Shown here one piece after another: positions 1 through 64,000 of a DNA stretch of 64,000 nt. Numbering within the stretch: position 1 is the stretch's first letter; each line of letters starts with the position of its first letter. A program made the position numbers and the translations under genes. This DNA is from Tetradesmus obliquus (lineage: Eukaryota; Chlorophyta; Chlorophyceae; Sphaeropleales; Scenedesmaceae), in the NCBI GenBank assembly GCA_030272155.1, contig CP126196.1:930001-994000 (forward strand). Reading direction: 5' to 3'. Under the pieces are notes generated by a model that was not told the DNA's origin, did not search any database, and saw nothing but the letters and a program-made list of their open reading frames with translations.

Positions 1-271
1 TCTGCGCTGTCAACTGGTGACACGATTTGAGTGGCTGAATGAACCTCAGAGTAACAGTACAGCTGCTGAGATCTGCGTCACTACGCTGCCTATGCTCAGC
101 AGTTACCAGGGCTGCTGGGGGCTGCAGAAGCGCGACAAACAACTAGTAGCGCTGCCAACACACACCAGCACTGGCAGCAAACTAGAGCAGCCACAGGCAA
201 GCAGCCTCACTGTAACATTATCCTCTCCATTGAACTATCATCCCATATCTGAACGATAGCGCAGCGCTTGC

Positions 272-373
272 CTGCGTTGAGTATGCTCATGAGTGTCGCA
301 AACAGTGTGGCCTCCACTCCCTCGGGGCACAGCCGCGCAGCCAGCACCAGGATGGGCATGAACGACACCTGGC

Positions 374-408
<35 letters not shown>

Positions 409-3400
409 CGACAACAGCACAATAGTGAGCAGTAGTTGCCGTGATTGCAACCACGTGAACATGTTGAACAACAAGCTGTGTCGCCAGCACGAACAGCGCA
501 TTGCTGAGCCACCACCGCTGACCCCCGCCAAATTCTATCAGTCGTCTAGCAGTACCGCACACCCACCTGCCCCAACACTGTGAGAATGACGCTGTCTCCC
601 AGCACAAGCAGCTCATCACTCAGCCCCGTCAAACATACCAATACAAGGCAGCAGCAGTATCATGCAGATCACCAAACCCACCTGCCCCAGCACTGTCAAA
701 ATGACGCTGCCAACCAGCAAGCACAGCTCAACGCTCAGCCCTTTCAAACACACAAACACAAGGCAGCAGCAGTAGCCCTCATCAAACCAAAACTCACCTG
801 CCCCAGCACTGTGAGAATGACGCTGTCTCCTGGCACAAACAGCTCGTCACTCAACCACAAAGGGGTGACCCCACAGAGCATCATGGTCTAGCACCTGGCA
901 ACACATCAATCACAGCACACCCACCTGCCCCAGCACTGTGAGAATGACGCTGTCCCCCAGCACGAACAGCTCATCGCTCAACCCCAGGGCCCTGTTGGCC
1001 CCAGACACCAGCAGCAGCTGCGTGGAGCCCAGGCCCACTCCCAGCAGCATCGCCCACAGCAGCATGCGCTTGAGGGGGACCTTCTTGAAGACCCCATTGT
1101 ACAGCGCCACACCTGTTTGCAAGGGTGGAGTTGCAGCAACAGCGCACACAAAGTGGTGAACAGCATGCGCTTGTGGGGAACGTTCTTGAACACACCGTTG
1201 TACAGGGCCACGCCTGCACACTGGTGTGATGCGGCAGCCCAGGGTGTGGTTATACAGTTTATACATGTTGTTTGGTGTTCCGTTGCACAGCGCTACTCAT
1301 GCAACATGGCACGCCCAGCAGCATCGCCCACAGCAGTATGCGCTTGAGGGGCACCTTCTTGAACACACCGTTGTACAGCGCCACACCTGCTTGCAAGGGT
1401 GGAGTTGCAGCACCACAGCACACAGAACAAACATAGATTTGGCATGCAGGTGGAACCTTTTTGAAGAAACCATATAGCTCTCGCGACTACAAATGCAAGT
1501 GTTCAACACAGGCCAGATGCAGCCAAACAGCACGCAAGCTGCTTCTGCTTGATACCTTGATGCGTAGCAGCTTGTTCCATTGCGTCTGTTATTGTGAAGA
1601 GACTTCAAAGAGCACAATGCCCACCTGCCAGCCGCGCCACCGAGCCTGCCAGCTGCACCCTGCCTAGGATTGCAGGTGCACAGGGCTGCTGCAGGGCCGC
1701 TGGGCAGACGGCAGCAAGCAACCCAACTGATATCAACTTGATATCAAGGTAATATCAAGAACAGGCAGACCCACCTGCCAGCCGCGCCACCGAGCCTGCC
1801 AGCTGCACCCTGCCTAGATTCGCAGGTGCACGGGGCTGCCGCAGGGCCGCTGAGCAGACGGCAGCAAGCAGCCCAACAATATCAACTTGATATCAAGAGC
1901 AGGCAGACCCACCTGCCAGCCGCGCCACTAAGCCTGCCAGCTGCACCCTGCCTAGGATTGCAGGTGCATGAGGCTGCTGTCAAGCCAGAGAGCAGACAGC
2001 AGTAAGCAGCCTGACCAACAACCAGGCAGACCCACCTGCCAGCCGCACCACCGAGCCTGCCAGCTGCACCCTGCCTAGATTCGCAGGTGCACGGGGCTGC
2101 CGCAGGGCCGCTGAGCAGACGGCAGCAAGCAGCCCAACAATATCAACTTGATATCAAGAGCAGGCAGACCCACCTGCCAGCCGCGCCACTGAGCCTGCCA
2201 GCTGCACCCTGCCTAGGATTGCAGGTGCATGAGGCTGCTGTCAAGCCAGAGAGCAGACAGCAATAAGCAGCCTGACCAACAACCAGGCAGACCCACCTGC
2301 CAGCCGCGCCACCGAGCCTGCCAGCTGCACCCGGCCCAGGAACTCCGGCGTGAAGTGCAGCTGGTTGGTGTAGAAGTAGAACATGGCGGTGTCTGCAGTG
2401 GGGGTGGCCTGCAGGGCAGCAGCGCAAAGGGCAGCATCATTTGCAAAGCACGTTGCCAACATGACATTACACCTGTGGCGGCTTGCTCGCCCTGCCGGCA
2501 CAGCAAGCATGTGTGACGGCTCATTCTGGCAACAACCGAGAACAGCTGCAAGTCGCACAGCAGCACCGCCAGCAGCAGCAGCAGTTGTGTAACAGCCGCC
2601 ACACCTGGGCCTACACACAGCACATGCCAAGCCCTTCTGAACTTTGCTCGCAGCAGCTGCAGCCTCACCTGCCACAGGAACACAAACACAGTCGGCAGCA
2701 GGATGTTGCGCTGCTTCACAGCTCCCCACAGTGCCAGCCCCTGCGCCACCACACTCTCCCCAAGCACTGCTGCTGCCCGCTGCCGCACCGTCAAACTGCT
2801 GCCGCTGCTGCCGCTGCCGCCGCTGCTGACGGCTGGCAGCAAGCCTTTGTTTGTGTTGCTGCTGCTGTTTGCCGCTGCTGGGGTGCGACTTGTGACTATT
2901 CGCTGCTCGTCAATCAGCAGCGCGCTGGCGCTCACAATGAGCGGGAAGACTGCTGTGACTGCAAACACGGTGTGTGCGCCGTAGTCCTGAACGAGGCTGC
3001 CGCTAAAGTAGGCGCTGGCGATGCCGCCTACTGCGCTGCTGGCCCAGCACAGGCTCTGCAGCGAGCCCGCGGTCGCCTGCAGCAAAGAAGACAAAGAAGC
3101 CTTGAGAATGCAAGTGCACACACCCTATGCACACATGCATTTTGGCTGTGATGCGTATCGTGGTGCAACTGCTGGCCCAGCACAGGCTCTGCAGCGAGCC
3201 CGCAGTTGCCTGCAGGGTGAGGGTTGAAACATGGAAGTGCATTTAGGGTTAAGGTTGGTTCAAACAGGCGTGTCCTGATGGTGATGAACATGTTTGGCGT
3301 GCTGCTGGCCCAGCACAGGCTCTGCAGCGAGCCCGCAGTTGCCTGCACAGGATGAAGGACAAAATACAACAGCTGAGTGGGCAGAGACTTTCAAGTGCAG

Positions 3401-4404
3401 GATCTAGCAAACAGATAGCATTGAGGCACCGCCAGCTGCAGCACAGGCTCTGCAACGAGCCAACGGTCGCCTGCAAGGAGAAGGGGTTGATGAATGAGGT
3501 GTGAGGTGGATTCAGCACCAAGATTGGCAGGTTAACGGGCACAGACATATATATTGGGAGTGCAGAAAGCATGTGCAGCTGAGGCATGTGCTGTTGTGTG
3601 TGTAAGATATGCATGGCCAGATGCATCCATCAGTCCTGGAGGTGCAGCAAAAGCGGCGACACATTTGCTGCCACGCGTTGCTGTTCCCCTTCACCAGTGT
3701 TGACACAACGGCATGAAGCATGCATGGCTGCCGCCATGCGTTACCGTCTTCACCTGTCATGCTTCAAACCATAACAGGTGAACATGCCTCTGACTCTCAC
3801 CATCGGCTCTCCCCTGGCCCTCTAGACAACCAAGCTGTCCACAACAACGTCGCTGCAGGCAGTGCTGCTGCCACACACTGCCACACCCTATGTATTACGT
3901 CATGCCATGCCTCTCCCCCTCACCATCGGCTCTCCCCTCGCCCTCTCAACAACCAAGCTGTCCACCACAACGTCGCTGGCAAATGCTACTGCCACGCATC
4001 ACTGCCACATCCTGTCACATTACACATGTACTCCGTCTCATCACTGGCTGGCCCATGGCATCCTAAATCGCCACGCTGTCCACAACAACGCCGCTGCACG
4101 CACTGCTACTGCCACGCGTTCCTGGCATGCCCTGTCATGTCACATTACGTCATGCCCTGTCATGTCACATTACGTCATGCCCTGTCATGTCACATTATGT
4201 CATGCCCTGTCATGTCACATTACGTCATGCCGCCTGTCTCACCATCGGCTCGCCTCGCGCCCTCTCCACCACTAAGCTGTCCACAACAACGTCGCTGCAG
4301 GCCGTGCTCAATGAGCCAAGCAGCATGGCTGCCACTGCTCCGCCAGGGCTGTGCACCAGCGTGGCTAGCGCCAGCCAGGATGCACTGCCTGCGCAACCAC
4401 ACAA

Positions 4405-4436
<32 letters not shown>

Positions 4437-7256
4437 AGTAGCAGTGTGCGTCGCCCTCCTTATAAAACGTAGAACTTCATGTGCTGCTGTTGCAGTGGAG
4501 TAGTCTCATACCAGATGTCAGCAGCTCATGAACAGCACCAGCTCAGCACTCCCTTGCTGCTTCAAAGCACCTCCTCGCCACTGGCAACAGGGCTAACAGC
4601 ACCAGCAGCCTGGCACAGCAGCATCCACCCAGCTGGGTCACACCACCACACCATAAGGTCAACATAGTTGTTGTGCCCAGTCACAGACGCACCTGCCAGC
4701 CCGCACAGCAGCAGGTAGCTGCCCCGCCGGTAGCCAAACAGCACCATCAGCCTGCCGCCACAAGCACCCAGCTCAGGCGGGTTCACACCACCACACCACC
4801 ACACAACCAGCTGCGCATATCCAGCCCACCACGCCTCACCTGCCAGCCCGCACAGCAGCAGGTAGCTGCGCCGCCGGTACCCAAACAGCGGCACGCTGTC
4901 ACTGATGAAGCCGTACAACGGCTTGACCACCCAGGGCAGCCCCGCCAGGCCCACCAGCACTGCCACCTGCGCAATTTGAAAGCATGGTTTTAGGGTTCTG
5001 CAGATATAGAAAAACACGGGTTGCTTAAATCCCGTACAGCGGCTTGACCACCCACGGCAGCCCCGCCAGGCCCACCAGCACCGCCACCTGCAGCATTTGC
5101 ACACAAGTCAATTTCAGACAACAAGGGGTTTGCAAAACCTCACGGCGGCTTGACCACCCACGGCAGCCCCGCCAGGCCCACCAGCACCGCCACCTGCAGC
5201 ACATTGCACACATGAGCTTTGGATCAGAACAAATGGGAAGGGTCGACATGCTTTGATGTTTGTGCAACACTGCGCTGGCTCCTCGCCTTCTTGGAAGCAA
5301 CTGGCTACCTGGTTAGGAAAGTTGCTTCTGTCATTTAACACGTGTTAACTGCTCAGAGTCGAAGCTCGCTGGGTGTCACCTGTGCTGGCTCCACTCCCAG
5401 GTCGTCCTTGAAGAAGAATGACAGCGCCAGCCGCGACAGCCCCAGGATGCCCTGCACAAAGTACACTGGCAGCAGCAGCAGCAGCAGCAGCAGCGGTGGC
5501 GTGCAGGAAATAAGAGATTCGCCTGGCGACGGCAAGAGGGTGTCTCGCCACCCAATGCTAAATGCTGCTGCGCATTGGGTTGTGCTGTGCAACGACAGCG
5601 GCGGCAGCTCGCACTGCCAAGCGGCTGCATGGCGTAAGGCCCGCTGGCGACGCAACAGCTACATAGATACCACAGGCTGTGCTGCTACATCTGGCACCAG
5701 CCACACATAATGCGAATGCAAAGTCAGCTGCTGCTGGCATCAGCAGTGCCCGGCAGCCGGGCCAGCCAGCTGCATTGCTGTCAGCTGGTGTGCGGCCCGG
5801 ACACACTGTGTTACCAGCAGCCAACCGCCCCTTCCAGTGCTGCAGCACTGGCATTGCAGCACCCCCCAATCAATTGATCACACGTTTCTCTAGCAAGAGG
5901 CGAACCCAGAAAGGCAGCGACATCCAAACAACCCAAGGTGAATTCTGACTCATGCAGCACTACCCACCCATGGCAATTGCCACCAGCTCTGGTGTCACTC
6001 CCAGGCCTAGGTGCCCATTGCTGTCGGCTGGTATGCGCCCTAGGCTGCATACTAGCGGCAGCTGGCAGCTAAGTCAGCATCCACCCCTTCCAGTGCTGCA
6101 GCGCCACCCACCCATGGAGATAGCCACCAGCTCTGGTGTTCTCCAGGCCTAGGTGCCCATTGCTGCCGGCTGGTATGCGCCCTAGGCTACATACTAGCGG
6201 CAGCTGGCAACCCTCTGCAGTGCTGGTATGCAGGCTAAAGAGATTTCCTTGCTGGCTTCGCTGGCTAGACCACATCCCAACAGCAGCCGACCACCCCCTG
6301 CTGTGCTGCAGCACTGGCATAGCAGCACCACCCACCCATAGAAATTGCCACCAGCTCTGGTGTCACCTCCAGGCCTAGGTATGGCACCCGCAGCTTCTTG
6401 TTGCGCCTGCCTGGCTTGCTGCTGCTGCTGCCGTCTGCGTGCTCTTTTGCAAGCAGCCACGCCTCAGGCGTCTCTGCGGCACACACAGGTACGGCATGTA
6501 GTATTCAAGTTGCTGCGCTCTGCAGGATTCACACATACAGCATGTAGCACATAAATTGCTTGCTCTCTGCAGGACACACACATACAGCATGTAGCACATA
6601 CATTGCTTGCTCTCTGCAGGACACACCCATACAGCATGTAGCATGCTGAGCGTTTGCAGGATTGGCTGTGGCCTGGAATGTGCTGGTGCTCCTTGGGATG
6701 CTATGATCGCACTGCAGTGCAACGTAGTGTAATGTGCTGGTGCTGTGGGAGCATGGATGCATCACACATCAGGGGCAGCAGGAAGCTTAATTGGTCAATA
6801 AGCATGTGCTTCTACTGCACTGCAGGACAGATGGAAGCAATCCAAGGTGTGCAAGTGTGTACCTGAAAACTCAGCACCTGCTAGCAAGCTGATCTGTGAC
6901 CACCCCAACACATGAAATAAGCAGACTACCCTACAGATCAAAATTAAACATTGCTGCCGGCTGCTGCGCTGCGGTGCTTTCCTGCAAGCAGCTGCTGCTG
7001 CCGCCTGCCTACCTGTTGGCTGGTGGTGCCCATCCTCCGGCAAAGAGCACACCCTGCTGCTGTTGTCTTTGCGCTTCATGCTAGTGCTTAAGAAGGTGCC
7101 ATGCCTAGTCATCCTGATTGTTGAACTGCTGTGTAATAGCTGCAACCGCTGCTGCTGCTGCTGCTGCTGATGGTGGAGCCTGCACCAGCGTTGCTGAGGC
7201 AGGGTGGTGTGGGCACATGGCTGGGAAGCAGCAGCAGGCGCTCTGCACCCCAGCAT
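272..7256 (-). CDS. Folate-biopterin transporter (BT1 family), probably plastid; 3' end outside window
   Basis: Multi-pass membrane carrier of the BT1 (folate-biopterin transporter) family of the major facilitator superfamily; Arabidopsis FBT1 sits in the chloroplast envelope. Exons from 5' to 3': 7256-7013, 6473-6336, 5465-5380, 4966-4840, 4388-4243, 3076-2669, 2408-2297, 1112-925, 368-272; all phases match (515 codons so far). Family landmarks in order: [114 protein letters not shown]. Exon 1 is rich in Ser, Arg and Gln with few acids, like a transit peptide. The start is ATG at 7256, whose exon joins the next in phase. The last visible exon ends in a GC donor (GCAAGC). The final C-terminal exon (family GGLMGAGL region) is not in the window. 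Family assignment is very secure; substrate and plastid location are inferred. Confidence 0.9.
565..924 (-). repeat. Tandem copies of transporter exon 8 3' end with donors
   Basis: Copies near 480-630, 680-700 and 795-870 of the exon edge at 925-990. They encode variants of [19 protein letters not shown], mostly followed by GTGGGTG-type donors. The copy at 925-1112 is the one joined to the rest of the exon. Confidence 0.7.
1135..1400 (-). repeat. Partial copies of transporter exon 8 5' end with acceptors
   Basis: Two degraded copies (about 1140-1215 and 1317-1395) of the exon start coding for [17 protein letters not shown]. Each is preceded on the minus strand by the same pyrimidine/CAG acceptor context as the real exon, which ends at 1112. 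Confidence 0.65.
1620..2296 (-). repeat. Five-copy array of transporter exon 7 3' end and donor, two alternating unit types
   Basis: Minus-strand units encode [11 protein letters not shown] followed by donor GTGGGTCTGCC, starting near 1620, 1768, 1908, 2032 and 2168; the sixth copy is the real exon end at 2297. Units alternate between one with a CTTGATATCAAG palindrome and one without, so the array grew as a dimer. Spacing is about 120-150 bp. Confidence 0.75.
3077..3480 (-). repeat. Three extra copies of transporter exon 6 5' end
   Basis: Acceptor plus [14 protein letters not shown] is repeated at about 3170-3216, 3305-3345 and 3432-3475 upstream (in gene direction) of the full exon 3076-2669. 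The outermost copy is the most diverged. Confidence 0.75.
3790..4242 (-). repeat. Copies of transporter exon 5 3' half plus short tandem repeat
   Basis: Copies of the [17 protein letters not shown] segment lie at about 3800-3856, 3925-4000 and 4040-4105 (degraded). At 4127-4230 a 24-26 bp unit containing CATTACGTCATGCCCTGTCA is repeated four times directly beside the real donor at 4242. Confidence 0.7.
4688..5195 (-). repeat. Partial copies of transporter exon 4 on both sides
   Basis: Acceptor-side copies at about 5030-5095 and 5140-5195 encode [14 protein letters not shown] and then diverge. A donor-side copy at about 4690-4740 encodes YLLLCGLAG followed by GTGCGT. The complete exon is 4966-4840. 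Confidence 0.75.
5940..6640 (-). repeat. Copies of both edges of transporter exon 2
   Basis: Donor-side copies of the exon end ([10 protein letters not shown] then GTGGGT) lie near 5950-6030 and 6095-6160. On the acceptor side, three units of about 55 bp at 6490-6640 repeat the sequence around the exon's CAG acceptor. Confidence 0.6.
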
Positions 7257-7749
7257 AGCAGTAAATGCTGGTTATAGCTCGTACTAAACGATCTATGGTG
7301 TCGTCCCATATAGACTTGTGTGCATCATGGAAAGACAGCACTTCCAAGGCAGCAGTAGATGTTGTAAACTTTACGCTGTTTGCAGGCCGGGAACGTGATG
7401 AATCGCAGTGTTGCAGTTCCTTTCATTGAACTGGGTCTGAGAGCTGACTGTAAGGATCGTAGGCGCTGAGTTGGTTGTCATCACACGCAAGGCAAGTCCT
7501 AGACCGCGCCTGGTCCGAGTGCAGTGCACGCATTCGCACGTGCACGCATTTCAATTAGAAGAAACCATTATATTTTCAACGAAGTTATTGCTCTTACAGG
7601 CTGTTTGCAACCACTGCCTTTCCCACAGTACAACAGCAGTGCCTGCCACACAACCACAGGAAGTCTGCACACTTGAGCTGATGTTGTTGCAGATGCACTA
7701 ATCGTAACCTCTACCATATCGACAGTTTAATACGTTATTCCATCCACAC
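7257..7749. promoter_or_regulatory. Divergent promoter region between the transporter and the lumen-protein gene
   Basis: About 490 bp separates the minus-strand ATG at 7256 from the plus-strand ATG at 7750, and both neighbours encode plastid-type proteins. No canonical TATA box or operator stands out; the call rests on gene orientation. Confidence 0.5.
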
Positions 7750-8271
7750 ATGCAGCTTCAGGCCAGCAGCATTGCTGGCTCAGCATGGGCGGTAGGGACC
7801 TGCCCCCTGCTAGGGCCAGTCAGGTGCTTCACCAGCTTCAGCAGCAGCAACCGCAACAGACATGCCAAGCAAAGAAGGCACCATCATGCCCTGCAGCGAC
7901 ATAATCAGCATCAGCAGCAGCGTGTTATGCAGAGGGGTATCTGCACCAGTGCCTGGTCATCCATCCAACCCACTGAGCAGCTGCAGCAGCTGCTGCAGCC
8001 AGCACAGCAGCATCAGCACCAACCTCTTCCAAGGCAGCATTCAGGGCATTCTACAACCAGCAGCAGCAGCAGCAGCAGCAGCAGTTTAGCCAGCTTGACC
8101 AGGCGCCAGGTTGCTGCAGCAGGCTCGCTGCTGTTAGGTGTTGGGGGTCTGCTGCTGCTGCCTGCTGAGCCAGCACAAGCCAGCAAGCTTGGCGGGCTGG
8201 TGGACAGCACATGGGAGGCGATTGGCGGCGGCCCTGCTGACCTGTCATTCCCTGATGAATGGTGAGCGAGC

Positions 8272-8319
<48 letters not shown>

Positions 8320-8591
8320 GCAGAAGCAGCAGCGGCGGCCTTTTTACTCTGGCACGGAAAGCAACTGCACGCTGGTGTACAGGAGAGCGATCGCAGGGAG
8401 CTAGGGAGCCACCAGTTTGGGTTGGGGTGTCACTGCTATGTGCCAGGTCCCTAGCTGTGGCTGACTGTACAAGCAGCAGTGATCAGCAGCTGTGGCGTGA
8501 GGTGCCTGCCATGGGCTTTGCGGCTGCAGCAGCAGCCTTTCGCCACAGTGTGGCCAGCAAGATTGCACCGGCTTAGATATGTAACTGAATC

Positions 8592-8658
<67 letters not shown>

Positions 8659-8857
8659 AGCTTGCAGGCTGGGCGTGTGGGACGTGACCAGCACGCTGGT
8701 ATCAGTGGAGCTGCCAGAGGACTGAGCTATGATGCTGATGCTTATGCTGCTGCTGCTGCTGGCCCTGCTCCTGCTGCTGCTGCTGCTGCAGCTTGCAGGC
8801 TGGGCGTGTGGGACGTCACCAGCACGCTGGTATCAGTAGAGCTTCCAGAGGGCTGAA

Positions 8858-8888
<31 letters not shown>

Positions 8889-11800
8889 TGCAGGCTGGGC
8901 GTTTGGGATGTCACCAGCACGCTGGTATCAGTAGAGCTGCCAGAGGGCGAGGCAGTGGTGCCAAACATCGCAGCTGTGCGCAGGGCAGAGCAGCAGGACC
9001 TAGCGAAGCCGATGCAGTACCAGGTGGCCTTCATGCGCAATGACTCCGGCAAGGTGGTGTACGACAGGAGGTTCAACACGGCCGCGCTGCTGGCCACGTA
9101 TTACGGCTCGAACGTGGACTTTGCGGGGCGCATCCAGTGGGACGCCAAGGTGTGTACAGTGGCTGGCGCTTTGTGAGCGGTGTCCAGTTGCGCTCGCAGG
9201 ACCCTAACTCAATCATCCTCAACATGCCAGGGGATGTGTTTGGTTGTCAAGTTACCATGTCAGGTTCTCACCGCCTGTGCTGGCTGCTGCTGCCCGCAGG
9301 ACCCCAACTCGCTCATCCTCAACATGCCAGGGAGTGTGTTTGCTGATACCTACATGTCACATGTCAGGTTTTTAAGATCTCTGCTGCCCGCAGGACCCCA
9401 ACTCGCTCATCCTCAACATGCCAGGGAGTGTGTTTGCTGATACCTACATGTCACATGTCAGGTTTTTATGATCTCTGCTGCCCGCAGGACCCCAACTCGC
9501 TCATCCTCAACATGCCAGGGAGTGTGTTTGCTGATACCTACATGTCACATGTCAGGTTTTTATGATCTCTGCTGCCCGCAGGACCCCAACTCGCTCATCC
9601 TCAACATGCCCAGGTGCTTGTTGGCAACAGCAACATGTCACATGTCAGGTTCCATTATCTGTGCTCTGTCTGCCTCTGCTAATGCCCGCAGGACCCCAAC
9701 TCGCTCATCCTCAACATGCCGGGGGACATGAGCGTGCGCACGCGCGTCATGCGCCGCAGCGAGAGCCAAATCGGCACAGACAGGCTGGAGACGAGCGAGT
9801 TCTTGCAGCAGGTGCTGGACAGCGGCGACCCAGGTGAGCGTGGTTGGTGAGCTTGGAACATCTGTTGAACGGCCAAGTGTTGAAGCCATCGCGGGGAAAG
9901 TTCCTGCAGCAGGTGCTGGACAGCGGCAACCCGGGTGAGGCGATTGGCATGCGCAAAGCTGCACCATGCACCATGCAGCAGCATGTGTACACGGCAAAGG
10001 CGGGAAGAAGTTCCTGCAGCAGGTGCTGGACAGCGGCGACCCAGGTGACTGTTGTTGGTGAGTTTGGATTATCTGTTGCATGGCCAAGTGTTGAAGCCAT
10101 TGCGGGAAGGAGTTCCTGCAGCAGGTGCTGGACAGCGGCAACCCGGGTGAGGCGATTGGCATGCGCAAAGCTGCAGCATGCACCATGCAGCAGCATGTGT
10201 ACACGGCAAAGGCGGGAAGAAGTTCCTGCAGCAGGTGCTGGACAGCGGCGACCCAGGTGACTGTTGTTGGTGAGTTTGGATTATCTGTTGCATGGCCAAG
10301 TGTTGAAGCCATTGCGGGAAGGAGTTCCTGCAGCAGGTGCTGGACAGCGGCAACCCGGGTGAGGCGATTGGCATGCGCAAAGCTGCAGCATGCACTATGC
10401 AGCAGCATGTGTACACGGCAAAGGCGGGAAGGAGTTCCTGCAGCAGGTGCTGGACAGCGGCGACCCGAGTGAGCCTGGTTGGTGTGTGAGCTTGGTTTGC
10501 TGCCTTGAGGTTATCTGGTGAAGATAAAGCGGGATCGGGTCCTGCAGCAGGTGCTGGACAGCGGCGACCCAGGTGAGATACCCCTTTTTTGAAGCCATTG
10601 CCGTGCGAAGGAGTGCTTTGCTGTGGTGTGTACAGGCGTGGGACCGTGGTGTGGTGTTTGAATGGGCATCTGACACATCTGTCTAGAATTCGTCCTTATA
10701 AATCTGCAGCTAAAGGTCAGCGGCACCTTGCATGCAGCGCAGGACGGAACGCTGCTGCAGACCGCAAGAGGTGCAAATCATACTGCTTCTTCTTATGCTG
10801 TGTTTGCAATTCTCCTGTCTATTATCTTTGGTTGTGCTGTGTCATCCTGCGATCGCAGCGCGCCCCCGTGCGAAGGCCAGCCAGTGCTTCACAAGTTGTC
10901 TTATGGTTTGCTGCTGCTGCTGCTGCTGCTGAAGATGCTTTTCTGCTGTCCCTGCGTCTTCTTTGTCTGCAGCGCGCCCCCGAGTGAAGGCCAGCCAGTG
11001 CTTCACAAAGTACAAGTGGCGTGAAGAGGCGGCAGCAGAGGCAGCGGGCGGACCCGCCATTGTGGCTACACAGGTGCGGCAGCGGCAGCAGCAGCACCCG
11101 CTGCATTGCGCCGAGGGCAGCAGCAGCGGCATCGCTCGCTACCTGGACTACCTGACGCGGTGTGATTTTGAACTCGCCTGTTTGCATGCAACCTGATGCA
11201 GTCACTCCGTCAGCACACCACCTGTGTTGCTGCCTGCTGTGAGCAGGTGGTGAGCGACTACCTGACGCCCTTTGGCTCCAAGCGCGCCTGCTTGCATGCA
11301 ACCTTTTGCAGCCACTCACCACCGTTTTCTGCTGCCTGCTGTGAGCAGGTGGTGAGCGACTACCTGACGCCCTTTGGCTCCAAGCGCGCCTGCTTGCATG
11401 CAACCTTTTGCAGCCACTCACCACCGTTTTCTGCTGCCTGCTGTGAGCAGGTGGTGAGCGACTACCTGACGCCCTTTGGCTCCAAGCGCGCCTGCTTGCA
11501 TGCAACCTTTTGCAGCCACTCACCACCGTTTTCTGCTGCCTGCTGTGAGCAGGTGGTGAGCGACTACCTGACGCCCTTTGGCTCCAAGCGCGCCTGCTTG
11601 CATGCAACCTTTTGCAGCCACTCACCACCGTTTTCTGCTGCCTGCTGTGAGCAGGTGGTGAGCGACTACCTGACGCCCTTTGGCTCCAAGCTCGCCGCTT
11701 GCATGCAACCTTTTGCAATCACTCACCACTTTATTCTGCTGCATGCTGTGAGCAGGTGGTGAGCGACTACCTGACGCCCTTTGATTCTGAGGTGGACGCA

Positions 11801-12027
11801 ACCTTATGCTGCTCGTCGATCAACACACCACTGTATAACCTTGTCATTTTACACCACCTGTTCTGCTGTCTGCTGCACAGGTGGTGAGCGACTACCTGAC
11901 GCCCTTTGACTCCGAGGTGGATGCAATCCGCTACGCCAACCGGCCCGTCACCACCTACACCTACCGCATGGCATTCAGCAGGCACCACGACGCGCCGCAG
12001 GTGGCTTCTGCGGTGTCGCTGTCGTGA
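7750..12027 (+). CDS. Thylakoid-lumen protein, DUF6816-like, Tat-type targeting
   Basis: Five exons, 385 aa: 7750-8261, 8894-9149, 9692-9833, 10973-11073, 11881-12027 (stop TGA); phases agree and the sum is a whole number of codons. Residues 1-115 are a long Ser/Gln/His-rich transit region. At 117-133 comes TRRQVAAAGSLLLGVGG, a twin-arginine signal with hydrophobic core, followed by PAQAS, a plausible lumenal cleavage site. The mature part begins FPDEWLGVWDVTSTLVSVEL and ends DYLTPFDSEVDAIRYANRPV then TTYTYRMAFSR. From memory this order (FP-W-x-G-W-x-V-T near the start, Y-L-T-P-F-D and R-P-V-x-x-Y-x-Y-R near the end) resembles the cyanobacterial/plastid DUF6816 family, whose function is unknown; the family name needs a profile search. 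The introns hold copies of exon edges. Confidence 0.72.
8640..8893 (+). repeat. Two extra copies of lumen-protein exon 2 start
   Basis: A (CTG)n tract, CTTGCAG acceptor and coding for LGVWDVTSTLVSVELPE occur at about 8590-8720 and 8735-8855, then in the real exon from 8894. In the two upstream copies the frame ends shortly after the copied segment. Confidence 0.75.
9190..9691 (+). repeat. Five upstream copies of lumen-protein exon 3 start, period 94-104 bp
   Basis: CCGCAG followed by coding for DPNSLILNMPG starts at about 9201, 9300, 9394, 9488 and 9592; the full exon starts at 9692. The middle copies share a near-identical tail and 94-bp spacing, so they are recent. Confidence 0.8.
9834..10580 (+). 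repeat. Seven copies of lumen-protein exon 3 3' end and donor; 110+102 bp higher-order repeat
   Basis: TTCCTGCAGCAGGTGCTGG begins at 9901, 10011, 10113, 10223, 10325 and 10435, with one more near 10540. Spacing alternates 110, 102, 110, 102, 110, giving a 212-bp dimer. Each copy ends in CCAGGTGA or CCGGGTGA, a donor like the real one at 9834. Confidence 0.8.
11140..11880 (+). repeat. 102-bp array carrying lumen-protein last-exon start and acceptor
   Basis: GCAG followed by GTGGTGAGCGACTACCTGAC begins at 11247, 11349, 11451, 11553, 11655 and 11756, then in the real exon at 11881; a diverged unit lies near 11140-11200. The first five are exactly 102 bp apart. Each unit contains CAG|GTGGTGAGC, readable as an acceptor or a donor. 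Confidence 0.85.
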
Positions 12028-12736
12028 AGGGTCTTTCTTGATGCAGCGGGCAGTGTGACGTAAGAAGCACAGCAGCAGCAGCAGCAGCAGCAGCGCGGCG
12101 GCGATGCAGCTTCCCCATGCGGAGTTGCTGGCAGCTGGCAGCTTGGGACGTGCAGTGTGCCCGTCATGTACTGTCTGCGGCAGGCTGCTGGTGTGCTGGT
12201 GCTGGTGCTGGTGCTGCAGATGTAGCTGTGTGACACTGCAAGCCATGGTGTGTGAGACGTGCTGGCGGCTGGCTTACCTCTCCTGGAAGGTGGCAGCTGT
12301 ACTGATAGACCTGCAATGATTGACCTGCTTGCACGTTGTACCAATTTTATACTGCACTGTGCCACCAGCTCACTGTGGTGTGGATTACCAACAATGCACA
12401 ACCAGCGTCAACAATCCGCAAAGCGTCACCAGCAGTGTGCATGATGTGATGTTCAATACGGGCCGGGCCCGGCCCTTTGGAGGACACTCACGCTGATTAT
12501 TTCCGGTCACATTCAAGTGTTGCGTGTCGTTGATAAATGTTGTGCTGGTGCATGCGTGCATTCCCCGCATCAGCACGACAACTACAAAGAACACACGACA
12601 GGAAACAAGATGCCTGAATTGTACTAAAGAACACGACTGACGTAAACCTCGTTCTGTAGTTCAGCTGGCACGAGCAGCTTGGTCTCATTCCGGTATCGCA
12701 AGCGCCTTGCGCACCCCCCGCTATGCTACAGTAGAT
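12028..12736. other. Intergenic: 3' region of the lumen gene and 5' region of the zipper gene
   Basis: No coding exon is supported here. It contains a (CAG)n tract at 12070-12095, the 16-bp perfect palindrome GGGCCGGGCCCGGCCC at 12460-12475, and the presumed promoter of the downstream gene before ATG 12737. Confidence 0.5.
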
Positions 12737-13141
12737 ATGGCAGCGTCCTGCTACCTTCGACTCATAGACTGCGATGTATCAACGTTGTTTGAGACTTTCG
12801 ACAGCAGTGAGCTACCTGCCGACCCTGGCATATGGCATCAACCCCTGCCAGCAGCAGCAAACCTGCTGGCTGAAGGCCGTGGCACAGCCCCACGGCTGCA
12901 GAAGCAGCAGCAACAAGGGCGGTGCCAGTCAGTTGCTATTGCTGCTCTTGCCAAGCGCAATGGCAGGCGGAGCAGCAGCAAAGACAAGCACATGTCTGGG
13001 TACAAGAAGAACCGCCTAGCCATCAGTCGCATGGAGCAAGAGGTGTGCAGGCAGCACTGTAGGGCACATGCTGTTAGCATGCTGGCACGCCACATGCCAG
13101 CTCCTATCAAGCAGCTGTCAAGGCCCTGTCGGCACGCTAAT

Positions 13142-13200
<59 letters not shown>

Positions 13201-16200
13201 GGTGCACCACTTACACGTGTATGCTGCAACGCAACTCTATGTGAAGCCGCACACGCGGTGCATCATATGAAGGAGGCGTACCTGCACGCACCCTGCAAAC
13301 TGCTGCACCCCACCCACACTCAACTGCTCAACTGCTCCCAGCATCAAACCCTTCCACACCCCTTCCTTGCTAGGTCTTTGCCCGCCTGGCACCCCATGCA
13401 ACCCCTCTTGTTAAACCCCTCCTTTACACCCATTCTGATATTCCCCTGCCTCTTTGTACACTGTACAATTTCTTTTCTTGTTTCCCCTGCCTCTTTGCAC
13501 ACTGTACCCTCCTGCAGCTCACCGCCAAGCTCCCCTGCTGGGTCTTTGCCCACCTGGTACCCCATGCAACCCCTCTGCCTCTCCTTCGCATCCCTCTCAA
13601 TGTCTATATCCATCCCCCTGCCTTTCCTGTCAACTTCACCCTTGCAGCTGACCGCCAAGCTCCTGCAAGCGCAGCACCTGGTACCTATCTGTTACCCCTC
13701 TGGTGCGCCTTCTCATCCCTCCTGATATTATACTGATAATAGCTCCCCCGCCTGTTGCTTACTGTGCCCTCCTGCAGCTCACCGTCAAGCTCCTACAAGC
13801 GCAGCACCTGGAGGCTGACAGGGCGCGGCTGCAGGCAGAGCATCAGGTGCTGCACGAGTGCTGCGAGGGCCTGCAGCAGCTTCGGCTGCAGCGCGGCTTG
13901 CAGGACTTCGCAAGCGGGGAGGAGCTGGCCCTGCTGCAGCAGCTGCAGGTGGGGTTTGGGAAAGCGTTGCGCAAATCATGTGTGTCTGTCTGTCTGTGTT
14001 ACAGGATGTTTTTTGAGAGAGGAGGAGTTGTTGCATGTGGTCCTGCGGCACAACCGCAGATGGTGTGAGCCAGTGAGCCGTTGTTGTGTTGTCAAGCTGG
14101 TTTGGCACAGCTGGCATGCGCTGCGGTGCCGTCTGAAAGGTAATGATGCAACAACCGCTGCTGCAGCTGCAGGCGCGGCTTCTGCTGTACTTGGCGCAGC
14201 TGTTGTCGAGTCTGTGACGGTGCGTGAGTGCTAGGTCAGCTGCTGCAGATTGACGCTGCTCAGCTGTTGCTGCGCCTGCAAACTTCCTGCAGGCGTCGTG
14301 CAAGCGACTTGCAAGCGTCCTGCAAGCGTCCTGCAAGCTTCCTGCAAGCTTCCTGCAAGCAGCAGGTGCAGTGAATGCCGCGCTCTGACGCTGGAGCACC
14401 TCACCCGCGGCATCACACCCCAAATATGAGTGGCAACAGCATGACCTGCGCCTTGTGTGACAAATCTTTTTCTTTTCTTTTTGTTCTGCTGTGTGCTGCA
14501 GAGCATTCCCTGCAGCAGCTCGTCTGCCTGCGGCACCGCCCTCAGCGGCAACAGTGGCAACAGCAGCAGTAGCGGCAACAGCATGGGCAGCGACAGCAGC
14601 GATGCTGCGCGTCGCAGCATGGATGCAGCAGGCAGCCCCTGCACAGCAGCAGCAGCAGACCCAGCAGCAGCACCAGCAGTGGATGGCGGCGACTCAACAG
14701 AGCAGCATTTCTCGCCGCCGAATGACGTCATGTACTACTACCGCCAGCTGCTGTCGCTGCCGCCACGCCCAGGTGTGCCATGAGCTGCGTGTGCTGCTTG
14801 TGCTGGCTCGTACTGTGCAGTACAGTGTGTTGGGCAAGTGAGTAGGTCTGCATGTGCAACCCTGTCTGCGGGGCAACATCTGGTGCTTCAGTGCCTCAGG
14901 CCATTCTCATGCCTGCAGGCAGCTGGCTCTGTACTGTGGTCAAACTGCTCAAACCATGCAATGTGCTGGCAGTTGATTCCTGCTGTGGCCAAACTGGTCA
15001 AACTGGTCAAATTGGTCATTGACTTTTGTTTGCCACCTGCAGCTGCTCTTGTCACCGCCTGGCGCCCACCACAGCCAGGCTGAGCCAGCACTTTGCAACT
15101 GCCACCTCACATCGACAGCTGCTGCTGCTGCTGCTGCTGCAGGTGCCGACACTGTGACTGTGCAGGAGCTGCTGGCCGGCTATGCCAGCACGGTGCAGCA
15201 GCTGGCGCTGCAGCTGCACCTGCTGCGCCAGCCCGCCAGCTGCTGGCAAGGCAGCCAGGAGCCGCCACTGCAGAAGATTCGGCGGCTGATGCACGAGTGA
15301 GCATTTGGCAGCAGCATGCGGCAGCACCATGCCGCAGCAGCATGCGGCAGCACTATGCGGCAGCAGCAGGGCGGTAGCACAAGTGATCATGCTGATGTGC
15401 ATGTAACAGTCTCAAACCAGTCAACAAGCCCATATGAATTATAGCTGGAAGTAGCTGCAGCCAGTCACGGAAGCATCCAGTTTCACAAGTGGCTGATGCA
15501 CGAGTGAGCCTGCGGCAGCAGCACGGTCTTAGGGGGCACAGATGCCGCGATGACAGATTCGTGCTGCACTGCTTGCATGAGCTCTGTGTGCAACGCCCTT
15601 GCGCTGTGGTGTGCTGCTGCGCTGAGGAACATGCTGCAGCCGCAGGCATCGCCGCATGCTGACCGTGCTGCTGCTGCTGCTGCTGTTGCTGCTGCTGCAG
15701 GCACAACCACATGCTGGCGTCAGTTGTGCTGATGCAGCGCAGCGAGGTGATGTGGCGCTTCGCTAACAGCAACTTTGAGACGGGCGAGCTCAAAGAAGAG
15801 ATAGACATGCAGAAGCACGCGTGGGTGCTGCAGCAGCTGCAGCTGACACCTCAGCAGACCAGCAACATTGTGCGCTCCATGAGCTGCTTCAAGCGGCTGC
15901 TGACTCCACTGGTGCAGCAGCGGCAGCAGCTGCAGCAGCAGCTCGCGCAGCAGCATGATGAACCGGGCAGCGGCAGCAGCAGCAGCAGCGTGGACGCATA
16001 CAAGCAGTGCATGGCGCAGCGCGAGGCCATGCTGTTGCGGCTGGTCAATTTGATGAGGAAGGATAACATGCTACGCATGGCTTCTGCTACTGCTGTTGCC
16101 GGCTCACTGACATATGTGCAGCTGGCGACAGCAGTGGTGCAGGCGACGCCACGCCCGCTGGCACTTGGGGCGATAGGAATGCTGGTGCTGGAGCAGCATC

Positions 16201-16355
16201 AGCAGCAAGAGCAGCAGCAACAGCGGCAGCCTGCGCAGCAGCAACAGCGGCAGCCTGCGGCGCAGCAGCAGCGGCGCAGCCTGCGCAGCAGAGTTGAGCA
16301 TTTGGCTCGACTACCTAGCGCTGTGGAGGCCGCTTGCGACACCCGAAACGCATGA
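12737..16355 (+). CDS. Basic/leucine-zipper-like nuclear protein, paralog 1
   Basis: Five exons, 518 aa: 12737-13042, 13778-13948, 14502-14772, 15143-15296, 15701-16355 (TGA); all phases fit. Exon 1 ends in a basic stretch, SGYKKNRLAISRMEQE. Exon 2 continues as a coiled coil with leucines seven apart (HLEADRARLQAEHQVL and on to CEGL), so the intron cuts between basic region and zipper. The N-to-R spacing is shorter than in canonical bZIP proteins, so bZIP-like is safer than bZIP. After a Ser/Ala-rich linker comes a second alpha-helical domain from NDVMYYYRQLLSLPPRPG through ELKEEIDMQKHAWVLQQLQL, with a Gln-rich tail. A role as DNA-binding transcription regulator is inferred. The 24251-27303 gene is a clear paralog with the same exon phases. 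Confidence 0.75.
13505..13777 (+). repeat. Two upstream copies of zipper exon 2 start
   Basis: CTGCAG or TTGCAG followed by coding for LTAKL occurs at about 13516 and 13648, before the true exon start at 13778. The second copy extends through LLQAQHL and then runs into GTACC. Pyrimidine-rich spacers between copies are also repeated. Confidence 0.7.
14283..14365 (+). repeat. Short tandem CCTGCAAGC repeat in an intron
   Basis: About eight units of 10-13 bp built on TCCTGCAAGC, lying in the intron between zipper exons 2 and 3. Confidence 0.8.
15143..15160 (+). promoter_or_regulatory. 3' splice site formed by (CTG)n-CAG
   Basis: At 15119-15142 seven uninterrupted CTG units end in CTGCAG directly before the exon at 15143. 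The next exon (15701) is likewise preceded by CTG/TTG repeats ending in CAG. This is the clearest example of a design seen in many introns of the window. Confidence 0.7.
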
Positions 16356-16472
16356 GGTGTAGCGCACAGCACGCAGCATGCCGGTGCATGCTGCGTGCAG
16401 TGTTGACCGCAGCAGAGCATGTCGTTTCGCATACTATATGACCACATCTGTGCTGCTGTGCGTGCTCCGTCC

Positions 16473-16477
16473 TGTAA
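16473..16477 (+). terminator. TGTAA poly(A) signal of zipper paralog 1
   Basis: TGTAA lies about 120 bases after the stop codon, in the position expected for the chlorophyte polyadenylation signal. Confidence 0.5.
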
Positions 16478-16979
16478 CAAATGTGAGACCTGTAGCGGAC
16501 TGACTCATCCTTACGTTGCCGAGTAATGTTTGAGGGAAGGCGATGATTGTATGTGATTGTTGGTGCTGCTGCGGGTTGCAAACATGTATGAAATGGATGG
16601 ACTAGTGTGCCGGCTGCTAATTGCATGCGATTGTGTGGGCTGTTTGGCTGATGGGTGGCTGGCTGTGCCAACCTGTGTGTGCCGAGCAGCAAACAATAGT
16701 CTTCTTAAACCTATCGAATGTTAAGCAGCAATCAGTACGCTCCTCATACCTTTGGCTGTTGAGCAGCAATGCATGTGCAAATTGCGGCCATTGTCTGCAG
16801 CCATGTGAGCGCCGCGGCTTTGCCAAAGCACTACTGTGCCAACAACCTGTGCACATGGGTGGGTGGGTGTGCCTTGCTGAGTTTTGAGCACGAACAACGT
16901 GCGGCCACCAACTTGGGTGTACCTCATATGGCATGGTGTGTGCGAGTGCAAGTGCGTCTGGTGATGCTTTGAAATGGTT

Positions 16980-17660
16980 GTACCACATCCGGATGCGTGC
17001 TAAGCGGTAGGCAGTGGGGATGGAAGGGCTGCATGGCTGGCACGGCTTGGGAGGCTGCATGCGGTTGGTTTAGCAACGATGTCTTCCTAATTATGCTTGA
17101 GGCAGTTGGACCTAATAGCATGCCATGTCAGCAGGTTGTTACGGCTGCATGGCTGGCACGGCTTGGGAGGCGGCATGTGTGTGGTTGAACAACAGTTGCG
17201 GTTCTTGAACAACAGTTTGTTTTACAACAATAGTGGCTGGACTCGGCAGCATGCCATGTCGGCAGGCTGTAGAGACCGCATGGCTGGAACAGCTTGGGAG
17301 GCGGCATGCATTTGGTTGAGCAACATATGTCTTTCTAGTTATGCTTGAGGCAGTTGGACCTGATAGCATGCCATGTCAGCGGGTTGTTACGGCTGCATGG
17401 CTGGCACAGCTTGGGAGGCGGCATGCGTTTGGACAAAAAACAGTTGTTGTTTTTTGACATTCAGTGTGGCGGCTGGACTCGATAGCATGCCATGTTGGCA
17501 GGCTGTTGAGACCGCATGGCTGGCACAGCTTGGGAGGCGGCATGCGGTTGATGAAACAACAGTTCGTTTTTTTACATTCAGTGTGGCGGCTGGACTCAGA
17601 TAGCATGCCATGTCGGCAGGCTGTTAAAATTGCATGGCACGGCTTGGGAGGCGGCATGCG
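16980..17660. repeat. Satellite array, unit about 118 bp, five to six copies
   Basis: Units contain GGCTGGACTCGATAGCATGC and CATGGCTGGCACAGCTTGGG. The shared GCATGCCATGTC anchor lies at 17118, 17249, 17366, 17485 and 17603. A more diverged flank begins near 16620. The same family reappears at 20285-20600, so it brackets the 186-bp array. Confidence 0.75.
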
Positions 17661-17999
17661 GTTGGTTGAACAACACAGTGTCTTGATACTCCCCTACTGA
17701 CCGATTTTTTTGGATGGATTTTTGCAGCGCAGCGACTACTGCGGCCCGTTGAACGTTTAATAATATCACTATTAAGACTATCCTCGCTGCTTTTGGCTCA
17801 TCGTAGCACACAGCGTCAGCACCCCCAGCTCCGTGTTGTTGCCCAAGTCACGCTCGATTACACGGCTGATACGGTGCCAAGCACCTGACGTATGTGTCTT
17901 TTACTTTCATAATTGAAAACAGAGGGGGAGGATTCTGTATAGGCGCTTCTTGGTGCCAGACAGCAGGGCGGGTGTGAGACAGTAGTACAGTAGAGAAGT
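17661..17999. other. Non-repetitive spacer, no gene recognised
   Basis: A short minus-strand open stretch at about 17770-17875 (HRISRVIERDLGNNTELG and on) looks protein-like but has no start, partner exon or recognised family. It could be a gene relic. Confidence 0.3.
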
Positions 18000-20209
18000 A
18001 TGAAGGCAAGGAGGGATCTCCGCAAGCTGCACCGCATGCTCCAAAGGCTATTTACCTTTAAACAGTCTTGTGATGTGCGGCCTGCACCCGCTGAGGACTA
18101 TAACGACTGCAGATGCAACCTTGGGTTTAATCAGGTAAGGGGCTCCTTTTGCTGGTTATATGTGCAGTAGGGGCGGCGCAGCCGCCAAAATTTCGTCAAC
18201 TATGCATGTTTAAGTAGCTGATTTCATCATGAAATTGCTCTGACAAATTCAGCCTGCTGTCAGATTTAGGTTTCTTTCTGATGCCTTGAGTCACCCTTCA
18301 ACAAGCATAATGCTTGTTGTATGTACAATTTGTCACGCATACACTGTCATATCTGTAGAGTTGCGGACTGCAAAGCCATCACAAAGGCACATCTTTAGCT
18401 TTTGTGTGCTATACATTTATGACATGTGGTGCACACCAACTTACACAACGTCTGACTGACATGCTGTAATGCTTTGTAATTCAGTTTCAGTGCTGCAAGC
18501 TGTCTGCCTGCTGTGTGCATCTGGCTGCACCCAGTTCAGAGCATCACAGCACATCTTATACAAATGTATGTGGTGCATCTACTGCTGGCCTTGGCTGGTG
18601 CTGCTGCGCTGCGTGTGCATGTCACCAGGGGTTGCAAGTTTCAGGCTAGATGTCCGGTGTTTGCTGGTGCCAGTGCTGCTGCAAGCTGCCTGCCTGCTGT
18701 GTGCTTTCAGCTGACCCCAGATCACAGCAGCACAGCACATCTTATACACATGTATATGGTGCATCTACTGTTGGCCTTGGCTGGTGTTGCTGCGCTGTGT
18801 GTGCATGTCACCAGGGGTTGGCAAGTTTCAGCCTAGATGTCCGTGTTTGCTAGTGCCAGTGTTGCTGCAAGCTGTCTGCCTGTTGTGTGCTTTCAGCTGG
18901 CCCTAGTTCACAGCAGCACAGCACATCTTATACTCATGTATATGGTGCATCTACTGTTGGCCCTGGCTGGTGCTGCTGCGCTGCGTGTGCATGTCACCAG
19001 GGGTTGCAAGTTTCAGGCTAGATGTCCGGTGTTTGCTGGTGCCAGTGCTGCTGCAAGCTGCCTGCCTGCTGTGTGCTTTTAGCTGACCCCAGATCACAGC
19101 AGCACAGCACATCTTATACACATGTATATGGTGCATCTACTGTTGGCCTTGGCTGGTGTTGCTGCGCTGTGTGTGCATGTCACCAGGGGTTGGCAAGTTT
19201 CAGCCTCGATGTCCAGTGTTTGCTAGTGCCAGTGCTGCTGCAAGCTGCCTGCCTGCTGTGTGCATCTGGCTGCACCCAGTTCAGAGCATCACAGCACAGC
19301 TTATACACATGTATGTGGTGCATCTACTGTTGGCCTTGGCTGGTGCTGCTGCGCTGCATGTGCATGTCACCAGGGGTTGCAAGTTTCAGGCTAGATGTCC
19401 GGTGTTTGCTGGTGCCAGTGCTGCTGCAAGCTGCCTGCCTGCTGTGTGCTTTCAGCTGACCCCAGTTCACAGCAGCACAGCACATTTATACTCATGTATA
19501 TGGTGCATTTACAGTTGGCCTTGGCTGGTGCTGCTGCGCTGCGTGTGCATGTCACCAGGGGTTGCAAGTTTCACGAGATGTCCGGTGTTTGCTGGTGCCA
19601 GTGCTGCTGCAAGCTGCCTGCCTGTTGTGTGCTTTCGGCTGGCCCTAGTTCACAGCAGCACAGCACATCTTATACTCATGTATATGGTGCATCTACTGCT
19701 GGCCCTGGCTGGTGCTGCTGTGCTGCGTGTGCATGTCACCAGGGGTTGCAAGTTTCAGGCTAGATGTCCGGTGTTTGCTGGTGCCAGTGCTGCTGCAAGA
19801 TGCCTGCCTACTGTATGCATCTGACTGACCCCAGATCACAGCAGCACATCACATCTTGTACACATGTGTATGGTGCATTTACAGTTGACCTTGGTTGGTG
19901 TTGTTGCGCTGTGTATGCGTGTCACCAGGGGCTGGCAAGTTTCAGGCCAGCTGTCCAATGTTCACCAGTGCCAGTGCTGCTGCAAGCTGCCTGCCTGCTG
20001 TGTGGATTCAGCTGCAATATGTTCTGAACAGCACAGCACATTTATATACATGTATATGGTGCAGTTACAGTTGACCTTGGTTGGTGCTGCTGTGATGTGT
20101 GTGCATGTCACCAGGGTTGGCACTCACTGTGCAGTTGCTGGAGCGCACGGAAAGTTTGATGTTGGTTGCCAGACTATGCAAACACATTATGTGGGTCGGG
20201 AACTGCTAG
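18000..20209 (+). CDS. Possible two-exon small protein split by a satellite-filled intron
   Basis: Exon 1 (18000-18134) is an ATG-initiated stretch of 45 codons, MKARRDLRKLHRMLQRLFTF and on to NLGFNQ, ending at a strong donor CAG|GTAAGG. The first good acceptor after the 186-bp array, CACTGTGCAG at 20134, opens a phase-matched exon of 24 codons (LLERTESLMLVARLCKHIMW and WVGNC) and a TAG at 20209. The product would be 69 aa, basic and partly amphipathic. No family is recognised; the joined phase is the only support, so it may be chance. Confidence 0.25.
18484..20130. repeat. 186-bp satellite, nine copies, two alternating subtypes
   Basis: The anchor GTTG(G)CAAGTTTCAG starts at 18631, 18817, 19003, 19189, 19376, 19561, 19745, 19931, with a last degenerate copy at 20116; spacing is 184-187 bp. 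Copies alternate between GTTGCAAGTTTCAGGCTAG and GTTGGCAAGTTTCAGCCTAG over much of the array, indicating a 372-bp dimer. Units also carry CTTTCAG and CACAG acceptor-like sites. Confidence 0.85.
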
Positions 20210-20219
20210 CAGTGTGATA

Positions 20220-20239
20220 GCAGGGGCGCTGCGCGCCCC
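20220..20239. other. GC-rich hairpin
   Basis: GGGGCGC-TGC-GCGCCCC forms a 7-bp stem and is followed by CAAATTTC. A similar hairpin GGCGGC-GCA-GCCGCC followed by AAAATTTC lies near 18173-18187, flanking the other end of the satellite. Confidence 0.6.
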
Positions 20240-20284
20240 TCAAATTTCTTTTTACCCTCTCCCTGATCAGTCCCCCCCAAAAAA

Positions 20285-20600
20285 TTTCCAGACCTTACAA
20301 CGCATGTGGCGGCTGGACTCAATAGCATGCCATGTCGGCAGGCTGTTGAGACGGCATGGCTGGCACCGTTTGGGAGGCGGCATGCGTTTGGATGAACAAC
20401 AGTTTTTTTTACCAAATTTGTGGCGGCTGGACTCGATAGCATGTCATGTCGGCAGGCTGTTGAGACTGCATGGCTGGCACAGTTCAAAAGGCTGCATGCG
20501 GTGGGTTTAACAACATCGTATCTTTCACAACGCATGTGGCGGCTGGACTCGACAGCATGCCATGTTGGCAGGCTGTTATAACGCTGCCTGCGAGGCACTG
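20285..20600. repeat. Second block of the 118-bp satellite, three copies
   Basis: Anchors GCATGCCATGTC or GCATGTCATGTC at 20325, 20439 and 20555; same family as 16980-17660. Confidence 0.75.
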
Positions 20601-20989
20601 CATGGCTGCTGCTCTTACCGTGCTGTGCGTTTACCAGATGAGTTTGTATGTGTGTGTGTGCGAGAGCTGCTGACAGCGCACTGACAGATGACCACTTGGC
20701 ACGCCCACACACCATGCACATCACATTTGCTGCTGTGGCGGCGGCGTTGCCATGTTGAGCAAAACAGTACACCAAGCGCGTTTCCGTGTGTACTGCTTGC
20801 ATAAACCTCCATCTACCTAACGGTACCGCTTGTGTGTGTTGGTGCCGATCGTCAATACCTTCTCTGTGCCTTTGAAGAAGGTGAGGAGCCTTGCATTCAG
20901 AACATGTTTGATTCTTCAATTTGCGATGCGTGTGTGTTTGGTTGAGCAGCCTGCTTGGATGTTGTCCTTCGAACTTTCAGCAGTGATTA

Positions 20990-21292
20990 GTGGGCAAGCA
21001 CATACTGTCTGCTGACAGGCCGTCTTGCCAACAATTGCATCGTATGCTGGAGACCCAGGTTCAAATCCTGGTCCAACCGCCCGTGGCTGGGCATAAAAAG
21101 CTTGCGACTATGGCCCGTGGCTTGGGATAAAAAGCAACTGAAATTGACGGACTTGCGCGGGTGGTTTCGATCGCCCAAACAACGAAGGAAAGACTGGGTA
21201 CAATCACTACTATCCCCCGTGAGCGGAATAGCGGCTCGCTGGGCTAGTGCCTGGGGTCGGGTTTAGTCCCGAAAGTGTATTGTATTGTATTG
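20990..21292 (+). mobile_element. tRNA-derived SINE-like element
   Basis: A perfect tRNA T-arm, CCAGG-TTCAAAT-CCTGG at 21055-21071, supplies a polymerase III B box. About 200 bp downstream the unit ends in three TATTG repeats (21278-21292), a tail type usual for SINEs. No convincing A box or target-site duplication was found, so the 5' border is approximate. Confidence 0.4.
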
Positions 21293-23054
21293 CAAAGCAC
21301 ACAGCTGTTGCAGAGCAAAGGAGCAAGCAAAAGGGGCCTGAACTGGTGCCCATACCTTGCTAGTTGTCGTTGCTCCATTTCTTGCGGCACAGCGCCAATT
21401 CACGTCTATTGAGTTGCAAGCGGCGTACAGTGAGTGCGATTGTGTATCTGTGCATTGTGCGCATACGACACGCGAGCGCAGCAGCGGCGTTGTGCTCTGC
21501 TTATGGCAGGACTGAGGGCTACGATCCATACGTGTATGATTCAGCAGCCTTTTACACACTGCACTGGCTGCCAGCCATCCAGCGCACTGCACGCCCTGCG
21601 CGGTACATCTTTTGTTTGCGCAGTCCACCTACCATGCTACCACCACTTTCTGCAACAGCACTTCTGCCGCCATGGGCATGCCAAGCATAGCCTCATGAGA
21701 TGTCAGTGTTGTTGCGGCTGCTGCGGCACCGCACGTACTGCAGAAGCTTGCTGAGATATGAGTCGGCTGTGGTGCTGCTTGAGGTGCCACCAGTGGCATG
21801 CTTGCAGTGCTCACTAGTGAGCGAGGGAGGGGCAACCTAGGCCGCTCTGAAGCTCCGGGGAGATTCAAGGCTGGAGAGGTTGTGTGTGGACAGGGCCGGT
21901 GCCCCTGGGCTCTACGCCCTCTACCTGCAGGACACCGCTGCCCTCTTGCCCCCTAGGGCGCAAGCTGAGAGCTCCGCGGCCTGCTGCCTGCTCATCATTT
22001 TCATGTTAACATCACCATTTAAGCCAGTGGCATGCTTCCTGCTGTTGAGGCGCCCTTTTGGACACATGCTTTTATGTCAGCGCTGCTTTCAGTGGCATGC
22101 ACGACTGCCCTCTGCCTGTCCGATTGTCCCCAAAAGCGCAAGCTGGGAGGGCGTGCTTGCATGCTGCCTGCTGACAAGGGTGCCCTTTTGAAACATGCTT
22201 TTCTGCCAGCGCTTGTAGGAGCAGGCAATCACATCAATGCATGCGTCAGTCAGCCAAAGGACAACATATGGGGTTGGTTGGTTGGTTCTACTGCCAATTG
22301 CGTTTCATTGCGTCCTTGTACATGGAGTGTGGCAAGGCCCAGGCAGTGCCACCAAAAGCCCCGCCCCCTGCCATCCTCTGCTGTTGTGCAGCAGAGACGC
22401 GCCTCACTGTCTTGTGTTGTGTACTTTATGTACTTTACGTACACGTGGCCACCTTTACTAGCTGGCGGGCTTGTCGCTTGTGCATGCTTCTGAAAGGGCC
22501 CTGCTTTCAGTAATTGCTGTCGGGTTGGCAACATTTTTGTGGTGATTGGGGGCGCGTTCCGTTTACAATCAGCCAGGCTTTGTTGGGCGGCTGGCTGAGT
22601 GCATCTTGTGCATGTTCTGGCCAGCACATCAGTAAGGTGCGGCACAAACAGCGTCATTGTTTTGGCTTGCAAGCCAATTGGCTGGCGGCATGCCATGCTA
22701 TCATTGAGGATGATGATGAATGGCAAGCAGCGGCAGCAGCTTTTTTTACCCAGCAGCTCCTTTGGCCTGTACTCAGGCGCCTTGACGGTCAGGCCCTGGG
22801 GCTTATACTGATTTCAAAATCACCGTTGTGCACTGTTGTCGCCTGAGCTGAAACAAACAGGCTGCACACGATGTGTGGTGCCAGGCTGCACTGGCTATGG
22901 TGTTGCAACGGCTTGGGAACGCAGTGATGAGTTCTTGGTGCTGGTGGCCACCAATCCATGTGGATGCAGCGGTTGCTCAATGAGCCTGTCGCTGGCTCGA
23001 ATACCGGCTGTGCCTCTGACGTGGTGAGGCGTGTCTCAGCCCCAGTAGTGCACG
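21293..23054. other. Intergenic, no gene recognised
   Basis: Only short unconvincing open frames are present. A diverged pair of about 110-bp repeats lies at 21785-22230 (shared CAGTGGCATGC and GCGCAAGCTG motifs). Confidence 0.4.
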
Positions 23055-23613
23055 GTGTGCACAATGGGGTGTTGAGTCCCCTAACTCATGTCACACCCCT
23101 TGGGGCAGAAGGGTAAATGGTGGAAGTTAGTACTTTTGAATCGGCTGAAATATATCAAGAAGCGTCACAAGGCCGCGTGTATGGTAACATCCAATAAAAT
23201 CTCAATTTTTCAAAAAGGGGGGTGAAACAGTGGAAGTTGGGGGTTAAAATTCAGTGGGCAAAGCGAAACCTGGGGAAGTTGGGGGCTAGTGGGATTTAGT
23301 GGCAAGGCACGTGCAGGGAGGCATGAGTGACAGCCTGGGATTCAGGAGAGTTAGCTGCTGCCCTAACTACCCTTGACTCCCAGAGACGAGGCTCTCTATG
23401 GGAAGTTAGCAGTAAAAGATCAACGGGACAGATTCGTGGAAGTTGGGAGGTAGCAGAAGTTACAAAAAGCTAAAATTTCACTATGTTGCTTTGGCGCTTT
23501 CAGACAACGTACAACACAGCTGTGCAAGCAGAATCACTAACTTCCACCATTTACCCCTCCGCCCCAAGGGGTGTGACAGGAGTTGAGGGGAGTCAACACC
23601 CCCTTGTGTGCAC
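23055..23613. mobile_element. Foldback MITE with about 77-bp terminal inverted repeats
   Basis: The left arm 23055-23131 and right arm 23536-23613 are inverted copies, about 90% identical by eye; the inner ends read ACTAACTTCCACCATTTACC. Each arm also contains CCCCAAGGGG. The interior (about 400 bp) repeats GGAAGTTGGGG-type motifs and has no transposase frame. Class II non-autonomous element; superfamily unassigned because target-site duplications are not clear. Confidence 0.65.
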
Positions 23614-24250
23614 TGCATGCGCAGGTCACTTTGTACACTGTGATCTGACCCCCCCTGTTTCAGCAACTTTCAGCCACTGCCAGCTTATGATTTTAGCAAC
23701 CTTCAGTGCTGAATCCTGTGCAGTCAATGCTTACGTAAGTGACTGTGAATAATTTGTAAGTCGTGTGCTGCGGCGGTCCTTGTTGCCCCGACCTGAAGTG
23801 GGGCAAAATCACGTGGGTTCTGAAACAAAAAACGACAATAATATGAAGGCATAGGGATCGGCTGGTGCAATCGTCGTTGACTGGTCAGAACAAATTGTAT
23901 GTTGTCATCCCCTGCGGCGTTTCAGTATCATAAGTTGCCTACGGCTGAGCTGCTCCTCGTTCAAACGCTCATCCGCCTAAGCGCCGTTTTGTTCTGCTTG
24001 GATCATGCGTCATTGCAGAGGTGGCCTGTCGAAGCACTGCGCGAACAGCTGCACTCGTCCCATTTCTCTGCGTCCTTCAATAGCCTGCGGTGTTTTGATT
24101 CAACGTTGACAGTTTTCACATGCCTAGATTTGCGCATTGTATATGAGAGTGCCCGCATGCCAACAGCAAGAGTCGTCTGCCCCCTCAGCAAGCAGTAGCG
24201 GGTATCAGAGACCAGCGTAGGCATTTGAGCCACCATTCGTTCACGGAAGC
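23614..24250. other. Upstream region of zipper paralog 2
   Basis: Contains one plus-strand open frame of 99 codons at 23899-24198 (includes LHSSHFSASFNSLRCFDSTL) with no recognised family. It may be a short upstream frame, a relic or chance. Confidence 0.3.
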
Positions 24251-25690
24251 ATGCAAGAGCCATGCCAAGTTCTGAGTGACAGTCAGACCTACAAACAGCA
24301 CTCCAGGGGTGCTTCGTTACTGCTGCCTCAGCAGGAGCAACCCCACCACCAGCAGCAGCAAGATGGTCAGCAGGCACAGGGCAGCGCTGGTGTTAGCAAC
24401 ACCACAGGCGGTTCTTCAGTCGCACCAATAATTAAGAGCAGGGCTGGAAGGAATGTGTCAGGCTACAAGAGAAATTGCATTGCAATCAGCCGCATGGAAA
24501 GAGAGGTGTGTGGTGGCACGCGATCTGCTACGACATTCCCCTGCTGTCCTGCTGTGCGCTACCGCCGATTCATGGCTGCCTGCCTGCCTCCCTAGCTCCC
24601 TGCCTGCCTGCCTGCCTGCCTATCTGCCTTCCTGCCTGCCTGCCTGCCTGCCTGCCTATCTGCCTGCCTAGCTCCCTGCCTGCCTATCTGCCTGCCTGCC
24701 TAGCTCCCTGCCTGCCTGCCTATCTGCCTGCCTGCCTGCCTGCCTGCCTAGCTCCCTGCAAGCACGCGGCATGCTCTGCTGCCACCCTGAAGTGTCTGTG
24801 ATGCGTCTGCTGCCCTGCCGCTGTTTTCCTGCAAACTTTCTCAGGTGGCGCAGCAGCTGGCGCTGGCGCAGCAGCTGGAGGCGGAGCACTGCCGGCTGCA
24901 GGCGGAGCACCAGCTGCTGCTGGAGTGCTGCGATGGCATGGCGCTGCTGCGGCTGCGTGGCAATGAGCACGCAGCAGTAGCAGACGCAGCAGGCTTTGCT
25001 GCAGGGGAGGTGGCGCTGCTGCAGCAGCTGCAGGTAGGGCTTGGGAAAGCAGTGAGCAGCATTGTGCAGCCATGTGTATGTGTGTGTGACACAAAAGTCG
25101 TTGGTTGAGCTGTGTGGGCCGAGCTGGCACGAGCTCAGCACGTGCTGCTGTGCCGCCCGATGTAAACAAACAGTTTTACCAGTCCGCTAATGGACTGCCT
25201 TTGTAACCACAGCAGCGCACTGTACATGCTTGCAAGCTGTGCAGCTGTGCCAGGCATGTACGGCTCATCATAAATCTCTTTTCTCACCCTGGAGTGCTTA
25301 GGGGCTGGTGGCAAAGGGGCTGGTGGCAAAGGGGCTGGTGGCGAGTGCTGTTGTACACAGCAGTGTGTTCAGCTTATGTTGCAGCATGTCCACCCCAGAA
25401 TGTTGCCGCTCATCACATCCCCGCCCTCAGCTTCACTTCACAGCTTCATTTCGACTGCATGAGTGGTGATGGCAAGCTGGCGAGATCATTGTGCACAGCA
25501 CCTAGTTTGCGTAGGGGATGCTCCAGAGGCAAATGCTCTCAGCCTGATATAACCTAAACAGCTGCGTGTCCTGCCATGCAGAACATACACTTCCCCAGCT
25601 CGCCGCTGCTTCCGGGAGTTGCCTTCCCAGGCATCAGCAGCAGCAGCAGCAACAGCACCAGCAGTGGCAGCCCGCCTGCCGCTGATAGCC

Positions 25691-25736
<46 letters not shown>

Positions 25737-26243
25737 GGCAACACCATCGGTCAGCGCCGTTACAGCACGTGACGCTGCAGGAATGCCGCTTGCTGAAGGC
25801 AGCAGGCGTGCTGCAGATCAATGCCTGTCGCCAGATGACGACATCATGTTCTACTTTAGGCATCTGCTGTCGCTGCCGCCGTTCCCGGGTGAGCCTGACA
25901 CATCTGCCAGCAGCGCAGCGCGCCTGTTTGACATGGCCTGCAGCTGAATGAAATCAGCGACAATCGGCGTGCAGTAGACGCCGCCCCCCGACGTCATGCA
26001 CACTCTAGCTTGCAGGGTCTGAGTGGTGCAGCTGTGCCCACTGCTGCAGCTGCTTGACATCTGGGGTTGTGCGCCAGCAAACCAAGAGGGGCCTGAAGTG
26101 GCTTGGCGCAGGTTACTGCAGCCCGCACAGACATACACAATGTCTGTGAGCTGCAGTGTTTGGCTTTGCGGCACGTACACGCTGCGTTACTGCAGTCAAG
26201 GCTGGTACACCAGCAAGTCCGTGAACAACTGCTTGATAACGTC

Positions 26244-26283
<40 letters not shown>

Positions 26284-27303
26284 AGGTGCTGATACCTTGA
26301 CTGTGCGGGAGCTGGTGCTAGACTATGCGCACACTGTGCAGCAGCTGGCGGTGCAGCTGCACCTGCTGCAGCGGCCGCCGGGCATGCAGGACTCCCAACA
26401 GCAGCACCCGGCAGACAGAATCAAGCTGCTTATAGACAGGTGTGATCTGTGCTTTAATGTGGCAGCATTGCACCTGTTGACGCTGACGTTGTTCGGCTGC
26501 TGCGGAGTTGCTGGAATTTCAAGCACTTGCCTTACACTTCTGCTGCTGTGCAGGGAGCTGCGGCATCACACTTGTGTGCTGACAGCGTAGCTGCCGCCGT
26601 CACTGCTGCTGCCGCTGCCGCTGCCGCTGCCGTTCCATTGGTTTGCAGGCACCTGCACCTCATCGTCACGTGCTGAGATCATCGCTGCTGCTGCTTCCGC
26701 TGCTTGCCTGCTGCCGTCTGCACGCACCTGCACTTGATTGTCACGCTGGTGCTGCTGTAGCGCACCGAGGTTGTGGAAGGCTTCATGCTGACCAACTTTG
26801 AGACCCTGGAGGCAGGCGAGGAGCACCAGCTCGACAGCCACCAGTGGGTGCTGCAGCACGCTGGTATAACCCAGCAGCAGGTGCTGCGCATTGGGCGAGC
26901 AGCGGAGTTCTTCGAGCGGCTGCTGGCGCCGATCATGCAGGAGCGGCAGCAGCTGCAGCGCGAGATTGCGGCGCAGCGGGAGCAGATCCTGCAGGACAGC
27001 GGCAGCAGCAGCGACAGCAGCAGCAGCATTGACGGCAGGGGCCACAAGCAGAGCACGGCCAAGCGCGCGGCGATGCTTGTGCGGCCGTCTAGCCTGATGG
27101 GTAAAGAGTACCTGGTGCGGCTGGCTGCATCGTGTGCTGTGTGCGGCCCGCTGACTTATGCGCAGCTTGCTAATCTGGTGGTGCAGATGACGCCACGGCC
27201 GGTGTCATTGCAGCTGCTTGGGAAGCTGCTGCTGCAGCAGTACCAGCAGCAGCAGCAGGCCCAGCAGCAGTCAGCGGCGGCGGTGCGGCTGAAGGAGAAG
27301 TAG
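24251..27303 (+). CDS. Basic/leucine-zipper-like protein, paralog 2
   Basis: Exons 24251-24505, 24845-25033, 25582-25888 and 26286-26439 match paralog 1 in phase; the fourth is exactly 154 nt in both genes. Basic region NVSGYKRNCIAISRMERE is followed by a zipper from LEAEHCRLQAEHQLLLECCD, then DDDIMFYFRHLLSLPPFPG and a helical domain ending in KLLLQQYQQQQQAQQQ. The last coding block 26761-27303 (181 codons, TAG stop) is intact. Where the paralog's last exon begins, this gene has TAG at 26758-26760 in place of the paralog's Gln codon, and the nearest acceptor context reads AC. An in-frame solution exists: a 16-nt microexon 26649-26664 and use of that TAG as the acceptor, giving 487 aa. Otherwise the gene is damaged. 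Function inferred as for paralog 1. Confidence 0.65.
24590..24765 (+). repeat. CCTG-rich microsatellite
   Basis: CCTGCCTGCC interrupted by TATCTGCC and TAGCTCC in a loose 28-40 bp higher-order pattern, inside the first intron of zipper paralog 2. Confidence 0.85.
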
Positions 27304-27419
27304 CGGCGATGGCGGAACCGGGGGTGGCTGTAGCACCTCAGCATGTCGATGCATGTTCACTTCAATGTGGTTGGGGCTGCGGTGGCGCTTGACAGCGTGG
27401 CTCGCTGCTTGCCTGCTGG

Positions 27420-27705
27420 TTGGTCCAGGTGCAATCAGCACGCAGCATGCAGCAGGGACACCCTGCTTCTGCTGCTACTGCCATTGACGAGCCGCACTTG
27501 ACTCTGCTGTCGCAGCCACGGTTGCCGGCTGGCTGATCCAGGTGCATGCAGCATGCAGCAGGGGCAGCAATGTTTTATCGCTGGCGTGGGCCAGCATGCA
27601 GCATGCAGCAGGGACAGCAACGCAGCAGGGACAGCTGCTGGCTGGATGATCCAGGTGCATGCAGCCTGCAGCAGGGACAGCAATGTTTGATCGCTGGCGT
27701 GGGCC
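27420..27705. repeat. Tandem repeat with GCATGCAGCAGGGACAGCA unit
   Basis: Four to five copies of a GCATGCAGCAGGGACAGCAA unit followed by GTTT-ATCGCTGGCGTGGGCC, downstream of the zipper paralog 2 stop. Confidence 0.7.
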
Positions 27706-28246
27706 AGCAGAGTGTGTCGCGGCGCAGGTCAGCGCCGTTTGATCGTTGCTTGGTGCACGCTCTGCAGGCATGGCAGCTTCAGCAGTGCTTGGATGGGGCT
27801 GGGATACCTGGGTGGTTCCTGGATTCATGTGGTTCCTGGATTCATGCTGTGGAGAGTTGCCGGACTACCGTGTGCAGCGTCTTCTTGCTTGATGGCATTA
27901 GCGGTGGCTGCAGGCTGGTTGTTGTTTACAAATGGAGGGGGGCTGCTGCTTCAGTGATGCGGGGTTCTTTGTGCGCGATGATTGTCTATCAGTATCTGTG
28001 ATTGAGCGGTTGGTGCACTGATATATCTTACCGGCTCGTGCGTTCTCCGTTGTGTTAAGAGACTCTGGGGTTCTCAGTTGTTTGCCTGTACTCTGCTCTG
28101 GCCCAATTTTGCAGCCTTGGTCTGTCAGCCTGTGGCGGCTGGCTGTTGTGACTGACGGTGATAATGCTGGATGCAGTAGTGGAACACAGATGCAGCAGTC
28201 CCTGTGCTGGCAATGTTGGTATGACAGCACAGCCGGGCCTGCTGCA

Positions 28247-28289
<43 letters not shown>

Positions 28290-31200
28290 CATTGCAATGG
28301 CATGCCTTTTTAAATACCTTGTCTCGCAGCACAGCAAGGTTCCTGCGGATTGTCTTGTGTTCTGGGGAGCAAGGGGATCTGTTGATGTGTGCCGATGTTC
28401 TGTACGTGTTTTGCTGTTGTGATGGTGGAGGGAACACTGGCCTGCTTAACCAGCAATTTAAGTCATTTGCCTTCCTTTACCATCTTGGTGCTGTCTCTGT
28501 CATACCGTACTTGAATGGTGTTGAATACTTGTTATTCAAAAGCGACCTGATGTTGTCATGACTCAGGCAGTGCCATCAACTATGCATCTGCTGGCACTGC
28601 AGAAGCACTGGCATATCAGGAAATCACACCTTCATGTGATTTTGTTGGAGACTGATCCAGTCAGGTTACACTGTTTTTTGCCGTCAATGTAATATTGCTT
28701 TTGGGTTAACTGGTTAATGGCGAGACTGGTGATTACATGTTGACAATGAGTTGTGCCTGACAAAATCTCTTCGTCAGTTATCAAAATGCATGTTGCACAG
28801 TCGACGCCAGCTGAGGTGAATGCTGGCTGTTGATCTTGCGCCACTGATCAGACTGTTACTCTGATGAGGTTTAACTGCACATGTGGCGAGGCAGTGCATG
28901 ATGCGCCCCAGACAGCAGTTATTCTGCTCAACTGGCGTACTAGCAGGGATGATTCTATAATCCTGCCAGACGTGCTTTGTGCTGTTTTCTTTCTTTCTTA
29001 TTAATTTCTGCCGGACGTGCTTTGGGTGAGGCCGCCACTGCAACTGTGTCGCTGGCGCGCTACGCATGACTGCCGCCGACATGGCGTGCCCTTTGTTCAT
29101 TTTATTTGTTTGTGTTACACGCCTGTATTTTCTTTGTTACGGCGATGTCACAGGGGTCACGTGCTGCCAGGGATCAATGTAGGCCGCCTCTCTTTTGTGG
29201 CGGTGGGTGGGTGGGGTGGGGTGGGCTGGGGGCAGAAGTGGGATGCTCTTGCATGACAAGGTGGATGCTTGCGTGATGATTGCCAGATCTGGGCTGTGCC
29301 AGAGCTCTCAGCATCACTTGCTGTGAATCTTGGCGGGACTTGGTGTCTGATGCTTGGCGGTGCATGCCGCTTGCTGACATGATGCATGCTTGCATGCATG
29401 CTGACCGCGGCGAGCGGGTGCGGTCATCTGCATGCATGAGATTATGTCGGGCATGTGCTACGCAAGGGTTTGGGGCTCGAGCTTTACCAGCTACAGTATG
29501 CTGCATGCTTGAATGGATCCTACATCCATTGGAAGTGTGTTTCGAGCATACATGGGTGTCAAAGGTTTCATCTCAAAACGGCTGTATACACCAGGTTCAC
29601 CTTTGATATGGTTGTGGTGGTTGTACCAAAGGGCAGATCTGTCGGGATTCGTTCGTGCTGCTGGCTTTCCATCTTTGCCACGTGGTGGGTGACGCGGCAA
29701 GTGGCTGTGTGCCTTTTAGAGTTTGGCTTGCACCAATTTGCTTTCGGCTGGTGTCTGACACAGAGCTGTCAGGCGGCTCTTGGCGTGTGATGGTGTGGCT
29801 GCCTGGCATGCTTTCGCAGGAGCTGTGGCCTCAGCATGGCAGCAGTCTGTATGATGCAGCATCACCGTGCCGTCAATGGCTGGCACCCTGTCTGCCTCCG
29901 AGACAGATGTTACATCATCATGTTACCCATCAAGCCATAAGCAAGTGACAGATGTTGACATACAGGGCACTTCCAGCTGGGAAGAGACTTCCTTCTGTGA
30001 TCAAAGAATGACAGCTGCAATTGATGTCGCAATTGTTGCCCGACTGCTAGTGTGCTGTTCAACTGGCAACATGCTGCCAGTTGAACAGCAAGGCTGCGCA
30101 GCCTTGACGCACCTTAACAAAATACGCTGGACTAGTGCCTGTGATGTTACATTTTGTTACATGCAGCGCCACCACACCATGCTTCGAAGCGAATTCGCTG
30201 TGGGGCTTGCTGGCTCCCCTTGGTACAAAAAAATGCATCGCGCCCTGCGCTGTTGGGTCACTCACTGGAAGCTTCCACGTTCTTAAGCCCCACGACATGT
30301 AATGCAATGCAGCTGCTACTGCAAGCGATCCTGCAAGTGACTGCTCACGTCAAGCAGTCCCACAGAAGCGTCGTCAACAATAACAACGGACCACCATGCA
30401 GCTGACATGCAGGCACAACAAGGTGATGTCGGGCACTCAAGCACTCACTCTGAGCACTCAAGCAAAAAACTTGACATCATGCACATAACATGTATATAGT
30501 ATACGCCGCACATAGCCTGAACCGGCGCAGCAATGCATGCATGCACAGGCCAACCCACAGCCCACAGCACCCCTGCATGCAAGCAGACTGTGCCCCTATC
30601 AGCAGTCCAGATGCACCAGATGACCCATCGTGAGGCACAAACACAGCAGCACTGCTGTCTGTTGCTGCGGCACGCACCCCGCATGTTGTACAGTATCTGG
30701 CACACAAGGCATCACAGCAGCTCTCCTCGGAGCTCGGCGCTGCTGATCACTCCAAGACGCCAACCTGGTTCACCAAAGTCATATTCAGCATGCTGCTGCA
30801 GACACCTTCCAACACACTGCAGATGATGTGCTATAGATGCCTGCATTCCACCATGTGGTCTGTACACCCCTTCTCTCACTGCGGGGCAAAGCATTTCAGC
30901 TCAGACGTGTGACAACATGTGTACATAGCCACAGCCTGTTATGCAGTGAACAGCAGCCGTAAATAGTATGCGACATTCAGCGCCCTGCTGGCTTCTCCAA
31001 TCCAACACAAGCTTCCAAAACAGCCGGTTGCAGCAGGCAGCTCATGTATGCTGTTAGTGATTGCTCTCCCTCCTACGCACTGTGTAACGGCAACAATCCC
31101 TACCTACTGCCACGAGCCAGCGGCTGAAACCACGCAGAAACACATCTGAGAAGCTATTGCACATGTGCACTGTTAATCAACCAGCACGTGCGCCAACAAC

Positions 31201-31790
31201 CTTGTGAAACACATGTGCACCATCAGCTGCTGTTGCAAACCAGTCACGGTCAAGCATCACTTTGCTCCCTGCAGGCAACTGTCCTTGCTGGGGGTATCAG
31301 CTCTCATACAATAGACGGCACATCACCGTAACCACAACAGTAAATATGCAAGCTTTCTGCAGCAGCAAGAGCGTTACGCAGCTTTGACTTTGACTACCAC
31401 CCTTGGGCCAGAAGCCCCTGGCCAGAACCCATCTCAAAACAAACCCAAGTTCAAACAGCACAGCATGCCACTGAAGGCGGCTCACACAGTCACGCCAAAC
31501 TCAACCCTTGATGTTCATGATGCTGACCTAGTGTGTCACTGCAGCCATCACTTGTCTTTATTTGTCACCTGCTATCCTGCTGCGTTCATCAGATGTACTC
31601 AGCAACCACTGTCGATGCCTCTTATCACCTGTATCGCTGTTGTCCTTGCATACGCCCCAAACCTCTGCTGATGCTGCCGTACGCACAAGCACTTCCTGAC
31701 TGTCCATCCAGCACTAACATGCCTGTTTTTTGCACTTGCTTCAGACCTCACGGCTCCGCACTCCTCTGCAGCAGCGCTGAAGATGGGTGA
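27706..31790. other. Gene-poor interval
   Basis: No exon chain, family motif or mobile element could be supported on either strand. It contains a (CTG)n tract at 28245-28281, a 9-bp-stem hairpin at 28567-28600 and the palindrome pair at 30054-30105. Confidence 0.45.
30054..30105. other. Two adjacent perfect palindromes
   Basis: GCTGTTCAACTGGCA (30054-30068), a 6-nt spacer, then its exact reverse complement (30075-30089). Directly adjoining is the 16-bp perfect palindrome AAGGCTGCGCAGCCTT (30090-30105). Confidence 0.9.
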
Positions 31791-31794
31791 AGCC

Positions 31795-32059
31795 AGCACT
31801 TCAGCACCCAGTGCAACGCGCCGCCGCAGCTCACCCTCCACCCATGCCGAGAGATCACTTTGAAATCCCTTCTTCACGCCCCACTCGCCAGCAGAGGTTG
31901 TTCACTTATCCCCACGCTGAAGCAAGAGAGCTAAAGATAGGGGAAGCTGGCGGTTCAGCGCTGAGGGGAATCCTGCGCCCCAGCTCGCCCTCCAGCCTTG
32001 CTGAGTCAGCGCTTGCTGAGCCCCCTTCCACACCGTACCCCACTGCTGCATCAGAGGCT
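31795..32059 (-). repeat. Two downstream copies of the calredoxin-like gene's coding tail
   Basis: Minus-strand segments at about 31925-32000 (ARLEGELGRRIPLSAEPPAS) and 31795-31870 (VEGELRRRVALGAEVLASPI) repeat the terminal coding sequence that ends at 32060. They lie beyond the stop, in the presumed 3' UTR. Confidence 0.7.
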
Positions 32060-34393
32060 TCACTCTGTATCTGAATCTGAAGCGAGCGAGCCGAAAATAG
32101 GCGATGACGGCAGCTCAGCGCTGAGCGGGATGCGCCGCCGCAGCTCGCCCTCCAGCCGCGCTGAGTCAGCGCCGGAGAAGTGGCACACCAGGTCCCCTGC
32201 CTGGAACAGGAAGAAGGCGGGAGTGGAGCGCACCTGGCAGCAGCAGCAGCAGCGGCAGCAGCAGTGTGTTGGGTGAGTTAGCGCCTGAGAAGTGGCACAC
32301 CAGGTCCCCTGCTTGGAACAGGAAGAAGACGGGAGTGGAGCGCACCTGCAGTGACAGCAGCAGCAGCAGCAACAATACAGCAGAAGAAGAAGCGTTGGCG
32401 TGACGGTGAGATTCGCAGTCAACCGCGGAGTAAGCAGGTGGACGAGGTGCAGTGCATATTGCGGTGTTGCTATGTGTAGCAGCATCTGCAGGCGCCTAAA
32501 CCGCACAGATGGCTGCGCAGAGCGCAGCTGCCGCAGCAAACTGTGTGTGCATGTGTGCGTGTACCTGCATGTTGCGGCATCTGGTCACCCAAGAGCTCAA
32601 TGCATGCATGCAAAACAACAAGGCCCTATCACTTCCTTGTTTAAAGCCAGCCGGCCAAACCAGGCAGCTCACCAGCAGCTGGTGCCTGAAGAGTGCCTTG
32701 GTGGTGCATGTGTGACGCATGCAACAGCAAGTGAGTCAAGTCCATTCATACACAACCATACCCCCAGGGCAGCAGCTCACCAGCAGCTGGTCCGCGAAGA
32801 GCTCCTTGGGGAGTGGCTGTGAATTACAAAAAATGGGTTGAGTGGTTATCCCACATGGCAGCCCCAAAGCTCACCACTAGCTGGTCCCGGAGCAGCTCCT
32901 TGGCGGTGCATGCGTGTGCAAAGCAAGTGAGCCAAGAGTCTGCTATTAAGCCAATGACCCAAATGAGTGACCCAGCTCAGCAGCTCACCAGCAGCTGGTC
33001 CCTGAAGAGCTCCTTGGGGGTGTCATTCCAACTTCTTTTGAAAACTTTGAATGACCAAATTCCATGCAACTGATATGGAACTAGTCAAGAATGGTTTTGG
33101 AGATAGCCTGCATGGCAGCTCTGCTCACCAGCAGCTGGTCCCTGAACAGCTCCTTGGTGGTGGCGTTCATGTTGCCCCACAGCATGACCACGTCCAGCGA
33201 GGGGTACGCGCACGCCAGCGCCTGCAGCAGCAGCAGATGGAAGTCACAGTCACATTCTTGATCTGCTGCACGACGGCCATGCTGGCACTGCATCATGAGC
33301 TTGACCTTCAGGCAGGCTATTTGCGTTCTTTGATCTTCTACATATGTACGCGCATGCTTACTGTGCCTCAAACACCTTGCATTCATATTGCCCACCTTGA
33401 TCTGTTGCACGATAGCCCTGCTGGCGGCGCACCAGGTGATGCCAGCCATCAGCAGCCTCTTACACACCCTTCTTGAAAACAAGGCTTTGTCAAACATCAT
33501 AAACCCTGTATTGCCCACCTTGATTTGCTGCACAATAGCCCTGCTTGCGCTGCACCAGGTGGTGCCAGCCATCAGCAGCAGCAGCCGGTCGCCAGCAGCA
33601 GCCCGCATCACAGCAGCATCAAGGTCCTCCTGGCGCATCACCTGCTTGAAGTCATCTGCTGCAACAGCCTGCAGTGATAGTTGCAGCAGCAGCAGCAGCA
33701 AGCATAACAGGTGGCGGTTGATTTGCTTTTTCTCACACAAACACAGTACACTGTCAGGTACGCCGCCAGATTTGAGCAGATGTACAAAAGCGCTGCTGCC
33801 AAGGGCTTTGACGCCACGCCAGAGCACTCACATGGATCACAGCCCTGGTGGTGGTGGGGCTCTGCGGCCGTGCCCCCAAGTGTGACAGCACCTCCCGGGC
33901 ATCCATATTACCGGCAGCGGCTGGGTGTGTTACTACACCGAAGGCAAGTAATCAGTGCAACGCTCATCCACTCACGTGTATGATTGCGCGTGGTGGTGGG
34001 GCCCTCGACCAGCATTGTGAACAAGCCCAGCTATAGCCACCCAGGTACACCAGGAATACATCCGATGTATCAGCTGCAGCCAGCCACGCAGCTGTGATAT
34101 GAGAAAGCCAAGGGCGACAACGCACTCACGTGGATGACTGCCCGTGCAGTGGTGGGGCTCTCTGGCCGCGCCCAGCAAAAACACACAAGGACAACAGGCA
34201 GCTGCAGGCAGACAAGCCTAGCGCTGCTGAGCACTTGCTGCAGGCCACTCACATGAATGACTGCTCGTGTGGTGGTGGGGCTCTCCGGCCGTGCCCCCAG
34301 GTATGACAGCACCTCCCGCGCATCCAGCATGTTGTCCTTCATTAGAGCCATGAAGCCGCCTAGGCCCAACTTGCCATCAACTGCACCATACCT

Positions 34394-34435
<42 letters not shown>

Positions 34436-36845
34436 ATATCGGTCAGCAGTACAAAAGATGGAATTTTTAATCAGGGCCATGAAGCCGCCTAGGCCCAGCT
34501 TGCCATCCACTGCACCATACCTGCAGCAGCAGCAGACAGCAGCAAACACAGCAGTGAGCGCCACGCAATGTGGCTGTGTGGCAGCAGCCTGGCCTCCGAC
34601 CACAGCCCAGCTGCAGCTGGAAACCTCCACGCCCAACCGGCCCGTGACAGCGCCAAACACAGCAGTGTGCAGCACAAGCAGCGGCCGCGTCAGTGCCTGC
34701 CACAGATCATTCTCCAGCATATCATGGACCCTCCTCAGCATGCCAACCAGCGCCCAGCACAATCCCACACTCACCTTGTCATGAGGCCCTCCATACATGC
34801 AGCACGCTGCTCGCAGCAACAGCAACAGTGAGTTGGTTGCACAAATTGCTGCTGTGCGGCAACAGCATCGTTGTTCATACCAACCAGCACCAATCACCAA
34901 CACACACACACACAAGCACTCACTTGGCCATGAGGCCCTCCACGTGCTCCAGGGCGCACTTTTCATCAGGCCAGCCCAGTCGCTCCAGTGCAATGCTCAG
35001 CTCATCAGCAGTGAGCTCGCCACTCCTGCAGGACAGCAGGTAAAGCAGTGCATCACGTCAAGAAGCAGCAGCAGCAGCAGCACTTTTCATCAGGCCTGCC
35101 CAGCCGCTCCAGTGCAATGCTCAGCTCATCTGCTGTGAGCTCGCCACTCCTGCAGCAGCAAACGCAGCAGCATATGCAGCAGCATGTGCAGCAGCAGGGA
35201 AAGCAATAGTTGACAACAGCAGCAGCACCACTGGGGCTGTGATGTGGTAGTACCATTCTTACAGCGCTGCAGCAACCGTGCATTTGCAGGCTGACCCCCT
35301 CCCCCCCCACTCTCCAATGTTGTCAACTGCTCATCAGTAGCTGCTTGAAAGTACATAGTCAGCAACTGTGCCAAGGAGCCAAGCAGAACCGCACCTGTCC
35401 CTGTCCACTGCTGCAAATGCCGCCTGGTAGTCTGACAGTTTCTCATCAAGCAGCAACCCATCATTCACCTGCAGCAGCAGCCGGCAGCACCAAAGCAGGC
35501 AGGCATGTGAGCTGCATGTATGTTTGACCAGGTTTGACCGGGTCACATGGCTGATTTCTGCAGGCCCGTCAGCAGCTCACTGTAAAACAGCAGCATTCAA
35601 AGTGCTTCCTGCATAGTTGCTGCACAGATGCATTGCAGGAGCGCACCAAAACTCAGAACCGCAGCAGCTGTAGCGTTTGAACCATGTTACTTTTTCTCAC
35701 CAGCTTTTCAAACTCGTCTGCTGACAGGTCGCCGCTGTTGTCCAGGTCGTAGCGCTGCATCAGGCGGGACACCTCGGCGTCACTCAGCCAGTGCTGCAGC
35801 AAAACAGAGAGCAAATACAGCCAGCACAAAGGTCGTGAAAGGCGCGGTTGCAGTACGTACATGCTGAGTTGATGGTGCGCACAAGCCAATGATGACTCAT
35901 CACAGCACATGCATTGCTCATACCAGGCAATGCAGCCACAACAGCATGCTGAGCAGCCCACAGGAGGTCAGCGGGCTGGCCCTGCTGCTGCAGTAATGCA
36001 GCTAATGCTTTCTACTGTCGGCGGTTGATGCCATGTCAGTTGAGTGCTGCTGCTGTCCTGCAAGCACCTGCTGGCAATGGGAATAGCACTCAAGATTGAA
36101 GCCAGCGTACAGCGCTGCTGAATTCTCCAACTCCTAAGCTTGCCAACCATGTCATCTGTTACCCATTTCACTTTGCAGGAGCACATCCACATGCTAGACA
36201 TGCATGCAGCGGTATCAAATGTGCTGCTGCTGTGCCGCTGTTGTGTCATGCTGCTGTGGCAAGTTGCTGCGACAGCCAGCTGCTTGGTGTCCCACCTGCA
36301 TGAGGGGGCCCTGCAGTGAATCGGAGCAGGCGTTTTCAAGCAGGCTCCGTAGCTCCTGCATGTCAATCCTGCCATTCCTGCAAGCAGCAGCAGTAGCAGT
36401 GGCAAGGCAGGGGACAGCTGGGCAGGACAGCAGTGCAGCACCTGCAGAGACAGCCCTTGCAGCGCTGCTACTGCCTCATAAGAACACATTATACGCCGCA
36501 AATACATGAGATCCAGGCAGGTTGGGCTTATGACTAGCCGTGTCTGAACGGAACTGTCGGACAGCAGCTGCCTGAAAAGTTGGTTGACGGTGTCGGCACA
36601 GCAAACGCCTGGACTGCTGATGCTGCCAGCTCCTCTTACCTGTCTTGATCGGCATCTTCGAAGCGTGTGTGGATCATCACCCTCTTCTGCCGGTCCTGCT
36701 CATCGATTGTTTCGTGAGTTGGCATCCAGGCAGACTTTCTGAAGTGTGGCGGAGGCGCCAGCACGCGGTTGCTGATCATAACGTTTGCTCTGGCCACAGC
36801 TCCATGTGGCGTTGCCACGGACTGGTGCAGGCGCAGGAAGAGCAT
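32060..36845 (-). CDS. Calredoxin-like EF-hand/thioredoxin fusion with a monothiol WCSAS site
   Basis: Nine exons (36845-36640, 36377-36296, 35793-35701, 35468-35395, 35025-34924, 34391-34253, 33668-33519, 33221-33129, 32233-32060) give 370 aa in one frame. Residues 1-45 look like a transit peptide. Three canonical Ca2+-binding EF loops follow: DQDRNGRIDMQE (66-77), DLDNSGDLSADE (112-123) and DRDRSGELTADE (149-160); a fourth near 187-199 (GAVDGKLGLGGF) is degenerate. Residues 233-350 form a thioredoxin-like fold: LLLLMAGTTWCSAS at the active-site position, YPSLDVVMLWGN, then TPAFFLFQAGDLVCHFSGAD with the cis-Pro at 318. Chlamydomonas calredoxin has this order and uses WCGPC to reduce 2-Cys peroxiredoxin under Ca2+ control. 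Here the resolving Cys is Ser274, so dithiol reductase activity is unlikely. Architecture is seen directly; plastid location and Ca2+ sensing are inferred. Confidence 0.85.
32234..32350 (-). repeat. Copy of calredoxin-like last-exon start
   Basis: Acceptor plus coding for VRSTPVFFLFQAGDLVCHFS, then divergence. It lies one repeat upstream (in gene direction) of the full last exon and contains a (CTG)n/CAG acceptor. Confidence 0.75.
32660..33128 (-). repeat. Four extra copies of calredoxin-like exon 8 3' end and donor
   Basis: The exon edge coding for KELFRDQLL followed by GTGAGC recurs near 32668-32700, 32778-32810, 32867-32905 and 32985-33020; the real exon ends at 33129. Confidence 0.8.
33250..33518 (-). 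repeat. Extra copies of calredoxin-like exon 7 3' end carrying the active-site motif
   Basis: A copy at about 33395-33450 encodes MAGITWCAASRAIVQQIK with donor GTGGGC. A more decayed one lies near 33255-33290. In the clear copy the second active-site position is also not cysteine. Confidence 0.75.
33820..34252 (-). repeat. Three extra copies of calredoxin-like exon 6 3' end
   Basis: Copies near 33824-33905, 33968-34010 and 34130-34178 encode variants of LGARPESPTTTRAVIH followed by GTGAGT. The copy nearest 33824 still extends back through DAREVLSHLGARP. Confidence 0.75.
34392..34523 (-). repeat. Copy of calredoxin-like exon 6 start
   Basis: Encodes KYGAVDGKLGLGGFMALI after a CAG acceptor, then diverges. 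A (CTG)n tract at 34394-34432 separates it from the full exon. Confidence 0.75.
35026..35155 (-). repeat. Copy of calredoxin-like exon 5 start
   Basis: Encodes SGELTADELSIALERLGRPD, the end of the third EF loop, after a CTGCAG acceptor; it stops after PDEK. Full exon: 35025-34924. Confidence 0.8.
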
Positions 36846-37250
36846 GTCGACGGACGACTGTACTGTTGCTGTTGAACGTGGTGAAAATAGACAGTAACGC
36901 AATATTCAGGCACCAAATTGTGATGTGAAGACACAATCAGCCATGTCGTTTGGCGTCAAAGCGAACAGACGTGATGCTACCATGCCACCGTTACGTACAG
37001 TTAGGGTTCGGCAGGGATCAAAGCAGCAGACATGATACATCAAAACGATTGAAGTTGAACGTTTTGTAACTCAGTGAAAAACCACGGAGGTCAGCGCGCG
37101 GCTAGAAACAGACGTCAGCGCCTGTACTGCCGGCTGCAACCACTCTGGCACAAGTCAGGTGATCGCTGAAAAACGACTCTCCGCGCATAGGAGCAATCGC
37201 ATGTGACTCATATCCCAGTAAACTGCCTCATGCAAACACGCAGCACGCAC
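36846..37250. promoter_or_regulatory. Intergenic: presumed calredoxin-like promoter and TRAPPC10 3' flank
   Basis: About 400 bp between two minus-strand genes in head-to-tail order, with no (CAG)n tracts and lower complexity bias than the flanking genes. No specific motif is assigned. Confidence 0.4.
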
Positions 37251-40200
37251 TCAGCCGCTGATGTGCATGCACAGCTCCTCCTCCACCCACAGCCCCCCAG
37301 CCACGCCTGCCTCCACCAGCAGCGGCTGGCTGCCACCTAAACCGCGCAGCAGCAACCTTGGCGGCAGCTGCCGCCCTGCCACCTGTGGCACAATAACAAC
37401 CTCCACAGCAGCCAAGGCCCCTCCAGCCCTGCCCAGCCGCACCGTGCCGCTAGCACTGCCGCCACTCCACCAGGGCTTAGCTGCTTCAGACTTACTAGGG
37501 TTCTGGGCGTGCTGCTGCTGCTGCAAAAGGGCTGCCAAGGCATTCGGCCCTTGCAAAGATGAGTGCAGGGGGTCCTGCTGCTGCTGCTGCTGCTGCTGCT
37601 GTGACGGCTCGCCAGCTACAAGCTCATAGCACAGCACCTCATCAAGCCCTTCCCTAGCAGTGCCGCTGCTGCTGCTGCTGCTGTCACCAATAAGCTGCTG
37701 CTGCTGCTGCTGCTGCTTCTGAGGTGTGCCGCTGCCATCATCATGTGGGGATGCTGCTACTGCGGGGCTGCTGCCGAGATCCACGTTGCTAAACCCTGCC
37801 AGGTCAGTGCCGTCAAAAACCCCGCCACCTAGGCGTGACAGCTGCCAGCTAAGCGTCATGGGCTGCCCCACTCTGCCATGGAAAGGCCCCAAAAGTGTGG
37901 CACGCAGGCTGGCAGTGGCAGCAGCAGCAGCACGCGAGGGGAACTCCAGCCAGAACGGCAGCCGTAGGGACATGACCCCGCCACTGCTGCTGCTGCTGCT
38001 GTTAGGACACGCTGCAGCGTCTGCTTCATCTGCTGCTGCTGCTGCTGCTGCACTGTCTGCTGCCGGTGGTGCTGGCAGCTGCTGACCAGTGCTTGGGTCT
38101 GTTATTGTGACCGTGTCTGCTGCTGCTGCTGCTGGCTGTGCTGCTGCTGTTTCAAGGCAGTAGCTGAGCTGCAGCAGGCTGCTGCCATCTGCCTCAAAGC
38201 TGCCAGTCAGCTTGTCACCTGCACGACGGCAGCAGCAGCAGCAGCAGCAGCAGCGGCGGCGGCGGCAGCAGATGAGTGTTCGCTTGAAACAACAAGGCAA
38301 GCAGCACGTGAATATGTCTTGCAGGACGCAACTGCTGTGCCTGCACTGTCACAGCCTGGTTCACTACTGGGCTCCTAGCAGCGGCAGGCGCAACGGAGCA
38401 ATTCATTTTCAGCAATGTGCCAAACAGCACCACTCACTCTCTGCTCAGCCGTCTCTCTATGCAACCCAGCTGCACATCAAACAAATATATCGGCAAAGGA
38501 CACAACATGGCTGGAGCAACACTAGGCCGCATCCCAACCCTATGCTATGTGCAAACTGCATGTAACAGTATGCCAAGCTCACCTTGGTCCTGCACCAGCA
38601 TAAAGCACAGCGCCGCGGAACCGCCCGGCAAAACCCTCATCGGCAAAACCTCACCCAAGCAGGGCCCACCAAACCCTAAACCCCCGCCGCCGCTGCTGCC
38701 GCTGCTGCAGCTGCCGCTGAGCACTAAACCATACTGCGGCCGCAGCGCTGCCTCCAGCAGCAGCAGGCTGCTGCTTGCATCGGGCTCCAGGGATAGTGTG
38801 ATGCTGACTGCTACTGCTCCGCCTGGCAGCTGCAGTGCTGCTGCTGAGATGTTGGCTGGCTGCTGCAGCGGCAGCTGCAGGCTGCAGGAGTGGGAGCGCC
38901 ACACGCCTGCGGCACACAGTACAGGTAGTTGTAACAGCAAGACATGCGGCTGATTGTTGTGCATGCCTCAAAATGAGGAACAGACATTGGCAGCTGGCCA
39001 TACCACCCACAGTTGAAGAATTGCTGATTATGCAAGCAAGACATGCAGAATGAGTGTGCAGCAGGAATGCAAAAAAAGCCAGTAGTAAGCCGCACGATAT
39101 ATGTGCTGAATACTGCCCGCAAGAACCTGGCAAGAGGCACAGCACTCCATGTCACTGTTGGCAACGGCTCCAACGAATTACAACGACCATGGCATCCCAA
39201 TAACCTTCATCCTCCTCACCTGCAGTGTAGTCCAGCTGCAGGGCCAGCTCAGCAGCCACACCCCCTCCCAACTAAACCACACAGCAGCACTAAAACGCTG
39301 CACACCAAGCCGCATATAAAACCGCCCTCACCTGCCGTGTACTCCAGCTGCAGGGCCAGCTCAGCAGCCACACAGCCTCCTAACTAAACCACACAGCAGC
39401 ACTAAAACGCTGCACACCAAGCCGCATATAAAACCGCCCTCACCTGCCGTGTACTCCAGCTGCAGGGCCAGCTCAGCAGCCACACAGCCTCCTAACTAAA
39501 CCACACAGCAGCACTAAAACGCTGCACACCAAGCCGCATATAAAACCGCCCTCACCTGCCGTGTACTCCAGCTGCAGGGCCAGCTCAGCAGCCACACAGC
39601 CTCCTAACTAAACCACACAGCAGCACTAAAACGCTGCACACCAAGCCGCATATAAAACCGCCCTCACCTGCCGTGTACTCCAGCTGCAGGGCCAGCTCAG
39701 CAGCCACACAGCCTCCTAACTAAACCACACAGCAGCACTAAAACGCTGCACACCAAGCCGCATATAAAACCGCCCTCACCTGCCGTGTACTCCAGCTGCA
39801 GGGCCAGCTCAGCAGCCACACAGCCTCCTAACTAAACCACACAGCAGCACTAAAACGCTGCACACCAAGCCTCATATAAAACCGCCCTCACCTGCCGTGT
39901 ACTCCAGCTGCAGGGCCAGCTCAGCAGCCACACAGCCTCCTAACTAAACCACACAGCAGCACTAAAACGCTGCACACGAAGCTGCATATCGAGCCCTCCT
40001 CACCTGCAGTGTACTCCAGCTGCAGCGCCAGCTCAGCAGCAACGTCAGTGGGCCTGCTGGCCAGCAGCAGACACGGCTCAGGCTCAACTTTGGGCATAGC
40101 AGCAGCAGCAGCAGCAGCAGCGGGGAGTCCTGCAGGCGGCGGGCCCACCACAGATCCTGCAAGCGAGGCTGTCCTGCCCATTGCTGCTGCTGCTGTAGTA

Positions 40201-40298
40201 AATGTGAGGCTGGCGCTGCTGCTGCGGCCTGCAGCAGCTAACGGAGTGCCTGCTGTTGCAGAAGAAAGGCGGCTGAGGGGCAGAGCTGGTGTAGGTGG

Positions 40299-40333
<35 letters not shown>

Positions 40334-42230
40334 GTGGCGGCAGCGGTGCTGGTTGTGCTGCTACTTTGACTGTGGCTGGCGGTGCTGGTGGGCTGCCGAC
40401 AAGCACCTGCAGCCGGCAAGGTGAGAGGCACATCAGCAGGCAGTACAGTCGCAGCACTCAGGGCAAAGCAGTCTGCTGAAACGGGGAAGGCGCACATCCC
40501 CTTGCGTACGACTTGCGCAAAGAATATGCAGCTTCACCCAGCAATGTTCCGCAACCTGTGTGTGCACTTGAAAGCATAGTATGTCTACTTGCCTGCATAT
40601 GTGCACAGTGCAGATCCTACGCAGATTGTATGCTAGCTGCACCCTTGTCAACCAGCCTACCTGCATCCACACCAGTAACGGCCCACACAGCCCAGCAGCA
40701 GCAGCAGCAGCAGCGCTGCCACCATCAGCATCACCCGAGCCAGCAAACGCTGACAGGTCCACACATCCGCGGCTCACAGGCAACCAGCGGCCATGCGGCG
40801 CTGCTGCTGCTGCCGCTACACCCTGCTGCTGCTGCTGCAGGGGCGTCACATACACCCAGTTCCCGAATTGCTGCTGCTGCTGCTGCTGCTGGGCAATGCT
40901 GCCTGCACTGGCACCAGGGATGCCAGAGATGCTGCGGCCAAGCAGCGGCAGCAGTTGCTGCTGCTGCTGCTGCTGCTCTGCTACCCCACTGCTGTCCCCA
41001 CTCAGGCCGCCGCCCAAAACGCCAATTCGCTGGCCGGCTAAGACCCCAGGCGCTACAGCTGTCGCGAGGCTCAGCAGCTGACTAGGCTGGATGTACAGCC
41101 TGGGCCGCCGCAGTATAACATCATGCAGTGGCTGTAGCAGTACACCCAGCCAGGCAGTACAACCTGCAGGAAGGCAGCTGTTAGGCAGTACAGGTGTCAG
41201 CTGCACACGCGGAGATGGCGCTACAACCCTCGCCACCACAACTTCACTCGCAACAGATCCGCTGCTGCTGACGCCACCGATCTGTACTGCCTCGATGCCT
41301 GATGTACTGCCTTCGAGCTGCGGTACAGTTGTCAGGTCAGCAGGCGGTACACTGGACGATGCTGGCATCTGTACTGCTTGCTGCTGCTGCTGCTGCCGAC
41401 ATGCTGCTGCCAGCAGCGACAGTGAGCTTGCAGGAGGCATGCCAATTAGCAGCTCCCCGCTAGACCCTAGCAAGGCCCTAAGCTGCTTTAGGCAGTACAA
41501 ACCCTCCCTTATAGGTGCCAGCTGGAACACTAGCCGATTCAAGCCAGGCAGCAGCAGCAGCGAGCCATCTGGCAACAGCTGGCTGCTGCTACTGCTGCTG
41601 CTTGCTGCTGCTGTGGCTGCGGCAGCAGCACCCGCTGGACCTGCAAAGCCACTGCTGCTGCTGCTGCTGCTGCTGGGGTCTCCTGCTGCGCCTGGTGTGT
41701 ATGCTGCAAGCAGCTTACTGGTCAGTAGCTCCTCACCCTCCTGCCACCTCACAACTGCTGCTGCTGAGGGCCTTGGGGAGTCCACCCCAAGAGGCACTGC
41801 ACTAAACCCACCCTTACTGCCTAGCCCAAACTGCTGCTGCTGCTGCTTGTCGAACCCAGCTACCTGCTGCAGCGGCGACGACGGCTGCTGCTGCTGTCCA
41901 AAGCCTGTTTGTAACAGCCCCAGCCCAGCTGACGTGCCACCAGAGATGCTGGGGCCGCCGCTGCTGCTGACCCATGCTGCCTTATGCAGCTGCACCAGAG
42001 ACAGTACCAGCCGCCGCAGCAGCACAGGCCCAGGCAGACGGCTAACCACATCCACTGCGAGCGACAAGCTGTCACCAACAGCTAGCAGCGCAGCCCCACC
42101 CTTTGGGACTGCTGCCGCAGCTTCTGCTGCTGCATTTGCACTGCCAGATGTGCTGCTGCTGCTGCTGCTTGCAGGAGGTCGCCGAGCTGGCGGTGACAGC
42201 ACTGGCACCAGCACCTGCTGCTGCTGCTGC

Positions 42231-42269
<39 letters not shown>

Positions 42270-45200
42270 ATCTGCCCATCAGACACCCGCTGCCACCTTT
42301 CGCTGCCAGAAAAGTGGCTGTAGCTGCCGGGTGCAGGCCGCAACTGTACCGCCGACAGGCTCGCCAGCTGCAGTACATACGGCTGTAGCGCCAGATCAGC
42401 ACAAGGGTTAGGGTTAGGGTTTAACCCCGCACCAGCCGGCCCTAAACCCCAGCCCGCCGCGCTTGCAGGAACCGCGCCCACAGCGAACAGAAGCTCCTCA
42501 AATGCCGCCTGGCGGTCTGCTGCTGCTGCCGCACCGGCCGGCAGCGCAAGCAGCGACAGCGCCTCATACGGCAGCAGCGGCTGACCTGCGAGCCGCTGCA
42601 CTGCTAACAACTTTGGCAGTAGCTGCCCCTGCAGCAGCTGCCAGCCTTCTGCCGCAAAAATCTGCCGCATGCGGTCTAATAGTGCTGCTGCTGTGTCCAG
42701 CTGGCCCCGCTGTAGGGCTAGGACTGCCACATCTGCGTAGATGAGCGCGCTGCTGCGCAGGCGGCCGGCGCGTGCGTAGCACCAGGCGGCGCGGCGGCTC
42801 AGCGCCAGCAGCAGCTCCTACAGAACAGCGCACAGGAAGTTAGTTGAGAACAGATCTTTCACCTTCAACGCCATTTGAGATGTGAGCGGCCGGCGCGTGC
42901 GTAGCACCAGGCAGCGCGGCGGCTGAGGGCCAGCAGCAGCTCCTGCAAATACCATTAGGGAATAAAGGTGCATGTGAGATGTCGGATCAACTTGTTGAAA
43001 GAGTTGCGTTAAGTGTGCCACGAACAGCACTGCAGCTGTGCAGTGCAGCTGCTTGAGCAGCAGATATACAATGACTTACATACAGCGCTGTGCTGCAGGC
43101 AGTCGGCAAGCAAATGAGCACGCACATATGAAAAGACCTCACAACAGCCGCACACAGCAGCACCCGCACCTCGAAGCAGGCTGGGCTGCGCAGGGCCAGC
43201 TGCAGCCTCCACTCGACCAACCAGTCAGGCACAACAATCCACAAAATGGTACAGGCAGTCAATCAGGCAAGTACACTACACACGAAAGAGCGGAATTTAA
43301 GCACAACACCGCACGAGCGAAGCAAGCTGGGCTGCGCAGTCAATCAGGCACACAAAGTTGGTTGGTATCCAAAATCCGACCACAAAAACGCAAATTGAGC
43401 AACCGCAAAACCTCAGCGCCCTCACCTCAAAGCATGCTGGGCTGCGCAGGGCCAGCTGCAGCCTCCATTCGCCCACCCAGCCAGGCACGCCAGCAGCGGC
43501 TGACGCAGCAGCAGCAGCAGGCAGCGACGGCTGCTGCTGTGCTGCGCCCCTGCTGCTGCTGCCACCATTAGGTGCCTGCAACACCAGACAACGGCAGCAG
43601 CAACACGGTTCATGGTCGGACTGCACGCATACAGAACATTGAGGTAGCGTGGCACACTCGCCAGCGATGTTGCAGAGAGCAGCGGCACAGCTGCAGCACC
43701 AGCACACAACGCCACCATGGTGCTCGATACACAAGGAACGCAGTGCGGCACCTAAGGCAAACTTGGCTCCCCCATCACAGCAGCTACTAGCTGCAAGGCC
43801 AATCGCCAGTCTGTGGTATCATCTGCAGATGTGTGAGACTCGTAATCCCGGATGCAAAGCAGCAGTGCAGGAGGACACTTCTTATAAATCATGCAGCGTG
43901 CTATGCAGCCTGGCAGTTGGCACCAGCCGCCACCCACCTGCAGCGCAGCGATGGCGCCAGGGTCCACTAAACCCTCCAGCCGCCGGGGGCTTAAACCGCC
44001 ATTTGTGCTTAAACCCCCCGGCCTGACCAAACCCCCAAAACCGCCACCTGCCGCGCCAGAAGTGCCGGCACCACCAGCAGCAGGCAGCGCACTTGCGCTG
44101 CGGACGTGTGTGGCGACCTTTGGGGGTGGTGGGCCTAAACTCAAGGCAGGTGTGTCACTAAGCCCTAAACCTGAGGCTGCTGACAGGGACGCTGCACTGG
44201 GGTTTATGCCTGCTGGTGCGGTGCGGGCGGAGTCGAGCACAATACCAGCCTGCAAGCAGCATGATAAAGGTTTGTTTTACCTAACTGTGGTGGATGAACT
44301 GATAGAGATCAAGGGATGAGGCAGCAAATGCTGCTGTGAAGCACGCTGTGAACGTCTGCTACGCATCACATAACTGGCACAACGTGCTCGGCACTCCTGA
44401 TTACGCGTGCAGATGCACGTACGAGTGCTCCCTGCCCCAGCTGCGGCATCCCCGCCTGCTCATTGACATGCACTGCTGACTGCGCTTCTGGCAGCATGCA
44501 ATAAAAGGCCGCCTCTCCTATCTACTCTGCTCACCCGGCCAGCAGCAGCACTGCTGCCACTGTCTCCATCAGCAGCAGGTGGCCCCACCCTTGCTGTTGC
44601 GGCGTCACCGCTGCTCTCTGTGTCTGCATCACCACCACCAGCAACAGCAGCAGCAGCAGCAGCAGCGCCACCTGGTGCAGCGCCACCCTCCGAGGTACGG
44701 ATGTTGATGGTGGCCAGACTTGAAAATGACTCCGCACGGCTCATCTCCCCACCCCCACCAACACCTGCATCCTCTTCCGCTGCTGCTGCTGCTGTATCGT
44801 CCCCGCTGACCTTACTCAACCTGCTTTGCTGCTGCTGCTGCTGCTGCTGGCCAGCTGCTGTGCCCCCGCTGCTGCTGCCAGCAGCGCCCGCTGCACTGCT
44901 GCTGTTGCTGCTGCTGCCGCCACGCCACATCCTATCAAGCACACCGCCACCACCACCACCAGCAACAGCAGCAGCAGCAGTGGGGCTGTTGCCTGCTGTG
45001 CTTGCTGCGCTGCTGCTGTTGGCGATGCTAGTGAAGCTGTTGAGGTAAGGCGTGCTCTGGGAGTCTGCCCGGCCCAATGCAGCAGCCAGCGGGTCCTGCA
45101 GGCACACAGACGAAAGGGTTGCAAATGTTTAAGGGCCGTGTTGCAAGACCGGAAACGAGGAAGATGGCAACGGTGTGATAGCGTCCTGCATGCATGAAGC

Positions 45201-46051
45201 ATGAAGAAAAACAGCTGTTGTGTTGGTGTAGGGCGGCCGTGCACTCGGGGCACACTGCAGCAGCAAGCGGGTCCTGCAGGCATTGCGCAGCAGAGGGGCT
45301 GCACTACAATTGAGAGTCTGCACGCCGCAAGCCACAGCACCAATACACACAAGCAGCCGCATCCGCAACATTATACACAGGAAAGGCAGATCCTCCCACC
45401 TGCTCCAGCGCCAGCTTTCAAACCCTCAGATCGAATCTGTTGAAGTTGCAAGAAAAGGAAAAAGGCACAACCGCTCACCTGCTCCAGGGCCAGCTTGGGC
45501 GTATGCACCTCATATGTCAACGGGCCGCCACTGCCATCAGCATACTTGTTGATCATCTGGCTGAAGCCACACAGCGGCGTCAGCAGCAGCTCCTGCAGCT
45601 GAGCCACCATGCGGGGACCCAGCCCACCAGATGCAGCAGCCTCCCGCAGCAGCTCCACACCAGCCGCCAAGTTGTTGTTATTAACGTTGTTATAACTGCT
45701 GCTGCTGCTGCCGGCGGCGGCTGCAGCGCCCAGGGGGGACGGCCGCTCCCTTTCTTTGTCGCCCTTGCTGTCCGATCGCTTCTTGGCAGTACTGCCTACT
45801 GTACTGCCCGTTGTACTGCCTGTACTACCAGCAGTTGTACTGCCTTTCTGTACTGCCGCCGTACTGCCCGATCCTGCTGCTGCTGGCGCAAAGGCGGCCC
45901 TGCCGAGTTGCAGGATGCTGGCGCTGCCTGCTGCTGCTGCTGCTGCCGCCTCTGGCAGCCTCAGCGCTGAGCCCAGCCGCAGCAGCTCTCCCCTGGCCAG
46001 GTGGTACAGGTGGCCCAGCAGGCAGCAGTACAGGCGGTCCAGCAGCTCCCT

Positions 46052-46112
<61 letters not shown>

Positions 46113-49100
46113 CAGCAGCAGCAGGAGCAGCAGCAGCAGCAGCAGCATTGATGACGGCAGCTCGACCATTGATGTACTGCATACTACAGCAGGTGTGCAA
46201 GCGCAAACCACAACCCTTGCTTCGAGATCTCAGCCACTCAACCGAGCGCACGCCCTCATCCTACAAACAGGCTGCTGCAGGCCTGCAGGCCTGCCGTGCC
46301 ATACAGCCTAGTAGAACTGCCCAGACATCCCGATCACCCAGCACCCCGCAATGCATACCCACCTGCGCTGCTCGCCAGCCTGCAGCAGCAGCCCCGCAGT
46401 GCCAGGGGTCACCGCCTGGCCCCGCAGCACCCCCAAATCCAGCGGAGGCACATCCTGATCATACTCATCAAGCACGCCTAGCACCCCAGCAGCAGCAGCG
46501 GCAGCGGGAGTGCTGCTGCCGCTCGGTGCTGCCTTGTCGCTGCTGCTGCTGCTGCCGCCCATCACTTTGATGGCAGTGGAGGAGGCATCGAGCTCCCACT
46601 CAGAGCCTGTGAGGATTGGCGTGCTGGCAGAAGTGGCACCGGCACTGCCGGCAGCAGCAGCAGCAGCAGAGGGTGCTGCGCCGCCTCCTGATGGCGAGTA
46701 TGCAGCAGGCGATGGCGAGGTGATGATGCTCCTGATGCGGCCCCTGCAGCAACAGCAGGCATACAGCTCCTATATGCTCGTCAAGTGAATGAGAGGGCAA
46801 GCCTAAGACGCAAGCCGCAGCTAGGCAGCCGCTGCGAAGCAGAACGCAAGCAGATTCCACAGCAGCTAGCTGCTATGCTACGCTGCCAGCACGGCCACCA
46901 GCATGGCACATCCACGTTGCCACTATGCCAGTTGCACTCACGCAGCTTGGTTACTTGACAAACATGCTCCCATCCATCAGCAGTCAGCAGTGTTAGCCGC
47001 CGCATTTCATCCGCATATCATCCACATTTTCCAACCTGTCACTCTCAGTGCTCCTCCTAGTGCTTGCAGCAGCACGCAGCTCCAGCCCCAAGCTGCCCCC
47101 AGCAGCAGCAGCGGCAGCAGCAGCAGCCTTCTCAGCCGCAAGCGCTGCCCCCAGCTGCCGCACAGCAGCCTGAGCTGCGGGGCCTGCAGGGCCGCTGTTG
47201 CTGCTGCTGTTGGCGAGGTCGGAGGTATCCCACTCTGGCTGGAGGTTGCTGCCGCCGTTGCTGCTGCTGCTGCGCTGTGCGGAGGCGGCTGTGACTGCAG
47301 TGATGAGTGCCATGCATGCACTGAATGCCCAGCACTGCGGCAGCAGCAGCAGTGGCGGCGGAGAAGCAGCAGATGTGTGACCATGCTGCCTGCGCTCGTT
47401 GTGATAGGCTGCTTGGCTGCTCAAAGCACGCCTGAGCAAACCCCCAATGATGTGCAGTGTAATGAAGGCGAGCACACATCCTTCAACCCCGCCATCCTCA
47501 CATTGCATTGTACATCATTTTGCTACACATGCCGCAGCGTACCTCCTTCAAAGGTGCGCTGCTGCCTGGCGCTGCTGATTTCCCGGGAAGTGCTGCACGC
47601 ACAAGCAATTTGTACCTTGAACAATCCACATGTGCCGCACCTCCTTGAACCACGGCTTGACCAGCCCTGCTGCCTCGCGTGCAGCCAGTATGCCCAAAAA
47701 GTGCTGCACGAAGACCAGCCCACGCTCAGCCACATCAACGGGGCGCCCCAGCCGCAGCAGCACACGCGCCTGCAGCAGCAGCAGCGGCAGCAGCGGCAGC
47801 AGCGGCGGCGGCAGCAGCAGCAGCAGCAGCAGCAGCGGCGGGCGGCGTCAGTGGGTGAGCCAGGCATGCCAGGCGTGACATGTCGTTTACGCTGCTATGA
47901 ACGGCAGGGTTTACACTGCTGCTATGCACGGCAGGGTTTAAGCTGCTGCTATGCATGGCAGGGGTGACAGGTCATATACGCTGCTATGCGCGGCAGGGTT
48001 TACGCTGCTGCTATGCACGGCAGGGTTTACGCTGCTGCTATGCACGGCAGGGGTGTAAGCTGCTGCTATGCATGGCAGGGCTGAAGCTACTGCTGGGCAT
48101 GGCAGAGTCTGCTCACCTGTGCCGCGAAGAGGTACTGCCGGAAGTGGAACTCCTGCACGGCCTTCTTACACAGCACCAGCCGCCGCATGCCGCGCCAGCT
48201 GCTGCTCAGCAGGCTGGCACAGTCTTCGGAGTCACTCCGAGTTAGCCCTGCACGCACAAGCAACCAAACACAGTTCAGAGTGCCGCTTCTAGATCTACAG
48301 GCTTTGCAGGGGAAGTGACAGCAGCTCAGCAGGCTGGCACAGTCCTCGGAGTCACTCCGAGTCAGCCCTGCAGGCAGGCAGGGAAGCGTAAAGGGGCAAA
48401 GCAGACCCCACGCATATGTTGTGGTGCAGTCCTCGGAGTCGCTGACGGTCAGCCCTGTGCATCATTACAAAGGGAAAGAATACAGAGGAACACAATAAAA
48501 TGCACGTGTGCTGCAGTGTGACAAACTGCGTGGATCATCAGCCACGCAGCGCTTGCCATGTTGCCACACACGCTCTTGCACACACTTCATTGAAGGCTGC
48601 ATCGCACATGTCAGCTTTCATCCACAGGCTCTCGCGTTGCTAGCACCCATTGAAACATTGCAGAAGGCACATCACGCACCAAAGTCTGCCGCGGCCCGCA
48701 CTGCTGCCGCAGCCGCCTCTGCCGGCGTCGCTGCTGCTGCTGCCGCTGCTGCTGCTGCCGCCTCCAGCGTGTCCAGGTACACCGTCTCCAGCTCCACATA
48801 CTCCTGGAAGGCGTCTTCCCTGCAGGGAGAATGACAATGTAACAGTCACAACAAAGAGAATAACAGTGTGCCACAACATCACATGCAAGCTGTCGCAAGT
48901 GCTCCAAGGCCCGAGTATCGCAGTGCTTGGGCTGCTGACGCTGCTGCTGAACAGACAAAATTGCCTCGTTCATAACATAAGATAACATAACACTAAACGC
49001 TGTCCTTCACTACAGCCCTGCCCCCTCCAGCATCAACGCAGAGCTGTCCTTGACCAGGTACAGCATGGTGAACAATGATTGTTTTTTCACACAATATAAC

Positions 49101-52100
49101 ATAATACAAAACACTTCCGCTCACAACAGCCCAGCGCCCTTCAGCATGAGTACGAAGCTGCCCTTGCCATCACAGCGTGGCGAAGGACCAGCCCGGGTGT
49201 GGACACATATCTTTGTCACATAACATGACATAACATAACACATTATAACACGACATCACACAAAAGCTCCCACCCACCATAGCCCTGCCCCCTCCAGCAT
49301 GAGCGCGAAGCTGTCCTTGACCACGTACAGCGTGGTGAACAATCATTGTTTTGTAACACAACATAACATAACATAACACAAAACACTCGCGCTCACCACA
49401 GCCCTGCGCCCTCCAGCATGAGTGCAAAGCTGTCCTTGACCAGGTACAGCGTTAAAAAGGACCAGCCCGGGTCACGCCGCTCGTTCAGCAGCCGCCGCAC
49501 CTGCAGAAGAAACAGGCACAAATACAGGCGATGCAGTTGGTGGTTTACACGTAAGCAGGCGAGGGTTGCTTGCTATCTCAGCAGCAGTGTGTGAAGGAAC
49601 AGCCCGGATAGCGCTCAATCAGCAGCCGCCGCACCTGCAAGCAATCAGCAATGCAATTTTTGCAGTCAATAGGGCCGGCACCAGCAGGTGTTTGCTGTGC
49701 AGGCATGTCACTGATGCATGACGCATTTACCGCAGTGACAAACCGGCAGCTTTGAGCCTGCTCAGTGCAATGAACCCCATAGAAAGCGTAGTATTCCTAT
49801 TGCTAACATCCAATGTAACAATGACGTCCATGACTTGCCTTCGCGTCATATGCTGCCTGCCCTCACCACCACAGACGGGTTGACTCTGCTGCAGACAGTC
49901 AAAACTTCAACGTACCAGTCAACATAACAAGTTCTAGTCAAACCAGCCCCAACCCACCTCTGCGTCATATGCTGCCTGCCGCGCCTCAAAAGCAGCACGG
50001 ATGCTGTCCCGCAGCCCAGTACACAGCTCATCCAGCCCAGTCGCTCCAGCGCCCCAAACCCCTACACCCTGCGCCGAGCCGCCGGCCTGAACCCCATACC
50101 CCGGCCTGCTGCTGCTGCTGCTGCCGCTGCGCGCTGCTGCTGCTGCTGCCGGGCCTGTGAAGGCTTGCAGGGGTATGTCGAGGCGCACGACGCGCTCCCG
50201 GCGCTTGCTGGCAAAATCGTCACAGAGCTTCTCAAACACTCGCCTGCAATGATAGGTGAAGATTGTTGCAGCCACATCAGCAGCGCAAGGCACACAAGTT
50301 GGGAGTTAGAGACTCTCAATCACAAGCCTGATGTACAGCGATATTGCATGTGCATGACAGCAGGGGCGTCAGCGGTACAGGGAGCAAACCAGACAGAGCT
50401 TTCACCCCTAAGTCCAGCTCACGGGGCTGCATCAGCATCGCAGTGTGAAGTCCAAAGTGCGTGAATATATCAGATTCAAACTGCCCGCGTGAGAACTAAC
50501 AACTGGCATTCTGCCTCCACGACATGCACATGCAGGCAACATCACCGCGCAATGCTGCTGTTTCGACTGCCGCCGTCGGCCCCGCTGCTGTTGCTGCTGC
50601 TGCAGCAGCTGCTGCAGTTGCCGCAAGGCGTCATCGAACCACAACCCCGCCTCACCTCACGCTCTTGTTGTTGAGGCCCAGCTGAAACGGCCACACAAAC
50701 AGCGGCAGCGAGTGGCTGCTACTGCATGGCACCTGCTGCTGCTGCTGCTGCTGCTGCTGCGGCAACAAGCCTCAGGGCCAGCTCACCTCACGCTCTTGTC
50801 ATTGGGATCCAGCTCGAAAGGCCGCACATACAGCAGCAGCCACTCGCTGCTTCCACCACTGCACGCTGCTACATGACACCTGCTGCTACTGCTGCTGCTG
50901 CTGTTGTACTCGCAACAGCTCACCTCGCGCTCTTGTCATTCGGGTCCAGCTCAAACGGCCGCACGTACAGCAGCAGCCACTCGCTGCCAATGCCTGGGCC
51001 GCCCCATTCGCGCTCGATGTCTGACGTCACGCGCTTTAGCTGCGCGCGCAGCGTGGACTTGTACTCGTGCACGTCAGCAGTGGACACCTGCAGTGCGGCA
51101 TGCGACACACAGGTGTGAACAGTAGATTGATAGAGTGCAGCAGGCAGCTGCGCGCGCAGCATAGACTTGTACTCGTGCACTCAGCGCTGGACACGTGCGG
51201 CACACAATCAGAAGCAACATCGGCAGTGGTGAGGAACAGACTTGTAGTCGTGCATCTCAGCGCTGAGACACCTGTGGGCGCAGCGCGAGACCGTTGCTAA
51301 AACCCTCTGTTGAAGCCTTGACTCAACCGCACCCGTAGCAGCTGCACCTGCTGCTGCATGCCGTTGCTGTCGCTGCCTTGCTGCCTTCTGCTGCACCCTC
51401 TCTCGCATCACTGCCCTGACAACAGCTCAAGCTGCAGTTCCTGCTGCTGCTTTCTTTGTGCCCGCAAGCCCTCACCAGGATCAAGTGTGTGTGTGGGTTC
51501 CTGAACCAGGTCACTGGGCTGTGGGAGTACTGCTTCAGTCGCTTGAGCCGCATGTCTGTAGACAGCACAAACCTGCATGCAGCAGCAGCAGCAGTAGCAG
51601 CAGCAACAGCTCACAAATCCGCGGCACGGCCTGATATGATGTCACTGGGCTGTGGGAGTACTGCTTCAGTCGCTTGAGCCGCATGTCTGTAGACAGCACA
51701 AACCTGCATGCAGCAGCAGCAGCAGCAGCAGTAGCAGCAGCAACAGCTTACAAATCGCGGCACAGCCTGATATGATGTCACTGGGCTGTGGGAGTACTGC
51801 TTCAGGCGCTTGAGCCGCATGTCTGTAGACAGCACAAACCTGCATGTTCAGCAGCAAGCACAGCAATACACCAGCAGCTCATGCACCGGCACGGCTTGCT
51901 GGTTACGCTGCACTGCGGTGCTGTGCCTTGCGCTGTGCTGGTGTGTGCTGCCGCTGGTTGTGGTGAGCTGCGTTATACAAAGAGCACAGCACACCATAGA
52001 TGACACCACACTGCACTGCACTGCACCGCACTGCACTGCACTGCGTTGCAAGTGCAACCAGACAGCCCTGCCCTGGTTGGAATGCCGAGACAGGCAATGA

Positions 52101-52944
52101 TTGTACTGCCAAGCTTGGCTGCATGGATTGCCTGGTTCGACTGCTGTGTACTGCCTGCCTGACCTGCCCTGTGCCTCCTCAAGTCATGCCACAGCTGCAC
52201 TGCATAGTCCTGCACTGCATAGTCCTGCACTGCATAGTTCTGCACTGCCTGTTGTTGCACTGCATGTTGCTGCACTGCCTGTTGCTGCACTGCCTTTGCT
52301 GCACTACCTGTTGTTGCACTGCCTGCTGCTGTACTGCCTGTGGCTGTACTGCATGTTGCTGTACTGCCTGTTGCTGTACTGCCTGTGGCTGTGCAGCCTG
52401 CACTGGATGTGCTACCTGTTGCTGTACTACCTGTTGCTGCACTACCTGTTGTTGCACTACCTGTTGCTGCACTGCCTGTTGCTGCACTGCCTGTTGCTGC
52501 ACTGCCTGTTGCTGCACTGCCTGTTGCTGCACTGCCTGTTGCTGCACTGCACTGCGCTGCACTGCACTGCTCTGCGCTGCACTGTACTGCTTGTGCTGCT
52601 GTTCACATGAGGGGCAAGCGCGGCACCGCCACCGGCTTGTCGACTGGTGTTGGGCAGCGCTGTACTGCTTGACAACTGCACTGCACTGCCTGTCTGCGCT
52701 ACACTGTTCTGCCGGCTGGGACGCACCTTCCTGCCTGACAAACCAGCACTATCGGCCTGAACAGACGCCACAGCCGTTGCTATCATTGCTGCACTGCTTG
52801 CTGCGGTGCTGCTGTCCTGCATGTACTGCCAGTTGCTGTAGCGCTCACATGAGGGGCAGGCGTGGCACCGCCACCGGCTTGCCGACCTTGTTGGGCAGCG
52901 TGATGCCCCGCAGCGGCAGCCGCGACTCCACCAGCTGTGTACGA

Positions 52945-53000
<56 letters not shown>

Positions 53001-53825
53001 TTGTGCGCATGTGCAACAACATTGACAGCTGCGACTCCACCACCACCAGCAGCACATCAAAGGTATGCGTATTTGCCAGCAGCACGGCAGAGGGGTGTGC
53101 CACGTCAGCATCTGCAGTGCGTGTGTATGCCAGTAGCGCAACAGGTGTGCGCCTCAACAGCAGTTCACGAGGTGCACAGCACAGGCAGTGTGAAGCAGGT
53201 GGCACAGGAGGTCCAAGCAGTTCGCCAGTCAAGGCAGCACAGGAACATGAACATAAAGCAGCACAGCACATGCTGCTGCTGCTACTGCCTTGCCTCGCAC
53301 ACTGCTGTACTCTTTGTCGTATTGGCTGATGCTGTACAAAGTTTCCAACAGTTTTGTTGCCATCTAACGTTGATGTGAGGGTGCTGGTGGGTTGACGCAG
53401 AGATGGCTGGGCTAGGGCCAGCGGCCTATGACAGGCCAAGCAGTGATGCTGCTTGTTCAGTGTGAGCATCTCCAGGTGTAAGCAAGCACAGATCAGGCCA
53501 TACAACCACGTGCGGCTGATTTTGACTAGACGTGCTGGTGCTGTCTGTGCTGCTGCTGTGACTATGCCAGCGCAGAGTTCTCCAATGAAACACCTGACGG
53601 CGTCAATTTCAGCTGCTGCTGCAACTGCTGCAGCAACCACATAATACCATGCCAGGCACCTCATCTGGCTGCGTGAACTTTGAAAACCAAATAGAAATCC
53701 TGTGGTACAAGTGCCTGCTGCAGGACTAGTTGAACACTCACGTCTTTGATGGTGCTCCACAGCCCATTGAGTCCAAGCTCCTCAACAGCAATCACGTAGG
53801 TGCCCCCGAGCTCCTCCCCGTCCAT
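37251..53825 (-). CDS. TRAPPC10: TRAPPII complex subunit TRAPPC10/TRS130
   Basis: Subunit of the TRAPPII tethering complex acting at the trans-Golgi. Nineteen exons: 53825-53742, 52934-52849, 51572-51476, 51087-50924, 50243-49958, 49500-49397, 48819-48680, 48247-48117, 47769-47641, 47334-47036, 46743-46363, 46049-45479, 45095-44535, 44249-43938, 43575-43426, 42817-40661, 40406-40004, 38906-38583, 38218-37251. The sum is 7347 nt in one frame (2448 aa). Landmarks matching human and plant TRS130: STADVHEYKSTLRAQLKRVT, RRVFEKLCDDFASKRRERVV, RDPGWSFLTLYLVKDSFALM, WEDAFQEYVELETVYL, HFRQYLFAAQ, LLDRMRQIFAAEGWQLLQGQ, and the C-terminal LRLPFWLEFP and RVGQPMTLSWQL segments. Length is nearly double the usual 1200-1260 aa because of Ala/Ser/Gln/Gly linkers in the exons at 44.5-46.7 and 37.3-42.8 kb. 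Start ATG at 53825 precedes TYVIAVEELGLNGLWSTIKD. Confidence 0.92.
39216..40003 (-). repeat. Eight-copy 112-bp array of TRAPPC10 exon 17 3' end and donor
   Basis: Donor-edge anchors CCTGC(C/A)GTGT at 39219, 39331, 39443, 39555, 39667, 39779, 39891 and 40003, every interval exactly 112 bp. Each copy encodes AELALQLEYTA followed by a GTGAGG-type donor. The six middle copies are almost identical, so the array is young or homogenised. The outermost real edge is at 40004. Confidence 0.9.
42818..42950 (-). repeat. Copy of TRAPPC10 exon 16 start
   Basis: Encodes ELLLALSRRAAWCYARAGR after a CAG acceptor near 42945, then diverges. The full exon starts at 42817 after a TAG acceptor. Confidence 0.75.
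43160..43215 (-). repeat. Copy of TRAPPC10 exon 15 3' end
   Basis: Encodes WRLQLALRSPACFE followed by GTGCGG. The real edge, at 43426, has the same amino acids followed by GTGAGG. Confidence 0.75.
45096..45478 (-). repeat. Short copies of TRAPPC10 exon 13 start and exon 12 end
   Basis: A GCAG acceptor plus GACCCGCTTG-type start recurs at about 45265-45285. The LALEQ donor edge recurs at 45396-45425. Both duplications are in the same intron, one from each end. Confidence 0.55.
46050..46148 (-). repeat. Long (CTG)n tract forming TRAPPC10 exon 12 acceptor
   Basis: About 33 CTG-type units on the gene strand with two CTC interruptions, ending in CTGCAG at the exon border 46049. It is among the longest trinucleotide tracts in the window. 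Confidence 0.85.
47880..48116 (-). repeat. About 28-bp tandem repeat in a TRAPPC10 intron
   Basis: Seven to eight units built on GCTGCTATGCACGGCAGGGT with TTTAC or TTTAAGC spacers, next to the donor of exon 8. Confidence 0.8.
48248..48460 (-). repeat. Two extra copies of TRAPPC10 exon 8 start
   Basis: Encodes GLTRSDSEDCASLLS at about 48325-48372 and GLTVSDSEDC near 48425-48455, each behind an acceptor. The real exon starts at 48247. Confidence 0.75.
49000..49396 (-). repeat. Three extra copies of TRAPPC10 exon 6 3' end
   Basis: Copies of KDSFALMLEGAGL with donors near 49010-49070, 49125-49190 and 49265-49340; the full exon ends at 49397. Spacers carry ACATAACATAAC microsatellite. A further acceptor-side copy lies at 49595-49635. 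Confidence 0.8.
50640..50923 (-). repeat. Two extra copies of TRAPPC10 exon 4 3' end
   Basis: Encodes EWLLLYVRPFELDPNDKSVR at 50790-50860, and a diverged version (LPLFVWPFQLGLNNKSVR) at 50655-50715, each followed by GTGAGG/GTGAGC donors. The real edge is at 50924. Confidence 0.8.
51088..51290 (-). repeat. Copies of TRAPPC10 exon 4 start
   Basis: HEYKSMLRAQLPAALYQS at about 51130-51195 and a shorter copy at 51235-51275 repeat the exon start STADVHEYKSTLRAQL. Confidence 0.7.
51573..51850 (-). repeat. Two extra copies of TRAPPC10 exon 3 start, about 130-bp period
   Basis: FVLSTDMRLKRLKQYSHSPV is repeated at about 51640-51707 and 51772-51845. Each copy follows a GCATGCAG-type acceptor with CTG tracts, then diverges. 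Confidence 0.85.
51985..52600 (-). repeat. Minisatellite of 15-bp CTGCACTGCCTGTTG units
   Basis: Some thirty to forty variants of a 12-15 bp unit (CTGCACTGCCTGTTG, CTGTACTGCCTGTTG and CTGCACTGCATAGTC on the plus strand) fill the intron between TRAPPC10 exons 2 and 3. A copy of exon 2's donor edge follows at about 52610-52640. Confidence 0.85.
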
Positions 53826-54232
53826 AGCTAAAAAGCCAGAGCTCAAGTACTGCTCATTTAGTTTGTTTTTCGCTCCGTCATTGTAGCATGCTGCAACATT
53901 TCAGAGGCAGCATGATCGTTGTCGCTTCAACCCTTGCAGGACTACGTCAATAAATGTTCAACATGGAAATCACAACGGTTTCAAGTGTTTGAAGCCATAA
54001 CCACGTACTGACATGCAGGTTCGGGTAAGTATTGTCATATGGTACAGGAGGTGTGCTGCCCTCAAGCCCTCGGCGAGTTACCTATGCCCAGACCCCTCAC
54101 CTTCACACAGGACATACTTGAAAGTCACATCACATCATGCCTCATACGCGGAGATCGGTACAACACTGACGATCGCCACACTCACTGCCCCATCAGTTCT
54201 TCTCGGCAGTCGATCACGTCAGTAGAGCCAAG
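53826..54232. promoter_or_regulatory. Divergent promoter between TRAPPC10 and the ZNRD2-like gene
   Basis: 407 bp separate the two start codons. At 54013 a short ATG stretch is followed by a GTAAGT donor-like site, which might mark a 5' UTR exon for the plus-strand gene. Confidence 0.5.
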
Positions 54233-54989
54233 ATGCCTGGTAGAACAGAGTCGCCGTCGGCCCAATTAGGTCAGCTGCTATTGAGGGGATGGACTATGCT
54301 CGCAGAAGCCTGTCAAGATTGTCAGGTGGGTGTTCTGCAGCTGCAGTGGCGGGAGCAGCAGCACAGCGGCATCCGCCGCATCAACGCAGTGTACGACCTC
54401 GGTTCGAAGCTCAACAAGTCATATTACATCGCTCGGATGCTGAAGTGTGACCAATGGATCACCATGCGGTGTGCTGGCCTGAATCTGCTTTCCTTGCTGC
54501 TTTCCTTGCTGCCTTCACTGTGTGCTGCTTGGTGTCGTCCTGAGCCTGCCTTTCAAACGTGTTCTCTATTAGCTGATGATTACCACGTTGTATACTTATC
54601 GTTGCTGTGCAGGTGCCGTTGATGCGTGACCCCTCTACCATGCTGGGCCACTGCGTGGGCTGCAGGAAGGTGTATGATGCAGAGGGCCAGGTGGTGCAGG
54701 TGAGCCCAACACTGCACTTTGGGACACGGCTGCACAGCTGGCATTGCTTGGGATGCGACAGCATGATTCATCTATTAATGGCAACATTCAACCTTTGTAT
54801 TGTTGTAGAGCATATGCAGATGCGTAATGACTGTCATTGTTCTTTGGCGTTGCAGGACGATGCAACGCCAGCCGTCCGCATGAATGGGCCTGTGCCCGCT
54901 TCGGGCCGTGACATCAGCAGCACGGCTCCTGCAGCACCACAAACACCAGCAGCAGCAGGAGATGGCACTGCGGCACCTGCACCTGCACC

Positions 54990-55021
<32 letters not shown>

Positions 55022-56454
55022 CCGGGGAGCCAGGGTTTGAGGAAGCCAGGCAGCGCTACCAGCAGATGCGGCAGCAGCGGGAGGCAGCAGCAGCAGCAGC
55101 AGCAGGTGGCAGCAGCAGTGACCCCTCTCAGGTGCTGTCTGACAGGCTGCTGCAAGGCTGGGCTATGCTGGGAGCACACTGCCCGATGTGAGTGTGGGCT
55201 GGGCATGCATTGAGCACGCATGAGCATGCACAATGCCTCAATGTCTGACCTGTGCTTAGAAAGTGGTCATGCGCATTGTGGCAGGTCTCTACAAGAACTG
55301 CAGAGTAACCCAACTGTGGCTTTGGCGTGTTGCATACGCTGCTCCTGTTCGGCATCAACCGTCGTCTGCCAGGCGCTTGCTGCTGCCTCCTGTGCTGCTG
55401 CCCCTGCTTCCCAGCCATCCACACCCCTGCCACAGCGTCAGTGATGTGACATATCTCTATGCTGTACACCATAAGTTAGGTTCAACTGTTGCACTGCTTG
55501 CAGTGTGCCTGAATGACTGCCTGGCTGCCTGCCTGCCTGCCTGGCTGCGTGCAGCTGCGCCAGCCCCCTCATGCGCAGCCGTGCACAGGAGGTGCGCTGC
55601 GTGGTCTGCGACCTGCCAGTGCAGGTGGAGGGCAGCACAGCAGCAGCAGCAGCAGCAGCAGCAGAACCACCAGCAGCAGACCCAGCAGCTGCAGCAGCGC
55701 AGCATGCTGGCCCTGCGCCGCCTGCGGCTGCAACAGCAGCACGCCAGGCTGCCAATGGTCCAGTGACGACAGCAGCAGCAGCAGCAGAGCAAAATGCAGC
55801 GTTTCTCCGTCAGCAGCGTGTGCCGGCTGTCACTGTGTCCAGCCCACCCGCAGGCGGTGGCAATGGCAGCTCCATGTTGCAACAGCAGCAGGTGCGCAAC
55901 AGCCTTGTCTGGCCTGACACAGAGGCAGTGTAATTGCAATGTGAAGGCAATGTAAGACTCTATGACATTTAAAGCAGTGTACCAGTCTGGAGTTGCAAGC
56001 AGTTTCGTCAAACGACTCATACTTGGCCTCAACGAAACAGCGGCTGCACGCCAAGGCCTCTGTTTACACCGCTTAGTTCATCACACACCCATGTTTAACC
56101 AACTCCTCAGCAGCTGCTGCATCAAGATGTTTGTGCTGCATCACCCTGCCCTCTGAGCCTGAGTGTCGCGTACGCTGCGCTGACTTTGCAGGTGCTTGGA
56201 GCGCTGCAGAAGTTTCCAAGCGTTTGATGTTATGATGTTGCTAAACAATAACGTGGCTTGACGCGCTGCTGGTGTGCCTGGTGCTGCAGGTGCTAGGTGG
56301 GCTGCAGCAGGCACTGCTCCTCAAGCTTGACGAGTCGCGGCAGCTGCTGCAGCAGACGCCTGCGAGCCAGCCAGAGCAGCTGGGGCAGCAGCTGCAGCTG
56401 GTGCAGCAGCTGCTGCAGGCGCTGGCGGCTGCCAAGCAGAACATAGACCTGTAG
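54233..56454 (+). CDS. ZNRD2/SSSCA1-type double zinc-ribbon protein
   Basis: Five exons (54233-54325, 54613-54699, 54856-55187, 55555-55891, 56290-56454, TAG) give 337 aa in frame. Two copies of the SSSCA1/autoantigen-p27 zinc ribbon are present: GWTMLAEACQDCQVPLM with Cys27/30/45/48, and GWAMLGAHCPICASPLM with Cys169/172/186/189, the spacings agreeing closely. Between them lie poly-Gln and a charged helix (EEARQRYQQMRQQREA). A C-terminal helix, VLGGLQQALLLKLDESRQLL and on, matches the family's conserved tail. Animal members are small zinc-binding proteins (ZNRD2) with incompletely known roles; plant homologues also carry two ribbons. In both ribbons an intron splits the first Cys pair from the following PLM. 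A decayed copy of the last exon's start lies near 56192. Confidence 0.85.
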
Positions 56455-56860
56455 GTTGGTTGCAGCTCAGCGGCTGAGCAAGGTTGTGCCGGGTGGCAAT
56501 TGATGCAGAGCTAGAGCAGAGTGGTCAGGATAAGAACAGCAGCAGCAGCCACACGGCACTCTCTTGGCAGTGGGTTGACACCGTTGGGCCAAACAAATGG
56601 CACGGTCATGCGTATCCCATTGTCTGCCACTGCTGCAGAGCAGTCTGCCAGTTCATTACATCACCTGCTGTCTCCAGGGGCCAAAAAAACGAGCGCGGTT
56701 CAAGTGATGCGTTGCTGCCGGCATGCAGCACCGGCTGTCTCCAGCGTGCAAATAAAACAAGCGTGGCTCAAGTGGTGCGTTGCTGCCGGCATGCAGTACA
56801 TCTACTGGTCGAAAATAGAGAGGCAAACTCTTTCTGTTCAGTAAGAAGCTGGCATTGGCA

Positions 56861-56865
56861 TGTAA
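56861..56865 (+). terminator. Possible TGTAA poly(A) signal of the ZNRD2-like gene
   Basis: TGTAA lies about 400 bases after the stop; no closer match was noticed, so the assignment is tentative. Confidence 0.3.
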
Positions 56866-58095
56866 ACACAGTTTGCAATAGTTGAATGCAACGTGTTGCT
56901 CACTGTGATGGGCTGGGCGTACTCCCCAACAGTACTGGCAGGGCAGCCTGCAATGATATTGTAAGCAGTGGCGTGCATTTGAAAGTAATGTTTACAGGAC
57001 TTGTCCGTTCTGTCTGACTTTGCAAATACCAGTGGCCTTGCTATGACCAGGTTGTGTTTGTGTTTTTGTTCTGATCAATGAGCCTTTCATGGCTCAAAAT
57101 GGTGAGGTTGCCTGTGTGTAGCTTTCACCGGCTAGTTCCACTGCCACTGGCGCGAGCCTGCAAGCCCTGGTAAAGAGCTACCGAATGAAACTGTGAAAGC
57201 CTGTGCAGCGGTTTTGATTTTCAGCCGCCTCGGTAGCCATCCGATAACCGTTGGGCCAGCACTGGTGCACAGCACAACATACAAGCCGCCAGGTAGCGTG
57301 GTAGCCACCCATGAGGATTCCGTCCCCCCTGGTGACAACAACAAAACCTCATTCGGGCTTTTGGTGCCGGGGTTTGGGCTGAGTGGGGTGGGGCTCCGGG
57401 AGGAGCGCGCAAGAAAAGCCACCACTCAGTGTTGTGACAACTGTCACTCATCATCATCATCATGACAACTGTCACTGACGCAAGTTGTTTAAAGCAGCGT
57501 GGCACGGCGCTTGCTGCAGCCTCAGATTGTCAAGAAGCTCGTCATCGCCACCACAATCCTCCACAGCCATCAAATTTGTGAAGTTATACACAAGTGACCT
57601 CACCCGGTTGGGGAGCCGATGACAGGCTCATTGGGCAAAGAGAAAACAACTTGATGGCATATCTTGTAAGCACGAACTGACTGATACGCCAACATCCGTC
57701 TGCGAACCACAGACATCACGGGGGCGATCGTCGTGCTCACTGCTGCAATGTCTTTGCTTGACGCCGAACTTCAACAAGCATTCTTATGGTGTAACACGCA
57801 ATCTTATGCTTACACCCTCAGCTTGTGCTTATGTTACGAGAACGACTGGCAACTTTCTTTACACAAGCACTCTTATTTCCCTCCCTCAGCAGTGCCGGCA
57901 CCACAGCTGTGTGGATGACCTGACACGTGTCAGGTCATCCACCCATCCGTTAGCTAACGGACCCACGGCAGTAGTGCCGCTACGGCTCACATTCGAGGGA
58001 AATTACTCGACGTAAGCAAAATCAACAAGATACCTCAACCTTTCATAGTATCATTGCGGCTCATCAAAAATCCCTCAGCAGAACCAACAAACCAG
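56866..58095. other. Intergenic, no gene recognised; palindrome cluster
   Basis: Contains (ATC)n at 57440-57465 and the palindrome cluster at 57911-57979. No exon chain is supported. Confidence 0.45.
57911..57979. other. Cluster of three palindromes, two perfect
   Basis: A 32-bp perfect palindrome with half-site GTGGATGACCTGACAC (57911-57942), then the 16-bp perfect palindrome TCCGTTAGCTAACGGA (57946-57961), then the hairpin CGGCA-GTAG-TGCCG (57966-57979). Confidence 0.95.
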
Positions 58096-60328
58096 ATGCA
58101 GGAAACCGACAAGCGGGTGAGTCAAGCTGCTAGCACGCATCACTTCAGTGCTGGTTGTGTCAGGTGTATGCACTCGATCCCGAAACCAGTGTGCCACTGC
58201 ATGACTTAGCTGCACGCGGCAGCCCTGCGGTGGCCAGAGCAACATAGCTCTTGAGGCACAGCAGTACTACAATACACGTGTAGTGTACAGGCAGCACTCT
58301 ACTGACGTGCTTTACATGCTGAAAGTGCCTACGGGAGTCCTGTGCAGCGACGACAGTGCTGCTGGTTGACAGTCAGAGGACGTTCTTCATGCGGCTGCGT
58401 AATCTCACTTGGGATGCTGCTGCTGCTGCTGCTGCTGCTGCTTGTCTGCAGGTGCATGCACCTCGCATCGCAGCAGCTATGGCATTGTGCTGTGCTCTGG
58501 AGCACCCAGCACTCAGCACAGACCCACGTGTGCTGTGTGCAGCAGCACGAGCATGCAAGGCCTGGCAGCAGGCAGTGCAGCAGTGCAGGGTGTGCATGTA
58601 GTGCTGGACTGGCCGCCAGCTGTTCCACAGATACAGAGCTTCAGCAGTTGGCTGCATACTCATGCAGCGTTGGTCAGAAGTATTCAGCTGACTGAAGATG
58701 AGCAACTCACGTACCAAAGACCGCTAGGCGTCCCCGGCTTGGAAGGGGCCCTTCTGAGGCTGCAGCAAGCCTTGCAGGCAGCAGCACTAGGCACAGCTGC
58801 AGGCACAGCAGATACAACCGCAATTGCTGCTGCTGCAGCGGCAGCAGCAAATGGAGCCGCCGTGCCTACTGCTCCCCGTCACAAGGAGCAGCAGCAGCCA
58901 CAGCAGCAGCAACTGCGGCAATCCTACCCGCAGCTAGCCAGCTTCAGCATCGGCTGTCCGACTGATGCATCAGTACTCGCTGCGCTTCCTGCACACAGCT
59001 TAACACAGCTCGATTTGAATCTGGGCTGGAGGAGCTTGGACCTGCAGGGCTCCTTCAGTCGTGCAGCACTGTCAGCAGCGCTAGTTAGGATGACAAACTT
59101 GCAGCAGCTGCGGCTACATGGTGGGCTCAGGGCTGAGTGCCTTGCCGGCGTGGCGCAGCTCACCCAGCTGTCGTCACTCACGCTTGGTGGCACATGGTCA
59201 ACGCCAGATCAGCCGCTGCAGCAGCTGCTGGCGCTGCCGCTGCCGCTGCGGCAGCTGCGGCTGGAGTTCGACCGTCCCCAGTATCATCAGGTCGGCGATA
59301 TCAGCGTAGCTCACCTCACATCTTTGACTGAGCTTGCAGCACCAGGCTGTTTCAGCTGGTCAGATGTGAAACTCCTCACCCACCTTCCAGCTCAGCTGCA
59401 GGCTTTGGAGCTAGGACCTCTGGAAGATGGACACTTGAAGGAGCTTTTGAGGCTGCAGCAGCTGCAGCGGCTCAGCTTTAGAGTGGCGTTTGAAGAGCAG
59501 GAGTCGCTGCTGCGCCTCACGCAGCTGCCAGCACTACAGGAGCTGCAGCTGACGTATGAGGCGGCGTATCTTGCTGCTGCTAATGCGCCCACGTGGCGCC
59601 GCCTTCCGCAGCTGCGCCAGCTCATTGTTGAGTACAATGTTCATGACGCAACGGTGCGCCAGCTGGACCAGATCACTGCAGGATTGGCAGCAGCCAGCAG
59701 CCTGACCAAGCTGCTGCTTGTAGGACAGTCTGTGTACCAAGAGAAAGCAGCGGATGACGAGGGCAGCAGTGACTATGAATATTATGATGAAGATGATGGT
59801 GAATGCCCTCAAGGCAGCTTGTGCAGTAGCCTTGCGGGCCTGAGCCTGCTGCAGGACCTGAGCATCATCTGCGGCCCAACAGCAGCTGGCATGGCTATGG
59901 GCAATGTGCTAGCTCCAGATGAAGTCCAAGCCCTGACAGCTCTAACTGGGCTGACACGGCTGCAGCTGGTGAACGGAGAGCACCGGTTTGGCGGCAACAC
60001 GCTTTCACTGGTGCGCGGCTTGCCTCAGCTGCGGCATCTGGAGCTGGAGTCGTTTGAAATGTACAGCGGCGAGTGCATGGCAGCGATTGGCCGGATGGCG
60101 CAGATGACATGGCTGAGGCTGGCAGGCTTCAAGCAGTGGCCTGATGAAGCAAGCCAGCAGCACCTGCTGCAGCTGGCAGGGCTGCCGCAGCTGCGGCGCT
60201 TGTACCTGTCTTCCAGTGAAGAGTTGGCTGGTGGGGTGCTGGATGGCTTGCGTGCAAGCTTGGTTGATGCGCGCAAGCGCTGGTGTGAGTGGGTGCACGA
60301 AGCCGTTGAGCATGGGATGGGGCGGTGA
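58096..60328 (+). CDS. Leucine-rich-repeat protein, F-box-like N-terminus
   Basis: Proposed exon 1 is 58096-58116 (MQETDKR, donor CGG|GTGAGT) and exon 2 is 58452-60328, starting after (CTG)n-CTTGTCTGCAG. The start of exon 2 (MALCCALEHPALSTDPRVLC, AARACKAWQQAVQQ) resembles the alpha-helical F-box-like head of algal LRR proteins. From about 58600 a long frame encodes more than ten irregular LRRs, such as LTQLDLNLGWRSLDL, LQQLRLHGGL, LRQLRLEFDR, LQALELGPL and LRRLYLSSSEEL. An acidic insert with EYYDEDDGE sits near the middle. The head and the LRR body are in different frames, joined around 58580-58600 where CAG/TGC repeats occur; no intron of workable length fits. This is either a real lesion, an assembly indel, or translation starts elsewhere. 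Substrate recognition or scaffolding is inferred. Confidence 0.72.
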
Positions 60329-60800
60329 ATCACCATGACGCGAGTTGAGCACGCGTGCTCCATGCGGTGTGAGGAGCCCGCTTCAGCATCGGCAATTATC
60401 ACTCTTGTCAACAGCACAGACGTGGCGCAGCTGGGTGTGAGGTGGCAAGCCGCATGTGTTGTCCGCAGCATCTCTCAGGTGAAACAGATTGCAACTGGGA
60501 CTGTGCGGCCATGCATTGCGGTGTAGTAGTGATAGGACAGCACGTATGGATGTGAAGTAGCCTTATCATGATGGACACAGCCGGCAACATATATGTGCTT
60601 ATGACAGCAACTGATGCCCTCTTGCATTCAGCTTCAAGTTTTGGCGATTCGATTTCTTAAACAAAGCCTTGTTGTCAGCCATACCCTGTCATCGGCAACT
60701 TGTGGCAAGCGCTTTGTGTCATTCTGCTGCATGCCCTGGCACAATCTTTCAGGGGATGCATTGCTGTAGCATCCCTGTCATCTCTCACACACCTTGTGGG

Positions 60801-60805
60801 TGTAA
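60801..60805 (+). terminator. Possible TGTAA poly(A) signal of the LRR gene
   Basis: TGTAA lies about 475 bases after the LRR stop codon, in a region without other coding signal. Confidence 0.35.
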
Positions 60806-61427
60806 AGTGAGTTTGAACATGCATTACACACATCATGCCGTGCAGCCTTTTTAAAACTTTTGTAGCAATATGCATGCTGTTTGGCAAAATGAAGCCAACA
60901 GCAGTGGCCAGCTGGCTCCAAGCCAGACTGTGCGGTGCAATCTGCCGCCGATCTTACGTGCACAATTGTGATCAGTGGCGCTGATCATCTGCACACGCAC
61001 CAGTCCTGCAGCAAGGCAGTGACTCAGCAAAACACGCCATGGCCCTCCAACGCTGCTGCCGGCGATTGAAATTCAGGCTTGTCGCAACACCTGTGCTTGG
61101 AGGCTGCAGCAGGCGTCAGAGCCTGCACTAGCGAGGCTGACAGCGGCAGCAGCACCAATTGGTCATGCCTGCCAGGCACCAGTGGTGGCCAGCCTGGCAG
61201 GACATGGTGAGTTCGCAGCAGCAGGACAACTGTCACCTAGCAAAAGGGAATGTTTTCTTTTCCTTTGCCTCAGTCGTTAACATGCAAGCAAGCTCAATGC
61301 TGTGGTTGGCTGGGGCGTCCGGTGTACACTGCTGGTTTTGTGCGGCACAGGGGCCCCCCTTGCTGGCCTCAAGCCCTCAGCAGGCGCTTTCTCACCAGGG
61401 CCTGACTCGCATGCAGCGCAGCCCCAC

Positions 61428-61932
61428 CTACAAGGCATGGAGGCTGCCAGGCACTGAGTCACTGACTGCTGCCACAACAGCAGCAGCAGCAGCAGACTCT
61501 CCTAGTTTGTGCCACCATACTTCCCTGTACAAAGGTCACATGCTGTTGAATGTGCCGGAGGAGCTCCGGCAGTATCTGTTATGAGAGAGCTGCAGCAGCA
61601 GCAGCAGCAGGGCACTGTGTGCTGCTGGCCGCACCTGCTGCAGCTGCATGAGGTGCCGCTGCCGGCAGGAGCTCTGCAGCGCTGCTAGCAGGCGCAGCAG
61701 GCCTGCATGCATGCATGCTGCGGCTTTCTCATGGACAGCCATCTCCCCAGCATCAGCAGCAGCAGCAGCAGCAGCAGCAGTGTGGCACAACCAGGAGACG
61801 TTTGCCAGGAGACTTTGGCGGGGGTCTTCTGGCTCAGCATTGCTTGAAGGTGCGCAGCTGTGCATGACCAGCGTACTTCGGTATCTGGGCTTTGTTTAGA
61901 ATTCGTCATTTTACAACCTGGGCTGGCAGGCA

Positions 61933-61972
<40 letters not shown>

Positions 61973-62776
61973 TGCTGCACAAGATTTGCAGCAGCAGGGC
62001 ATTGTGTTCGTGTCCACAATGTGGTGCTCGCTACTGCTGCAGGCAGTGCCAGGTGCAGCACTGGCAGGAGCACAGGGAGGCTTGCATGCGGCTGCGAGGT
62101 GCCCAGGCATAGTGCCACCTGCTTGAAAGCAGCGATGCAACAGTTCAAGCCAATTTGTTGCTGAAATAGTGGTGGTTGTCGTTGCTTTGCTATGCCTGCA
62201 ACTGCCCTGGGACAATCGTATCCAACTAGGGTTTGGAATCCAAACTTTGGATGGCATGCCATCAGCGGCTGCCTTGGACGCGCTTGTAAGCAGTACAGCG
62301 TACGGAGGAGTTTATATTGCAGTCAAGCGACAAACCTACGCGTCTGTTGAAAGGGGTCCAAAGTACGTCACGCTTGCTCAGCGACACGCTGACAACGACA
62401 TCTGTATTCGGCAAAAGCAAGGGCCGCGACGGCCCACCCCTCATCAACATAAGATTGCGGTCCCATTTTAGTTGAATGCTGACATCGGATACGCAAATGC
62501 TTTTGCACCGGCTGCAACAGCAGCAGCAGCAGCAATAATCGCAGTGTTGGTATCCCTTCCAGTGCTTGTCAGCAGCCTCGGCAGCAGGAAAAGTTGGAAA
62601 CAGGTGCGGTTATCGTGCTGGACTTCTGGACCAGAAACAACTTGCTTTGGCTGCAAGGCAGTGTCTGACGCGCTGCTGACCTGGCTACTGCTGTCCTGCA
62701 GCACATCGCCAAGAAGCAACCAACCCTCCCTCCTTGGCAGGGCCATATTCATTTCGTGGTGTTTCAATGCAGGCAT
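61428..62776 (-). CDS. Unrecognised helical protein, 3' exons well supported
   Basis: No family is recognised. The 3' part is coherent: an exon ending at 61635 encodes RQSLLANVSWLCH, a poly-Ala run, and LLRLLAALQSSCRQRHLMQL. It splices in phase 0 to 61575-61521 (ILPELLRHIQQHVTFVQG) and in phase 1 to 61465-61428 (SDSVPGSLHAL, TAG). These are amphipathic helices of the HEAT or armadillo kind. Further upstream, VALCLGTSQPHASLPVLLPV (about 62030-62125) and an ATG frame at 62776 (MPALKHHEMNMALPRREG) are likely but unplaced exons. The first two introns named are only 55-59 nt, short for this window. Treat the 5' half as provisional. Confidence 0.4.
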
Positions 62777-63023
62777 TCACTGAGAGGGTGAGAGGCTCTG
62801 AAGATGATTGTTGAGGGACCGCCAGACCGTGTACTCGTGAAGGCTGCCTTTGGCTGCATGCATGTGGATGCATGGTGCATGAAACAGTAGACCCTGCTGT
62901 GCATGTGACTATTGGGCAGAATACGTTGGCCCCTGGAACCCGCGTGCAAAATGTTGTTGAGGTTGGGGTGCCGCATCCCCGACATGCGCCACACGATGTG
63001 GTGTTATGTTACGCGTGCATTCG

Positions 63024-63081
<58 letters not shown>

Positions 63082-63083
63082 AG

Positions 63084-64000
63084 GCGCGCCAGGCGCTGGG
63101 CCTTGGCTCCGATGTTTTCGTTGCCAGCAGTCTTGATGCGCACGAGGCCACCCTGCGTGAGCTGGCCGACTTTGCTGCGCCGCTCAGGGCCATTGAAAAG
63201 GCCACAGGGCAGTTCAACCAGGACACTGCAGGTGTGTTATGCACACTTTGAATGCACCGCTAAGCGAGACTGCTTGGGCTGTGACAGCGTCAAAGCATGC
63301 AAGCCAAGCTGCCTGTGCCTGCTTGGCACACCGGCTGCCCGCCACCTTTGTACACCTGTTGTTCACACGCGCTGCTGCACGGTGGCTCGATGCATGCTGC
63401 CAACCTCAACTCCTCCGCTGCTGCCGTGTTGCAGAGTTCCTGCAAGCCACCACCATCCTCATGTCTGCACCAGCTACCCAGCACTTGTGTAAATTGGCTG
63501 CCTACTTGCGCTGCTGCTAACCTTTCTGCACTTCCTGCAGACATCCTGCAAGCGACAGCTACCCTGATGGCCTTCTGCCCCTTCCGTGGGCCTTGTCGGC
63601 TGTATTGCCACTTTGCTCACCCTGCATCCGCATGCAATCCTTCTGACAACAACTTCCCGCTGCTGCCCGGTTGCAGAGTTCCTGCAAGCCACAGCACCTG
63701 CCCCTTCCCCCGCATGTGGTTCCAGCTCTCCTCCACAGAAGCCGCAGTGCCGGTGCACGTGCCTGAGTTTGCAGTGCTGTGCAAAGTAGCTGCCCCGCAG
63801 ACGCTTTCGTAACGCACACATCTACTCTGTCTGCTGGTCCTGCTGCAACCCTCCTGTACCTGCGTTGCCGCAACTCCACCCACCCCTTTGCACTTCCTGC
63901 AGAGTTCCTGCAAGCCACCGCCACCCTGATGGCCTCCTGCCCCTTCCCCCGCATGTGGTGCCAGCCCTCCCCCACAGAGCCTGCTGTTCCAGTGCATATG
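63084..64000 (+). CDS. Unrecognised protein, partial, continues past right edge
   Basis: Exon 63084-63231 follows a long (CTG)n-CAG acceptor and encodes ARQALGLGSDVFVASSLDAH, then ELADFAAPLRAIEKATGQFN. It joins in phase 1 to the exon from 63903, which runs off the window (EFLQATATLMASCPFPRMWC and QPSPTEPAVPVHM). The 5' end is not located; a frame beginning near 62804-62872 may hold earlier exons. No family recognised. Three extra copies of the 63903 exon start lie in the intron. Confidence 0.5.
63430..63902 (+). repeat. Three upstream copies of the right-edge gene's exon start
   Basis: GCAG or CCTGCAG followed by coding for (E/D)(F/I)LQATATLM-like sequence begins at about 63435, 63541 and 63677, before the complete copy at 63903. 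The third copy lacks part of the segment but keeps FPRMWFQLS. Confidence 0.75.

Follow-up and report, generated by a model that had tools for sequence, protein, structure and literature searches.

Copies of coding edges in the introns and 3' flanks of Tetradesmus obliquus genes, and their possible origin by tandem duplication

The window analysed here is a 64,000-nucleotide stretch of Tetradesmus obliquus nuclear DNA (assembly GCA_030272155.1, contig CP126196.1, positions 930,001 to 994,000). Several of its genes have copies of the edges of their own exons in the adjoining introns (Table 1). The lumen-type gene has such copies in all four introns, and its model is 100% identical to the OEZ85 protein P0002 across the 92% of residues 120-385 that could be aligned. 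The copy junctions in intron 1 lie 226 and 95 nt upstream, and the public model of this genome, P0001, treats one of the intron 2 copies as an additional in-frame exon; apart from the copy, the lumen proteins of OEZ85 and OEZ86 do not differ. In the BT1-family transporter, the four copies of the first array are spaced by about 116, and the identity of the working exon unit in the second is less certain. At the intron 7 junction of the calredoxin-like gene the UniRef T. obliquus model P0072 also carries an in-frame copy, with a sequence absent from the window, and outside this insert it is 100% identical to our model. The copy past the stop codon of this gene involves no splice site and was detected only with a longer search window. 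In the donor-type array of the TRAPPC10-like gene, six copies are identical over 40 nt and show three differences from the working edge, all synonymous by our reading. Paralogues were rejected as the source of these copies, searches with the lumen protein and with one TRAPPC10 exon having revealed no second gene copy.

Table 1. Exon-edge copies and associated gene features in the window
Feature	Position	Strand	Remarks
BT1-family transporter, donor-type array, exon end at 925	450..853	-	Pfam BT1
BT1-family transporter, donor- and acceptor-type array, 123/138-bp units	1741..2336	-	
Lumen-type gene, DUF6816 (PF20670)	7750..12027	+	Clean 385-aa frame; Pfam
Lumen-type gene, exons	7750-8261, 8894-9149, 9692-9833, 10973-11073, 11881-12027	+	Five exons
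Lumen-type intron 1, two acceptor-type copies of start of exon at 8894	8599..8888	+	
Lumen-type intron 2, five acceptor-type copies, then working exon at 9692	9198..9651	+	
Lumen-type intron 3, seven donor-type copies of exon end at 9833	9798..10577	+	Stretch begins inside exon
Lumen-type intron 3, one acceptor-type copy of exon start at 10973	10859..10895	+	By eye
Lumen-type intron 4, six acceptor-type copies ahead of working exon 11881, 102-bp unit	11228..11783	+	
Zipper protein 1, acceptor-type copy of exon start at 13778	13648..13682	+	Single copy
Calredoxin-like gene, diverged copy of coding end past stop codon at 32060	31917..31989	-	
Calredoxin-like intron 7, three donor-type copies and one acceptor-type (junction 32345)	32234..33128	-	
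Calredoxin-like gene, further edge copies in introns 35394-35026, 34252-33669, 33518-33222	33222..35394	-	Exons between
TRAPPC10-like gene, seven donor-type copies of exon end at 40004, 112-bp unit	39214..40040	-	
TRAPPC10-like gene, first 57 nt of exon 40673-42817 copied, acceptor-type	42886..42942	-	95% identical
TRAPPC10-like gene, edge copies in introns 52848-51385, 51332-51088 and one starting at 50923	within 48248..52848	-	Exons between
TRAPPC10-like gene, edge copies (continued) in introns 49957-49501, 49396-48820, 48679-48248		-	Exons between

The first-pass annotation of this DNA had also listed arrays in zipper protein 1, a ZNRD2-like gene and the gene at the right edge. The first holds one copy and no more, the second has none in the four introns tested (score of at least 32), and the copies found for the third lie beyond the window. 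The annotation held that the copy contiguous with the rest of the exon is the one used, and this agrees with orthologues in the three genes compared; P0001 and P0072 still include one copy each as an exon, where the orthologues have none.

The frequency of exon-edge copies was estimated in 304 kb of T. obliquus DNA, made up of the window, its flanks and 22 other stretches, in which 239 introns were predicted by a home-made HMM, not from cDNA. Predicted genes whose coding sequence was shorter than 300 nt were left out, as were 36 predicted exons that nearly copied a neighbour. An intron was counted as positive if the opening or closing 60 nt of an adjoining exon recurred in it at a score of at least 36. 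Such copies are present in 61 introns, about one-quarter of the sample, distributed as 31 of 81 in the 84 kb around the window and 30 of 158 elsewhere, with 0/21 in a 40 kb stretch of C1. In comparisons with exon edges taken from other genes 0/2390 matched, and with sequence from the exon interior (100-160 nt in) 1/233. The frequency is far above chance, and the proposal that introns are filled with exon-edge copies and their splice sites stands for many introns. Slightly laxer gap costs gave 148 copies at 72 edges in 62 introns.

The nearest copy lies at a median distance of 127 (quartiles 113-151, 72 edges). In young arrays the unit contains intron sequence beside the exon edge, and the arrays that were read carry an intron tail or head next to the exon part and are not wholly exonic; extents measured under strict gap limits underestimate these intron parts. 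In older arrays the flank can no longer be aligned (the intron part of 40/126 copies). Where copies align through to the junction, GT is retained in 66/75 and AG in 49/51, in agreement with the suggestion that the arrays lengthen introns and offer intact spare splice sites. Copies with unalignable flanks keep GT in 25/28 cases and AG in 11/12, but we do not take this as proof of selection on the splice sites, because nearly the same retention would be expected from modest decay of the copy by itself. Decay with distance from the exon had also been described, yet mean identity is flat across ranks 1-5 (0.90, 0.91, 0.91, 0.93 and 0.91 in 18 arrays with at least three copies). In one array (L023) the first copy and the working edge share an identical 49-nt intron flank while their exon parts differ, and units have therefore been exchanged. 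On the donor side, repeats cover 20% of the final 20 nt of the exon but 2% at a depth of 100-150 nt, roughly the gradient expected if a 120-bp unit were placed at random. Five arrays with a period of at least 40 lie within coding sequence, and their periods (42, 48, 54, 102 and 189) are all multiples of three.

Splice sites are not the only edges copied. Copies of the coding end lie beyond the stop codon in 7/46 cases, or 5/44 at matched settings once two mis-split genes are removed (6/44 with longer search windows), a frequency no different from that of donors (39/239, p = 0.50). The 15 arrays between genes have a median unit of 119, compared with 127 at edges (Mann-Whitney p = 0.21). Since coding ends are copied past stop codons and unit length is the same between genes, the duplication process is probably not splice-specific; this counts against a process acting at exon borders and a unit that straddles a splice site each time, both of which had been suggested. 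Start-codon edges appeared to be copied in 2/43 cases, but both were artefacts, leaving 0/41 (p = 0.007 against acceptors); they may be spared because an extra upstream start codon should be harmful. Repeats at an offset of at least 60 occur in 82 introns, touching an exon in 71 and being internal only in 11, so that not every array copies an exon edge. Uniform placement, such as an ordinary minisatellite indifferent to gene structure would have, predicts 56.4, and the 71 exceed this by 1.26-fold (0/20,000 simulations reached 71), which may be explained by longer visibility beside conserved sequence. TRF alone gives no such excess; it fails to detect diverged working copies and placed 17 arrays across splice sites where 20.6 were expected.

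Copying of exon borders that is coupled to splicing or directed by splice sites, including an origin from splicing intermediates, would fit this edge excess. It would also fit the loss of similarity close to where the splice consensus ends and the difference between splice edges (71/478) and start and stop edges (5/85; p = 0.025 after cleaning, p = 0.32 raw). We nevertheless regard it as improbable, given that stop-codon ends are copied as often as donors and that intergenic arrays share the unit length. Splicing intermediates as a source, part of the first-pass proposal, are further opposed by the GT and AG that the copies keep, dinucleotides that mRNA and free exons would not carry.

The exon-derived parts of the copies differ from the working edges in a protein-like manner, and this is an anomaly. 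Differences at codon positions 1, 2 and 3 number 62/1237, 59/1252 and 208/1230 at 68 of the 72 edges, four edges in L018 and L024 having been dropped as possibly larger duplications; the result is unchanged with all 72. The third-position ratio is 3.48 (bootstrap 95% interval 2.73-4.46), whereas simulated neutral copies give about 1.6, and neutral decay as simulated does not reproduce the pattern. Among 1192 codons, 188 have synonymous and 112 nonsynonymous differences, counts that retain the acceptor edge of TRAPPC10 intron 4, where the model mistook a copy for the exon (3 synonymous, 7 nonsynonymous). With that edge removed, the three genes compared with public proteins give 41 synonymous and 18 nonsynonymous differences (17 edges, p = 3e-5). 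The observed nonsynonymous/synonymous ratio is 0.60, compared with 1.3-1.7 in simulations of neutral decay and clonal turnover. Similarity falls sharply beyond the splice consensus: exon sides mismatch at about 7% in both donor copies (32 of 37 edges) and acceptor copies (22 of 31 edges), against about 42% at +7 to +12 in the former and about 50% at -15 to -7 in the latter, values scored without gaps and hence inflated by indels.

The copies might be working alternative exons or splice sites, translated and kept protein-like by selection. The third-position bias, the presence of just two stops in 1178 codons, the single indel at the 36 edges whose functional exon is at least 150 nt, and the in-frame copy exons of P0001 and P0072 are all in keeping with this. 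The same bias is however found past stop codons, where the copies are untranslatable as placed (26 synonymous and 11 nonsynonymous differences in six sound cases; binomial p = 0.0008 against the neutral share). Indels in the nearest copies shift the frame in 23 of 24 cases (68 edges), and spacing is a multiple of three in just 14/68. A matching second splice site is in no clear excess (56/79 against 176/263 for donor-type and 26/58 against 75/206 for acceptor-type copies), and the idea of copies as mini-exons was dropped. A relative's protein, P0073, transcript-derived by the look of its accession, is without the copy, although its gene may lack the array. Translation of the copies is therefore judged unlikely.

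Within a single clonal lineage, gene conversion or turnover of the array could also keep copies like the working edge, and the exchange of units seen in L023 is in favour of this. Simulated at five exchange rates, this process gave nonsynonymous/synonymous ratios of 1.54-1.67, and a flank/exon divergence of at most 1.35 where the observed flank mismatch is several-fold higher. The simulation was simple (one lineage, no population), and we consider the explanation rather unlikely. Assembly artefacts such as haplotype switches would produce single copies that differ in a protein-like way and have intron flanks of unrelated sequence, but five to eight near-identical units in an array are not two haplotypes, and the copy that P0072 carries at the calredoxin junction means that another assembly has one too. 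This source appears highly improbable.

We favour, with a probability of about 0.57, a combination of frequent tandem duplication in genes and between them, the visibility of coding edges, and exchange often between diverged homologues. T. obliquus DNA would often duplicate stretches of about 95-165 bp in tandem, within genes and between. Duplications inside coding sequence would be retained only when in frame, and those over the edge of a coding block would leave the extra copy in the intron or 3' flank, where they would be tolerated because the exon body keeps one intact edge. Conservation of the working edge would leave such overlaps recognisable long after neutral ones blur, and the arrays would therefore seem to be placed on exon borders. 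Once two copies are present, unequal exchange could gain or lose more. Such exchange would often take place between diverged homologous chromosomes, making many copies former working edges of other alleles.

An allelic origin would account for both the protein-like differences and the intact, varied splice signals. The further proposal that introns and 3' flanks store other alleles' former working coding edges, brought in by unequal exchange between diverged homologues, is tentative and given less than even odds. It fits poorly with the preponderance of frame-shifting indels, though long exons have only the one. A single allelic event per array would be insufficient, because differences between copies are also codon-patterned (5.9, 6.1 and 12.2%). 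By our arithmetic the idea requires about 0.14-0.18 synonymous divergence between alleles, and the near-identity of the OEZ85 and OEZ86 lumen proteins and of the UniRef calredoxin and our model speaks against this. Against the favoured combination as a whole stand the 1.26-fold edge excess, the spared start codons and the C1 stretch, and tandem duplication leaves the lower bound near 95 bp unaccounted for.

The favoured explanation would show local duplication enlarging the introns of one lineage and leaving coding edges behind as debris, and would explain the unproven repeats in this alga's public gene models (P0001, P0072). If the allelic reading is true, exchange between diverged chromosomes could be measured from a single genome, which would be a partial fossil record of the species' allelic variation beside its own genes, and the arrays would provide natural tests of spliceosome choice among up to eight or nine near-identical sites.

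Among the matches listed from open-licence PMC papers, no report of genome-wide exon-edge copies was found. In Chlamydomonas and Volvox, tandem repeats are enriched near intron ends (PMC3887541), and the two cases are alike in that repeats are concentrated near the intron-exon junctions of green algae; the passages available from that survey give density and motifs and do not describe copying of exon edges. Introners resemble our case in mass intron change within one genome but are one element copied into many genes (PMC9860276), whereas the T. obliquus units are local to their own exon edge. Edges of other genes gave no match, and a search of the genome with one array as query returned its own neighbourhood and a single 38-bp match elsewhere. 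Intron gain by tandem duplication of AGGT segments (ATP2A1, fission yeast; PMC4974935) shares tandem duplication and splice sites, but as summarised there its unit is wholly exonic and supplies both sites; the T. obliquus units that were read include intron, and the original intron sites remain in use. Internal tandem duplications also arise in rad27 yeast from misprocessed Okazaki flaps (PMC13202174), where they are tied to a replication defect; for the arrays described here this offers a lead on unit length only. The known tandem duplication across an intron-exon boundary has a like unit, the end of an intron with the start of the next exon, and part of the upstream exon copy became intronic. 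It is one case in one gene that formed a new intron, whereas in T. obliquus existing introns are lengthened, about one-quarter of those sampled, the duplication is often repeated several times, and donors, acceptors and stop codons are all affected. Adjoining direct repeats of an exon edge with its adjacent intron, as in that case, are found here at 72 edges with a median spacing of 127.

The sequence sample amounted to 304 kb and consisted of the window (C6:930001-994000, in an assembly of 104.66 Mb and 17 contigs from the chlorophyte Tetradesmus obliquus, family Scenedesmaceae) flanked by 10 kb at both ends, 18 further stretches, each of 10 kb, from other contigs or places, and 40 kb of contiguous sequence on contig C1. 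Genes were modelled with a small purpose-written gene finder trained on the same 304 kb, which yielded 55 genes with at least 300 coding nt and, after 36 predicted exons near-identical to a neighbouring exon had been dropped, 239 introns. From the 304 kb the finder learned a donor consensus of CAG before the junction and GTGAG(C/T) after it, and an acceptor consensus of CTGCTGCAG before the junction and G after it. In the acceptor, CTG runs stand in place of a pyrimidine tract; this may be related to how rich the sequence is in CAG/CTG. Faults in the models were two genes each split in two and one TRAPPC10 copy mistaken for an exon. The hand model of the DUF6816 lumen gene is 100% identical to the annotated OEZ85 protein across the aligned part. 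Three proteins align with the calredoxin-like model: one from UniRef for T. obliquus, probably of strain UTEX393, one from a relative, whose accession suggests that it is transcript-derived, and one from Scenedesmus NREL 46B-D3. For the TRAPPC10-like model the N-terminal half could be aligned, with proteins of OEZ86, NREL 46B-D3 and Gonium.

A copy of the adjoining exon's first or last 60 nt was found in 61 of the 239 introns (score of at least 36, simple repeats masked). The same search with edges of other genes gave 0/2390 matches, and exon interiors 100-160 nt in gave 1/233, bearing out the first-pass annotation that copies of exon borders fill many introns. Slightly different gap costs gave 148 copies, at 72 edges in 62 introns. 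Copies occur about equally at donor (39/239) and acceptor (32/239) edges. In the lumen gene all four introns are affected, and in the TRAPPC10-like gene at least eight. The density of affected introns is uneven, at 31/81 around the window, 30/158 elsewhere and 0/21 in the C1 stretch. The spacing from working edge to nearest copy has a median of 127 and quartiles of 113-151, with one of 72 below 90. Only 14 of 68 edges had a spacing divisible by three (p = 0.03 for a departure from one third), which looks like avoidance of in-frame spacings. Numerous short arrays (20-50 bp) were also reported by TRF, most of them within introns or within coding sequence.

Other tandem arrays in the sample (window positions unless a stretch is named)
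Coordinates	Unit	Copies	Remarks
17017-17675	~117 bp		outside predicted genes; ~3 kb from the array at 20293-20577, units look related by eye
18491-20116	186 bp	nearly nine	between the arrays at 17017-17675 and 20293-20577
20293-20577	~114 bp		outside predicted genes
L024 (a stretch of the sample):16-3959	279 bp	fourteen	outside predicted genes; adjoins an intron with a 345-bp array

Extra copies are absent from the orthologues in all three genes compared (lumen, calredoxin-like and TRAPPC10-like), and these genes therefore use the copy contiguous with the rest of the exon, as had been proposed. In P0001, this genome's lumen protein model, one intron 2 copy is annotated as an in-frame exon of 21 residues, and without these residues P0001 equals the OEZ85 model P0002 exactly. 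The UniRef calredoxin protein, P0072, has one intron copy annotated as an in-frame exon of 15 residues; this sequence is not present in the window, which means that a copy at the calredoxin site is found in an independent sequence too. Outside the copy P0072 is identical to this genome's model, and variation between strains may be much greater in the copies than in the working exons. In calredoxin intron 7 the UniRef copy reads VRSTPALSLFQAGD and this genome's copy VRSTPVFFLFQAGD; VRSTPALSLFQAGD occurs in no other window copy. Public models hold intron copies as unproven in-frame repeats at 9287-9651 and 32234-33128, and the species annotation may contain more.

A mutational process acting at exon borders had been suggested, and is probably not at work. 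Under settings matched to the donor search, coding-sequence ends were copied beyond the stop codon in 7/46 genes, or 5/44 once two split-gene artefacts were removed (p = 0.50 against donors), and longer windows added a sixth sound case. Units between genes are similar in length to those at exon edges (median 119 versus 127, p = 0.21). Start-codon copies numbered 2/43, both artefacts, leaving 0/41 (p = 0.007 against acceptor edges), a count limited by unreliable predicted starts; an extra upstream start codon should be harmful. Splice edges were commoner than start and stop edges together after cleaning (71/478 versus 5/85, p = 0.025). Both the sparing of start codons and the splice-edge excess speak against a process that is entirely indifferent. 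Repeats touched the exon in 71 of 82 introns, against 56.4 expected when a unit of the observed length was placed randomly on the reconstructed original intron, and 0 of 20,000 simulations reached 71. The anticipated excess of splice-site units over random placement is thus present, but may be explained without targeting, since duplications overlapping a conserved working edge should stay visible longer. Exon-edge copying is probably unrelated to splicing.

Differences between working edge and nearest copy follow the codon. At 68 edges, mismatches at codon positions 1, 2 and 3 were 62/1237, 59/1252 and 208/1230, a position-3 ratio of 3.48 (2.73-4.46); position 3 led in 60 edges, trailed in 5 and tied in 3. 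A simulation on the same sequences, with an unconstrained copy and synonymous change alone allowed in the working edge, gave ~1.6. Among 1192 codons, 188 differed synonymously and 112 nonsynonymously, or 0.60 nonsynonymous per synonymous against 1.34-1.36 under neutral simulation. In TRAPPC10, six copies are identical, and the working edge departs from them at three sites, each a synonymous change by our reading. Copies compared with one another gave a like pattern (62/1059, 64/1057 and 126/1033). Translation of the copies is ruled out as a general cause, because protein-like differences also occur past stop codons (26 synonymous versus 11 nonsynonymous, six sound cases). Exon parts of copies were more conserved than intron parts in 28/29 arrays, a comparison biased by detection of copies via their exon parts. 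Indels in nearest copies, 23/24 of them frame-shifting, speak against a coding history; the 36 edges whose exon measures 150 nt or more held a single indel.

Similarity is lost abruptly at the end of the splice consensus. In gapless alignments anchored on the junction, donor copies (32 of 37 edges) were mismatched in 0-5 of the 32 at exon positions, in 1-8 at +1 to +6 and in 11-16 at +7 and beyond. For acceptor copies (22 of 31 edges) the counts out of 22 were 0-3 at exon positions, 1-3 in the final three bases of the intron and 8-14 upstream of these. In a freely decaying simple tandem copy, mismatch should at most double at the consensus end, indels apart. Intron flanks were unalignable in 40 of 126 copies examined, 36 of these 40 keeping the splice dinucleotide. 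The copies look as though most of their divergence from the working edge had arisen when they were working edges themselves. A paralogue was rejected as their source, as no second gene copy was found for either of two genes tested, and other alleles are therefore the natural source. Unequal exchange between homologous chromosomes would place a working edge from another allele, together with the intron flank belonging to it, behind the resident edge, and we infer such an origin. In L023, a stretch of the sample, units have visibly been exchanged. Against an allelic source, the lumen proteins of OEZ85 and OEZ86 differ in nothing but the copy, the UniRef calredoxin matches our model fully, insert excepted, and by our own arithmetic a synonymous divergence of ~0.14-0.18 is required. 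Clonal turnover was also considered and set aside, as a simple simulation does not reproduce the pattern.

Searches of open-licence papers turned up none that describes exon-edge copies as pervasive. Tandem repeats near the ends of green-algal introns are known (PMC3887541), and a Raphidocelis genome paper gives a mean T. obliquus intron of 462 bp (PMC5966456). A potato gene offers one case, a single tandem duplication across an intron-exon boundary (PMC4974935), whereas in T. obliquus about a quarter of the introns sampled hold exon-edge copies. The copies are known events on an unusual scale, with an unexplained codon signature.
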